Below, piece by piece: positions 1 to 64,000 of a stretch of 64,000 nt of DNA. Both the position numbers and the translations under genes were made by a program. The notes beneath the pieces are model-generated. The model had not been told where the DNA came from, did not search any database, and saw only the letters and a program-made list of their open reading frames with translations. The stretch's first letter is position 1. Each line of letters begins with the position of its first letter. Source of the stretch: Paramacrobiotus metropolitanus (Eukaryota > Tardigrada > Eutardigrada > Parachela > Macrobiotidae); NCBI RefSeq assembly GCF_019649055.1, contig NW_026570402.1:116366-180365 (forward strand). The letters run 5' to 3'.

Positions 1-711
1 GTGAATATTACTACCGCATTTCCGTTCTATTTAAACGAAGCTTCTGTTGGCAGGGTTTATTTGGTGCTAACCATACGAATATGTACTTTACGTGTCTGTG
101 TGACAGGCAGGAAAAGTTTATTTCAAAATGCAAATCCGATGGAAGCTATTTGTACGTACTCCACGCTCAGTGTCAGTCGTTCATATGCACTGCTGCACGT
201 AAGATACTAAGATGTGAATCATGTGATTACGAAAATAATCCCTAATGGCTAATATCCATGCAAGAATAAAAGAAGAATACACAAATCCGAACAATATCAG
301 CTTTGGGTTCATGATGATATGCCTATTCCATATCTGAGAGTAGGCGAAAAAAAGGAACTTATTTGAACAGTCCGTGGGTGGTCGTGTCTTCCATTCCTGG
401 AACAATTTATCAGCAAACATCAGACCCGCAGATTGTACCGTCTATTCCCAACACTGCGTGTCAGCCTCCCAGGTACCGTCCCGCCCGTACACGACCTTCA
501 ATCTGACGGGGCTCGGGTTGTATACCGTGTCTCCATAGTACGGCTCTGCGGGGTGATTAATATTCGCCGCAGCAGCTGTATTAGCTGTGCTACTGTCGGC
601 ATCGCTGGACAGCCTATTAGCCAATTTTGCCAGCGCCAGCATGCGCTCATGATGCGACGCCGGTACCTGTACACAAGATGTTATTCAACGGGCTGATACA
701 TAAAATACAGT
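1..711. other. Left edge, no confident gene
   Basis: I recognise no gene here. One minus-strand open frame at 442-642 (66 codons, ATG at 642, TAG at 442-444) is rich in alanine and asparagine and looks protein-like. It could be an extra 3-prime exon of BTB-1, whose last exon otherwise stops at 712, or a chance frame. It matches neither C-terminal module type of the cluster. Confidence 0.4.
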
Positions 712-2457
712 TTAGGAAAAAACTGACATCTCAGTTACCGGTAATTTCCCATGAGTACCAGTCACCGCTGCAGCTTTGGTCACAGTCCCCTTCTGGAGTT
801 TCGTAAACGTCTTGCCCGATGTGGTGTTGGACCTGTAGCCGCGCGGCTCCGTCGAGAAGGGCAATGTTAGCTTTTCCGGGGCGTGCTTGTGCAGGAAGAT
901 ATCACGCAGCTCGGTGGGCAGCAGTAGTCCACTCTACGCAACCAATATGAATTAATCAAATGACCAAGTAATGTGCTTACAGTATATTTATTAACTAACA
1001 ATGATTCAAAACCACTTAGAGTTTCGCTTGCAGTTTCGCAGCCGTCATACTTATGGCTGCTTAGCAATTTTTGCTTTTCAAAATTTGATTAAGTTTCATT
1101 TAAAGATTCAAGATTTTTGATTTTTGATTCAGATTCAGGACTTTAAATCAACGGCAGGTCCGAAACACACTTTACAGTTAGGATAAAAAGGGCTTTGCGA
1201 ATACGCCAGGGAAACCACCCAAGTAGTGAATGCAGTCTTAATCAGTTAGTGGTAAAGAAATCATTACTGCTTTTTTACAACTTTTCACCTGGATCGGTCC
1301 AGCGGCCAGTTGAGCATCCGTCAAGAGCGGGAAACGGACGAGAAAGAGCGCCGCACCCAGCACTTCGCGCCGATTGGCAGCGGACGGTTCCAAGTTGCGT
1401 TCCTCACAATTCTGCAGCGCCCACCTTTAGTAAAAAATCTCATTTGTCTGGGAGACATTTTAAAATCGGATTTATATAATTTTCACGAAAACTTCAGAAT
1501 AAATGTATTTTAGACGACTAAGACGAATGAAATTCGAGACTATTTCCGGCGCTCGCCGCATTCTTTAACAGAAAGTCAGAAACTCATCTTTGCTTGATAC
1601 TTTCGAGCGGTACTTACCTGTTCACTGCCGTGTATACAATATTTTCTTTTGCGGAAAGAGATGCACGCTGCAGAATCATCTGCAGACTGTCGTGTCCAAT
1701 GCTGCTGAACTGCTTCGACCGTAGAATTTCGTTACTAAAAGTGTCCACGATCTCCAAGCACTTCTCCACAATCTTAGCGTGGTCAGGACTCCAACGGCTG
1801 GCCTATGGAAATAAAAGTATCAACCCATCAGTTTTAGTTTCATTTAATGGAATTTTAAACATTTTAAACATTTTTTTAAATCTAACCTTTTCTAGCGTGG
1901 TGAGGCAGGTATCCGCATTCACATGCTTGATAATGTATTCACAGCAAATATCCCCCAATAAGGAAAACCCGAATTTGTCAGCGCAGTGCAGTGTTGGGAA
2001 GACGTTTTCTTCGTTGATGCCCTCCACCGAATTAGTATACACATAACTCAGCAGATTGGCGAAGGCTTCTGAAGGAATGTCAGGAAAGTGAATAACCAAA
2101 GGGCAACATTCAGCCACACCGTTACAAATCATCGCGTTGAACACATCGCTGCTGTTGCACACAATATTCCTGCAGAACAGTTATTTCACGATACTTCCCA
2201 ACACAGCCTAATCGCAAATAGTTACAGTTATTATGCATCAGTAATTCAGTTCATAAATTTTGTAATGAAATATACTTGTGCGCGGGGAACGTTTTCTCAG
2301 TACCAAATCGGCGTCCCACGACGAACTGCAAGTCACTGAGTTCTCCCCTGGCTAGCATGCGCTTCATGCGATCAAGCACCCCAACAGCGCCACGACGTTC
2401 TGCGCTGAGAGTAATGGCAGGAGCCTCACTGGTCTTCGGTGGCGAGTTTAGACACAT
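712..2457 (-). CDS. BTB-1: BTB-BACK protein, subfamily II, divergent tail
   Basis: Five exons give an uninterrupted 335-residue frame: 2276-2457, 1887-2169, 1618-1802, 1289-1424 and 712-933. All introns are GT-AG with phases matching the paralogs. Exon 1 begins MCLN, as in the paralogs; an in-frame ATG at 2475 is the alternative start. Residues 35-155 are the BTB fold (SDLQFVVGR, FPAHK, YVYTNSVEG, LHCADKFG). Residues 156-216 are BACK. Residues 217-262 are the linker (WALQNCEERNLEPSAANRR). The last exon opens SGLLLPTELRDIF as in the paralogs but loses the C-terminal module after FSTEPRGY, ending in a Thr/Lys-rich tail. By family it should dimerise through BTB and may bind Cullin-3; the substrate is unknown. 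The truncated tail suggests a specialised or decaying copy. Confidence 0.8.
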
Positions 2458-2715
2458 GGTGGAATCATTTGCCATGAAACGCAAAATCAAGTCCTAATCC
2501 AGTGGAATTCTGAGCCAAACAAGATTTCAGAAATGTGCGAAAGGATTATAAATCAATGAAGTTATCAATCTTATGATTTATCTGTGGCTTGGTGGAACTT
2601 GGAAGTGTACAGAGTACACTCTGCAGTCTGCAGTGATTGTAGAAGTACTGTAGTAACTGTACTCTAAGGGCGACCTTGACGTCAGAGGAAGCTGTAAACG
2701 TTATCATTTGCTGTC

Positions 2716-2742
2716 CAGCAAGCGCCTGCAGGCGGCCACCAT
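2716..2742 (-). promoter_or_regulatory. Shared palindromic motif upstream of BTB-1
   Basis: GCGCCTGCAGGCGGCCACC lies about 260 bp upstream of the BTB-1 start codon. Near-identical copies sit about 155 bp upstream of BTB-6 and about 180 bp upstream of BTB-7. The core CGCCTGCAGGCG is a perfect palindrome. Conserved position relative to three paralogs suggests a promoter element or a common duplicated 5-prime flank. The function is inferred only. Confidence 0.4.
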
Positions 2743-3526
2743 TTCCCGCAAAATCGCCCAGTCCGGTGCAGAATCTATTTCCGGTCACGGAGAATCGGTG
2801 ACTTAACATTTCTTAACGAATTTCGAAACACAAAGGGAATAAAGGAAGAATAAAGGAGAGCAATTATTAAAGAAAACTTCGAAGCAACAGGTTATTAACA
2901 AGTATTTGTCAGAGAATGGGTCTATTGATGACTCCATTGTTTTTGTTAGAGAATAGGTCTATTGATCCATATGACGACGAAGTGTGATCTCTTTTGTTTT
3001 CGTATTTAAATGCCGTAAATGAGTATTACTTATTAAGTTATTGCGATATCTCAAAGAACTGTTAAAAGTGGCTGCCCATTATTGTGGCAGCTGATCTTCT
3101 ACGTTTGTCTACAACCTCGTGCAGGTTTCTCCTGATCGTTGTAGACGTTAAGCTGATTAAACAAACAAATAAAACAAGTTACAATAATTAGTTGCTCAAA
3201 CCAAACAACAATATAACTCGCGTTCTAGCTGCAGCGTATACTATTACTCACCGTACTCGTGCAGGTATTCATAATTTGCTTGACAGATGGTTATTAGGCC
3301 ATTGTCCACTATATACTCGTAGCACGAGATACGCAGTGCTCGAATTCGAATTATATACGTACTTAGAAGTACCCGCTTAATAAATTGTCCCAATAAATAT
3401 TGCTCACGAATGACTGGAAACTCAAGTCAGTGACTGGAAATTCAAGTTTATCAGTTGGAATAGAAAAGTTGACGTAGTAGTCCAGCAACGCTGCATGTTT
3501 GTGTATAGTGACGGTCTGTGGAGTGT

Positions 3527-3672
3527 GGGGTGGTTCTACTTACTGTTACTGGCACTGGTAGTGGGTGCATGTCAGGGTACTGTTACTGTTAGTGGTAGCG
3601 ACAATGGTTCTGTTACTGGTAGTGGTACTGGTTGTGGTAGTGGTACCATGTCATGGTACTGGTACTGGTAGT
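3527..3672. repeat. TACTGG/TAGTGG minisatellite
   Basis: An imperfect tandem array of GGTACTGTTACTGGTAGTGG-like units. A related array lies at 6,560-6,745, and single degenerate units occur near 32,705 and 37,380. Confidence 0.75.
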
Positions 3673-4260
3673 GGCTGACGTTCTGATCGAAGTCAACCAT
3701 CATGTGTGCGTTGGTTTCTCAGAGATCTCTAAATCTCAGTTCTTTATCTGGGGGAAAAGTTAGCTTTTGGAAAAAAATTGCTTAATTTGTAAGGATTCTA
3801 ACGATACCAAGCACAGGTTGATCAGAGAATCAAGTGTTGGGGTATGCGCCTCGTGAGATGCACACAACATTATATTTTGATCATTTTTTAAATAAAAAAA
3901 CTTGCGACGTCTGCAGACTTTCTATGCAGATCATTTTTCCGATTTATCCATACGCTTCCGTCCAAGTACTTACCATGTTTACTGACAAAGCCGGTAGAAA
4001 ATCCGGTTAGTGATGGCTCATCGTACGTTCATCAACATGTGCAAATATTGTACAGTACCAACCGATGAGTCGAGCCTCGACAACTTTTCCTGAACTTCAG
4101 TACCCAAACAAAGTTAAGGCACATTATTGCGTATGGAATAAACAAGCTTCCGGAAGCATACGGCGAAACAGTGCATCGCGCAGTACAGTGGCATTTGCAC
4201 TTTTGGCGATCATTTATCATCTAAAACATCAAATTTTTCTGCTTTTCCATCGAACAGAAG

Positions 4261-4268
4261 TATATATA
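4261..4268 (+). promoter_or_regulatory. TATA box of the serpin gene
   Basis: TATATATA lies 56 bp upstream of the chosen serpin start at 4,324. A typical TATA-to-start distance would place transcription initiation near 4,295, leaving a very short 5-prime leader. Confidence 0.5.
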
Positions 4269-4323
4269 CACCGGCCCGGCAGCATTATGAGCACACCATG
4301 CACCCACACCAGACACCGACGAA

Positions 4324-5921
4324 ATGGCTGCCGCTGTCATCGCCCCATTCTCCTTGGCCAACAACCAGTTCTCCCTGGATCTGTACGGGAATTTGATTGC
4401 CAGTAAACCCCGCAACGAAAATGGCTTCCTCTCGCCGTTTAGCGTCATGGCTGCACTGTCGATGGTCCATGTGTGGGTGCCAAGGGCAATACCAAGCAGC
4501 AGATCCTCAAAGCCACCCATCTGGACAAGATGAACGACACCTCTATTGACAGTGCCTTCATGTCGTTGTTTACCCGCCTGGAAGTCCATACCGCCCCCAC
4601 CACCGCCCCTGCCACACCCCCCGACGAGTGGACACGCCAGACGCCGTATTTAGCCATCGCCAATCGCGTGTATCTGCAGAAGGGTTTCACTGTCAAGCAG
4701 GAATTCGCGGATGTGCTGAAGAATTTCTATCAGAAGACGTTCGGTAATGCTTGCGTTGAAAAATCACAATTTTCAAATCCCTTACATGTCACATTGCAAA
4801 TCAAATCTGTTTAAAATGGAACTGGCCTTGGAGAATTTGAAAGTGTTTGAAGCAAAAGTTATTTTTCAAATACTAGGGGTATATTTAAATAGTATTAACA
4901 TTTTAAATATTATGCCGTAACAGAAAAAAGTACAAAAGTCTGTATTTCAATTTAAATTTTAATTCCAACTGTAGGTGAGGCGGATTTTGCGGGTAATGCA
5001 CAGCAGGCGACACGCGACGTCAACCAGTGGGTGGAGAGTGTCACCAATCATCGAATTCAGAATCTCTTCAGCCAGATTGAACCGAGCGTGAAGTTGGCGT
5101 TGGTCAGTGCGATTTATTTTAAAGCCGAATGGGAGGATCAATTCGAGCAAGAGAGCACCCAGAACGCGGATTTTTTCGGGGAGGGGAACACCTACAAAAA
5201 TGTACCGTTTATGAAGCAGACTGATGAGGAAGCAAAATTCGCCACGTTGACGGATGTGGATGCTACCGGCTTGATCAAGTCGTACGCGCACGGAGCTGTC
5301 TATATGGTGTTCATTCTGCCCAATAAAAAGGACGGACTGGCTGAGCTGGAGAAGAAGCTCCGCCCCACCCACTTTGATATCAGCAAGTACCAGAGGGCGC
5401 AAGTGGAGATTTCCTTGCCGAGATTTAAGATCGAGAGTGATTTTCATCTCAATGCTGCTTTGAAAGAAATTGGTATTGTGGATGCCTTCCAGGATAATGC
5501 CGATTTCAGCGGGATTTCCACCCAACCGCTGAAGATATCAGAAGTGGTGCATAAGACATTTGTCGGTATGTACTCTGTACACCAAGAAGAATCGTTTATG
5601 AACATGCAATTGACAAAAACATTTGAACTGTTTCACTTCAGTATAAATTAACAAACGTAAGGCGGAGGCTGCAGAAAATGGAGTTGCGATTTTTTGATAA
5701 TTGTATGGTTATACATGTATAATGTTGCAGAGGTCAATGAGAAAGGAACCGAAGCGGCGGCTGCAACCGGCATGCAAATGGAGTTGTTGTCGGCAGAATT
5801 TTTCCCGGAAGATATGAAGAAAGTGTTCAAAGCTGACCATCCATTCTTGTTCGCCTTACAGCACCGCGAAACTGGCGCTATCTTGTTCATCGGACGCGTG
5901 TCCAGTCCCAGTCCCGCCTAA
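4324..5921 (+). CDS. Serpin (clade B-like, intracellular), one frameshift
   Basis: Three exons, 4324-4743, 4975-5565 and 5731-5921, joined by GT-AG introns of 231 and 165 bp. Apart from one extra dinucleotide they give a 399-residue serpin, the normal family length. Visible landmarks: [14 protein letters not shown] near residue 45, [38 protein letters not shown], and the reactive-loop hinge GTEAAAATG followed by [11 protein letters not shown]. The alanine-rich hinge is that of an inhibitory serpin. Counting from the hinge puts P1-P1-prime near Leu-Ser, suggesting a chymotrypsin-, elastase- or cathepsin-like target. There is no signal peptide, and the C-terminus (GRVSSPSP) resembles intracellular clade B serpins. 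An extra TG near 4,468-4,472 shifts the frame between SMVHV and GAKGN. It could be a sequencing error or a real null allele. Confidence 0.9.
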
Positions 5922-7734
5922 AGATTACTACACTACTTTAGGTGAACGAGTAAATGCGAACATTCTCACGAACACTGTCTTTGGCGCAAATTAGACAGCT
6001 TTTTTTTATTTTTATCCTCTAAAGAGTTGTTAGGTATGCATACGTTTAGAATACGTTCTGTCGTAATCTTTTATTCGAAAAGCCCTTCGTGGGTAATAAT
6101 AAGGTATTCTGGAGGTGACAAGCTCTATAAAGTATCATCGGTATTCGTATATGCATACCAGATTTTTTCCGCATATACTGTATGGATATTCTTGTTTTTC
6201 AAAAGAAAATTAACACAGTTAATCGTTTTGATGATCAGCAAGTGCGCACCCCGGTAACATGACCAATACTATAGTGCCTGGATAATTAATGTCCATTTTG
6301 AGTGGGAGGGTGCTGAATGCGGTGCTGAATAATAGTAAGAGGAAAACACTTTCTCTTATAGTTAGGTCGTCGAAATGTGCGTAGAACCCTTTATGTACGG
6401 CACTCACAGGAGTATGCATGGAAGATATAGGCAGACAAGTACGTAATTTGTAATTTAGTACATAACCGGCAACTGCGCAGGTTAAACCTAAACGGTAAAA
6501 ACCTTTCGTTCATCGAAACAAATCTTTGACAGTATTAATTCAACTGATCAAGGTGCACAGACCGGGGTAGTACTACTTAATGTTACTGGTACTGTTAGTG
6601 GTACTGGTAGTGGTAGCATGTTACGGCACTGTTACTTCAGTGGTAGCGACAATGGTACTGTAATACTGGTAGTGGTACCAGGGTAGTGGTAGTGTTACCG
6701 TGTCCTGGTACTGGTAGTGGTAGCGATTACGATACTGTCAGCGGTAGTAATTTACCTGAAATCATTAGGATATCGCTAACTTGTTAATTAACAGAATTAT
6801 AGAGTGTGTCAAAACCCGTTGAACTTTCGCAGTTTTTCTCGGCTGCTAAATGGGAACCTTGGGAAAGACGACTTCATATGGGTTGATGTTAATTACGAAA
6901 TATTACAATACAGAGTATGTAATCAGTGTATGATCCATTTCAGTGCCTAAAAAGTCGTAGATACCGGGCATCATACACATATATGAACGGAAACCATGAA
7001 TGGCCGGTTTCTGCGAAGAAAGGTGTCCATGGTTCCGCAGAAACATTTTTTGCGTGGTTGATCGGTGAACCAATAAAAAATTAATTGCTCGATCGAAGCG
7101 TTGCAGATGCTGCATGCTAACCTTCCCATGTACAGATATCGCTTATTCGCGTCACTAAAAAAATCGGTGTAATGGATCTGCGCGCGCAAATAGCGGTAAC
7201 TGCTGTCGTGCTTTGCGGTACAACAATCAGGGATGTAACAAAACGACTGCTGCAAATGTCATCATAAATAATGGCATATTCTGGATGGAATCTGGATGTT
7301 TGGAATAGCAGTTGCAGCGGTAAGTTCGCTTTGTATCACAAATACGGTAGTCTATGCAGTGCCATAAAATACAGACGTTGATAACGAACGCTTTACGAGC
7401 TTGTAAGATGAACTAAATAATCTGATCGTTCTGATCATAATTATCATGTGTACAGTACTGAGAAACCACATGACTGTATGATTATGCACCTTAATATTCT
7501 CATTACCATGCGGGTATAATCATATCAGGAATTAAGGAGCATATTAAGATTATTAAGGTCTGTACTTGTATTGTAATATAACAGGCCTTCATTTGTGCTA
7601 TGGTATAATTTTACGCAACACCTATACTAAAAGGCGGAAGATGACCTTTTTGACACTTAGAGTCTGGACTCGTTATCTTCACGTTTTCTGATTTTGGTTC
7701 ATGCAAATCGGCGTGTGGATGGATTCGGGGCGCG
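5922..7734. other. Intergenic region after the serpin
   Basis: No gene is recognised in 1.8 kb. It contains the second TACTGG minisatellite (about 6,560-6,745). Open frames on the minus strand near 6,903-7,255 are short, compositionally random and overlap each other. Confidence 0.6.
6560..6745. repeat. TACTGG/TAGTGG minisatellite, second array
   Basis: Imperfect units of GGTACTGGTAGTGGTA with the same core as the array at 3,527-3,672. The two arrays flank the serpin gene on either side. Confidence 0.7.
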
Positions 7735-8961
7735 GTGCTTTTGGAGCTTGTCATAATTATCAAGCGGAACATCAAACGTCGCTGCCATCGAGGCGAGCAA
7801 ATCTTGTTAACATTCATCCGCAGTTGTGTTGGTGCAACTTTCAATGCAGCGCTTGGTTGTCATTGCGCAGGTAACGGAAAGCGTTGCAAAGACACATTAT
7901 CCATTTGTCAGGGTTTCAAGTGCCGGTGCAACCCTACCATCAGCACTTTCAGTGCAGTTACAAACCGGTGTGTAGCCAGTGTCGACAGCGACACAACAGC
8001 AACCATCGCAACAAGCAAATCAACTACCACTACTGCAACCACCACTGCACCCTCAACGTCAACGACAATGACGATGACCACTGCTACGCCGGGAGGCTGT
8101 GCCGCACAAACGGATACTACCCTTCCAGTTGGCAGTACAGGTGAGTGCGTTGGTGCAGAGTATCCTGACAATATCGCCTACCCGGTAATTGCCCCAACAC
8201 TGTCCACTTCTGAAATTCTGGAAATTTTGAATGCGCATAATAACTATCTTCGAACGGTTAACGCCACGATTATGCAGAAACTGGTTTGGGATGCATGTGC
8301 TGCGAGTAACGCGCACAACTTTGCAAATACCTGTGGGGATACGCGTGATTTCTTAAATCCCGACGATGGACAATCACTACCAGATGCCAGAAAAACTCCT
8401 CGTATGTATTATCAAGTCACAAGTCGCACCCATAAATAATTTATCGATGTTCCCTGTGCAATATCGCAGCAAACGTGTAACCAGACAGACACGGCATCTT
8501 TAAAGTCAAATGTTTTGCTGCAGTGACCTTTTCTTTTATTAGAACACTGTTTAAGTTTGAAAAATAGAGCATTGCAGTAATTAACTGGCCGTTGAATATG
8601 TTGCATCAATAATGTGATATTTTACTTATTAATATTGGATTCGTATGTTTTAGACTGTCAGTTTTAGACTTGATGTGTAGCTATAGGATTTTATACAGAA
8701 ATTTGTGCATTTCTATGATGTGTTAGAATATCCTCCAGGATGCAGCCAAAGTTCAGTCTCTGGTGGCTACAATCAGGCATATATGGGATGAAAAGGATAA
8801 GGAAAGTAAAATAGTTCGTTGTGTTTATTACTAGTGGCAATGTCTGGGTTCAAGGCCAACCTTACGCCCACTACTGCCCGTGGAAATCAGCGGACTCAGC
8901 GTCGAAGTGCAAAGATTGCCCAAGGGGGAAAATATGCGTACCTGGTGATTGTCTGTGCGCG
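7735..8961 (+). pseudogene. CAP/SCP-domain secreted protein gene, incomplete
   Basis: A long open stretch to 8,439 encodes, in order: a cysteine-rich segment (GCHCAGNGKRC, CQGFKCRCNP) resembling an EB/EGF-like module, a threonine-rich mucin-like linker, and the start of a CAP domain (EILEILNAHNNYLR, KLVWDACAASNAHNFANTC). Two further segments fit the same protein. One near 8,741-8,812 contains AKVQSLVATIRHIWDE. A last exon at about 8,833-8,961 contains GNVWVQGQPYAHYCPW and a cysteine-rich end, KCKDCPRGKICVPGDCLC, like CRISP tails. The central CAP block with the second conserved histidine (GHYTQ-like) is not found between them, and there is no room for it at 8,813-8,832. The gene is therefore probably broken, or has an exon I cannot see. 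The true 5-prime end is unclear because the frame opens without an ATG. Confidence 0.6.
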
Positions 8962-9899
8962 TAATGGACTGACGTGTACGGGCGTACCAGCCCCGTCCAC
9001 ATCGTACTACTCTACTACTACCCCAAGGCTTAGGCTTACTCCTTACTACAGCTTCTACGCGAGTCATGACCGCGACTCCGAGTATCGACTTCTCAGAAAT
9101 CCCCAGCAGAGAACTTTGACCGCGACTTGCCATTTCGACGTGACCGCGCTTCGATGACGTAGCTCAACCTATTGTTCTAGTGTATTAGTTGACCTCATGT
9201 TCTCATTAGTCCACGTGTAGTGATGCAGCGGTGTGATTAGTCCACGTGTCCTCAGATGTCTTCTATTGGCTAGAGTTTAGATCCCTATTGTTCTCAGACC
9301 CGTACCTGCGCGTACGAAGAGCCGCACCTGCGTGTGCCCAGGGCTATATAAGGCGCTCGTCGCCCACACAAATGTCAAGAGTTGTAATCCCAACAAAAGT
9401 AGAGTCTTGTTACTCGATCTGATTAACTTCAGGCTTTTGCTCTGGTCTTATCTTTCCAAGTGAGGCAGTTCAAACTGACCGCTGGGTGACCTTTCACCTA
9501 TTGTCAGGGGTCATTCCTCTACTTCGTCGACGTGCATTATCATCTTCGGATAGTCTCGTGACGTAATAGGTTACCCACTTGATCCCACTTGATTTGCCTT
9601 GACCTTGCGGTCCCTTCGATCTTCATGCCCTGTATCGCCAGGTTGATGGATATCTCTCTTATCGCTTCTGCTAACATCTAGGGTAGCGTCGGACAGGTAA
9701 CGTATACTTCTCCGTCGTGTGTATTTCTTGTGTTTGCAGAACCCGGACCTCTTCTTCTTTTCCTTTCTTACTTTACCAGATCAACATAATCTTCTACCGT
9801 CTCCCGTAACAGTTTGAGACAGAGTCGCTCTATCCGACTGGACGTGGTCGGACAAGTGGATATAGAACCCGCTTCATTGTGTTAGGTCTTTAATTCACG
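8962..9899. other. Promoter-like or LTR-like non-coding segment
   Basis: No gene is seen. The stretch has a good TATA box (TATATAAG, 9,345-9,352) preceded by two copies of ATTAGTCCACGTGT (near 9,208 and 9,237). Downstream is an A/T-rich leader-like sequence with no long frame. This resembles the U3-R part of an LTR, but I found no second LTR copy or clear primer-binding site. Confidence 0.35.
9345..9352 (+). promoter_or_regulatory. TATA box, possible LTR promoter
   Basis: TATATAAG sits in a GC-rich context after a doubled ATTAGTCCACGTGT motif. No gene with a matching start follows on the plus strand, so it may be the promoter of a solo LTR. Confidence 0.35.
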
Positions 9900-11866
9900 T
9901 CAGGACGCTGTATATGTACGCTGTCTTGCACTTGCCAGTATTGGACCATCCCTCTGCAGGTCTCCATAGATTTCATCCGCCACCAGTGTATGTTGCAAGC
10001 AAATCTCGTTGAATTTCGCATTACACTCTTTGCTGCCCAATCTAATTACCAATAACATGGCGGCCGTCTTCCAATCTGCTATACCTGGCTTCTTTGTTAC
10101 AGTCTTCACTCCTGTATGGTAGGTGCTGGTCGGCAGTTAAGTAGTCCGTTGCACGAACGATCTTTTCCGGCCCTCGGTTTACCTGGTATTCGATCGTCCT
10201 CATCTTCCCAGGTTATACAGACGGCATCCGATCCCCGTGCTCCGATCACTACAGCAGGACTCCAGACGTGCCCATCAGGAAGGAAAACTTCCTCCCGGTG
10301 CTGGTATTCGACATCACCAATACGAATGACCGGGGGGCCGGCGAGGTTGAGTCGGGAAGCGTAACGGGCGTTTTGTCGTGGCGTGCTTGTAACGGTACAG
10401 ATAGATGTCCCCTAGATCTGATGGCGCCAGCAAACCACACAGAAAAAAGGGCACTATAGAAGCGATCTCAACCATATTTACTGGAGGGAGAGTTGTATTT
10501 ACTCAATATTCGCCTTACGTCAGCGGGACCGTCAGCCAGTTGGATGTCAGTCATTAACGGGAATCTGATCAGGAAGAAACATTCTCCCAGGACTTGGCGC
10601 CGGTTAGCGGGCGACGGCACCAGATTGCTCGAGTGCAGGCAGCCGTAGCCCATCTGAACAGTTGGCATAATCGACATTAGCGTACTTTCGAGGCGACTGT
10701 CTGTACTTCCACTCGTAAACCAAAGATTCTGTCGCGACTGAAAACATACCATAATATGATAATAGCTAACCGGGTGAGAAATATAAGCATGCATCTTAAA
10801 TTATAAGCATGCACACATAAAGCGACGCATTCACGGATGTTTCAGCAATCTGTCAGTTTCAACAGGCACGTCTTTACTCTTCCCAAAGCTGTAAATAATT
10901 ACTTATGTAGTTTCCTTTATAACTTTCTGTTTTGCTGATTTACAGAAAGAGTAAAAAACCGTGCCGCTGAGTAAATCTACTGGCAAGGTGTCACGACGTC
11001 ACGCACTTTCTAACTGACCATAGTGACCAAAACAACCAAGAGCTTCGAATAATACGGCTGGTGTTGCTACGCCACAAAAGAAAAGGTGTAGAGCGAAGGC
11101 AATTTTTTGCTACCGTTCCTCAACGCTTTTGGATCCATAGGATATCGGGGTCGGGACAAATCCATTATTTCGTATTAAAGTACGCGCCCGGCACACAAAA
11201 CTACTGAATACCGCTTGGCCGACTTACCGATCCCCCGCCAAGTAAATGCTGTTCAGACAGCCCGCAGCCGAGAGGCTATCCCGCTGTAGCAGCATGTGCA
11301 GTGTGGTGGGATGCAGTTTATTGAACCGTTCCGACTCGAGAACCTCCTCACAGTGAACGTCCACATAGTGCCAGCAGTTCTCCACCACACTTGGGTTATC
11401 CACAGCCCATTTTAGAGCCTATAAAAAAGTACTGTTCGCACAACAGCTAAAGAACCCTAGACAACACTGCTACGGAAAATGGCATGGAGATCGGTAAGGA
11501 TGCGTGTACAACAGTGTTTTGCCAGCAGCGGCAAGTCGTACTTCTCGGCGCACTTGAGCGTCGGAAAGACATTCTCCGCTGTCGTCACCGTTTCATGGGT
11601 ATAAATATGTATATCTCTATCAAGCACAAGCCGACGAATATACATATTACTACCAATCAATGGCGATGAAAAACTGATGGTCGACCTTAAAAAACTGTAG
11701 GATCAGTTTACAAGTTGAAGCGCACCCACATTACAAACTCTGTACCTACTTTAGCATATTTTCGAAAGTTTTGGGAAGAATACCGGGAATTTCGATGGTA
11801 TCGTTGCATTTGCCAGAGAACTTCCGCAGAATGTGGTAAAGACGTCGCTGTGTTTTTCTTAATCTG
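9900..11866 (-). pseudogene. BTB-2A: BTB-BACK gene, subfamily I, frameshifted
   Basis: Recognisable exons on the minus strand: second BTB exon about 11,750-11,866 (SDVFTTFCGSS), third about 11,459-11,616 (IYTHETVTTAENVFPTLKCAEKYD), BACK 11,228-11,418 (191 nt, two codons longer than paralogs), linker 10,519-10,653 (NLVPSPANRRQVLG), and a last exon ending near 9,900-10,440. The last exon carries the C-terminal module (KRPLRFPTQPRR, GDVEYQHREEVF, RYSRLEDGRHVI) but needs at least two frame changes, one in the G-run at 10,331. The linker lacks one base that copy B has, and the second BTB exon lacks a C. No N-terminal exon with the SDVQF motif is visible upstream. The left boundary of the 10.6-kb duplication (10,395) lies inside the last exon, so only this copy keeps the module. 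Confidence 0.65.
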
Positions 11867-12757
11867 TACGTATACGCGTTTTTAGTACAGGCCACCGGCA
11901 TCATAATCGCATAAAGGCTCCAGTTCCCACGTCATTTTTGATAACAACCATCATTATACGCACCGATCGCTATCGAAGCATATGATTGTATAATACTCGT
12001 ATATCTGCATCTGTACATTATTAATATGCCGGCAATCTTAAGCGGCAAACTATTGTGAAACAATCAGTACTTTACTACTTCTATATAAATGAAAGTGTTT
12101 TCGGCTTAAACGGATTTTGAATGGTCGACCTATTGGGCTTTTAGCCCGGTCGTGGGGGTCACCGAATTGAACTTAATTATCCCCTGGTTAGCAGGAAAAC
12201 GTGTTTTACTAAGAAAAACCTTTAATAATACTAATACAACAGCTACATAAAATATTCAAGAACGTTTGTAGTGAAACAGGCTCTCCAAGTTTCGATTCAA
12301 GCGGAGGCGCGGAAATCGGCAAAACACTTCCTGGCCAGTTGTTATGATGCCGTAATAGTGTATGACTTACGTTTAACAAATTTTGGTGGATGAAATCATG
12401 AGATAGAGTGAGTAAAATTTCGTTTTCTTTGGAAAGATGTCAGGAAACTCCGTTAAAGCATAGCAAAAAAGTAAAACAGTGCATTATAGGAAGCGCTCTG
12501 AACTGAAGAATACCCAACTTGAAAAACGGTTAATTGAAATACGCAGATAATTTTCGAATAGGAACTTTTGAAGACATCTGTTACAATCGAGCGACGAGTC
12601 AGCAGTCCGGCCCGACGTTCTGGTGGCGCGAATTTCCTGTAACTAGCCGCATGGCCACTGGCAGTTACATAGGCGACCTTTTCGTTTGCAGATAAGACAT
12701 TGGTTTGGTTTTGGTGTTCCGGGGAATTAGGAGAAAATAAAGTAGATATTCCGGCAT
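11867..12757. other. Spacer between BTB-2A and BTB-3A
   Basis: AT-rich and without recognisable coding sequence. The missing first exon of BTB-2 was looked for here and not found. The same spacer recurs in copy B at about 22,500-23,397. Confidence 0.55.
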
Positions 12758-14838
12758 TTATGGGCTGTCTCGTGATAACGCGTGGCTGTCAGCGGCATCC
12801 CGTTTTCGCTTCTTCGTTAACGGGGTATCTTTCTTCCGGTTACTGCTCTGATCACTGGCTTTCTTCCACGTTTCTACTCGCTCATGTTCCACGAAAACCT
12901 GACGGAACTTAACTTTCTGTTCTTTGCGGCCCACTTTGACGATGTGGTAGCCCCCTTCCAGCCTGACATATCGCGCCTCCTTGTAACGATCCTTACTACC
13001 GGGAATCGAGAGTCGAACGTGCTGATTGGCAGTCAAGATATCCGACGCTCTAATTAGATTCCTTGTCGGCATGAGGTAGACCTGACTGCTGTTTTTAGAG
13101 CGGATAAAGACTGAGGATCCACGTTTTCCGATCACAGCAGCCGGACGCCAGTTTGGCTGCCGTTTGAAAAGATCTCTTCCTTGTGCCGGAAGTCCTGCTG
13201 CCGATGCGAATCACCGGGAGCCGGCGGGGACGTGTGGGGAAGCGATGTTTATGGTGCCGCATCTCCACTAACGCCGATGCCTCCAACAATCCATTCTACA
13301 AACAAGCCACTATTACTTAAACATTTGCTTGTGGTACACAACCGAAACGCAGTAATTTTATACACTTTATCGACACTCGCCAGTGTCGACACACAACTAC
13401 AGATACACACGATTTAGTTATTTTACGCATAAGTCAGCTTCCCACCGGTTCGGCAAATTTCTTAATTCTCGAGCCTGGCCTGGATTGCCGGTAAATATAT
13501 GCAATCTAACATCTGTAAAACATATGCAACCTTACATCTGCAGGTAAGTCGGCCACTTGCATGACAGTCATGACTGGAAATCGGATCAGGTAGAACATTT
13601 CTCCCAGGACCTCACGCCGGTTAGCGGGTGTGGGCTCCAAATTGCCCCGAGTACAAGCAGCTACCGCCCATCTGCGAAAATAAAACGATAACTGCACGGA
13701 TCCCGGTTATTAATTACATCCAGGCCCGCTTTGAAGGGGGGCGATGGGGGCGGCCACCCCTCTCGTTTTCAATTTTTGGCCCCCTACCAAAAACCCCCAG
13801 CGCGGGCCTGAACGCATCTGCAATCTATCTTTAGCTAGACCTTAGTCACCTTACCGATCCACAGCCACACAAATGAGGTTTTCGTTGGCAAACAACGTAT
13901 CGCGTTCCAGAATAGTGCGCAGCGTGCTGGGCTGTAGTTCACTGAATTCTTCCATTTTGAAGAGTTCCTTGCAGTGCACGTCTACGTAATGCAGACAGTT
14001 TTCTACCACACTATCAAATCCAACGGCCCAGGTCAGTGCCTGCAGAAAAATCGAATAAATGTCAAGCAGCGAGACTACTGTCAATTGCGGCGCATGCACA
14101 AGGGCAGTCTTAAGCAGACATACATGTTCCAGATGCAGTAGGTATCGGGCTGTGTTGCCGTGGTCCGCGATGAGATTCTGCATGATGTAATTAAGGCAGA
14201 AGTCAGTCAGTAGTGGCAAATCGTACTTGTCGGCGCACTGCATTGTCGCATAGACATCATCCAATGTCACCTGCTTCGCTGGTGTAGATGTACCTGTCGC
14301 AGTACATATCTTCGACTTTTACCCACAAAAACGTAGTTTCAGACGAACCAGCTTTCAGACGAACCAGCGAACCAGTGGCGCTGGTTCGCTGACACTTTAA
14401 TTCTGGACTGGTTCTAATAATTTAAACTCCGGCAGATTGCGAAGTCATACTTACTTCAGCATATTTTGGAATGCTTGAGGAGGGATATCCGGAATATCTA
14501 TGGGACCGTTGCGGTTCTCGGGCAGACTCCCGTTAAACATAATGTAAAACACATCGCTGGCGCTGCTGAGCACGAACCTGTTCAAAAGTACGGATCAGCA
14601 AAGGACTGCATTCATACGGTTCGCAGTAATACGCGGATTAAGTGGGTAATGACTATTGAGCTCACTTGTGTGCGTTCAGGATTTTCACTGGTCCGACATC
14701 CCGTCCTATGGAGAACTGGACGTCGCTCAGATCTCCGCTCTCCAACATGCGTTCCAACCGCTTGATGACCCCGTCAATCTGGCCCCGTCGTGGGGTGCTG
14801 GCTTTTGCTTTTGTCGAGCGTGGCGCCGTTTTCGACAT
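12758..14838 (-). pseudogene. BTB-3A: copy of BTB-3 with two net 2-nt deletions
   Basis: Six exons: 14,666-14,838, 14,455-14,577, 14,124-14,293, 13,855-14,039, 13,536-13,671 and 12,758-13,295. Content and splice sites equal BTB-3B. The third exon is 170 nt instead of 172 (a CT is missing near 14,276), and the last is 538 nt instead of 540 (one base short near 13,170 and another near 13,195). Both shift the frame, while BTB-3B is open throughout. The lesions are small run or dinucleotide losses, so sequencing error is as likely as true decay. Confidence 0.75.
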
Positions 14839-15801
14839 GCCTGCAGTGAAACGGAGCGAAGTCCTTCTGCTCTCTATAACGTATAACACAGGCAGCTATC
14901 GATATCGGATACAGATGCCTTCGTGCAAGCTCGTAATAGATTCAAAATTTAACAACGTTTTGCCAATCACTGCAAGATCACCAGGCAAGAGAATCCCACA
15001 AACAACTCAACGCCGAAATCACCAAAGAAGTGAAGAAGATCAAAGTCCATAGCCAAGAACTGCTGACGAAGATCTGCTGCAGGATTGCACTGACGGAATT
15101 CTTGATGTGCACAGTGCACGCCGAAAACAGATCATTGGATCATTCGTCAAACTGCTGACCGCACGAGGTCAGCATTTATCAGAAAGTGCACCGAGGCGGC
15201 CGTCCGTGACTGCGGCTCCGTTAAAATTCCATAGACCAATGTCCATTCACGATTAGACTGCCAGCCAGGCGGGTGCGTCTGAATCCAGTTGATGAAAATC
15301 ATGAAATCATGAAGGTGAAATATTCGGTATCACCTACCGTAGAGTACGTGTTTGGAAACGAATCACCGATCACGAAGAAAATGCATTGGTGTTTGTCATT
15401 CCCTTTTCTACTGTAGACACTGAAGATTGTGTAGTCAATTGCAACGTATTCACATAACATATTTACAACACAGGGAGATATTGTTACAAATTACAATACT
15501 ATTATTGATTATTACTACGTACGACTCGGTACTGGTCCGACACTCCCGACCCGGAAATGGAGCGTGAAGTGTTACACGATTTGAATCTTGTCTTGAAGAT
15601 ACATGTATCGAATATCCTATTTCAGTTAAGACTAAAAATAAAATGTTTAATGCAATTCAGCCGGTAATGATCCCCAGCTTGTACATGGGCCGTTCCCTGC
15701 ATTAATCTGGTTATCCGGCGGCATTATGTAAGGCCAGTGAGTGGCGGCTACTGTCTGTGACTTTTATCATGTGCATATATTGTGTAAAGCCGCAATTTGA
15801 A
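14839..15801. other. Upstream region of BTB-3A, no gene
   Basis: No convincing coding sequence. A segment near 15,230 (CCAATGTCCATTCA) resembles part of the long BTB-6 last exon region near 46,270, suggesting a diffuse repeat. The copy-B equivalent is 25,484-26,355. Confidence 0.5.
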
Positions 15802-16291
15802 TTAGCCTTTAATTCGCGATGTGGTTCCGGAGTTCGATGGTGTGAGAGGCGACTTCCGCGTGCGGTTTTGGAGTTTGAAGTGTGCCGGCATGGCCGGAGG
15901 TGCGCAATTGCAGCTGAGGATCTTACCTGTGGGAACAGGTCGCTCACTCCTGCACCTCCGCCGGTACCCGGCTTCTTCGCCCCACAAACAAGCTACTCGG
16001 ATGTACCGCTCCACGCAGTTGCTCTTCCACCTCCCGGCGCGCTGGACTTCCTCCTTTGGGAGTTGTTGCTCCGCGGCTTCCGTAGCGGCTCCGATGCTGG
16101 AAGCTGTGCGTGCTCAGTCGCGCGCAATCCGGGTGATCTTTCAGCAGTAATTTCAAAAACCGGTCTACGGCTCCGCGGGTGAGATAATCCCCATTCCGGT
16201 ACCGGAAGAATGGGGGGAGTATTCGGCTTTTTTTAATGCTCGAGAATTCTATTCGCTTAACAGCAGTAGTTATCTTAAATGCAGGGTGCAC
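15802..16291 (-). mobile_element. Tyrosine-recombinase fragment, copy A
   Basis: The minus-strand translation shows the C-terminal core of a tyrosine recombinase of the type found in DIRS-like and Crypton-like elements: a segment GDYLTRGAVDRFL, then LSTHSF, then in a shifted frame IGAATEAAE, AGRWKSN and ERYIRVACLWG. The expected H-x-x-R box is broken exactly after HSF by a frame change, so the catalytic arginine codon is lost; the GRW and Tyr-containing ERYIR boxes remain. No upstream recombinase half, reverse transcriptase or terminal repeats were found, so this is an inactive relic. Copy B lies at 26,356-26,938. Confidence 0.65.
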
Positions 16292-16659
16292 AGCGTTGCC
16301 GTTACTTTAACCGATACGGCATAATATGACCGTTTCTGTCATTTCGCGGCTGTTTCCAAACGCTAATTAATTTTACCATACGAGACGAAGACAATCAACA
16401 CTTCGAACAGAAATTCCTTTATGAAGAATAAAGTGAACCAGGTACAACAAAAACAACGATTCCAAGCAAGAAACAAAAATGAATAAAACCGCTCTGGTCT
16501 TCCGCTTCTTGTCAACCGAGCCGGTAAAGAATAACGCGTTATGCTGCAATCCATGAGACGAATCTCACTATCAGTTACGAAATAATCATACAAAGCAATA
16601 CAGTACGAATACTAAAAACACTATACATTTCGCTCGACGCTGGTGTCGGCGGGGAGTCA
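16292..16659. other. Spacer downstream of BTB-4A
   Basis: AT-rich, with no recognisable gene or repeat. Short frames on the minus strand at 16,363-16,593 have no family resemblance. Confidence 0.5.
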
Positions 16660-18612
16660 TCACAGTTGCGCGATTTCCTTAACTTTCCAGTGTAGCCAGA
16701 CTTTCCACGGCACCGTCAGATCCTCAAAATCAACCGCTACTTCCTGGCTGTCGATCTCCACCACGTGCTTTCCTCCGCGCCGCATACAGTACGTAGCCCC
16801 GCCCCGCAAGCAGTGCACCCGCTGGCCGCGCTGAAGAATATCGGTCGCACGGACGATCGTCCTCATCGATTTGAACGCATGCCCTTTTCCGCACCACTGG
16901 ATAATAATATTTTGACAATCGAGTTCCATAATAAACTCGGCCGGATACCAGTCACCATCGTCGCGTGTTGCGCGAACACAGCTTCGCGGTTCTTATACGC
17001 ATCCAGGTCGAAGTTGTGCTGGATGTAGCGGCGCGGCTCCGTCGAGAACGGGAGGGCCGGCTTTTCCGGAGCGTGCTTATAGAGGAACAGGTCACGCAGC
17101 TCCGTCGAAAGCAGTAAAGCACTCTACAAGCAAGTGCTTGTAATGTATGCTTAGCAACATTATAACTGTTGACTAGAAATATTATCAGACCTGCAACAGT
17201 TCATTCAGTAATAAGTCTGCCAGCCAGAAAGCTAAATAAAGCCAATAATATACAATACAGGTCTGTACTCCAGGTCAATTGCTTTAACACTACATCGTGA
17301 TCGAAGGAACGGGACTATCATTATCAGCCACGGCTGAATTACCTGAACAGGGCCAACAGCGAGTTCAATGTCGTTGGAGTAAAGGGAAGCGGACAAGGAA
17401 GAGCGCGGCTCCCAACATTTCGCGACGGTTGGCGGTGGACTGTTCCAGGCTGCGCTTCTCACAAGCCTCCATCGACCAACTACGAGACAAGGTGGATATG
17501 GTATTCAGAATTTCAGCGCAAACTGTACAGCATAGTTATTGATATAAGTTCAGATTTAACAGTTTAACACCGCACACAATCTGGGGTTCGACCCCGTTCA
17601 AGGCTGCATACACATCATAAGGAAAAAGTCAAGTTTCAATAACTATGATTTAAAAAATTTAATTTTTATTAAACGGTATAATAATTTGTCAATTTAAAAG
17701 ATTAAATAATTCATTACAAATTCGCTTACTTTTCTACAGCCACGTAAACGACATTCTCATCAACAGACAAAGAGTTACGCTGGAGAATCATCAGCAGGCT
17801 GTCATGACCAATGCTGTTGAACTGCTCCGAGCGCAATATAGCGTCGGCAAATTCATCGACAATGTCCATACACTTGTCCACAATGTTGTCCAAGTCCGGG
17901 CACCAACGGTTGACCTGCAGCGAAAAGCATGTGTCGAACTTTATTCATTGTACAGTCACTACAGTGTACTGTGTTGCACATCATCCGTGGAGAACCAACA
18001 TTTTCCAGCATAGTTAGGCAGTTTTCCTTAGTAACGCAGCCGATGATGCACTCGCAGCAGGCATCCACCAATAAAGGCAAACCGAACTTGTCAGCACAGT
18101 GCAGCGTTGGAAAGATGTTTGTCTCGTTGATGCCTTCCACCGAATCAGTGTAAACATAACTGAGCAGGTTGGCGAACGCGTCGGAAGGAATGTCAGGAAA
18201 GTGAATAACCAACGGACACGATTCAGCCACGCTGTTACAAATCATGCTGTAGAACACCTTGCTGCTGTTACACAAAATACTCCTGCAAAAACTGCGGTTA
18301 TTTCACGTCGAAGTTCGAACCTATCGTAATTTAATTTAAAACTGATACCAATTTCGTAATTTAAAACTGATACAAATTCCTGCATCGTATTAAAATTAGG
18401 TCTCTCAGGTGATAATAAACCGGTTACTTGTGTGCAGAGAACACTTTATCTTGGCCAAATTGGCGTCCCACGACGAACTGCACATCAGTGAACTCTCCGC
18501 TGGCCAACATGTGTTTCATGCGATCTGCGAGCTCTCCAACACCGCCACGGTGTTTCGTGCTGCCAGTGATGGTTTTGATGCCGCTGGTATCCGATGTCGG
18601 ATTAAGACACAT
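16660..18612 (-). pseudogene. BTB-4A: BTB-BACK gene, subfamily II, two frame breaks
   Basis: Five exons match BTB-4B: 18,428-18,612, 18,000-18,282, 17,730-17,914, 17,343-17,479 and 16,660-17,123. The linker exon is 137 nt here against 136 nt in copy B because of one extra base in GTTGGAG near 17,385, which shifts the frame. A second frame change near 16,965 in the last exon, between REAVFAQ and the module segment, is present in both copies. Domains are as described for BTB-4B. Confidence 0.75.
17575..17605 (+). repeat. tRNA T-arm-like sequence in an intron (copy A)
   Basis: GGGGTTCGACCCC forms a perfect T-stem and T-loop with an RNA polymerase III B-box. It lies in the BTB-4A intron between the linker and BACK exons. 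I see no matching acceptor stem, D-arm or anticodon arm upstream, so a tRNA gene is not supported; a tRNA-derived SINE relic is possible. Copy B has the same sequence at about 28,230-28,250. Confidence 0.35.
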
Positions 18613-18723
18613 GATGGAATCTGTTGCCACAGAAATTTTACCAGTTTAAACTGCGATTTCAGACGCACTTCTGGATTTCTAAGCGAACGAAATTTTCAGA
18701 ATATCAGCAAAATTTTATCGAAG

Positions 18724-18852
18724 TGGCTATTTTACCCACAGTGTTTAGTAAAATAGCTTTTGGCTATTTTGTCTTTAGTATGTGGGGCAAAATAGCCTTT
18801 TACTATTTTGCCCCACACTGCGCTTAAATAGCCATAAGCTATTTTGCCCCAG
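18724..18852. repeat. GGCAAAATAGC palindrome array, copy A
   Basis: Units of the form GCAAAATAGC - short spacer - GCTATTTTGC, each able to fold into a hairpin, repeated in tandem. This copy is more degenerate than copy B at 29,373-29,497. The largest array is at 42,505-42,882. Confidence 0.75.
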
Positions 18853-18864
18853 TATAGTCCGCAG

Positions 18865-18994
18865 CAGACCTGGGCAGTTATGGAAAATCGACCCACAGTC
18901 AGAGTTAAGAGTTACAGGGAGCGTGCGAGTTGCGCTAAGAGTTAAGTTATTTATGCAGGGAAACCGAATTTCGAGTTACACCGCGAGTTACGCT
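18865..18994. mobile_element. hAT-2 MITE, left half only (copy A)
   Basis: Starts with the terminal sequence CAGACCTGGGCAGTTA after GTCCGCAG and runs to the hAT-1 insertion point. The right half is missing because the duplication junction follows hAT-1. Confidence 0.75.
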
Positions 18995-21033
18995 TAGGGT
19001 TGTTAACGGTGCGGTTTTTTACCAGTGCACCGGTGCAATTTGGAAAAATTGCGGTGCAGTTTTGAGAAAAAAATTGGTGCAGGCGGTGCGGTTTTTGAGA
19101 AAAACCACACCGGCGCACACCGGTGCGTTTGGGTAACCGCGTTGACGTACACCGGTTAACCACCGGTTAACCGAAGATATCGTAAAATTGTAATTTTAAG
19201 AAAAAATTTTATGAGACGACGGTGCACACCGGATTCGCGCCTAATAAGCGCACGGGCCATGACGGGCGTAAGTCTGTAACGTACAAAAATAGACCAGATG
19301 CGCATAGGCGCTTCGGGGACTTACTTACAACGTTTTTCACCCTTTACATACAGACATCGAACGCAAAACCGCGCCCGTTTACGCGTCTTGCATGTATGTA
19401 TGTACGGGCTAAACTCGACCGCATGCGCACAACAGTCAGCACATACAGACTGACAGTTAATATGCGTGCTGTGCTGACATTATGCTTCTAACGATAAACT
19501 GTAGCACTACATTTCTAAAAGTTAAACAATGACATATAACCTGTTTAAAAGTACCAAAACAAGGCGCGCTAAGGTACTGCTATGCAGTATTATTTTAAGC
19601 TAAAATAAACAAAAAATACAACAAGATATACTAAAAATACTTCGGGTAGCTAGATCACAGCGGAACCCGCCACACGGTCAAGAAAAACATACAATTCTCT
19701 GTCAAAATATACGGACGAAAAACCAAAAATGGGGTTGTCCAGGAGTATAAATCGTAGTCGGTTTTCCACATCCGATCAGGAATTCAAGCACAGAATGCAC
19801 TGCAATCAACACCCACAGCTGGTAGCCAGCGCGCAGGGTTCCTGCGATACGACGGCAGTAATACATGACAAGTATACCACAAATCGTTAGAGACAGCCAC
19901 AAGGATTCATGGACCTTTGGCAAGTCGGAATCAATTTGTAATACGCTAGTCAGCTGCGGTGGGATTCAAATTATTTTGAATTGAACGATAATCAGGTAGC
20001 AAGCGATCAGTATAAACAGGAGTGCATCTGGCCAAACACTATACTGCACTGTCTTATCTGGATTCCCAGAACACAGGCTTCCTGCACTATAGATGCATAT
20101 CAGTTTTATATTTCTGATTTCAACAACTAACTAGAAGACAAGAACTTAAAAAGAGACGGAAAACCCTGTCGTTTTACTGTTTAACCGTCGCTGTCAGCCC
20201 AAAGTATGGAGAAACGATCACGTGGTTTTGAATTTTGCTATTGGCGGTGGGCAGCCTCGATCTAACTCAGAATGCTGACCCACCAATAAAAATCGCGGAA
20301 ACACGAAGTTTGTAAGTACCTGGGCGTCGCTTAGACCCGTTACAAGGTACGCCCCTGTTCGTAACGGTTTTCGTCGACGCCTACCGACAGACATCGAGCA
20401 AAAAGCGACTTACATCGAAGCCCAGCCAATTGGGACTTGGTACGCCTGTTTCTCGTTTCGATGTAAGTCGCAGATGCTCTATGTAAGTCCGCGTTTTGAC
20501 TCTGCGCATCTTCTGGAATATTCACTCACAAGTTATACAGTACTGTACTTGAAGCTGGCTTGAATAATTATCGGCTTGATACTGTAGCTGCTGCAACAAC
20601 CGGGCTACCATAAGAAAGAAAATGTGAAGCACTGTAGCGCAAGCGTTTGACAGTTTCCACGCTCTACAATTTTTTTCGTCATTGAAATTTTTTGGAAATC
20701 CCTTTTGGATGTTTTACGTCTTTGTAACAGTTTCGCTACGACTGGATACATCCTGCTGGGGATGCTTAGGAAGTTTAACTTAAGCCCAAAAATTCCGGTG
20801 GGATAAAGAGGAAAGCGCAGAGCGCGTAACATTTCGCTGTTGCAGTACTGATGCGCGCTACACCGGTGTACACCGGTGCGGTGCGGTGTAAAAAATTGCG
20901 GTGCGATTTTCGATTTTCACGACACCGTCCGGTGCGGTTTTTCGCTTTACACCGATTAAGTAGGTGCGATTTCTGTAAAAAACCGCACCGAAGCCACACC
21001 GGTGTACACCGCACCGCACCGTTAACAACCCTA
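18995..21033. mobile_element. hAT-1 non-autonomous transposon, copy A (2,039 bp)
   Basis: Ends are TAGGGTTGTTAACGGTGCGG on the left and its reverse complement on the right. Many subterminal GGTGCGGT/ACCGCACC repeats lie inside, as is typical of hAT transposase-binding ends. The left flank is GTTACGCT and the right flank is GTACAGAT, so there is no target duplication for this copy. No transposase-like frame exists internally. An internal inverted repeat GCGACTTACATCGAA...TTCGATGTAAGTCGC lies at about 20,403-20,470. Confidence 0.85.
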
Positions 21034-22495
21034 GTACAGATAGATGTCCCCTAGATCTGATGGCGCCAGCAAACCACACAGAAAAAGGGCACTATAGAAG
21101 CGATCTCAACCATATTTACTGGAGGGAGAGTTGTATTTACTCAATATTCGCCTTACGTCAGCGGGACCGTCAGCCAGTTGGATGTCAGTCATTAACGGGA
21201 ATCTGATCAGGAAGAAACATTCTCCCAGGACTTGGCGCCGGTTAGCGGGCGACGGCACCAGATTGCTCCGAGTGCAGGCAGCCGTAGCCCATCTGAACAG
21301 TTGGCATAATCGACATTAGCGTACTTTCGAGGCGACTGTCTGTACTTCCACTCGTAAACCAAAGATTCTGTCGCGACTGAAAACATACCATAATATGATA
21401 ATAGCTAACCGGGTGAGAAATATAAGCATGCATCTTAAATTATAAGCATGCACACATAAAGCGACGCATTCACGGATGTTTCAGCAATCTGTCAGTTTCA
21501 ACAGGCACGTCTTTACTCTTCCCAAAGCTGTAAATAATTACTTATGTAGTTTCCTTTATAACTTTCTGTTTTGCTGATTTACAGAAAGAGTAAAAAACCG
21601 TGCCGCTGAGTAAATCTACTGGCAAGGTGTCACGACGTCACGCACTTTCTAACTGACCATAGTGACCAAAACAACCAAGAGCTTCGAATAATACGGCTGG
21701 TGTTGCTACGCCACAAAAGAAAAGGTGTAGAGCGAAGGCAATTTTTTGCTACCGTTCCTCAACGCTTTTGGATCCATAGGATATCGGGGTCGGGACAAAT
21801 CCATTATTTCGTATTGGGAAGTACGCGCCCGGCACACAAAACTACTGAATACCGCTTGGCCGACTTACCGATCCCCCGCCAAGTAAATGCTGTTCAGACA
21901 GCCCGCAGCCGAGAGGCTATCCCGCTGTAGCAGCATGTGCAGTGTGGTGGGATGCAGTTTATTGAACCGTTCCGACTCGAGAACCTCCTCACAGTGAACG
22001 TCCACATAGTGCCAGCAGTTCTCCACCACACTTGGGTTATCCACAGCCCATTTTAGAGCCTATAAAAAAGTACTGTTCGCACAACAGCTAAAGAACCCTA
22101 GACAACACTGCTACGGAAAATGGCATGGAGATCGGTAAGGATGCGTGTACAACAGTGTTTTGCCAGCAGCGGCAAGTCGTACTTCGGCGCACTTGAGCGT
22201 CGGAAAGACATTCTCCGCTGTCGTCACCGTTTCATGGGTATAAATATGTATATCTCTATCAAGCACAAGCCGACGAATATACATATTACTACCAATCAAT
22301 GGCGATGAAAAACTGATGGTCGACCTTAAAAAACTGTAGGATCAGTTTACAAGTTGAAGCGCACCCACATTACAAACTCTGTACCTACTTTAGCATATTT
22401 TCGAAAGTTTTGGGAAGAATACCGGGAATTTCGATGGTATCGTTGCATTTGCCAGGAGAACTTCCGCAGAATGTGGTAAAGACGTCGCTGTGTTT
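21034..22495 (-). pseudogene. BTB-2B: BTB-2 copy truncated at the hAT-1 junction
   Basis: Contains the second BTB exon (about 22,389-22,490; FCGSSPG preserved, unlike copy A), third exon (about 22,095-22,255, missing a CT near 22,187), BACK exon 21,869-22,059 and linker 21,157-21,292 (136 nt, in frame, CTRSNLVPSPANRR). The last exon is cut after SDLGDIYLY because the duplication begins at 21,034, so the C-terminal module is absent. The upstream base is the last base of hAT-1 copy A. It cannot encode a full-length family member. Confidence 0.75.
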
Positions 22496-23397
22496 TTTCT
22501 TAATCTGTACGTATACGCGTTTTTAGTACAGGCCACCGGCATCATAATCGCATAAAGGCTCCAGTTCCCACGTCATTTTTGATAACAACCATCATTATAC
22601 GCACCGATCGCTATCGAAGCATATGATTGTATAATACTCGTATATCTGCATCTGTACATTATTAATATGCCGGCAATCTTAAGCGGCAAACTATTGTGAA
22701 ACAATCAGTACTTTACTACTTCTATATAAATGAAAGTGTTTTCGGCTTAAACGGATTTTGAATGGTCGACCTATTGGGCTTTTAGCCCGGTCGTGGGGGT
22801 CACCGAATTGAACTTAATTATCCCCTGGTTAGCAGGAAAACGTGTTTTACTAAGAAAAACCTTTAATAATACTAATACAACAGCTACATAAAATATTCAA
22901 GAACGTTTGTAGTGAAACAGGCTCTCCAAGTTTCGATTCAAGCGGAGGCGCGGAAATCGGCAAAACACTTCCTGGCCAGTTGTTATGATGCCGTAATAGT
23001 GTATGACTTACGTTTAACAAATTTTGGTGGATGAAATCATGAGATAGAGTGAGTAAAATTTCGTTTTCTTTGGAAGATGTCAGGAAACTCCGTTAAAGCA
23101 TAGCAAAAAAGTAAAACAGTGCATTATAGGAAGCGCTCTGAACTGAAGAATACCCAACTTGAAAAACGGTTAATTGAAATACGCAGATAATTTTCGAATA
23201 GGAACTTTTGAAGACATCTGTTACAATCGAGCGACGAGTCAGCAGTCCGGCCCGACGTTCTGGTGGCGCGAATTTCCTGTAACTAGCCGCATGGCCACTG
23301 GCAGTTACATAGGCGACCTTTTCGTTTGCAGATAAGACATTGGTTTGGTTTTGGTGTTCCGGGGAATTAGGAGAAAATAAAGTAGATATTCCGGCAT
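22496..23397. other. Spacer between BTB-2B and BTB-3B
   Basis: Copy of 11,867-12,757. AT-rich, with no coding sequence recognised. Confidence 0.55.
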
Positions 23398-25483
23398 TTA
23401 TGGGCTGTCTCGTGATAACGCGTGGCTGTCAGCGGCATCCCGTTTTCGCTTCTTCGTTAACGGGGTATCTTTCTTCCGGTTACTGCTCTGATCACTGGCT
23501 TTCTTCCACGTTTCTACTCGCTCATGTTCCACGAAAACCTGACGGAACTTAACTTTCTGTTCTTTGCGGCCCACTTTGACGATGTGGTAGCCCCCTTCCA
23601 GCCTGACATATCGCGCCTCCTTGTAACGATCCTTACTACCGGGAATCGAGAGTCGAACGTGCTGATTGGCAGTCAAGATATCCGACGCTCTAATTAGATT
23701 CCTTGTCGGCATGAGGTAGACCTGACTGCTGTTTTTAGAGCGGATAAAGACTGAGGATCCACGTTTTCCGATCACAGCAGCCGGACGCCAGTTTGGCTGC
23801 CGTTTGAAAAAGATCTCTTCCTTGTGCCGGAAGTCCTTGCCGCCGATGCGAATCACCGGGAGCCGGCGGGGACGTGTGGGGAAGCGATGTTTATGGTGCC
23901 GCATCTCCACTAACGCCGATGCCTCCAACAATCCATTCTACAAACAAGCCACTATTACTTAAACATTTGCTTGTGGTACACAACCGAAACGCAGTAATTT
24001 TATACACTTTATCGACACTCGCCAGTGTCGACACACAACTACAGATACACACGATTTAGTTATTTTACGCATAAGTCAGCTTCCCACCGGTTCGGCAAAT
24101 TTCTTAATTCTCGAGCCTGGCCTGGATTGCCGGTAAATATATGCAATCTAACATCTGTAAAACATATGCAACCTTACATCTGCAGGTAAGTCGGCCACTT
24201 GCATGACAGTCATGACTGGAAATCGGATCAGGTAGAACATTTCTCCCAGGACCTCACGCCGGTTAGCGGGTGTGGGCTCCAAATTGCCCCGAGTACAAGC
24301 AGCTACCGCCCATCTGCGAAAATAAAACGATAACTGCACGGATCCCGGTTATTAATTACATCCAGGCCCGCTTTGAAGGGGGGCGATGGGGGCGGCCACC
24401 CCTCTCGTTTTCAATTTTTGGCCCCCTACCAAAAACCCCCCAGCGCGGGCCTGAACGCATCTGCAATCTATCTTTAGCTAGACCTTAGTCACCTTACCGA
24501 TCCACAGCCACACAAATGAGGTTTTCGTTGGCAAACAACGTATCGCGTTCCAGAATAGTGCGCAGCGTGCTGGGCTGTAGTTCACTGAATTCTTCCATTT
24601 TGAAGAGTTCCTTGCAGTGCACGTCTACGTAATGCAGACAGTTTTCTACCACACTATCAAATCCAACGGCCCAGGTCAGTGCCTGCAGAAAAATCGAATA
24701 AATGTCAAGCAGCGAGACTACTGTCAATTGCGGCGCATGCACAAGGGCAGTCTTAAGCAGACATACATGTTCCAGATGCAGTAGGTATCGGGCTGTGTTG
24801 CCGTGGTCCGCGATGAGATTCTGCATGATGTAATTAAGGCAGAAGTCAGTCAGTAGTGGCAAATCGTACTTGTCGGCGCACTGCATTGTCGCATAGACAT
24901 CATCCAATGTCACCTGCTTCTCGCTGGTGTAGATGTACCTGTCGCAGTACATATCTTCGACTTTTACCCACAAAAACGTAGTTTCAGACGAACCAGCTTT
25001 CAGACGAACCAGCGAACCAGTGGCGCTGGTTCGCTGACACTTTAATTCTGGACTGGTTCTAATAATTTAAACTCCGGCAGATTGCGAAGTCATACTTACT
25101 TCAGCATATTTTGGAATGCTTGAGGAGGGATATCCGGAATATCTATGGGACCGTTGCGGTTCTCGGGCAGACTCCCGTTAAACATAATGTAAAACACATC
25201 GCTGGCGCTGCTGAGCACGAACCTGTTCAAAAGTACGGATCAGCAAAGGACTGCATTCATACGGTTCGCAGTAATACGCGGATTAAGTGGGTAATGACTA
25301 TTGAGCTCACTTGTGTGCGTTCAGGATTTTCACTGGTCCGACATCCCGTCCTATGGAGAACTGGACGTCGCTCAGATCTCCGCTCTCCAACATGCGTTCC
25401 AACCGCTTGATGACCCCGTCAATCTGGCCCCGTCGTGGGGTGCTGGCTTTTGCTTTTGTCGAGCGTGGCGCCGTTTTCGACAT
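23398..25483 (-). CDS. BTB-3B: intact BTB-BACK protein, subfamily I (442 aa)
   Basis: Six exons join in frame to 442 residues: 25,311-25,483, 25,100-25,222, 24,767-24,938, 24,498-24,682, 24,178-24,313 and 23,398-23,937, all GT-AG. The start MSKTAPRSTKAK fits the Ser/Lys-rich N-termini of BTB-9 and BTB-10. Order: BTB (SDVQFSIGRDVG, LNAHK, SSASDVFYIMFNGS, YIYTSEKQVTLDDV, QCADKYDLPLL), BACK (ALTWAVGFDSVVENCLHYVD, ERDTLFANENL), linker (WAVAACTRGNLEPTPANRR, LIRFPVMTVMQVADLP), then the C-terminal module (HRFPTRPRRLPVIRIG, KDFRHKEEIF, IRASDILTANQHV, RYVRLEGGYHIVKV) and a basic tail (KKRKRDAADSHA). The BTB-BACK-linker part resembles BTBD2/3/6 Cullin-3 adaptors. The module replaces PHR and is of unknown function. 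The KKRKR run could act as a nuclear signal. Confidence 0.85.
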
Positions 25484-26355
25484 GCCTGCAGTGAAACGGA
25501 GCGAAGTCCTTCTGCTCTCTATAACGTATAACACAGGCAGCTATCGATATCGGATACAGATGCCTTCGTGCAAGCTCGTAATAGATTCAAAATTTAACAA
25601 CGTTTTGCCAATCACTGCAAGATCACCAGGCAAGAGAATCCCACAAACAACTCAACGCCGAAATCACCAAAGAAGTGAAGAAGATCAAAGTCCATAGCCA
25701 AGAACTGCTGACGAAGATCTGCTGCAGGATTGCACTGACGGAATTCTTGATGTGCACAGTGCACGCCGAAAACAGATCATTGGATCATTCGTCAAACTGC
25801 TGACCGCACGAGGTCAGCATTTATCAGAAAGTGCACCGAGGCGGCCGTCCGTGACTGCGGCTCCGTTAAAATTCCATAGACCAATGTCCATTCACGATTA
25901 GACTGCCAGCCAGGCGGGTGCGTCTGAATCCAGTTGATGAAAATCATGAAATCATGAAGGTGAAATATTCGGTATCACCTACCGTAGAGTACGTGTTTGG
26001 AAACGAATCACCGATCACGAAGAAAATGCATTGGTGTTTGTCATTCCCTTTTCTACTGTAGACACTGAAGATTGTGTAGTCAATTGCAACGTATTCACAT
26101 AACATATTTACAACACAGGGAGATATTGTTACAAATTACAATACTATTATTGATTATTACTACGTACGACTCGGTACTGGTCCGACACTCCCGACCCGGA
26201 AATGGAGCGTGAAGTGTTACACGATTTGAATCTTGTCTTGAAGATACATGTATCGAATATCCTATTTCAGTTAAGACTAAAAATAAAATGTTTAATGCAA
26301 TTCAGCCGGTAATGATCCCCAGCTTGTACATGGGCCGTTCCCTGCATTAATCTGG
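25484..26355. other. Upstream region of BTB-3B, no gene
   Basis: Copy of 14,839-15,801. No recognisable coding sequence. Confidence 0.5.
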
Positions 26356-26938
26356 TTATCCGGCGGCATTATGTAAGGCCAGTGAGTGGCGGCTACTGTC
26401 TGTGACTTTTATCATGTGCATATATTGTGTAAAGCCGCAATTTGAATTAGCCTTTAATTCGCGATGTGGTTCCGGAGTTCGATGGTGTGAGAGGCGACTT
26501 CCGCGTGCGGTTTTGGAGTTTGAAGTGTGCCGGCATGGCCGGAGGTGCGCAATTGCAGCTGAGGATCTTACCTGTGGGAACAGGTCGCTCACTCCCTGCA
26601 CCCTCCGCCGGTACCCGGCTTCTTCGCCCCACAAACAAGCTACTCGGATGTACCGCTCCACGCAGTTGCTCTTCCACCTCCCGGCGCGCTGGACTTCCTC
26701 CTTTGGGAGTTGTTGCTCCGCGGCTTCCGTAGCGGCTCCGATGCTGGAAGCTGTGCGTGCTCAGTCGCGCGCAATCCGGGTGATCTTTCAGCAGTAATTT
26801 CAAAAACCGGTCTACGGCTCCGCGGGTGAGATAATCCCCATTCCGGTACCGGAAGAATGGGGGGAGTATTCGGCTTTTTTTAATGCTCGAGAATTCTATT
26901 CGCTTAACAGCAGTAGTTATCTTAAATGCAGGGTGCAC
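26356..26938 (-). mobile_element. Tyrosine-recombinase fragment, copy B
   Basis: Same relic as at 15,802-16,291. The first frame (26,447-26,938, 163 codons) carries GDYLTRGAVDRFL and LSTHSF. The second (26,356-26,661) carries ERYIRVACLWGEEAG. The break at the HSF-Arg box is present in both copies, so it predates the duplication and is not a copy-specific error. Confidence 0.65.
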
Positions 26939-27309
26939 AGCGTTGCCGTTACTTTAACCGATACGGCATAATATGACCGTTTCTGTCATTTCGCGGCTGT
27001 TTCCAAACGCTAATTAATTTTACCATACGAGACGAAGACAATCAACACTTCGAACAGAAATTCCTTTATGAAGAATAAAGTGAACCAGGTACAACAAAAA
27101 CAACGATTCCAAGCAAGAAACAAAAATGAATAAAACCGCTCTGGTCTTCCGCTTCTTGTCAACCGAGCCGGTAAAGAATAACGCGTTATGCTGCAATCCA
27201 TGAGACGAATCTCACTATCAGTTACGAAATAATCATACAAAGCAATACAGTACGAATACTAAAAACACTAAGTACATTTCGCTCGACGCTGGTGTCGGCG
27301 GGGGAGTCA
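26939..27309. other. Spacer downstream of BTB-4B
   Basis: Copy of 16,292-16,659. No gene recognised. Confidence 0.5.
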
Positions 27310-29259
27310 TCACAGTTGCGCGATTTCCTTAACTTTCCAGTGTAGCCAGACTTTCCACGGCACCGTCAGATCCTCAAAATCAACCGCTACTTCCTGGCTG
27401 TCGATCTCCACCACGTGCTTTCCTCCGCGCCGCATACAGTACGTAGCCCCGCCCCGCAAGCAGTGCACCCGCTGGCCGCGCTGAAGAATATCGGTCGCAC
27501 GGACGATCGTCCTCATCGATTTGAACGCATGCCCTTTTCCGCACCACTGGATAATAATATTTTGACAATCGAGTTCCATAATAAACTCGGCCGGATACCA
27601 GTCACCATCGTCGCGTGTTGCGCGAACACAGCTTCGCGGTTCTTATACGCATCCAGGTCGAAGTTGTGCTGGATGTAGCGGCGCGGCTCCGTCGAGAACG
27701 GGAGGGCCGGCTTTTCCGGAGCGTGCTTATAGAGGAACAGGTCACGCAGCTCCGTCGAAAGCAGTAAAGCACTCTACAAGCAAGTGCTTGTAATGTATGC
27801 TTAGCAACATTATAACTGTTGACTAGAAATATTATCAGACCTGCAACAGTTCATTCAGTAATAAGTCTGCCAGCCAGAAAGCTAAATAAAGCCAATAATA
27901 TACAATACAGGTCTGTACTCCAGGTCAATTGCTTTAACACTACATCGTGATCGAAGGAACGGGACTATCATTATCAGCCACGGCTGAATTACCTGAACAG
28001 GGCCAACAGCGAGTTCAATGTCGTTGAGTAAAGGGAAGCGGACAAGGAAGAGCGCGGCTCCCAACATTTCGCGACGGTTGGCGGTGGACTGTTCCAGGCT
28101 GCGCTTCTCACAAGCCTCCATCGACCAACTACGAGACAAGGTGGATATGGTATTCAGAATTTCAGCGCAAACTGTACAGCATAGTTATTGATATAAGTTC
28201 AGATTTAACAGTTTAACACCGCACACAATCTGGGGTTCGACCCCGTTCAAGGCTGCATACACATCATAAGGAAAAGTCAAGTTTCAATAACTATGATTTA
28301 AAAATTTAATTTTTATTAAACGGTATAATAATTTGTCAATTTAAAAGATTAAATAATTCATTACAAATTCGCTTACTTTTCTACAGCCACGTAAACGACA
28401 TTCTCATCAACAGACAAAGAGTTACGCTGGAGAATCATCAGCAGGCTGTCATGACCAATGCTGTTGAACTGCTCCGAGCGCAATATAGCGTCGGCAAATT
28501 CATCGACAATGTCCATACACTTGTCCACAATGTTGTCCAAGTCCGGGCACCAACGGTTGACCTGCAGCGAAAAGCATGTGTCGAACTTTATTCATTGTAC
28601 AGTCACTACAGTGTACTGTGTTGCACATCATCCGTGGAGAACCAACATTTTCCAGCATAGTTAGGCAGTTTTCCTTAGTAACGCAGCCGATGATGCACTC
28701 GCAGCAGGCATCCACCAATAAAGGCAAACCGAACTTGTCAGCACAGTGCAGCGTTGGAAAGATGTTTGTCTCGTTGATGCCTTCCACCGAATCAGTGTAA
28801 ACATAACTGAGCAGGTTGGCGAACGCGTCGGAAGGAATGTCAGGAAAGTGAATAACCAACGGACACGATTCAGCCACGCTGTTACAAATCATGCTGTAGA
28901 ACACCTTGCTGCTGTTACACAAAATACTCCTGCAAAAACTGCGGTTATTTCACGTCGAAGTTCGAACCTATCGTAATTTAATTTAAAACTGATACCAATT
29001 TCGTAATTTAAAACTGATACAAATTCCTGCATCGTATTAAAATTAGGTCTCTCAGGTGATAATAAACCGGTTACTTGTGTGCAGAGAACACTTTATCTTG
29101 GCCAAATTGGCGTCCCACGACGAACTGCACATCAGTGAACTCTCCGCTGGCCAACATGTGTTTCATGCGATCTGCGAGCTCTCCAACACCGCCACGGTGT
29201 TTCGTGCTGCCAGTGATGGTTTTGATGCCGCTGGTATCCGATGTCGGATTAAGACACAT
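27310..29259 (-). CDS. BTB-4B: BTB-BACK protein, subfamily II, one frame break in the last exon
   Basis: Exons 29,075-29,259, 28,647-28,929, 28,377-28,561, 27,993-28,128 and 27,310-27,773, all GT-AG. The first four are in frame. The start MCLNPTSDTS is the subfamily start. BTB: DVQFVVGRQFGQ, FSAHK, SSKVFYSMICNS, YVYTDSVEGINE, LHCADKFGLPLL. BACK: VNRWCPDLDNIVDKC. Linker: WSMEACEKRSLEQSTANRR, LVRFPLLNDIEL. Last exon: LLSTELRDLFLYKHAPE, then NREAVFAQ, a one-base frame change, and IVRATDILQRGQRVHC, GGKHVVEI. Because the break is identical in copy A it is either a real mutation older than the duplication or a systematic error. With one base added the product would be about 417 residues. Family role: probable Cullin-3 adaptor. 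Confidence 0.75.
28229..28250 (+). repeat. tRNA T-arm-like sequence in an intron (copy B)
   Basis: Same GGGGTTCGACCCC hairpin as at 17,580, in the equivalent intron of BTB-4B. No complete tRNA cloverleaf is visible. Confidence 0.35.
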
Positions 29260-29372
29260 GATGGAATCTGTTGCCACAGAAATTTTACCAGTTTAAACTG
29301 CGATTTCAGACGCACTTCTGGATTTCTAAGCGAACGAAATTTTCAGAATATCAGCAAAATTTTATCGAAGTG

Positions 29373-29497
29373 GCTATTTTACCCCAGTGTTTGTGGCAAA
29401 ATAGCTTTTGGCTATTTTGCCCCAGTATGTGGGGCAAAATAGCCTTTTACTATTTTGCCCCACACTGCGCTTAAATAGCCATAAGCTATTTTGCCCC
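29373..29497. repeat. GGCAAAATAGC palindrome array, copy B
   Basis: Three or more hairpin units such as GGGGCAAAATAGC...CTATTTTGCCCC in tandem, about 115-240 bp upstream of the BTB-4B start codon. Better conserved than copy A. Confidence 0.8.
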
Positions 29498-29511
29498 AGT
29501 ATAGTCCGCAG

Positions 29512-31848
29512 CAGACCTGGGCAGTTATGGAAAATCGACCCACAGTCAGAGTTAAGAGTTACAGGGAGCGTGCGAGTTGCGCTAAGAGTTAAGTTATTTA
29601 TGCAGGGAAACCGAATTTCGAGTTACACCGCGAGTTACGCTTAGGGTTGTTAACGGTGCGGTTTTTTACCAGTGCACCGGTGCAATTTGGAAAAATTGCG
29701 GTGCAGTTTTGAGAAAAAAATTGGTGCAGGCGGTGCGGTTTTTGAGAAAAACCACACCGGCGCACACCGGTGCGTTTGGGTAACCGCGTTGACGTACACC
29801 GGTTAACCACCGGTTAACCGAAGATATCGTAAAATTGTAATTTTAAGAAAAATTTTATGAGACGACGGTGCACACCGGATTCGCGCCTAATAAGCGCACG
29901 GGCCATGACGGGCGTAAGTCTGTAACGTACAAAATAGACCAGATGCGCATAGGCGCTTCGGGGACTTACTTACAACGTTTGTCACCCTTTACATACAGAC
30001 ATCGAACGCAAAACCGCGCCCGTTTACGCGTCTTGCATGTATGTATGTACGGGCTAAACTCGACCGCATGCGCACAACAGTCAGCACATACAGACTGACA
30101 GTTAATATGCGTGCTGTGCTGACATTATGCTTCTAACGATAAACTGTAGCACTACATTTCTAAAAGTTAAACAATGACATATAACCTGTTTAAAAGTACC
30201 AAAACAAGGCGCGCTAAGGTACTGCTATGCAGTATTATTTTAAGCTAAAATAAACAAAAAAATACAACAAGATATACTAAAAATACTTCTGGGTAGCCAG
30301 ATCACAGCGGGAACCCGCCACACGGTCAAGAAAAACATACAATTCTCTGTCAAAATATACGGACGAAAAACCAAAAATGGGGTTGTCCAGGAGTATAAAT
30401 CGTAGTCGGTTTTCCACATCCGATCAGGAATTCAAGCACAGAATGCACTGCAATCAACACCCACAGCTGGGTAGCCAGCGCGCAGGGTTCCCTGCGATAC
30501 GACGGCAGTAATACATGACAAGTATACCACAAATCGTTAGAGACAGCCACAAGGATTCATGGACCTTTGGCAAGTCGGAATCAATTTGTAATACGCTAGT
30601 CAGCTGCGGTGGGATTCAAATTATTTTGAATTGAACGATAATCAGGTAGCAAGCGATCAGTATAAACAGGAGTGCATCTGGCCAAACACTATACTGCACT
30701 GTCTTATCTGGATTCCCAGAACACAGGCTTCCTGCACTATAGATGCATATCAGTTTCATATTTCTGATTTCAACAACAAACTAGAAGGCAAGAACTTAAA
30801 AACTTAAAAAAGACGGAAAACCCTGTCGTTTTACTGTTTAACCGTCGCTGTCAGCCCAAAGTATGGAGAAACGATCACGTGGTTTTGAATTTTGCTATTG
30901 GCGGTGGGCAGCCTCGATCTAACTCAGAATGCTGACCCACCAATAAAAAATCGCGGAAACACGAAGTTTGTAGTACCTGGGCGTCGCTTAGACCGTTACA
31001 AGGTACGCCCCTGTTCGTAACGGTTTTCGTCGACGCCTACCGACAGACATCGAGCAAAAAGCGACTTACATCGAAGCCCAGCCAATTGGGACTTGGTACG
31101 CCTGTTTCTCGTTTCGATGTAAGTCGCAGATGCTCTATGTAAGTCCGCGTTTTGACTCTGCGCATCTTCTGGAATATTCACTCACAAGTTATACAGTACT
31201 GTACTTGAAGCTGGCTTGAATAATTATCGGCTTGATACTGTAGCTGCTGCAACAACCGGGCTACCATAAGAAAGAAAATGTGAAGCACTGTAGCGCAAGC
31301 GTTTGACAGTTTCCACGCTCTACAATTTTTTTCGTCATTGAAATTTTTTGGAAATCCCTTTTGGATGTTTTACGTCTTTGTAACAGTTTCGCTACGACTG
31401 GATACATCCTGCTGGGGATGCTTTTAGGAAGTTTAACTTAAGCCCAAAAATTCCGGTGGGATAAAGAGGAAAGCGCAGAGCGCGTAACATTTCGCTGTTG
31501 CAGTACTGATGCGCGCTACACCGGTGTACACCGGTGCGGTGCGGTGTAAAAAATTGCGGTGCGATTTTCGATTTTCACGACACCGTCCGGTGCGGTTTTT
31601 CGCTTTACACCGATTAAGTAGGTGCGATTTCTGTAAAAAACCGCACCGAAGCCACACCGGTGTACACCGCACCGCACCGTTAACAACCCTAGTTACGCTA
31701 CCATAGACAATATATACTATTTTTATGAGAGTTACGTTAGAGTTAAGTTTTCTTCTGAGCGAGTTACGCTAAAGAGTTAAGTTATAACTCAATAACTCGA
31801 AAATAACTCGCGTTAAGTTAAATAGTTAAAATTAACTGCCCAGGTCTG
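29512..31848. mobile_element. hAT-2 MITE (about 279 bp) with hAT-1 nested inside
   Basis: Perfect 16-bp terminal inverted repeats, CAGACCTGGGCAGTTA and TAACTGCCCAGGTCTG, are flanked on both sides by the 8-bp duplication GTCCGCAG (29,504-29,511 and 31,849-31,856). The interior is rich in GAGTTAC/GTTAAG motifs. hAT-1 copy B occupies 29,642-31,691. Removing it and one target copy leaves a MITE of about 279 bp. The 8-bp duplication and CAG...CTG ends indicate the hAT superfamily. It has no coding capacity. Confidence 0.9.
29642..31691. mobile_element. hAT-1 non-autonomous transposon, copy B, complete with target duplication
   Basis: 2,050 bp with ends TAGGGTTG and CAACCCTA, flanked by GTTACGCT on the left (29,634-29,641) and GTTACGCT on the right (31,692-31,699). 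The perfect 8-bp duplication assigns it to hAT. It is the only one of the three copies with both flanks original, so this is the founding insertion. Subterminal GGTGCGGT-type repeats are dense in the outer 150-200 bp. There is no transposase frame, so movement would need an enzyme from elsewhere. Confidence 0.92.
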
Positions 31849-33139
31849 GTCCGCAGAATAGCCGTAAGCTAATTTGTCAAACGCTCTGTTCGAATAAATT
31901 GTGGACCCCGACTAGAAAATGTTAGGCCACTCAATTTTTCCGATGATTCCAGTGAGAAAAGCGGGAACGCAGTGAAGAAGCGCGATGTGTATTGTGGGTA
32001 CAATCCCTTGCCTCCCTAATGCGACAACCCCTCCATAACGGGAAAACTGTTGAGGCGCCCAAAAGGTGTCCATTACGGTATAGGCTTATAGCAGACTAAC
32101 TCTGCGTGATCAGTGCTGGAGGTGACGTTACAACAGAATCTGAATGAAGAAACCAAAAATTACTGCCAGTGCCGTTTAATGTGGTTTTCTGGAACAATGA
32201 TCGGTTTGGGCGAAATTTGTTTGTGAAAGCGAAAGCTAGGAACAAATCTTTAGAATACTGATGTCGTTTATAGCGGGAGCGTACGGCGAAAGACAGAAGA
32301 ACGGACGACCTTTCCTGCTGTTACACGCGGTAAAGAAGGTTCTGCGACAATTGCATTTTCATACCGCTACCGACCACGAAAACATCGTTAGAGCGACTCT
32401 TTTCTGAAATTGTTACGAAGAAGTACTCGAAATGGAATACTATATCCGGGAAGCTCTGGAATCCTTATCTGGAACCTTACCCTAAAGAATCCGACGCCAT
32501 TATCCAGTCGACGTAGAAGAGACGGATCCAAAACCCGTAGCGTGTCTCCAGCTGGTTGCAGAGGAACAAATATAACGCCAGCGCCAGATGAAAGCAGAGG
32601 CAAATAAGCAAGATTGTTGTGCGACCTTTGCTCAAGCAAGGAGTGACCTTTGATGACAAATTAATGAGAATCGTACTGGTACTGGAAGTCTCCTGCATCC
32701 ACGGTAGTCAACAATGGTTCTGTATCGGTAGTGGTGCCATGTCGTGGTACTGTAAACAGTAAGAACCGTAATTTTGAAGCCGGTAATAGTGCCGCAGAAA
32801 ATCGTTTGATTGTCGCCTAAGAGATAGTTTTGGGTCGGCCCTGGCCGGCCTGAGTAAGAGGTGCGGCCGTCGTTTACATCGAGGCCGCGGCCAGGGCCGT
32901 CTAGCAGCACAGATATATTTCATTCCAGTTGTCATTGTACAAGCGGCTACAAAGGGTATGTTAAAGAATACACGGATATCTGCCCACAAAACGTTTATTT
33001 GTGCGAAAACAAAGAAAAACTCCTCGAAGAACAATGAATTTCAGTAAATCCCAAAAATAGTTTTTTGTTGTTCTACTTCATTTTCCACATTAAACGCCTA
33101 CAGCGGGCCGCGGCCTGGACCCTGGCCTTCTCTGGGCCG
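31849..33139. other. Unique segment, first copy: no confident gene
   Basis: No recognised gene. A GC-rich block near 32,833-32,905 and another near 33,100-33,180 contain many GGCC clusters, partly inverted relative to each other, and could be ends of a further small element. One degenerate TACTGG-type unit lies near 32,705. The second copy is at 36,516-37,790. Confidence 0.45.
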
Positions 33140-34322
33140 AGCTCGACCTGGGCCACGGCCTCGGCCGGGCGGCCCTACAGTGTTAAGGGATAGTGTTAAA
33201 ACATGTTGAAGTCATGGTATTGTTTTCGGCAAGAAAATGCATCGGAACGATGTTTCACTTTACTAAGATTCACCTAGGTAACTTTCCGTACCTTGGTGCC
33301 GTAGTTAGGGGTCCGGTTTACCGCTGTTCGTAGCGGCCGAATCCGTAGAACTTCCGGTTATTTGTTTAAATTGGGCGGTTAAAAACGGTTTCCTGCTTTC
33401 ATCCGCCATTATGGGTTAAGTTAATGAATTCTGTCCACTTTACCATGTACGATTCACGTTGGATGGAATGAGGCCGGATGTGTCGCTATCGGTGAACCGG
33501 CTCCGAAGTGCGTTCCTTCTAACTCCATCTTCCAACCGCAAGTGGAGGCCTGCTTGAACTCGTTCGATCTGCTCTTGCGAGTACATTCTCGTACCTGAGG
33601 GGTTTTCGTGGCGCCAGAGCTCGTATGAGCCCGACCTGTTCCCTGGCCAAGTGTCAAATTCGACCTCTTTTTGTGGTTGAAAGAATATTTTTGCTGGGGA
33701 CCAAATCTTTCCGCGCCTTCGTACCTGTTCAGTTTCATGATTTCGCTTAGCGAGTCGATGATTGATTCGTTTGTTGGCCGTCCCCGCGCCTTAAACGGCC
33801 CTTAGGCCGAATGCCCTTGCATCCGCTTGCCAAGCAAATTAAAATTTTTGGTGGTAGGAGCCGGGGTGTCGCTGCCGGTGGATTCGTCCCATAGTCCGAC
33901 CGGTCTAACTTCTGACCGTCAGAGGTGGTCCGTTCGCGCTTCGTTCACTTTTCAAAGCATTATAGTCGACTTAATATTGCCGTCGATTACGGTTACGTTG
34001 ATAACTCGTATGCCTGCGGTTCCCAGCCCGTAACAGTCCAAGATAGCCTCGCATCTGGCGAGCGGGAGTCCTTCGGGATGGGCCGAGGTATTCTTGTGGT
34101 TTGTTTCCATCTGACCACTCGTAGAGACCTAATTTGGTCCGAGAAGCCTCCGTGTTGAAGTATTTAGTCTCGATTTCGACGGACGCTTTCTTTGTTTTGC
34201 TCGGAGATACCATATTTGAATCTCAAATTGGACGTCTTTAAAATGGGGCACCTGTTGAAGTTCTTCGTGCGAGTCATCATCAGTGCGCCTTTGCAACGGC
34301 AATCAAAACGGAGCATCCCCCT
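33140..34322 (-). mobile_element. Minus-strand coding-like remnant, first copy (gypsy-associated, tentative)
   Basis: Open minus-strand stretches at 33,454-33,738 and 33,971-34,213 have biased, protein-like composition but match no domain I know. They lie just beyond the point where the Ty3/gypsy RNase H remnant (39,276-39,318) continues in the second copy, in the same strand order, so they may be the decayed 3-prime part of that element. Copy 1 and copy 2 differ in a T-run (near 33,661 and 38,341) that changes the frame. Confidence 0.4.
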
Positions 34323-36358
34323 TAGGGTTGTTAACGGTGCGGTTTTTTACCAGTGCACCGGTGCAATTTGGAAAAATTGCGGTGCAGTTTTGAGAAAAAA
34401 ATTGGTGCAGGCGGTGCGGTTTTTGAGAAAAACCACACCGGCGCACACCGGTGCGTTTGGGTAACCGCGTTGACGTACACCGGTTAACCACCGGTTAACC
34501 GAAGATATCGTAAAATTGTAATTTTAAGAAAAAATTTTATGAGACGACGGTGCACCGGATTCGCGCCTAATAAGCGCACGGCCATGACGGGCGTAAGTCT
34601 GTAACGTACAAAATAGACCAGATGCGCATAGGCGCTTCGGGGACTTACCAACGTTTTTCACCCTTTACATACAGACATCGAACGCAAAAACCGCGCCCGT
34701 TTACGCGTCTTGCATGTATGTATGTACGGGCTAAACTCGACCGCATGCGCACAACAGTCAGCACATACAGACTGACAGTTAATATGCGTGCTGTGCTGAC
34801 ATTATGCTTCTAACGATAAACTGTAGCACTACATTTCTAAAAGTTAAACAATGACATATAACCTGTTTAAAAGTACCAAAACAAGGCGCGCTAAGGTACT
34901 GCTATGCAGTATTATTTTAGCTAAAATAAACAAAAAAATACAACAAGATATACTAAAAATACTTCTGGGTAGCCAGATCACAGCGGAACCCGCCACACGG
35001 TCAAGAAAAACATACAATTCTCTGTCAAAATATACGGACGAAAAACCAAAAATGGGGTTGTCCAGGAGTATAAATCGTAGTCGGTTTTCCACATCCGATC
35101 AGGAATTCAAGCACAGAATGCACTGCAATCAACACCCACAGCTGGGTAGCCAGCGCGCAGGGTTCCCTGCGATACGACGGCAGTAATACATGACAAGTAT
35201 ACCACAAATCGTTAGAGACAGCCACAAGGATTCATGGACCTTTTGGCAAGTCGGAATCAATTTGTAATACGCTAGTCAGCTGCGGTGGGATTCAAATTAT
35301 TTTGAATTGAACGATAATCAGGTAGCAAGCGATCAGTATAAACAGGAGTGCATCTGGCCAAACACTATACTGCACTGTCTTATCTGGATTCCCAGAACAC
35401 AGGCTTCCCTGCACTATAGATGCATATCAGTTTCATATTTCTGATTTCAACAACAAACTAGAAGGCAAGAACTTAAAAAACTTAAAAAAAGACGGAAAAC
35501 CCTGTCGTTTTACTGTTTAACCGTCGCTGTCAGCCCAAAGTATGGAGAAACGATCACGTGGTTTTGAATTTTGCTATTGGCGGTGGGCAGCCTCGATCTA
35601 ACTCAGAATGCTGACCCACCAATAAAAATCGCGGAAACACGAAGTTTGTAAGTACCTGGGCGTCGCTTAGACCCGTTACAAGGTACGCCCCTGTTCGTAA
35701 CGGTTTTCGTCGACGCCTACCGACAGACATCGAGCAAAAAGCGACTTACATCGAAGCCCAGCCAATTGGGACTTGGTACGCCTGTTTCTCGTTTCGATGT
35801 AAGTCGCAGATGCTCTATGTAAGTCCGCGTTTTGACTCTGCGCATCTTCTGGAATACTCACAAGTTATACAGTACTGTACTTGAAGCTGGCTTGAATAAT
35901 TATCGGCGATACTGTAGCTGCTGCAACAACCGGGCTACCATAAGAAAGAAAATGTGAAGCACTGTAGCGCAAGCGTTTGACAGTTTCCACGCTCTACAAT
36001 TTTTTTCGTCATTGAAATTTTTGGAAATCCTTTTGGATGTTTTACGTCTTTGTAACAGTTTCGCTACGACTGGATACATCCTGCTGGGGATGCTTTTAGG
36101 AAGTTTAACCAAGCCCAAAAATTCCGGTGGGATAAAGAGGAAAGCGCAGAGCGCGTAACATTTCGCTGTTGCAGTACTGATGCGCGCTACACCGGTGTAC
36201 ACCGGTGCGGTGCGGTGTAAAAAATTGCGGTGCGATTTTCGATTTTCACGACACCGTCCGGTGCGGTTTTCGCTTTACACCGATTAAGTAGGTGCGATTT
36301 CTGTAAAACCGCACCGAAGCCACACCGGTGTACACCGCACCGCACCGTTAACAACCTA
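34323..36358. mobile_element. hAT-1 non-autonomous transposon, copy C (2,036 bp)
   Basis: Left end TAGGGTTG is preceded by ATCCCCCT; right end CAACCTA (one C short) is followed by GTTACGCT. The right flank is the original context shared with copy B. The left flank is a new target whose uninterrupted form is seen at 38,988-38,995, followed by TATAGCAGG. Confidence 0.88.
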
Positions 36359-36515
36359 GTTACGCTACCATAGACAATATATACTATTTTTATGAGAGTT
36401 ACGTTAGAGTTAAGTTTTCTTCTGAGCGAGTTACGCTAAAGAGTTAAGTTATAACTCAATAACTCGAAAATAACTCGCGTTAAGTTAAATAGTTAAAATT
36501 AACTGCCCAGGTCTG
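36359..36515. mobile_element. hAT-2 MITE, right half only (copy C)
   Basis: Runs from the hAT-1 right flank GTTACGCT to the terminal TAACTGCCCAGGTCTG, followed by GTCCGCAG. The left half is absent because the junction precedes hAT-1. Confidence 0.75.
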
Positions 36516-38995
36516 GTCCGCAGAATAGCCGTAAGCTAATTTGTCAAACGCTCTGTTCGAATAAATTGTGGACCCCGACTAGAAAATGTTAGGCCACTCA
36601 ATTTTTCCGATGATTCCAGTGAGAAAAGCGGGAACGCAGTGAAGAAGCGCGATGTGTATTGTGGGTACAATCCCTTGCCTCCCTAATGCGACAACCCCTC
36701 CATAACGGGAAAACTGTTGAGGCGCCCAAAAGGTGTCCATTACGGTATAGGCTTATAGCAGACTAACTCTGCGTGATCAGTGCTGGAGGTGACGTTACAA
36801 CAGAATCTGAATGAAGAAACCAAAATTACTGCCAGTGCCGTTTAATGTGGTTTTCTGGAACAATGATCGGTTTGGGCGAAATTTGTTTGTGAAAGCGAAA
36901 GCTAGGAACAAATCTTTAGAATACTGATGTCGTTTATAGCGGGAGCGTACGGCGAAAGACAGAAGAACGGACGACCTTTCCTGCTGTTACACGCGGTAAA
37001 GAAGGTTCTGCGACAATTGCATTTTCATACCGCTACCGACCACGAAAACATCGTTAGAGCGACTCTTTTCTGAAATTGTTACGAAGAAGTACTCGAAATG
37101 GAATACTATATCCGGGAAGCTCTGGAATCCTTATCTGGAACCTTACCTAAAGAATCCGACGCCATTATCCAGTCGACGTAGAAGAGACGGATCCAAAACC
37201 CGTAGCGTGTCTCCAGCTGGTTGCAGAGGAACAAATATAACGCCAGCGCCAGATGAAAGCAGAGGCAAATAAGCAAGATTGTTGTGCGACCTTTGCTCAA
37301 GCAAGGAGTGACCTTTGATGACAAATTAATGAGAATCGTACTGGTACTGGAAGTCTCCTGCATCCACGGTAGTCAACAATGGTTCTGTATCGGTAGTGGT
37401 GCCATGTCGTGGTACTGTAAACAGTAAGAACCGTAATTTTGAAGCCGGTAATAGTGCCGCAGAAAATCGTTTGATTGTCGCCTAAGAGATAGTTTTGGGT
37501 CGGCCCTGGCCGGCCCGAGCAAGAGGGTGCGGCCGTCGTTTACACATCCGAGGCCGCGGCCAGGGCCGTCTAGCAGCACAGATATATTTCATTCCCAGTT
37601 GTCATTGTACAAGCGGCTACAAAGGGTATGTTAAAGAATACACGGATATCTGCCCACAAAACGTTTATTTGTGCGAAAACAAAGAAAAACTCCTCGAAGA
37701 ACAATGAATTTCAGTAAATCCCAAAAATAGTTTTTTGTTGTTCTACTTCATTTTCCACATTAAACGCCTACAGCGGGCCGCGGCCCGGACCCTGGCCCTT
37801 CTCTCTGGGCCGAGCTCGACCCGGGCCACGGCCCTCGGCCGGGCGGCCCTACAGTGTTAAGGGATAGTGTTAAAACATGTTGAAGTCATGGTATTGTTTT
37901 CGGCAAGAAAATGCATCGGAACGATGTTTCACTTTACTAAGATTCACCTAGGTAACTTTCCGTACCTTGGTGCCGTAGTTAGGGGTCCGGTTTACCGCTG
38001 TTCGTAGCGGCCGAATCCGTAGAACTTCCGGTTATTTGTTTAAATTGGGCGGTTAAAAACGGTTTCCTGCTTTCATCCGCCATTATGGGTTAAGTTAATG
38101 AATTCTGTCCACTTTACCATGTACGATTCACGTTGGATGGAATGAGGCCGGATGTGTCGCTATCGGTGAACCGGCTCCGAAGTGCGTTCCTTCTAACTCC
38201 ATCTTCCAACCGCAAGTGGAGGCCTGCTTGAACTCGTTCGATCTGCTCTTGCGAGTACATTCTCGTACCTGAGGGGTTTTCGTGGCGCCAGAGCTCGTAT
38301 GAGCCCGACCTGTTCCCTGGCCAAGTGTCAAATTCGACCTCTTTTGTGGTTGAAAGAATATTTTTGCTGGGGACCAAATCTTTCCGCGCCTTCGTACCTG
38401 TTCAGTTTCATGATTTCGCTTAGCGAGTCGATGATTGATTCGTTTGTTGGCCGTCCCCGCGCCTTAAACGGCCCTTAGGCCGAATGCCCTTGCATCCGCT
38501 TGCCAAGCAAATTAAAATTTTTGGTGGTAGGAGCCGGGGTGTCGCTGCCGGTGGATTCGTCCCATAGTCCGACCGGTCTAACTTCTGACCGTCAGAGGTG
38601 GTCCGTTCGCGCTTCGTTCACTTTTCAAAGCATTATAGTCGACTTAATATTGCCGTCGATTACGGTTACGTTGATAACTCGTATGCCTGCGGTTCCCAGC
38701 CCGTAACAGTCCAAGATAGCCTCGCATCTGGCGAGCGGGAGTCCTTCGGGATGGGCCGAGGTATTCTTGTGGTTTGTTTCCATCTGACCACTCGTAGAGA
38801 CCTAATTTGGTCCGAGAAGCCTCCGTGTTGAAGTATTTAGTCTCGATTTCGACGGACGCTTTCTTTGTTTTGCTCGGAGATACCATATTTGAATCTCAAA
38901 TTGGACGTCTTTAAAATGGGGCACCTGTTGAAGTTCTTCGTGCGAGTCATCATCAGTGCGCCTTTGCAACGGCAATCAAAACGGAGCATCCCCCT
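36516..38995. other. Unique segment, second copy, with minus-strand remnants
   Basis: Copy of 31,849-34,322. The minus frame 38,114-38,377 (87 codons) is longer here than in the first copy because a T-run is one base shorter. Its composition is protein-like but I recognise no domain. The GC-rich GGCC blocks recur near 37,500-37,570 and 37,775-37,855. No complete gene. Confidence 0.45.
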
Positions 38996-39926
38996 TATAG
39001 CAGGAAACACTTGGTCTGTACTCGATTGTGATCTCTCCCTTGCAGCGCTGATGCCACCAAGTTACAGCCGGTGGTTGATGCCGGTTCTGGTGGACTCACA
39101 GCGCATAAAGTTCTCCAGGGCTCCGTGATCCGTCCTTACGGAGACGGGTTCCGTAGTTAACGAAGCGTTTCAATTTTTGGTCTATCTAGACTGCGCCTAG
39201 ACATTACCATTTGTTGCCTGCGTATTTTTGTCAGCTACCTGGACACTCGGCTGGCATATGCCGGGTGTTTTTCTCTTGAGACAACACCGCGCCTAGTCCG
39301 ACTGCACTTGCATCAAATTAAATTACGGTTTCTTGATCGGGTCGAAGTTTTCCAACCGGAGCCTAGGTCTGGGCCTTCTTGGTCTCACTGAATTTTTCGG
39401 TGCGCTCATCGCTCCAGTTAGTTCGGATGGAACTAGTTTTCCGTAGGAGCTTGTACATCTTTAATGTATTCTGGACGTAGTTTGGAATGAATTTCCTATG
39501 TCGGTTACTCAACCCGAGCAACGACCGCAATTAACGTTTGGTTCACTGGGCTGATGTTGCGCAATAGAAGCTACTTCGTTATCGTCTGTCTGAACTCGAG
39601 CCTTACTGCGAACGTGTCCGAGGAAATTTAGCATGTCTTTCTCGACCTTACATATACTTCAAGGGTTTTATAGAGTACCGAACGAACTGCTAGATCAGTG
39701 TGCCGGGTTGGGATATTACGAAAAAGGATGTGTCTCCGGCCGGTGATACGCAGATGGCGTTGGGGTTATTTAGAGTCGCTTCCAATAGGATTGTTTTCAG
39801 TCTCTCTGGAATCTTTACTCGTACGAGATCATTCGTATCTTACTGGAGTACATCCGGGATACGTGTCAGGAGTAAATCCGCAACGTGTCAGGAGTAAATC
39901 CGTTCCCGGCACGGCACATCCGGGAA

Positions 39927-40052
39927 CGGCACAGCCGCTACCAACGGCACAGCCGCTACCAACGGCACAGCCGCTACCAACGGCACAGCCGCTACCAACG
40001 GCACAGCCGCTACCAACGGCACAGCCGCTACCAACGGCACAGCCGCTACCAA
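39927..40052. repeat. 18-bp tandem repeat, 7 units
   Basis: Seven perfect copies of CGGCACAGCCGCTACCAA. The length is a multiple of three, and it reads as a repeated hexapeptide in every frame (for example TAQPLP on plus and AVGSGC on minus). It interrupts the gypsy remnant. Confidence 0.95.
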
Positions 40053-41427
40053 CTGGCGCTAGTTTAAGCTTCACAGGGTCACCCCGGCCACCCGGCGCTA
40101 AGAATCGGGGGCGCTTCGCGTCCCGCCTACACAAATTGGTCCGGCCTCGGCGCAATGCCAGAAATACGGCGCCGTAGTAATTGACGGAAGAACAGTCGCG
40201 CTATTGAAGCGACCGAACGACCGAACGGGCAGCAAACCCCAGGAAAATCCGGGAGATGCCGCGCCGAGTTGATATCGAAAGTTCATCCTGTTAGATGTGC
40301 CGCAATCATTCACCACGTCGATCAGGTTCCCCGTGTTAGCCTGTTCCTTCCGTCTTCTAGACCCATCGCTCAGGATGGGTTTGTACGGCTACGACGTTCG
40401 ACCCTCAAGCCTCCTATCTGTTCCAGTCTCTTTCGACTGCCCGCCCGGCTTCGGTAGGCTCCTTCGGTGGGTTTCTCTGCCTTGCCGCAACGGTAGTCCG
40501 GGGTGCCGTGTCGTTCAACCCCACCGACCCAAGGGGCCGCGCAGTAACACTCCGCAGCGCAGGGCAGGAAACGAGTCTCCAAGCCGGCCACTCGTTTCTC
40601 AAGATGTTTCGTCCGGTGTATCGTTGTTACTCGTTCCTGTTCTAGGTTGACGTATTTCAAAAATACATCTGACTGCTCCTTAGAAGCTTTGACCTCGGTC
40701 GACTCCACCAGAGAAATTTGTTGAGCTTTTTGTTATACGCGTCCGTTTCTTTGTTGCCATCCTCGAAGTTGTCGCTGTAGCATCTCTATCGCTTCGGTTC
40801 TTTTGCTGCACTCATGCATAAGGTAGACGCTCTCGGTCGCGAAACTGTCCACCCGTTTTTGGAGTCGGTCGGTGGCTTCTGCCGTGATCGCATTCTCCCT
40901 CTTCAGGATGGTAACAGTCGCAAGGTTGCCTTCTTCCGGTCGATCTTGTTCCGGGTGGCTGCTAACTGGACTACCAGATGGGCCGATTGTCTGTTTATCG
41001 TGCCAACGGTGATCCCGTCCGGCGGCCCGCTAAGGTTCTGGAACTCCTATCCTTCCGGCGTCTGCAATACCGGTTCGTTCGGGTCGGGTCGAGCCGGGTC
41101 GAGTTCTGTCCGCGTTTGGTGTCGATTCCGGGCTGCCGTCTACTAGAGACACTGAAACAATTCCGGCTCGAACACTGTCAACCGGCGACGGCATGGTTGA
41201 CTCGCCCGTCAAGCGGTCGACTGAGCCCTTGGTCGAACTCTGCCGAGTGACCATTGGTCTCAGCTGGTCCGCTCCATCCGGGCAGGGTGATCTGGCTGCC
41301 GTGCCGGGTTACGGTCCACCCTCTGCGGTTTCCGCTACCCGTTCACCGGAGTGTGCGTTCACTGGCTCGGTTTGGTCCGCAGTGTCCACCGGGACGCCGG
41401 GTTGCCGAGCGGGCGTGTGTGATGCTC

Positions 41428-41462
41428 GCTTCTTCAGCGGGCTGCTTCTTCAGCGGGCTGTC
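41428..41462. repeat. Short direct duplication
   Basis: GCTTCTTCAGCGGGCT occurs twice back to back in the GC-rich region. Confidence 0.6.
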
Positions 41463-41640
41463 CATGCGTGTCCGGAGGGTGTTCCCTCCGTTTTGTTAGG
41501 TGCGGTCCGACTAAAGTGTCAGCTGGCTACAGACGTGCGTAGCCGTCCAAAACGACCGGCGGTCGTCTGCGACGACCGGTCTTTTTGCACGGTTACAGAC
41601 GCACACTATGCAAATGTCACAATGAATGACTAATATCTGT

Positions 41641-42062
41641 CTTGTGTTAGTTCGCTATGGCGGACAAAATTATTTTTTTTATAAAATCTCGGATATATAA
41701 CAAACATTTCTTACCTTTGCCTAAATTTCAAACAACATGGACATTACTTTCCAGTCTAAAAGAATCGACATTTAATCGTAGTTGCACCTGAGGCAAAGGC
41801 GACAATGGCTCTTGTCTCGTCTATGCTCGAAACTTGCGGTATAACCCAAAATACTTTCTACTTGCATGAATATCGAAACACGTAGCGTAACTCGCACGCT
41901 GGTTACACTATCTTTTAGAGATAGCGAATCCAACAAAATTGCCCGCACTAGTTGTTAGCCTCTGATGTCGAGGGAACCGATAACTAGTGCGGGCAGTTTA
42001 AGGGGATGTTTTGGCAGAGCTGCCTCTTATTACCGAGTGTCCCTTAATTTAACTACAGGATG
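41641..42062. other. Non-coding spacer with a hairpin
   Basis: No gene. An inverted repeat GCCCGCACTAGTT...AACTAGTGCGGGC (41,941-41,994) forms a 13-bp stem with a loop of about 28 nt. It may be a short fold-back relic. Confidence 0.5.
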
Positions 42063-42472
42063 GCTGCGTGCACGGGTAAACACCGGAGTTGGCTACGTGC
42101 CCGGGTGACCTTTTTGGGTCCGCACGGGTGTTGACCGTTGCACGGAGTCTGGGAACGGGCGCTGGCTGCGGGCACGGGTGATTTCTTTTGTTTCAGAATT
42201 ATTATATTTTAAATTCGATTAAGACTATAAACTGGATGAAAGGCATAAAATCGAAGTGAGAGATGCCAAAAGCAGCGAAAGTGGAATGCGATAGCCATGG
42301 CTACCGCGTTCGTTTTCGGGATGGATCCTGGAACGGCCATTTTTGAGTTGGATCTATTGCGAACTCACCGTGCACGCAGCCAACACCCGTTCCCGAACTC
42401 CGTGCACACAGCCAACGCCCGTGCAGTTATCCGTGCACGCAGCCAATACCCGTGTTTGCCCGTGCACGCAGC
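42063..42472. mobile_element. Fold-back/MITE-like element with GCTGCGTGCACGGG ends
   Basis: About 120 bp at the left (42,063-42,182) carries several copies of GGCTGCGTGCACGGGT-like motifs. About 110 bp at the right (42,363-42,472) carries their reverse complements (ACCCGTGCACGCAGCC). The centre is AT-rich. The terminal repeat GCTGCGTGCACGGG is near-perfect. No clear target duplication is seen, so superfamily is unassigned. Confidence 0.65.
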
Positions 42473-42504
42473 ATCGACCTTATGATTATCATTTTCCCGT
42501 CCAT

Positions 42505-42882
42505 AGTGCGGCAAAATAGCTAACGAGCTGTTTAACGCAGTGTGCGGTAAAATAGCCAACAAGCTATTTCGCGCACCATAGTGCGGCAAAATAGCCAACT
42601 GGCTATTCCGGCGCAGTGTGCGGCAAAATAGCCTGAGGGCTATTCAGACCCCTACTGTTATACTGCGGCAAAATAGCCGTAGCCATACCAAAACGCTTTG
42701 CAACGCATAGTGGGGCAAAATAGTAGAAGGCTATTTAGCCCCACATACCGTGGCAAAATAGCAGAAGGCTATTTAGCCCCACATACTGGGGCAAAATAGC
42801 TAAAGGCTATTTGAACTCAGTGTGGGGTAAAATAGCAAAAGGCTATGTTGCCACACTGCAGAATACTGGGGTAAAATAGCCA
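42505..42882. repeat. GGCAAAATAGC palindrome array (largest)
   Basis: About eight hairpin units built from GGCAAAATAGC...GCTATTTTGCC pairs, with spacers containing AGTGTGCGG or CATACTGGGG. The same unit is found next to BTB-4A and BTB-4B. The units are individually palindromic and tandem, unlike CRISPR repeats with unique spacers. Confidence 0.85.
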
Positions 42883-42939
42883 TAGCCAAATTTTATCTGC
42901 CTGTAAAAATAACTCAACGATGCAGCCAAAACTGCTGTG

Positions 42940-43650
42940 GTGCAAAATCAGCGAATGACATCTGGCAGGCGGATGCAGGTGGTTGCAGCCGGCAGAAAGT
43001 TGTTGGTACCACGGAATACCGCCATTGGTTCATGCGGCTTCTTTGATCATAATCTATTAACCTTTCTACCGCCTACAGGCGGTCACCATGCTATGCATTG
43101 TCTGAGATGGCGGGTTCAGTTCCGTGATGGGAGCTGCGAGGAATACTAATCGCTTTCACAAAAATTTTAAGTGTTATTAATCAAATAAACCAGCCCAGCG
43201 ACCGGTCAGTAATCAAACCGTATTGCGCTTATTTCTGTTCTAATTCTTTCGCAATGATTTGGTGGCCAAAGAGCAGACGGGAGTTTGCTTCATCTTGCCC
43301 AGATGACTAATAAATTATTCCGGTTCCCGCTTAGCTAAAGCTGCAGTTAATTATCTCATGCAAAGATTTGACGATAGCGTTTCCACAATGATTTTTTACT
43401 GTAGTCAAATGAGCAACCATTTATTGGCCAGGGCAATGAATATAAGTTATTTAACTGATTTAAGTACAAAAAGCAAATACCGAAAACCATCGAAGCAACA
43501 ATTTTTTTGGGAAACATAGCAGTTAAACCGATATTTACACTCCTATACCAGATACAAGCAGTTTCATCTGCGCCAGGCTGTCGGCGCGCCCATCTAATGT
43601 TCGTAATGCGTACGTGAAGAAACGCCAACAAAAGTGCGTTTAATAAAAAC
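42940..43650. repeat. Three-prime flank block, copy 1 (downstream of BTB-5)
   Basis: Shares blocks with 61,740-62,230 and 62,710-63,480: ACAGGCGGTCACCAT, GAGATGGCGGGTTCAG, GCGACCGGTCAG and ACCATTTATTGGCCAGG in the same order. It lies just downstream of BTB-5, as copy 3 lies downstream of BTB-12, so the block was duplicated together with these genes. No coding sequence. Confidence 0.65.
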
Positions 43651-43690
43651 ACAACTTGACTTGTGGCGGTGACTATCTCGGTATCTCAGA

Positions 43691-45761
43691 TTAGATGATG
43701 TACTCAAGGAACCTCCAGTTGGCCGCATACCACTCCAGGAACACCTTCTCGGGAATCATCAGATCGGCAAACTCAAGCGCCACCTCCCGGCCCTCGACCT
43801 CCACCACGTGTTTACCACCGCGCCGTATACAGTATGTAGCCGCGCCCCGCAAGCACTGCACCCGCTGGCCACGCTGAAGGATGTCCGCAGCACACACAAT
43901 TTGCCGATGCTTTTTGGTGACCCGCGTGTCTCCCTGTCGGCACAACTGGGTAACAACTTCGCCGCCCACGGTCTGCAGCACTTCCCCAGGAATCCAGTCA
44001 CCGGTGCAGGTTTGAGCGAACACGGCTTCCCGGTGTTTGTACACGTACTGACCGATGCGGTGCTGGATGAAACTTCGCGGCTCCGTCGGGAATGGGAGTG
44101 CGGCCGGTTGGGGTCCGTGTTTGTGCAGAAAGATGTCACGCAGTTCCGTTGGCAACAGCAGCCCACTCTAAAAACAAACCGACAAGATGCAGATGTTTTT
44201 CGCATTCTAGACACTAACTAGCACAAATTAAATGCACAATATACCTTCGCATTAGACATAATTAATCAGTAAATGTCTCCGTATTTGCACAGCACGAAAG
44301 AGATTAGAAAAACTGATAAAGTGATAAAACTGTACGTAATTATCGTTCAAAACGGACTGTCGGACACAATTTGTCACAATACACAAGATTCACGAAATTC
44401 TCAAGTCTTTTCGATGTGCAAGCAGTTAGGAGAATTTCGTTTTAATGAAGCCCAGAATTCAGAGAAATATCGTGGAAGTACTGTCGAAGTACTGTTTACA
44501 AATTTAAGCAAGAAAATTCAGGACAAAAAACTGCTTCCGGTCACCGGAAATCCACCAATGGGGAGCTTTGTTCTGCTATTAATCACAGCGCTAAAGCGCG
44601 GACAGCATAAAGATGTAAGTTAAATTTACCTGGATCGGCCCAAAAGCGAGCTGGACATCAGTTAATACCGGAAAACGGATGAGGAAAAGCGCAGCACCGA
44701 GCACTTCACGTCGATTGGCGGCGGACGGTTCTAAGTTGCGTTCCAGACACTTCTTCTCTGCCCAACTGTTTTAACAGACAAGAAATATAAGCCAGCTCGC
44801 CCAACATTCATCCAAATAATTCTTATTAATTATATTATGTATTAATTATCATCATATACTATGCACCTAAATTCCAAATAATTTATCACGATTCCAAATG
44901 ATTTATTATTAATTGTTATTATTTTCTGAACTTTTGAATTCTTACTTGTCAACTGCAATGTACACAGTATTCTCGTCGGCGGACAGAGTGGAGCGCTGCA
45001 GAATCATCTGCAGGCAGTCGTGTCCAATACAACCGAATTGCTCCGAACCCATAATAACAGCGCTCGATGCGTCGACGATATCCAGGCATTTCTCCACGAT
45101 CCTGTCGAGATCAGGGCTCCAACGGCTGGCCTGAAAACGTACATAGCATCAGTTGCTGGTAAATCTTATATTTTGTTTGATACGGAACAAACATTTTCCA
45201 GCGTGGTCAGGCAGTTCTCGGTGTTCAAATGCTGGATGATATAGTCGCAGCAGGTATCCGCCAGTAAAGGCAAACCAAATTTGTCAGCGCAGTGCAGAAT
45301 GGGGAAGACGTTGTCTGCGTTGACGCCTTCCACCGAATCAGTGTAAATATAACTGAGCAAATTCGCGAAGGCTTCGGAAGGAATATCTGGGAACTGAATA
45401 ATCAGAGGACAAGTTTCAGCCACGCTCTTGCAGATCATCGAGTAAAACACATCACTGCTGTTGCACAAAATACTCCTGCAAACACACATCGCTCAAGCCT
45501 TAAGAGGATGGCAGATTGGTAGCCATAATGCACAATCCAACGCTAGTTTCTCCCATGTCAATTTTTGATAATTACGTACTTGTGAGCGGGGAATATTTTC
45601 ACGGGACCAAATTCGCGTCCAACTGCAAACTGCACATCGCTCAGTTCTCCGCTGGCCAACATGCGCTTCATGCGATCCAGCACTCCAACTGCGCCACGGC
45701 GTTCAGCGCTGACAGTAATGGCAGGAGCTTCACTGGTCTCCGGTGGCGGGTTCAGGCACAT
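43691..45761 (-). CDS. BTB-5: intact BTB-BACK protein, subfamily II (420 aa)
   Basis: Five GT-AG exons join in frame to 420 residues: 45,580-45,761, 45,193-45,475, 44,946-45,130, 44,630-44,765 and 43,691-44,167. The start MCLNPPPETSEAP is conserved. Residues 40-155 BTB (SDVQFAVGREFG, FPAHK, SSDVFYSMICKS, YIYTDSVEGVNA, LHCADKFGLPLL); 156-216 BACK (SRWSPDLDRIVEKC); 217-262 linker (KKCLERNLEPSAANRR); 263-420 module (LLPTELRDIFLHKHGP, YKHREAVFA, GDWIPGEVLQTVGGEVV, AADILQRGQRVQC, GGKHVVEVEGREVALEF, EWYAANW). The segment with GDW-P-EV followed by regular hydrophobic strands suggests an SH3/Tudor/Agenet-like barrel; that is inference. This is the best reference for subfamily II. Family role: likely Cullin-3 substrate adaptor in the cytosol or nucleus. 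Confidence 0.9.
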
Positions 45762-46089
45762 GGTAGAATCACTTATCAAGAAAGATCAACTCAATTTCGT
45801 ACTGACTGAAAGTCAGTGAAAGAAGAGTTGATTGTCAGCTGCAAGGAGGCAGGATGTCCTCTGCTGAAGACAGAACTTGTCGAAGATAATGAGATGAGAT
45901 GCAATCTGAAATCCCTCTTGCGTCAGACACTCACATCCAAGAAATACAACAACGGAATCGTAGACAACAAAGCATCCAATGAGATAAACTTTTTCCAGAG
46001 ATGGGATACATTGAACTGATTGAAGGGCAAAATTAACTTAAATTGTGAGCAAAATAAAATTTTCAAAAATAATTGGCATCAAATCCCAC
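45762..46089. other. Spacer between BTB-5 and BTB-6
   Basis: About 330 bp containing the BTB-5 upstream region and the region after the BTB-6 stop. The CGCCTGCAGGCG motif present upstream of BTB-1, -6 and -7 is not found here. No gene. Confidence 0.5.
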
Positions 46090-48831
46090 TCACTCAACCA
46101 GAGAATAAGTGCTGCGGAGTGCGGAGTCGCAGGGTCCCAGGGATGTGCTGATGCTTGCACCGGAAGCAGACCATTCAAGCAAACCGCTGTCACATATGGT
46201 GACTCCCATTTCGCAGGATTGCGACCTGGGCACCCACCTGTGACTGCAGTTCCGTACGTGTTTAGACCAACGTCCATTCACTGGCTGGCTGTCAGCCCGT
46301 CCGATGCGGCCCGCATTATGATGGAAAGCGAGCCGTACCGCCCGCGTGTAGCGGTGCGGTGTACAGATACGCCGGAAGTTTCTGAACCATGGTTCATGTG
46401 CGAGCAAAACTGAGATGGGAATTACGGCAAAATCAGTTCCGAGTTTTTTTAGAAACTGATTTAAAAAATATGCTCCCTTATGGGAAACTACACTAACCGG
46501 AAACGGAACAAAAAGACCAATCTCACCACGGCCGTCCATGCCCTCCACCCAATGCTTGCCACTGCGTCGCATACAATAGCGGTACGGGTCCATGTCCCCC
46601 CAGCAATGCACCCGCTGACCCCGCTGCAGAATATCCGCCGCCCGCGCAACGTGCCCCTGTTCTGTACTGGACATGTGTCCGTATCGGCACCACTCGATGA
46701 CAACTCCCCTTTCCAGCGTGTCCACCACTTCCCCGGGACTCCAGTATCCGCTGCAGCTGGGTGCGAAGACCGCTTCGCGATGCCGGTACACGTCGGGGCC
46801 GATGCGGTGCTGGAGATCACGGCGCGGGTTTGGTGGTAACTTGATGGGCCGCACAGGTTCACCCTGTCGGCAGACAAATCGTCAATACGATGCACGCATT
46901 TTTAACAGACCAACGAAAACTAACTAGTCCCGCCTTTACGTTCCCGTTAGTTATCGTTTGATTGGAAAATTCTGACAGCATCTTAGAGAAAATAATATTA
47001 ATTTTGTCCACGAAAGCAAGCTGCCGTAATGATACGTCTACAGGAAAATATACACGGGTTACGCCGAACTCCATAATGCGGCGCGCCACGCTAAACTATT
47101 TACGCTCTACATGCATGTGGCATGGCTGATGCATGCCAAATATTAATACAAATTTTATAAAATATTAGCTGTTTTCCTTTATAATTACGGTACCTTAAAT
47201 ATTGAAGGGAGTGAATTTGTCGTTTTGGAGTGTCAATCGTTCATGTGAACATTCGACCTGAATACGTGCTATCTGTACTTTTATGATAGAAATTACGGGA
47301 CAAAAAGATTGTGCAGGACTTCATGTACAATACAAGTTCAAAATCACCTCAATCGGGTCAGCTGGTGATTCAGCGTCAGGTAAGTGGACCAGGAGCAGCA
47401 GCGGTCCCAGCACTTCGTGTCGGTTGGCGGCGGACGGTTCCAAGTTGCGTTTTTCACAAGTCTTCAGCGCCCACCTATAGTAACAGCGGAAACGTGCTTA
47501 CACAACGGACGTGATGTGATGCGAACGCCAGTGCGAATGGTGATTTGGCACACACGCTATTACTAGTTATGGTCGTTTTAAACTCATGGCTGGCTGATAA
47601 TGCTATTAACGCACACACGTCATTAGCACTTTCTTTCGTTTGGCATGCATTCCTGGGGAAATCACGTTCCTTTAAGTTTATCAGTTTCACGAAAATCTAT
47701 ATATCACATTCAAATAAAAAGTCAGCGCCTTCCGGCGAAAGCAGCGACAACCATACCGGTGTGGCAAAGCAATGCTGCACTTATCTTGCAAAATTTTCTT
47801 AAAATAATATCCTGCCCTTTGTAACTTTTACTCCCAGAAAGTGGATTTTTCTAAAGTATTTCCACTACGCCCAAACGCAACTGCAGGAACACTGTTATAT
47901 TTTAAAGTTAAGTAGACGAATGCAAAAAAACCCGTTCGAAAAACTGACAACCCCTAAACTCCTAACAAACTGTTTAAGCGCTCCTTCTTACGTGTTCACG
48001 GCCGCGTACACGGCGTTATCGTCTGCGGACAGCGCTACACGCTCGAGAATCATCAGAAGGCTCTTGTGTCCGATGCTGCTAAACTGCTCCGATGGCAGAA
48101 GGAGCTCGCTGGATGCCGCAACGACATCCAAGCACTTCTCCACAATCGCATCGAAATCCGGGCACCAACGGTTGGCCTGCGAAAAAAACATGCTGATTCA
48201 AACGATTACTTTCTTATCGGTGGATGGATCAAGAAACCAACATCTTCCAGTGTGGCCAAGCAGTTATCAGCATTCAGCTGCTTGATAATGAAGTCACAAC
48301 AGAAATCAAGCAATAAGAGCAAACCGAATTTGTCAGCACAGTGCAGTGTAGGGAAGACGTTGTCTGCGTTGATGCCTTCCACCAAATCAGTGTACACATA
48401 ACAGAGCAGATTAGCGAAGGCCTCGGGAGGAGTGTCTGGGACGGGAATAACCAGCGGACAAGTTTCGGGCACACCGTTACGAATCATGGTGTAAGCCACA
48501 CTTTTACGAATCATGGTGTAGAACACTTCGGATCTTCTGCTCAGAATGTTCCTGCAAAAGCAGCTCACCTTGCAGTTGCAACCAAAGTTACCAAACGCAG
48601 CGCAATGCTGTGGATGCTATTGCTCAATAATTAGTTCGTAGTTCAGTACTTGTGCGCGCGGAACTTTTTTACTGGGCCAAACAGGCGTCCGACTTCAAAC
48701 TGCACATCGCTGAACTCTCCCTCGGCCAACATGCGCTTCATGCCATCGAGCACTCCAACAGCACCACGACGTTGTGCGCTGCCAGTGATAGTCGGGGTGC
48801 TGCTGGTATCTGATTCAGGATTCAAGGACAT
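46090..48831 (-). CDS. BTB-6: BTB-BACK protein, subfamily II, extended C-terminus (525 aa)
   Basis: Exons 48,650-48,831, 48,242-48,551, 47,992-48,176, 47,348-47,474 and 46,090-46,863 are all in frame, giving 525 residues. The start is MSLNPESDTS. The BTB exon is 27 nt longer than in paralogs because of a local tandem duplication of the YTMIR segment (YTMIRKSVAYTMIRNGV). The linker is 9 nt shorter. The last exon lacks the usual LLPTELRDIFLHKH opening and starts GEPVRPIKLPPNPRR, then carries the module (YRHREAVFAP, GYWSPGEVVDTLERGVV, AADILQRGQRVHC, SGKHWVEGMDG). It then runs on for about 110 residues unlike any paralog. Either the stop was lost and the frame reads into former 3-prime flank, or this is a new tail. 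The open frame is intact, so it may be expressed. Confidence 0.8.
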
Positions 48832-49852
48832 GGTGGATCACTTGCCAAAGAGATAGTATTTAAACTTCGTGTTCTAGGCAAAATCGGTTCGATCACTTCG
48901 CAAACAAAATTTGCACAAAAAAATCAAGATTATGTATGGTCTGTCACTTTGCTGGTCTGACGGTGGAAGGGTTTTGATGTGAAGCCAGCGCCTGCAGGCG
49001 GCCACCTTACTTTCCACAAGTGCCTAGTTTCAAAAATCACTGAAATTTTTTTAAGGAATTCTCACGAAAGAGGCTGAGTTTATTTTAAATAAATATTTTG
49101 AGCAATTTTCTCATGCGCAAGTTGGGAGTAAATCAGGTATGTTTAGTCAAAATTTAGCAAGAGCTCCCTGCACATAGATACTTATCAGTGCCTACTGTTT
49201 GGCGGAAGATAAGTTGAACGTCCTTTTCGGCTTTTCTGGTGTTTTGACCTGTGACTTGTATTAATTCATTAAGTGCAAGCACAAAGTTCAGAGTAGAACA
49301 AACACAGTATTTTGAAAGAAACAATTTTTATTAACAAAATGACAGATAACAAAAACCGATAATATTTACCATTCCCGATTACGATACAATTCCAACAAAC
49401 TGATACTGGCTTCAGCCGCTTTTAGACAGTCTGCGTGAATTCGATAACAAATGGAATTATCATTGCCATCGTAATTATACTGTCGATCTAGCTAATACAT
49501 GTACAAGGCGATTATAAAATGCTGAAAGCCGAAACAAAATAAGCAGAAATATTCGACAGAAGCAGGACTATTATCCCATGGTTATACACCAATACCACCA
49601 ACTTTTGGCGGTCGTAGTATAAGTGCGCCGCAGATCGTGCGGCACAATCTATTCCGTATCTCGGACTAAGGAGCGAAAGGGCACTTATTCGGCAGCTTGC
49701 TGTTAGCTGCGTTTCACTTTAGGGAAGGCTTTCTCGAGCAGCATCCGATTGGCAAGGTTAACGACGTTTTCCCGGCCATAATCTGCCTGCCACTTCGTAG
49801 CCTTTAAGAAATCCGTCTCCCACCGCATCGCTGCATTTAGATAGTCCACTTT
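48832..49852. other. Upstream region of BTB-6, downstream region of BTB-7
   Basis: About 1 kb without a recognised gene. It contains the shared palindromic motif at 48,986-49,005 and AT-rich sequence. Confidence 0.55.
48986..49008 (-). promoter_or_regulatory. Shared palindromic motif upstream of BTB-6
   Basis: AGCGCCTGCAGGCGGCCACC lies about 155 bp upstream of the BTB-6 start, in the same orientation as the copies upstream of BTB-1 and BTB-7. Confidence 0.4.
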
Positions 49853-51383
49853 TCATCGCAGCGAACAGTCTACTCGCTGAAGAATTCTGTCGCTACACTT
49901 CGATGAGGGTGTGTCCGTGTCGGCGCTGCCAGACGACAGTGTCTCGTCCTTGCAGTTAAAGATGTATTTCCCCGAACACCTGCCACCGTAGTCGTCTTCT
50001 GCAAACGATACTTTGCGGGGTCTGGACTTCCCCGAATAACCGTCAGAGAAGCAATCTTCAGCTGACTCCTCTTCGTGAAGTTTGGACTTCCCGTGGCCGA
50101 TATGCTGCTTCACTGGTCTGCGCGGTTCCGACGAAAATGGAAGTGCTTGATTTTCCGGGGCGTGTTTGTGCAGGAATAGGTCGTGCAGTTCAGTGGGCAG
50201 CAGCAGACCACTCTAGGACCAAACACGCGACAACGTGATTTTATTACGCGAGTAGTATTCAAGAATTTGCGCAGTATTGGGATGTTTCTCCATATCAAGT
50301 ATCAACAGTAATCTCTAAGTTACAGAGTGCTATACCGCTTCAGCGGAAATAATGTGTCCGGATCTGTTCCCAGCTTAAACCACAAAACTGGCAGTTCAAT
50401 TTACCTTAATCGGGCCAACTGCCAGTTCAGCATCAGTCAAGAGCGGAAAACGGATCAGGGAGAGCGCTGCCCCCAGCACATCGCGTCGGTTGGCGGTGGA
50501 CGGCTCCAAGTTGCGTTTCTCGCAAGTCTTTCCAGCCCAACTGCAGAAAACGTAGGGAAACTTAAGTTCTATCGCACCATGGTGACAAAATCACTTTTAT
50601 TAGCACTATCTGGCGCATAAAGCTGCTGAATACCTTAAAACTTCGTTTACATTTCACGAAAAAAAATCTGAATGAAAAATTTTAAGGAAGACATTAGTGA
50701 CTTCCGGCGTCCGAACGCTGAAGCAATTAATATAACCGCCAGGTGTGGAAGCGTACCGCTATTTTATCTTCGCAGTTTTCAATCATATATTTTCTGGTAC
50801 TACTCGTATTTTCCAGTATGGTCAGGCAATTCTCTGCGTTCAGATGTTGGACGATGTAAGCGCAACAGGTGTCCGCCAATAACGGGAAAACAAATTTGCC
50901 CGCGCAGTGCAGAGTTGGGAAGGCGTTGTCTGCGTGGATGTCTTCCACCGAATCAGTGTACACATAAACATACATGAGCAGGTTGGCGAACGCGTCGGAA
51001 GGAATGTCAGGGAAGTGAACAATCAGCGGGCAAGATTCAACCACGCTGCTGCAGATCATCGAGCAGAATACCTCGCTGCTGTTGCACAAAATACTCCTAC
51101 AAAAACTCACCCGTCACAAATACCTTCCAGAACAACACTGCTTCAGGTACCCTTAGCTTCAATGGATCATATATGATATGCTGCTGATTACTTGTGCGCG
51201 AAGAATATTTTCTCAGTGCCACATTGTCGTCCCACCGCGAACTGCACATCGCTGAAGTCACCGTTGGCCAACAAGTCCTTCATGCGATAGCGAGCATTCA
51301 AACAACGCTATGCGATCTGCAGTTCTGATGAACGTAGCACTGCCAGTCGTGTTGCTGGTATCCGCGTGTGAATTTAGGCACAT
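49853..51383 (-). pseudogene. BTB-7: BTB gene lacking the BACK exon, altered tail
   Basis: Recognised exons: 51,192-51,383 (MCLNSHADTS..., frame break before RMKDLLANGDFSDVQF), about 50,804-51,093 (SSEVFCSMICSS, YVYVYTDSVEDIHA), linker 50,405-50,540 (TCEKRNLEPSTANRR, 136 nt, intact) and last exon 49,853-50,212 (LLLPTELHDLFLHKHAPE...). The 185-nt BACK exon expected between 50,541 and 50,803 is absent, and that gap is only about 260 bp with no similarity. The exon-2 donor is displaced. After SSEPRRPVK the last exon diverges into a Ser/Asp/Lys-rich, disordered-looking tail ending in DCSLR instead of the module. The duplicated VYVY in the BTB exon is a small repeat expansion. Loss of BACK plus a frame break points to a decaying copy. 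Confidence 0.65.
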
Positions 51384-52276
51384 GGTGGAAGCACTTGTCA
51401 CAAAAATACGGAAATCAAAATCAAACAGGTAAATTCAATCCGACTTCTGAGACAAAACAAATTTTTTTAACATTGCACAGTTAATTAAACTGTCAAAGTG
51501 GAAACTGGAAAGCCACTCCAGTCACTGGAGTCCAGTGCCTCTACATCTGCTACCTAGCTAGCGCCTGCAGGCCGCCATGCTCAGCAAACGGCTGCGATTG
51601 GCAAACCAGCTTCCGCCTAGCGTAAGACAGACTGAAGGTTTAATTTCAAAACAAACTGAAAAGATAACATCCAGTCAACAGATAGAAACAAATACTAGTA
51701 CTCAATAAGAAGATCAGAAAAAAACGCCGGCACATTGCAATTGGTTACGGCGTGACCGCCGTGACGGCTTCCGGTTACCGGCGACTGAACTTCTGACACT
51801 GCGGAACAGCCCTGACACTCACTACACTATCTGCTATAATTACGTACATGTACAGATAGTACATGCTTACCATTAGTTTCGTTATTTTTACAGCACCACT
51901 CGATGAGGTGAGGATTAATATTGCAACTAATAGATATTGGTAAGAGAATTATTAATAACTTTAATCATGAAAAATATGCCGTACTGTATAAGTGGCTCGC
52001 ACATCTTGAACCACAGAGTTATAGTGTACGGGAAAATGTGCATCAGATAAATAAATGTATCCAGAGAGCACGCAAGTGCTACACAGTACACACTAAAGTC
52101 GCATAAGTGATAATATGTACAATAATCTACAGAGGCTACATCAGCGCCAGGAAACTCGTCATATAATTATGACAAGATTACCAATCTGCCAGCAATCTGG
52201 AAGGGCATCTGCATGTAGTTCAACAGCGTTACAGTAAAACCATGGATGATAAATATAACAATTATAATCAGTCAGT
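51384..52276. other. Spacer upstream of BTB-7
   Basis: Holds the shared palindromic motif near 51,561-51,578 (GCGCCTGCAGGCCGCCA). The rest is AT-rich with no recognised gene. A plus-strand frame of 61 codons at 51,921-52,106 has no family resemblance. Confidence 0.5.
51560..51580 (-). promoter_or_regulatory. Shared palindromic motif upstream of BTB-7
   Basis: AGCGCCTGCAGGCCGCCA, one base from the BTB-1 and BTB-6 versions, about 180 bp upstream of the BTB-7 start. Confidence 0.35.
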
Positions 52277-53215
52277 TCAAGCCAGACCCGCGGCGCCCAA
52301 GGAGCGTTTCTTTGTCGGGGCGATGGGAGACACCCCGAAGAGGCTCCCATCGGCTGTTTTCAAGCGGCTCGTACACCAGTGCTCAATGAAGATCTCACCG
52401 ACTTCCACTCTGTGCTCTTGGCCCATCACATTCCAGATTAGCGGGTATATGATGGCTACCATCCGATCTGATATGCGAGGCAGGTTTTAACTGCCTGCAT
52501 TTCCGTAAATGACGAACTGATGTTCGGTTATATAATTAAGAAGCGGCTGCGCGAATGATTTGATCCGGCCGTCGCATCGTCAGCTCTTCCCCACCAGCTC
52601 CCAGACAGACGGCTTTCGACCCCCGCGCTCCGGTACTACCAATGCACCGGAACAACGGTACTGCCATTCCGCGTTACGACACTTCCTTATTGTGCTTGGA
52701 CTCCACATTCCCAATACGGATGACCGCCGGCCGTCGGGGTTGGGCCTGGAAACGGGGCCGGCGTTTCTTCGTGGCGTATATACACCACGAAGGGCCCCGT
52801 TTCCATATATACATGTTTCCATATATAAGCCTATTCCATATATATGTTTCCATATATATGTTTATATATATTCTACGTATATATTTCCATATATACACCC
52901 ATTCCATATATATGTTTCCATATATATGCCTATATATGTTATTAGGCACAGGTCCTTTACTTCGGATGGCTCCAACAGACCACTCTACACAAAAAAAAGC
53001 GTGTCAGTTGAACTCTAATCCATTTGAAATAGACTGCATTCTGCTACCGGATTGCAAATGAACAATGCTGACTTACGCCAGAGGGACCGTCTGCCAGTTG
53101 GACGTCAGTTATTAACGAGATTCAAATCAGGAACAAAAAAAAATCACTCAGAACTTGGCGCCTGTTGACGGGTGTTGCTAAAAGGTTGCTCCGAGCACAT
53201 GGGAAGCCGCCGCTC
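52277..53215 (-). pseudogene. BTB-8 pseudogene: C-terminal exons of a subfamily I gene
   Basis: Only the linker exon and last exon remain. The linker, about 53,077-53,215 (NRRQVL, ITDVQLADGPSG), has an A/T run and a stop. The last exon, about 52,277-52,800, contains KKRRPRFQAQPRRPAVIRIG, then stops and frame changes, IIRAADF, EHRVEVGEIF and the subfamily tail KKRSLGAAGLA. No BTB or BACK exon is found upstream, and the 5-prime part of the last exon has been replaced by a TATATGGAA-type satellite. Clearly dead. Confidence 0.8.
52795..52945. repeat. CCATATATA satellite
   Basis: Repeated units of TTTCCATATATATG and TATTCCATATATA. The array sits at the 5-prime edge of the BTB-8 pseudogene last exon and seems to have expanded inside or beside its splice acceptor. 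Confidence 0.85.
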
Positions 53216-54325
53216 ACCTGCACACAATTAATTACAGTGACAACATCGTCGCACGCCGAGTGTCCACTGTACACTGTACAGTATCTGGCGTTCCCAAATT
53301 ATCAAATAAGTGATGCCCATTTTACGGCGAATTGTCTGCCCAGAACGTATTTTGGTTATTGAAAATTTTGCGTCCGTACCCCATTCGTAATGCCGTACAC
53401 TGTCCGTTCCAAATACCTTTTTGGCAAAAAAACACTGTTTCTTTATTGCGAATGGCCAATGACAGATTGTTTGATCATTGAAGAATATCATAATAGGAAA
53501 CGAAGATAAACATTTGAAAATATTCGCCGACAAAACCTGTTCATATTATGATTTCAAAGGGTCATTGCTCTCGTGGATTCCATAAGGTCGCGATGCAAAG
53601 AACAACACAGTCTGCTGACCAGTGGATACCAGTCTTTTTTCCCGGAAGACCGGCTTTCCGAAAGACCAAAACGATGGTTCCTACACAGCAGTTGTAGCAT
53701 GCAATATGCATCACATTTACCATACTGAATGACTTGATTTTTCAAGTAAATAAGCTAGCCTCGGGAAATGGGGTTATGTTTACTTTGCGGGATAACAGTA
53801 CATTCGCATGTAACAAAGAGGCTGTCTCCTTGTTGTATCGCACTAAAAGCACTACGAGTAGATTGCACTAGAAGCATAGCACGAATGAAGGTCTGTTTAT
53901 TAGTGCTATGCTAGTGCTAGAAGATACAAATCACACCAGCCTGTCACTGCTTTTACTAACTGGACGTTGGCCTACTCTCATTAGCCACAGGCGTTTGAGC
54001 AGGTGCGCGTGGATACGCTGGCCTCGTGCGGGTAACGATTGGCCCAAAATAATAATCTGTCTGGTATGCCAAATACTTTATGCACAGTGGCCCAGTCCCA
54101 CAAAAGCGCTGTCAAGATTCTGCGGACTAAAAACTCTGATATCAAGTTTAGTACCGTTGTTTGTGATCGAGGGGGTTTCATGCTGTTGTGGTTATAGAAC
54201 ACAGTATATATAGTGGACCGATGCCGATGCGGCGTTTAGAACCGTTAGATTAGCAACTTTCAATACGGATTTTAAGGAATATCTAATAAAAGTTGTAAAG
54301 CTGGGTAAAATATCTTGGGTTCGAG
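53216..54325. other. Spacer at the strand switch between BTB-8psi and BTB-9
   Basis: About 1.1 kb. The upstream genes point left and BTB-9 points right, so this is a divergent interval. No BTB-8 N-terminal exons were found. Short frames on both strands show no family features. Confidence 0.5.
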
Positions 54326-56857
54326 ATGTCCCAATCTGCATCAACAGCGTCATCATCGCCAAAAAGCTGCACCCAACGGCGGGGCACGCTTTTACGGTGT
54401 TCACATGCGTCTCATGCGGATGTTAACAAGTGGAGATTCGGCCGATGTGCAGTTTTCTGTTGGGCAACATTTCGGACCAGCCAAGATCTTTCGAGCACAT
54501 AAGTCAGCGAATTTTCTCAAACCGCTTTTCAATCCCATTTTTATTGCCCGTGTAATAGAAGCGATCATTTTTTATCATTATTAGGTGCGTTTTAAGCAGC
54601 GCTAGCGATGTCTTTCATACCATGTTTAACGGAAATGAGCCTGAAAAATGCGATGGTCCGATAGACATTCCCGAAATTCATCCCAAAGCCTTCAATAACA
54701 TGCTAAAGTAAGGCAAACGCTCCACCACCATCGTAGACTTCTCGATTGTGGATACAAAGTGTTATCATTGTCATAGGTACATTTATGTCGACGTGGAAAG
54801 TGTAACACCTAAGAATGCTTACCCCACGTTAAAGTGCGCTGATAAATATGACTGGACACTGCTATTCGACAGCTGCTTTGAATGTATCCTCGGCGACCTC
54901 ACTGCTGAGAATCGTGATGCTAACCAATACCTACAGCATCTGGAAAGCGTATGTGAATATGTGATACCCATAATATATACCATATGCATCAATATCATCA
55001 TCAAAGTGAAAGCCAGCAGTGCATCGTCAAAGTTTTTTGGATAGGCATTGACTTGGGCTGCTGGCATCGAAAGTGTCGTGGAAAACTGTCTGCACTACGT
55101 GGATGTGCACTGTGAGGAGATTTTCAAGTCGGAGCGCTTTACGGAACTACAACCGAAAACACTGCAGATGATTTTGAAGCGCGACACTCTGTTTGCCGAA
55201 GAGAACATTATCTACTTGGCCGTCAAAAGGTACGTAGAGAATGCCGAATTATGGAATTGTTCTAAAAACAGCGGCAGCGAATTAAGAGTTTGTCGTACGG
55301 GTTTATTGTGCGCTGATTTATGTGAGAATAAGCAGCAAAGAGTAAAAGGTCATCGATCCCGATTCCTGTAGGTTTAATACTCAGTGAGGAATCCTGTATT
55401 GCTAACGTGTGCAGGTTCAGGGTTTATGAAATAATAAAATTAATTATATTTTTTGGTGCATAAGGTTTTTTTATATTTTGTATCCAAACAGGTGCCCGGA
55501 TCGTGCAACAAAATAAACTTTTTTTGTAGATGGGTTTTGGCATTATGCACCCGGAAAAATTTGGAACCTACCCCACAAAACCGGCGCCAGGTTTTAGGAG
55601 ACATGTTCTTTCTTATCAGATTCCCGTTGATGACTGATACTCAGCTTGCTGATGGTCCTTTGAACGTAAGCTAAGCGCTTTGGCTTGGTTGGTTGCCTTT
55701 GACGAACGCTTGCAATACTGGAACGCGAAACTGTGTTCGTTTATGGCTAGTTGGCTACTTTTCATTGTTTGAGCTTTCCCCACTCTCTGGTTGATTAGTC
55801 ATTTTACTGTAGCAACGAATAGTGTATCGATTGGTTTTATTCGCACCAGTACAAGGACCAGAAGTAAGGAAGCGAGTAACAGACGAGAATATGGATAGCA
55901 AAGATTGAACAAAATCGCAGAGGTTATGCGCTGCCAGCAACTGTGCTGCCTGTGCATTAGATTAAGACTAGTATATCCTTATAAGGAATAGCTTTGCAAA
56001 AATATTTGCAATAGCTTTGCAAATGTATAAGGCTGCACAATTGCGCAACAAAACGTTTCGGAAAGCTCAATGTAGCGGTTGTAGTGCTCGTATGTTGTAG
56101 TGCTCGTATGCTCGTAGTTTTCATTACAGCTTAGGACAAAATGGTAGCATACCCAACATCTCCACATTCAGTAGGAATGCAGCGCAGTGCACTGTATGAC
56201 TGAGTTCAAAATATCCGGTTCGTACAAGTGCACTGCACCGCTTGCGTACAGAATGCTGGGTACGGGGCTATGCGACCATTTAGTCCTACATTGTACCTAT
56301 CATATTACTGTCCATGTAAATCTAGTAGAATGGTGTTATATACGTAGGATTTGTTGTTGTCGCCGCAAGACTTGGCGGAAATCTACTGTTACAAGCACGC
56401 CACGACGAAACTCCAGTTAAGGTTTCTCACGCAGCCCCGAGGATCACCGGTCATCCGTGCCGGAGATTCGCAGTTCAATCACGAGGAGGAGGTATTTTGT
56501 GAAGGCTTGTGCTTATCAACCTTGGATCCGGCCCTGGTGATTGGGGCGCACGGATCGAAGATCGTGTGTGTGTCGATAAACACTGATAAGAAAGACTTCT
56601 TCATGGAACAGAAGCCGGCGGAAGTAATTCGCGCATCAGATTTTTTGATCACCAATCAAGACATTTGCTACCGCAGTGGGGGCATTGCAAAGTATAACAG
56701 GTTAGAAGAGGGCTCCCACATCATCACCATCAACGGGAAAGAACAAAAGGCTGAATTCCGCAACATGTTCTTGGAGCAATCTCAGGTGGATGCGTGGAAA
56801 GAAGCTAAAATTAGCCCCACAAGAAAACGCCCACTGGATGCCGCTGACCTGGCTTGA
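54326..56857 (+). CDS. BTB-9: BTB-BACK protein, subfamily I, one homopolymer frameshift
   Basis: Exons 54,326-54,502, 54,585-54,707, 54,777-54,948, 55,045-55,229, 55,530-55,665 and 56,348-56,857, all GT-AG. Without one extra T in the run 54,390-54,393 the product would be 433 residues. Start MSQSASTASSSPKS; BTB (SADVQFSVGQHFG, FRAHK, SSASDVFHTMFNG, YIYVDVESVTPKNA, LKCADKYDWTLL); BACK (ALTWAAGIESVVENCLHYVD, LKRDTLFAEENIIY); linker (LCTRKNLEPTPQNRRQVLG); module (SPQDLAEIYCYKHATTK, FLTQPRGSPVIRAG, IRASDFLITNQDI, KYNRLEEGSHIITINGKE) and tail KRPLDAADLA. The last intron (682 bp) is the longest. The lesion is a single base in a homopolymer and may be a sequencing error. Role as for the family. Confidence 0.82.
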
Positions 56858-58592
56858 ATCTGTCAATTCGCTGCTGCTGCGCCTAACGAGTTTCCTTTAT
56901 CATTTAATGCGAAGAAGGAAATTAGGCATGCGTAGTTGTGTTTAGTGTTCACCTAACAAAATTTTAGCTTTTTAGAAAATCGTTACATTGCATTCCTAAT
57001 CCGTTTAGAAGCGGTGCTGGAAAATCATAGTGTTATACCGTTACTGTGCACTGCATGCCAAGGACTGAAGCTGTGCATACAAACAAAATGCAGTTGAATG
57101 CATAAAGCTCACGTTATTAATTTTTATCGTTACGTAACCTGTTATGTTTTATAATATTTTCACTAACCTTGCCAATGTCTGTTAAGCGAAAATTTTTGAT
57201 TTTTTGTGCCTAAATGTTACGGCACAACGCATAGTGTGTCCTTGCCAAGAAAGATCTAGGGGAATAAAGTTGTCTTGTTTTTGATGCATTATAGTACTTT
57301 AGTTGCAACAGGGTGATGTACACTGTACAGTTGCCAGACTGTCATGGTGATCGTTTGGTTAGTTATTAACACACCATTTGCGCATACGAAATCTGAGTAG
57401 GAAAAAATCAATTAAATTTCATTTCTTTTGAAGTCAAAGGGCGCTTATTCGTTAAATTCTGGCGACTGCTTATTTGTATAAATACCGAACACATATTCGC
57501 GTTAGTATGCGCTGCTAGATATGGGACATCATGGCATGTGTCTGGAGTCGGGTCCGACTTTAGACAAACCTATCTGTATGTTCCAACAAACTGTTTCAGC
57601 TGATCCTGGTGTTCCAAATGGATCTTCGCAATCGCAACTATGTCTTATAGCGTTTCGACGACTGCAACCTTTTAACTGATATCGACGGCGGAAGGTGTTA
57701 GAACATTTGAATCCAATCTTTTTATTAAGTTAGTTATTTCAACAAGGTACCAGTAGCAACAGTATCATCGCTTATACGCAGTAGTAAGCTGTTGCTTAAT
57801 GTATGCAGCAACTGCCTCAATCGTTGTACCGGAAGTACAGCCGTGCGGTAGCGGATAAGCGTCATATTATATCTATAGGATACTGTTGTAAACTATGTAA
57901 GTGACCTTTAATAAGTATCGTAATACAAGCACAAACTTTAGTACCAAAACAAATCGGCATTTATAATGGAAAAACTGACATTTTGGAGGCCATAATCGCT
58001 CGAGCAAGCTAGAAGGGCAGACGCAGTCGCATTACGGAATTCAGTATTAATAAGATTTATAAAAGCACAGTAAAGTTCAACTTAAAGTGACGTTTAGACC
58101 TCTATCGAAGCACCTCTTCGGCAAAACTTTGAAGTTGCCAATAGAAACCTGAGAGGCCTGATTTTCAGAAACCTGAGCGGCTGATCGACACTGAAAAGTT
58201 GCGTAAATTATGCCATGCCGCCGCCTGGAGGCAGCAGTCACAGACGGCTGTTTTGGCGCAACAATATCGTACATGCAGCCCCGCAGAGACGGCGGTACGC
58301 CCAGATGTTTCGCTTCCGCTGCTTCAGTCAGTGATCCGTTCAAAGGCTGCGTCTGTTATTTTGTATTGTAGATTTTTACTTTGTATTTTGGAACATAAGA
58401 ACTTGGATCGTTGGAACTTCCAATATTGTTGCAACGTTAACGCTTTTGATTGTGCTTCGAAGATGTGGGTAGCAACGATACCGATGCTCGTTCAAGTTTC
58501 ACGCGTCTAATCTTCTAAAACTATTCTGTTAGCAGAAAATCCATATCCATCAGTACGAGTAGCGGAGTAGGCAAAAGGAGTTTACGACCAAG
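56858..58592. other. Intergenic region between BTB-9 and BTB-10
   Basis: 1.7 kb with no gene, repeat or RNA that I can support. Short frames near 58,077-58,510 overlap on opposite strands and look random. Confidence 0.55.
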
Positions 58593-60433
58593 ATGTCTTC
58601 CACTGCGACACCATCGGAGAAACCTAGCCCCCAACGGCGAGGCACCATGTACGGGGTGGATAATCGGATGGGGCAGCTGTTGGAAACCGGGGATCTGAGC
58701 GATGTACAGTTCTCGGTCGGACGACATGTCGGGAAAGAAAAGATCTTCCGAGCCCATAAGTGAGTAACTGGTAATTGCTTACTGGCACAGAATCTCTGTT
58801 CTTCAACCGGCAGTCTAAAAGTAATGGTTTGAAATCCCGATAGGTGCGTTTTAGTCAGCAGCAGCGATGTGTTCTACACCATGTTTTGCGGAAGTTCTCC
58901 TGGAATGTCCAACGATACCATCGACGTGCCTGATATATCTCCTCAAGCTTTTGAAAGGATGCTGAAGTAGGTCCAGAATCACATAGACGTTAACAGATCC
59001 TGAGAGGTCGCTTAGATACGCATCCAGTATTTGTGAGATTAAAAAATGCACGTGACTTTGGCATTCAGATTATCGATACCTCTGCCTAACATTTCGGACA
59101 GGTACATCTACACTGATGAGACGGACGTGACAGTGGAAGATGCCTTTCCGACGATGAAGTGTGCCGAGAAGTTCGAACTGCAGTGGCTGGCCGACCACTG
59201 CTTCGACTTTGTCCTCTCTGATCTCCACCAAACCTCCGGCAATTGTTTACGGCATCTGGAGAACGTAAGTTCTTTGGGATCTTCTGATGACAGTGTTGTT
59301 ATTTATAGCTCGGTGCTGGTGTAGGCGCTAATGTGGGCAGCGGACAACGAAAGTGTGATGGAGAACTGCTGGCACTTTGTGGACATCTACTGTGAGGAGA
59401 TTTTGAAGTCCGAACGGTTCACTGAACTGCCGTCCACAACGCTGCGCATGATCCTCCAGCGGGATACCCTCTTGGCCGAAGAGAACATCATATACATGGC
59501 AGTGGATCGGTAAGTCGTTAGGGCCACTTACGGTTAGTGATTTTACTGCTCATCAGAAACTGAAAGGCAGTTATACGTGGAGCATCCATGCATTTTCAAA
59601 TTACTTTAGTTTACTTTGCCATTTCCGTGATGGGGAAACAGTTGTGCAGTCATTGCGGCACTGTGCGGGTGACCTTTTTTATGTGCGAATTGGTCTCGTC
59701 TAGGTGGGCTACGGCATTATGCGCCCGAAGCAATTTAGAGCCTACACCGCAAAACCGGCGCCATGTTTTAGGAGACATCTTCTTCCTTATCAGATTTCCA
59801 TTGATGACTGATACCCAACTCGCTGACGGTCCCTTGAATGTAAGACTGTGGGCTTTGCTACTTTTGACGACCACTTATTATAAAACTACAGTACTTGTGT
59901 AGTAGTGCTGTTCGTTGAATTCATTGTTTGATGCTTTACATGTGTAGGATCTGTTCCTTCTACCAACAGAGTTGACAGATATCTACCTTCGCAAACATGC
60001 CACGGCGAAACGCCCGTTACGGTTCTTCACGCAACCCCGACGGCTCCCGGTCATTCGGGTTGGAGATTTGGAGTTCAAGCACAAGGAGGAAGTATTTGCT
60101 AGTGATGGGGGATTCAGCTGGAGTCCCGCCCTAATGATCGGAACGCAAGGGACTAAAGTCCGGTGTGAGTCTTTGCGAGATGACCTAAGAGGTCGCCTCA
60201 TGTGGCGGGAACCGGCGGACATAATTCGCGCATCAGATATCTTCGTCGCCGGTTCGGACATTCTTTACGGCGATCCAATCTACTTTAGCCAAAATGCAAA
60301 GTACAGCAGACTGGAAAATGGCTCCCATACGATCTTGATGGGCGGCAAAAAATGTAAGGCTGAATTCAGCCAAATCTCATTAACGCAGTCTCAAGTGGAT
60401 GCGTGGAAAAACAGCTGTCAGCGAAAGCATTAG
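58593..60433 (+). CDS. BTB-10: BTB-BACK protein, subfamily I (419 aa)
   Basis: Exons 58,593-58,759, 58,844-58,966, 59,102-59,264, 59,325-59,509, 59,704-59,839 and 59,948-60,433 join in frame to 419 residues, all GT-AG, with introns of 60-194 bp. Start MSSTATPSEKPSP. BTB residues about 30-150 (SDVQFSVGRHVG, FRAHK, SSSDVFYTMFCGSS, YIYTDETDVTVEDA, MKCAEKFELQWL); BACK 152-213 (ALMWAADNESVMENCWHFVD, LQRDTLLAEENIIY); linker 213-258 (LCARSNLEPTPQNRRHVLG, LIRFPLMTDTQLADGPLN); module 259-415 (LPTELTDIYLRKHATAKRPL, GDLEFKHKEEVF, SWSPALMIG, IIRASDIF, KYSRLENGSHTILMGGKK, SQVDAW). A stop at 60,431 follows CQRKH. The usual family tail (KRLLNAVDLA, stop 60,492-60,494) is still present in the next frame, so one base has probably been gained or lost near 60,416. 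Confidence 0.88.
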
Positions 60434-60937
60434 CGGAAAGGATACGAGTGTCTTCACGAGGAAGCGTCTACTGAATGCAGTTGACCTGGCTTGAACGGCG
60501 ATAATAGCTACCGGACATAACGAACGCCATGGTTCAACGAGTGTCTTTTCTAAATTGCACTAAAAGAAAACATATGTATGCTTTCGCGCGCGGCAGTACT
60601 GTTACGTTTACTTTACGAAATAATTATTACTATATTTTGTTCTTAACCGACTTCTTTATAATACGAAATGGTGATTGGTGCCGCGATTTTTTGCCATATT
60701 TGAATATAATTATATATATAATTTCACTCGGTTCGTATAGAAATACATACGTGCAGCTGTCATGAAGATTCGTTGCTGGAGAAATCTTTGTTAGTTGAAG
60801 CCAAAGCAAGTTTTCTTGCTGTAAATGAGTTTGGAAATCATTAAGCATTCTGCTGGCTCTTGAGTTCATGCAAATAAAGCATACTGACACTGTTTACTAT
60901 ACGAAAGTCGCACCACAAAAACCTACTGGATGACTAA

Positions 60938-60985
60938 CCCACTCAGTCGGTAGAGTGGGAATCTGTGCTCTGAACGTTGATCTAC
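60938..60985 (+). repeat. tRNA A-box-like relic
   Basis: CACTCAGTCGGTAGAGTGGG resembles a tRNA D-arm (ACTC/GAGT stem with AGTCGGTAG loop). No matching anticodon arm, T-arm with GTTCGA, or acceptor stem follows within tRNA distance, so it is at most a SINE or pseudo-tRNA fragment. Confidence 0.3.
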
Positions 60986-61739
60986 TACGCACACGACCAA
61001 TATCCGGATGCTCTTATTATCCAAAGGACCAGGTACTTATGTGGCTTCCTTCCTGCAGGTACACATTAATCCTTTCGCCACAAGAGGATCAGGTATTATT
61101 GTTCATGCGTACTCCCGGAAACTTTGAATAATGCTCCGGAAACAGCTCCAGAAATTTCCCTAGCGCTGCCGTTGCAGTAAAGCTTTGCTTTAAGTTAAAT
61201 CCTGAAGGAAGAAGTGGGCAGTTGTAGCTGGCTCCTAGAGAAGTGACTGGGAGAACGCACGGAATTATTGCACATAAGTTGGCATTCAACTGTAAAAAGT
61301 TCGCGATGCTGATAGACCCGGCAACAGCATCGCCAATTCGCCATCGCTTTTGTAACAGTAGATGCCAGTCAGCAATGCATTTTGCAATGAAATTAGTTAC
61401 TCGATGCACGAAATACTAGTATTTTTTTCCGAGACCGAAGCTTCTACTTTTACCAGGTCGTTCAGAAAGTCGTTCTGTCCAAATGTGACACCACAAATGT
61501 AGAAGGTCCAGGAGTGAACGGACATAGGTCTGCCTTAGCATACGAACCCCACATCCGTGTTCAGGTGTCGGCGCAGTTGATAACGGAACTGCTATCTTCC
61601 ATATATAGGCGGCAGTTTGCATGCTTGCTGTGTTTCCGCTGTTCGTTTCATATTTCAGTTTATTGCAGTGCCAATTTATGTTTAGGGTACAAATCGTACA
61701 ATGGCCATGAATGAATGGTCATGAGTCATTGAGAGATCA

Positions 61740-62230
61740 CGGGATGCCGCCACTGGCCCGGCAGAAAGGTTAACCCGGCTTTTCTGCCGCCAACAGGCGG
61801 TCACCATACTCTGCATCGTCTGAGATGGCGGGTTCAGTCCCGTGATGGGAGATGCGAGAAACACTCATCGCTTTGACAAAAACTTTATTCCAGAGTCATA
61901 ATAAAAGGAACCAGCTCAGCGACCGGTCAGCAGTCCGACCGTAATGTGTTTATTTCTGGTGTTATTCTAACGCGATCGTTTGGTGGCCAGAAAGAAGACG
62001 ATAGGTTTGTTTACCTTGCCTAAATGCCTAATGAATTATTTCCGCGCGGGATCCCGCTTAGCTAAAGCTGCAAATTATCTAATACAAAATTTTGGCGAGA
62101 GCGTTTCCCCACTGTTTTAATTCTTACTGTAGTCAGACGAGTAACCATTTATTGGCCAGGATAAGGAATATAGCTAACTTAAGTAAAATAATATCTAAGC
62201 CGTTGAAACAACTATTTTTCGTTTTTTTAG
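61740..62230. repeat. Three-prime flank block, copy 2 (orphan)
   Basis: Aligns by eye with 42,940-43,510: ACAGGCGGTCACCAT, GAGATGGCGGGTTCAGTCCCG, GCGACCGGTCAG, GCTTAGCTAAAGCTGCA, ACCATTTATTGGCCAGGA. No BTB C-terminal exon follows it here; instead an isolated BTB exon (BTB-11psi) on the opposite strand does. Confidence 0.65.
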
Positions 62231-62330
62231 AAAATCAGCACACAAAATAGACTAAGTTTCTTGTAAGACCAACGGTTGCCCAGCTTGGGTTCTCCACTGT
62301 CCATATAAAAAATTTGTATTACAACAGGTA

Positions 62331-62557
62331 TATCTATACCGACAAGACGGAAGTGACAGTGGAGGATGTCTATCCTACGATGGAGTGCGCGCACAATTAA
62401 GTACGACTTCCCGCTGCTGGTCGACCTTTCCTTCGATTTCACCATGCAGGATCTTATTGCGGACGACCGCGCTGCGGCCGATGCTGAGGGCGAGAGGGTT
62501 TATGAAGCACTAGCCTTTGTGCCGAATTCCGGGAGGAAGGTTCAAGTGGCTTCTTAA
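62331..62557 (+). pseudogene. BTB-11 pseudogene: isolated third BTB exon
   Basis: A solitary exon-like piece: YIYTDKTEVTVEDVYPTMEC, then a frame change at GCGCGCACAATTAAG, then KYDFPLLVDLSFDF and MQDLIADDR. It corresponds to exon 3 of subfamily I genes. No other BTB, BACK or module exon is found on this strand nearby, and the frame runs into non-homologous sequence. A dead duplicate fragment. Confidence 0.75.
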
Positions 62558-62709
62558 CTGATCATAATTTAAGCCGTTGACCCGCCAACTGTCACGTCTT
62601 GTCACAGATGTTTATTATGCCACTCTAGCCGGATAGTTACTGAATATTGGATAATGATCATAATGAAATACTCGTTGTACCACATAAAATGCGTCCTCTA
62701 CAGGTCAAC

Positions 62710-63480
62710 ACAGCCATGCGGGTTGCTACGCGCTAATATGGCGCGTAGCCACTACACTACACCAACCTTTCTCCCGGCTACAGACCATGCTTTGCAGTTT
62801 CCGAGATGGGAAGTTTAGTCATATGATGGGGATTGCAAGAATAACTGTACTGTACTATATTCAAATTCCGGACAACAACAACTTATTTCTGCGCCAAGCC
62901 GCTAAACAAAATTTTCGCCGAAGTGTTCAGTCAGTCTTTTGGCGCCTGGCTGTGCTGAATGTCGCGTTGATAGTCCTCATTAGGATGCCTGGTTGTCGTT
63001 GGCAACAGCTCTATGCTTTAAAGTTGATCGAAAACTTCATTCCAAAGTGCTGATAATCAAGGAAGCTGGAACCAGCCCCGCGACCGGTCAGCAGTCCGAC
63101 GCGTCGCGGATATTACGCGTACTTCCGCCTATGTTCAGCATGTTGTGCTTATTTCGGTTGTTATTGGAACAGTCATTTGATAGCCAGGAAGCAGACGGCG
63201 GTTTGCTCTACTTTGCCTAATGAATTATGCTATGCGAAGTCTTAATGACAACGTTTGCACTATCATGGTTTTTTACTTTAATCAAATGAGCAATTGTTTA
63301 TTTGCCAGGATAACGAATATAACTGATATAAGTATAAAAGCATATACAGATACAAAGCAAACAGAAATACAAGTATAAAAAGCAGATACCTAAACCGTAG
63401 AAACAGCAACTGTTTTGGCCAACGTAGCAGTAAGACCGATATTTCCAATAATGATAACAATTTAATAACAGTTTACGGCT
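62710..63480. repeat. Three-prime flank block, copy 3 (downstream of BTB-12)
   Basis: Diverged copy with ACAGACCATGCTTTGCAGTTTCCGAGATGGG, GCGACCGGTCAGCAGTCCGAC and CAAATGAGCAATTGTTTATTTGCCAGGA in the same order as copies 1 and 2. It begins with a palindrome GCTACGCGC...GCGCGTAGC (62,728-62,752). Confidence 0.55.
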
Positions 63481-63493
63481 AATACGAGTATGC

Positions 63494-63989
63494 TCAGTTG
63501 AGTTCTATCAGCTGTCGCCTGTCGATATATTCGAGGAACCTCCAGTTAGCTACATACCAATCCAGAAACACCTTCTCGGGAATCATCAGCTCGGCAAACT
63601 CAAGCGCCACCTCCCGACCGTCGACCTCCACCACGTGCTTACCACCGCGCCGCATACAGTACGTAGCCTCGCCCTGCACGCAGTGTACCCGCTGTCCACG
63701 CTGGAGAATGTCCGCAGCACGCACAATCTGTCGATGCTTTCTGATGACACGCGTGTCTCCCAGTCGGTACAACTGTGTAACAACCTCCTACGGTCTGTAG
63801 AACTTCCCCCGGAATCCAGTCACCAATGCAGTTTTGACCGAACACGCCTTCCCGGTGTTTGTACACGTACTGGCCGATGCGGTGTTGGATGTAGCTGCGC
63901 GGCTCCGTCGGGAAAGCGAGTGCGGCCGGCTGCTGTCCGTGTTTGTGCAGAAAGATGTCGCGCAGTTCTGTGGACAGTAGTAATCCACT
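63494..63989 (-). pseudogene. BTB-12: last exon of a subfamily II gene, cut by the window end
   Basis: The exon begins after an AG acceptor at 63,990-63,991 and stops at 63,494. It carries a LLSTELRDIFLHKHG opening, YVYKHREGVFGQ, GDWIPGEVLQTVGG, then a frame change (about 5 bp missing relative to BTB-5 near 63,786), then RAADILQRGQRVHC, GGKHVVEVDGREVALEF, DWYVANW and a short extra tail after FLEYI. It is closest to BTB-5, with which it also shares the downstream flank block. The rest of the gene lies beyond 64,000, so whether the gene is functional cannot be judged, but the frame break suggests decay or an error. Confidence 0.75.
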
Positions 63990-64000
63990 CTAAGTAGCAA

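Follow-up and report, generated by a model that had tools for sequence, protein, structure and literature searches.

Tandem gene duplications are usually attributed to homologous recombination or to slips in replication. In maize, a cut-and-paste hAT transposon can also make tandem duplications directly (PMC3744419), and animals offer known or proposed cases of alternative transposition, from the P element and from Anopheles (PMC3744419, PMC1952172). Experiments in maize established reversed-ends transposition as a source of the relevant duplication signature: at two hAT loci, an element with matched flanks is accompanied by another whose flanks are matched on one side and novel on the other (PMC3744419). 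As described there, the de novo alleles comprise a kilobase-scale direct tandem duplication beside a hAT element with end-points exactly at element ends, a joint element with a novel flank, and an outer end-point without element or footprint, and all of these features recur at the tardigrade locus reported here. The maize alleles were isolated de novo, one together with its reciprocal deletion, and each is one-sided (PMC3744419), whereas our locus is known from an animal assembly only, involves both sides of one element and comes without a reciprocal product. Three natural dhAT-Zm tandem duplications were read from the maize B73 reference genome, two of them with this flank signature; the repeats of the three are 116–1,262 bp long and 93–99% identical (PMC3744419), whereas ours measure 8.6 and 2.6 kb, are near-identical and share one element. 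Transposition-mediated re-replication in maize likewise yields tandem copies that meet at hAT ends, along with an 8-bp target duplication, but the alleles described carry a composite insertion containing a break-fusion joint (PMC4270019), and no such insertion was seen here.

With respect to animals, hybrid element insertion by the Drosophila P element (cited in PMC3744419) resembles the route preferred here in that two transposon copies contribute the ends from which the rearrangement is made. Alternative transposition was also proposed for the Anopheles inversion 2Rj, where a putative 8-bp target duplication is split between the joints; unlike our locus, 2Rj is not a hAT-end tandem duplication but an inversion, whose inserted repeats measure 14.6 kb, and the authors of that study could not separate crossing-over from alternative transposition (PMC1952172). 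The Galileo inversions of Drosophila similarly represent chromosomes rearranged by recombination between DNA transposon copies, but they invert DNA and do not duplicate it in tandem next to a single element (PMC2775673). A limited literature search, covering titles, the beginnings of abstracts and a few papers, turned up no animal example of a tandem duplication at hAT ends. The P element itself is not a hAT.

Anatomy of the duplicated locus

The window, meaning the whole 64,000-nucleotide stretch of tardigrade DNA that was analyzed, contains two direct tandem pairs, X (10,395–18,994) and Y (31,692–34,322) each being present twice, together with three copies of a 2.05-kb element, hAT-1:

10,395–10,402, + strand: outer end-point 1 (site 1), GTACAGAT, without hAT or footprint
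10,395–18,994, + strand: X copy 1, 8,600 bp, starting with the unoccupied site GTACAGAT and ending with GTTACGCT
18,995–21,033, + strand: hAT-1 copy A, a joint element, flanked on the left by GTTACGCT and on the right by GTACAGAT
21,034–29,641, + strand: X copy 2 (from self-comparison), with 22 difference events relative to copy 1
29,642–31,691, + strand: hAT-1 copy B, 2,050 bp, with a matched 8-bp target-site duplication, GTTACGCT (site 2)
31,692–34,322, + strand: Y copy 1, 2,631 bp, ending with ATCCCCCT
34,323–36,358, + strand: hAT-1 copy C, a joint element, flanked on the left by ATCCCCCT and on the right by GTTACGCT
36,359–38,995, + strand: Y copy 2, ending with the unoccupied site ATCCCCCT, with 12 difference events relative to copy 1
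38,988–38,995, + strand: outer end-point 2 (site 3), ATCCCCCT, without hAT or footprint

When the window was compared with itself (matches of at least 150 bp), 21,034–31,693 was 99.5% identical to 10,395–21,035 and 34,321–38,997 was 98.9% identical to 29,640–34,324, while hAT-1 copies A and C were 97.8% identical. The novel joints, 21,033/21,034 and 34,322/34,323, both fall to the base at the terminal base of hAT-1. The initial annotation had placed hAT-1 three times and described two tandem duplications with junctions exactly at its ends; its coordinates and flanks proved correct to the base on direct reading, self-comparison confirmed the junctions, and the collapsed locus that it put at about 13.3 kb would measure 13,281 bp. 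An origin by chance was rejected, given that X and Y are kilobase-long repeats and both joints are base-exact.

Matched 8-bp flanks were found in copy B alone, those of A and C being hybrid and differing at four of eight bases in each case. Copy B is the original insertion, in agreement with the initial annotation. The right flank of copy A equals the sequence at 10,395 because X is duplicated and is uninformative alone; the informative facts are the joints at the element's terminal base and the restriction of matched flanks to B. At the outer ends, direct reading found no footprint (a second, partial 8-bp copy) beside the uninterrupted GTACAGAT at 10,395 or ATCCCCCT at 38,988.

The hybrid flanks of A and C are abnormal because other copies of the family have 8-bp target-site duplications. 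Specifically, 20 members of this one family with both ends were fetched from outside the locus, of which 18 carry an exact 8-bp duplication and the other two have 1 and 2 mismatches. The 20-bp element end is matched 35 times on the + strand and 35 times on the − strand of the genome at no more than 2 mismatches (0 for a backward-read control), and many of these 70 matches are unpaired. The terminal inverted repeats of hAT-1 are short and are common to copies encoding hAT transposase: Dimer_Tnp_hAT lies inside longer same-ended copies on contigs C92, C126 and C272, and it was found again in pieces from C92 and C126, with zf-BED in pieces from C92 and C272. These shared ends and the 8-bp target-site duplication identify hAT-1 as a member of the hAT superfamily, predicted to be non-autonomous.

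Two further repeats, one within the element and one at its insertion site, were delineated:

29,935–31,177, unstranded: unrelated nested repeat of ~1.24 kb within hAT-1, common to copies A and C as well
18,865–18,994, unstranded: left part of a ~290-bp dispersed repeat, the insertion target of hAT-1 (X positions 8,471–8,600)
31,692–31,850, unstranded: right part of the same ~290-bp repeat, from genome matches

Copies of the nested repeat at ~95–97% identity and without hAT ends occur on contigs C91, C63, C21 (two), C363 and C65. No full-length composite hAT-1 was found outside the locus in the 169.8-Mb assembly (40 of 136 candidates scored), which leaves A, B and C; this confinement indicates linked moves and not a genome-wide burst. 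Empty copies of the dispersed repeat elsewhere cross the insertion site with a single 8 bp, as illustrated by C30:692115-692244 and 692237-692395, which overlap by 8. In terms of target preference among the 8-mers of the window, GTACAGAT scored in the top 2.4% and ATCCCCCT in the top 42%, the range for 18 known sites being 0.1%–62%, and the score gives no independent support for sites 1 and 3 as hAT targets.

The duplicated DNA also carries BTB/BACK genes, found in X copy 2 as follows:

24,497–25,066, − strand: BTB/BACK gene piece (Pfam BACK 3.8e-08, over cut-off; BTB 0.0024, below cut-off)
28,376–28,949, − strand: second BTB/BACK gene, in two overlapping open pieces (BTB 1.3e-13 and BACK 5.4e-06, both over cut-off)

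No Pfam domain was detected in 7 of 10 pieces of one set and 8 of 10 of another, and the Rfam search gave no match. Diverged tandem relatives are already abundant in the BTB/BACK region.

Copy differences and the assembly

The X copies are separated by 22 difference events, of which one is a pure substitution and 18 are pure one-copy gaps (11 in copy 1, 7 in copy 2). The hAT-1 copies measure 2,039 (A), 2,050 (B) and 2,036 bp (C), a gap due largely to private short indels, and they carry 11 (A), 6 (B) and 14 (C) private difference events. Among the three, almost every difference is confined to a single copy, and outside relatives, where they span the position, mostly contradict it; most of the differences therefore resemble consensus errors. 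In copy A, a cluster of them (20,107–20,153) falls within the nested repeat. Crossover points inside A and C could not be located from the copy differences, and the event is too recent for dating because the copies differ mainly by errors of the consensus type.

Such a pattern bears on the possibility, in our judgment an unlikely one, that the locus is an assembly artefact. On this view the chromosomes in the animal pool differed in whether hAT-1 lay at site 1, 2 or 3, and a switch between them inside the 2-kb element, made by the assembler or during haplotype merging, would have printed X and Y twice. Differences between the X copies that consist almost solely of error-type indels fit this origin, and the larger number of private differences in the joint copies than in B could reflect thinner read support at the joints, which counts against a real duplication. 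The source is also of a kind that invites caution: the assembly matches that of Paramacrobiotus sp. TYO, made from noisy R9.4 nanopore reads of ~3,000 pooled animals by Canu with heterozygosity kept, followed by HaploMerger2 and Pilon; its nanopore and Illumina reads are public (PMC8277472, PRJDB7223). False duplications account for 4–16% of three older vertebrate assemblies (PMC9516828), and HaploMerger2 can join overlapping contigs and can mis-scaffold divergent overlaps, although Canu with HaploMerger2 was among the combinations with the fewest misassembly candidates in a moth study (PMC9526047). Nonetheless, an artefact would still require insertion alleles at sites 1 and 3, together with two independent misjoins through a 2-kb repeat, and the mean nanopore read of ~10.6 kb (7.65e9 bases in 7.22e5 reads) is five times the length of the element. 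The error-like differences are moreover independent between the X copies, which suggests that each copy was built from its own reads. Same-scaffold false duplications typically have a gap between the copies (PMC9516828), whereas the window contains no N. It likewise holds no other near-identical self-duplication, all remaining listed self-matches of at least 150 bp being at most 86.3% identical. A single read set printed twice was disfavored as the sole cause on account of the 22 places at which the two X copies disagree, most of them gaps in one copy or the other.

Searches of the assembly for alleles of the locus gave no near-identical full-length match on other contigs to X, Y or the two outer regions L (2,500–10,394) and R (38,996–43,000), with 40 candidates scored for each; near-identical X matches were confined to the two copies at this locus. 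The best partial match to R among those listed was on contig C62 (95% over 2.1 kb), and many contigs match this stretch less closely.

Routes to the duplicated locus

Our tentatively preferred reading is that the locus is a real and very recent double tandem duplication that a hAT element may have made by alternative, or reversed-ends, transposition, in which case the joints would be present in living animals. The process would start from a single hAT-1 insertion at GTTACGCT, now copy B, with X and Y on either side. Two hAT copies in direct orientation would take part, one giving its right end and the other its left; these ends would be excised jointly, and their insertion into the sister chromatid would duplicate the DNA between element and target. 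A target at GTACAGAT, 8.6 kb leftward, would duplicate X and leave copy A at the joint, and a target at ATCCCCCT, 2.6 kb rightward, would duplicate Y and leave copy C. Whichever duplication came earlier would supply the pair of directly oriented copies required by the later event.

The expected features of reversed-ends transposition are present, namely end-points at a hAT end, matched flanks in B with one novel flank in each of A and C, and outer end-points that are empty and unscarred. The last of these favors reversed-ends transposition here because it is a feature relied on by Zhang et al. in maize (PMC3744419). In a token model, one reversed-ends event acting on an X-only or Y-only duplication gave the exact observed order and flanks; the initial annotation had offered alternative transposition as a second route. 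From starts without a prior duplication, 0 of 5 reached the observed locus in one event. Because a single hAT cannot start the process, the first event would need either an extra linked and directly oriented hAT copy, since lost, or crossing-over, and that partner was not seen in the assembly search (40 of 136 candidates scored).

Unequal homologous crossing-over, the main proposal of the initial annotation, would give an identical final sequence, and we consider it a somewhat unlikely origin. Here local transposition from site 2 would have placed hAT-1, in the same orientation, at sites 1 and 3 of some chromosomes, and exchange between hAT copies at different sites would then generate both duplications with hybrid-flanked copies at the joints. 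The token model does yield this arrangement, in that one crossover suffices for an X-only or a Y-only duplication and a cross of the two gives the full arrangement; no unusual transposase activity is required, and empty outer ends are expected where the partner chromosomes lack hAT at sites 1 and 3. The difficulty lies with the two extra insertions, both of which must be oriented as B. Among the 40 candidates scored in each search, no contig showed a hAT-1 allele at 10,395 or 38,988, though alleles can be expected to go missing when an assembly is merged to haploid form, and full-length hAT-1 was not found elsewhere among the 40 of 136 candidates scored. Alternative transposition needs fewer insertions than crossing-over among three sites.

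Other mechanisms that happened to use the hAT ends, whether template switching, the end-joining of a cut end, or a circle excised and then re-integrated, appear very improbable. In principle a cut hAT end could be ligated at another site, and a circle that re-integrated through hAT would leave the same sequence as crossing-over, but neither end-joining nor template switching would be expected to produce two base-exact joints without deletion or filler.

Should reversed-ends transposition be the correct reading, each duplication would yield directly oriented hAT ends enabling the next. It is conceivable, if doubtful, that one hAT insertion in this way drove serial, two-way tandem amplification in an animal, producing a self-propagating array of the adjoining BTB/BACK genes without meiotic recombination. 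If the locus instead proves misassembled, it will serve as a useful caution about hAT-jointed duplications where animals are pooled and haplotypes merged for assembly. If it is real, it provides a fresh, two-sided case beside BTB/BACK genes, at which the reach of the mechanism outside plants would be testable at one locus.

Arrangement of the locus and its joints

Overall, self-comparison of the window gives the order L–X–hAT A–X–hAT B–Y–hAT C–Y–R, in which X and Y are tandemly duplicated segments, L and R are the DNA to their left and right, and A, B and C are copies of hAT-1, a 2.05-kb hAT element.

Duplicated segments and hAT-1 copies (window coordinates)
10,395–18,994: X copy 1 (8,600 bp)
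18,995–21,033: hAT-1 copy A
21,034–29,641: X copy 2
29,642–31,691: hAT-1 copy B
31,692–34,322: Y copy 1 (2,631 bp)
34,323–36,358: hAT-1 copy C
36,359–38,995: Y copy 2

The flank sequences reported in the initial annotation were borne out by direct reading. In copies A and C alike, one flank comes from B's site and the other from a new place, the two flanks of each copy differing at 4 of 8 positions, and the 40-mers of the A-right and C-left joints each occur once in the window. The outer sites, 10,395 (site 1) and 38,988 (site 3), were also read directly, and no footprint or interruption was observed on their outer side. Across the whole assembly (G000), near-identical matches to X and to Y were found at this locus only, twice each; the rest of the matches listed are dispersed repeats or diverged relatives (scoring covered the best 40 of 405 candidates for X and the best 40 of 228 for Y).

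Copy B sits in a dispersed repeat of ~290 bp, and 13 listed matches outside the window's own contig (C182) extend to the X side of its site (X position 8598–8600). By hand count over the X and Y match lists, 12 of these have a listed partner running on into the Y side (overlap of 8 bp for ten, 6 bp for two); these 12 are empty sites in which the 8 bp is present once. For the thirteenth, on contig C82, a Y-side partner was absent among the matches listed (best 40 of 228 candidates). As judged from sequence, the single 8 bp at the empty sites confirms copy B as an ordinary insertion with a target-site duplication.

The hAT-1 family

Both ends of hAT-1 are TAGGGTTGTTAACGGTGCGG, a pattern with 35 matches per strand in G000 (≤2 mismatches), compared with 0 for the control pattern read backwards. 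The flank check covered 20 copies (19 further two-ended copies and L020). In 18 of them the 8-bp target-site duplication is exact, and L028 and L035 show one and two mismatches, respectively. A hAT dimerisation domain lies inside three same-ended copies of ~3.4–3.5 kb on contigs C92, C126 and C272, and among re-examined pieces of the long copies, those from C92 and C272 yielded BED fingers and those from C92 and C126 the dimerisation domain. Because same-ended copies show 8-bp target-site duplications, with hAT domains in the long ones, hAT-1 is classed as a non-autonomous hAT, with the long copies as possible helpers.

All three copies share a nested repeat (~1.24 kb) at hAT-1 positions ~294–1536 (29,935–31,177 in copy B). 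This repeat occurs without hAT ends on contigs C91, C63, C21 (two), C363 and C65 at ~95–97% identity, and its relatives are spread over the assembly at about 73–97%. The nearest hAT-1 relative without the nested insert is L020, whose two outer parts are 93.6 and 94.9% identical. The full-length composite was not found elsewhere in G000 among the best 40 of 136 candidates scored; lower-ranked copies could escape this search, while full-length ones are expected to rank first.

In the family copy L027 (C37:1127022–1128496), the right end and flank (208 bp) are repeated ~540 bp on (positions 729–936 and 1269–1475; 99.5% identical). Past this repeated right end the 8-bp flank appears once more, and the second joint falls within the element; this small tandem duplication resembles the maize 'fractured element' case. 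Another copy, L038 (C38:544486–549895), spans 5.3 kb and has hAT-1-type ends, each with one mismatch, between exact 8-bp flanks; its interior contains long open frames that are alike on the two strands, which suggests an internal inverted repeat.

Assembly quality and copy differences

G000 comprises 169,799,020 bp in 533 contigs, the longest (C1) being 4,484,719 bp. The Paramacrobiotus sp. TYO assembly is described as 170,483,395 bp in 684 scaffolds, the longest 4,484,941 bp (PMC8277472), and we infer that G000 is this assembly, though not the identical file. The same description gives R9.4 nanopore (45x) and Illumina (62x) reads from ~3,000 pooled animals, processed with Canu under heterozygosity-keeping options, nanopolish and Pilon, HaploMerger2, and Pilon again (PMC8277472). 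As the source is pooled, merged and noisy, an artefact in which two misjoins through hAT-1 printed X and Y twice must be taken seriously. The joints were, moreover, read in assembled sequence, and joint copies A and C are richer in private differences than B: 11 in A (6 with gaps, 5 substitutions) and 14 in C (all with gaps), against 6 in B (5 and 1), plus one mixed event. Nonetheless, such an artefact requires two misjoins through a 2-kb repeat where the mean read is ~10.6 kb, and hAT-1 alleles at sites 1 and 3 would be needed all the same. The X copies also carry independent error-like differences, and the window has no gap, a gap between copies being described among the main characteristics of false duplications on one scaffold (PMC9516828). 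HaploMerger2 is reported to be able to join overlapping contigs, with erroneous scaffolding of divergent overlaps possible, and Canu with HaploMerger2 is listed there among the combinations with the fewest misassembly candidates (PMC9526047).

Over 8.6 kb the X copies differ by 22 events, comprising 18 pure one-copy gaps, a single pure substitution and three mixed events; over 2.6 kb the Y copies differ by 12, of which six are pure gaps, four are pure substitutions and two are mixed. The majority of copy differences look like nanopore consensus errors, although the substitutions in Y and A may have another origin. Where short reads align ambiguously, Pilon may leave errors in place. The four pure Y substitutions (32,851–33,149 versus 37,516–37,822) each have T in copy 1 where copy 2 has C, and three precede G; they could stem either from CpG decay or from methylation-linked nanopore errors. 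The duplications cannot be dated, being too young or too homogenised.

Routes to the duplications and their genomic setting

With respect to mechanism, alternative (reversed-ends) transposition would have built both duplications around hAT-1. In maize, Zhang et al. (2013) report nine new tandem duplications whose end-points coincide exactly with Ac ends, together with three natural cases next to other hATs; in two of the latter, one element has matched flanks and another a single matched flank (PMC3744419). Those authors argue that non-allelic Ac crossing-over would put Ac at the outer end-points, which were empty and unscarred (PMC3744419). The outer end-points of the present locus are empty and unscarred too. 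Their argument does not reach crossing-over between chromosomes differing in hAT-1 insertions, the model preferred in the initial annotation.

We compared the routes in a token simulation of seven starting chromosomes with unoccupied sites alone as targets. One reversed-ends event sufficed for the observed order when the start was an X-only duplication (target 38,988) or a Y-only duplication (target 10,395); the five other starts never gave it (0/5). When the starting chromosome carried a second hAT on the right, one event gave the X duplication, a hAT staying further right. Single crossovers between suitable haplotypes gave either duplication alone (X-only or Y-only), and crossing X-only with Y-only gave the full order. 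The two routes reach the same final sequence and hence cannot be separated by it, a limit also met, for an inversion, by the authors on Anopheles 2Rj (PMC1952172). Alternative transposition is tentatively preferred, because it needs fewer unseen insertions and the joints bear its known signature.

The hAT reversed-ends duplications that we found in the literature are from maize, which is not proof; a published animal hAT case may still exist. In rice, an Ac/Ds transgene system reportedly serves for making rearrangements. Outside hAT, alternative transposition is described for VANDAL21 in Arabidopsis (PMC12312487), is cited for Drosophila P elements (in PMC3744419 and PMC12312487) and is put forward as a proposal for Anopheles (PMC1952172). 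A blast-fungus paper names Zhang et al. in its reference list only. The literature listings also include a mouse Sleeping Beauty paper and papers on tardigrade transposons.

Just beyond the duplication, at 39,925–40,053, lies a perfect 18-bp tandem repeat (7.2 copies) whose open frame encodes TAQPLP repeats. The window ends (64,000) at the end of C182 (180,365 bp), and 63,524–63,993 is 86% like 43,697–44,171. Domain searches of window pieces placed Serpin and BTB/BACK over the cut-offs and a CAP match below, a set of domains that indicates an animal. In X, at least two BTB/BACK genes are represented by minus-strand pieces; their relatives on C182 and contig C237 are ~66–82% identical, rising to 87% in one C237 stretch. 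Among the matches listed, hAT-1 ends occur on C182 at the three copies only, and none on C237. Diverged BTB/BACK-like tandem relatives (~68–81% within the window) lie at:

1,600–2,480
17,700–18,650
44,940–45,780
47,985–48,870
50,800–51,400

Additional BTB/BACK-like relatives were observed elsewhere on C182 and C237. These relatives make up an older gene cluster, and the new duplication thus lies where older tandem relatives already abound.
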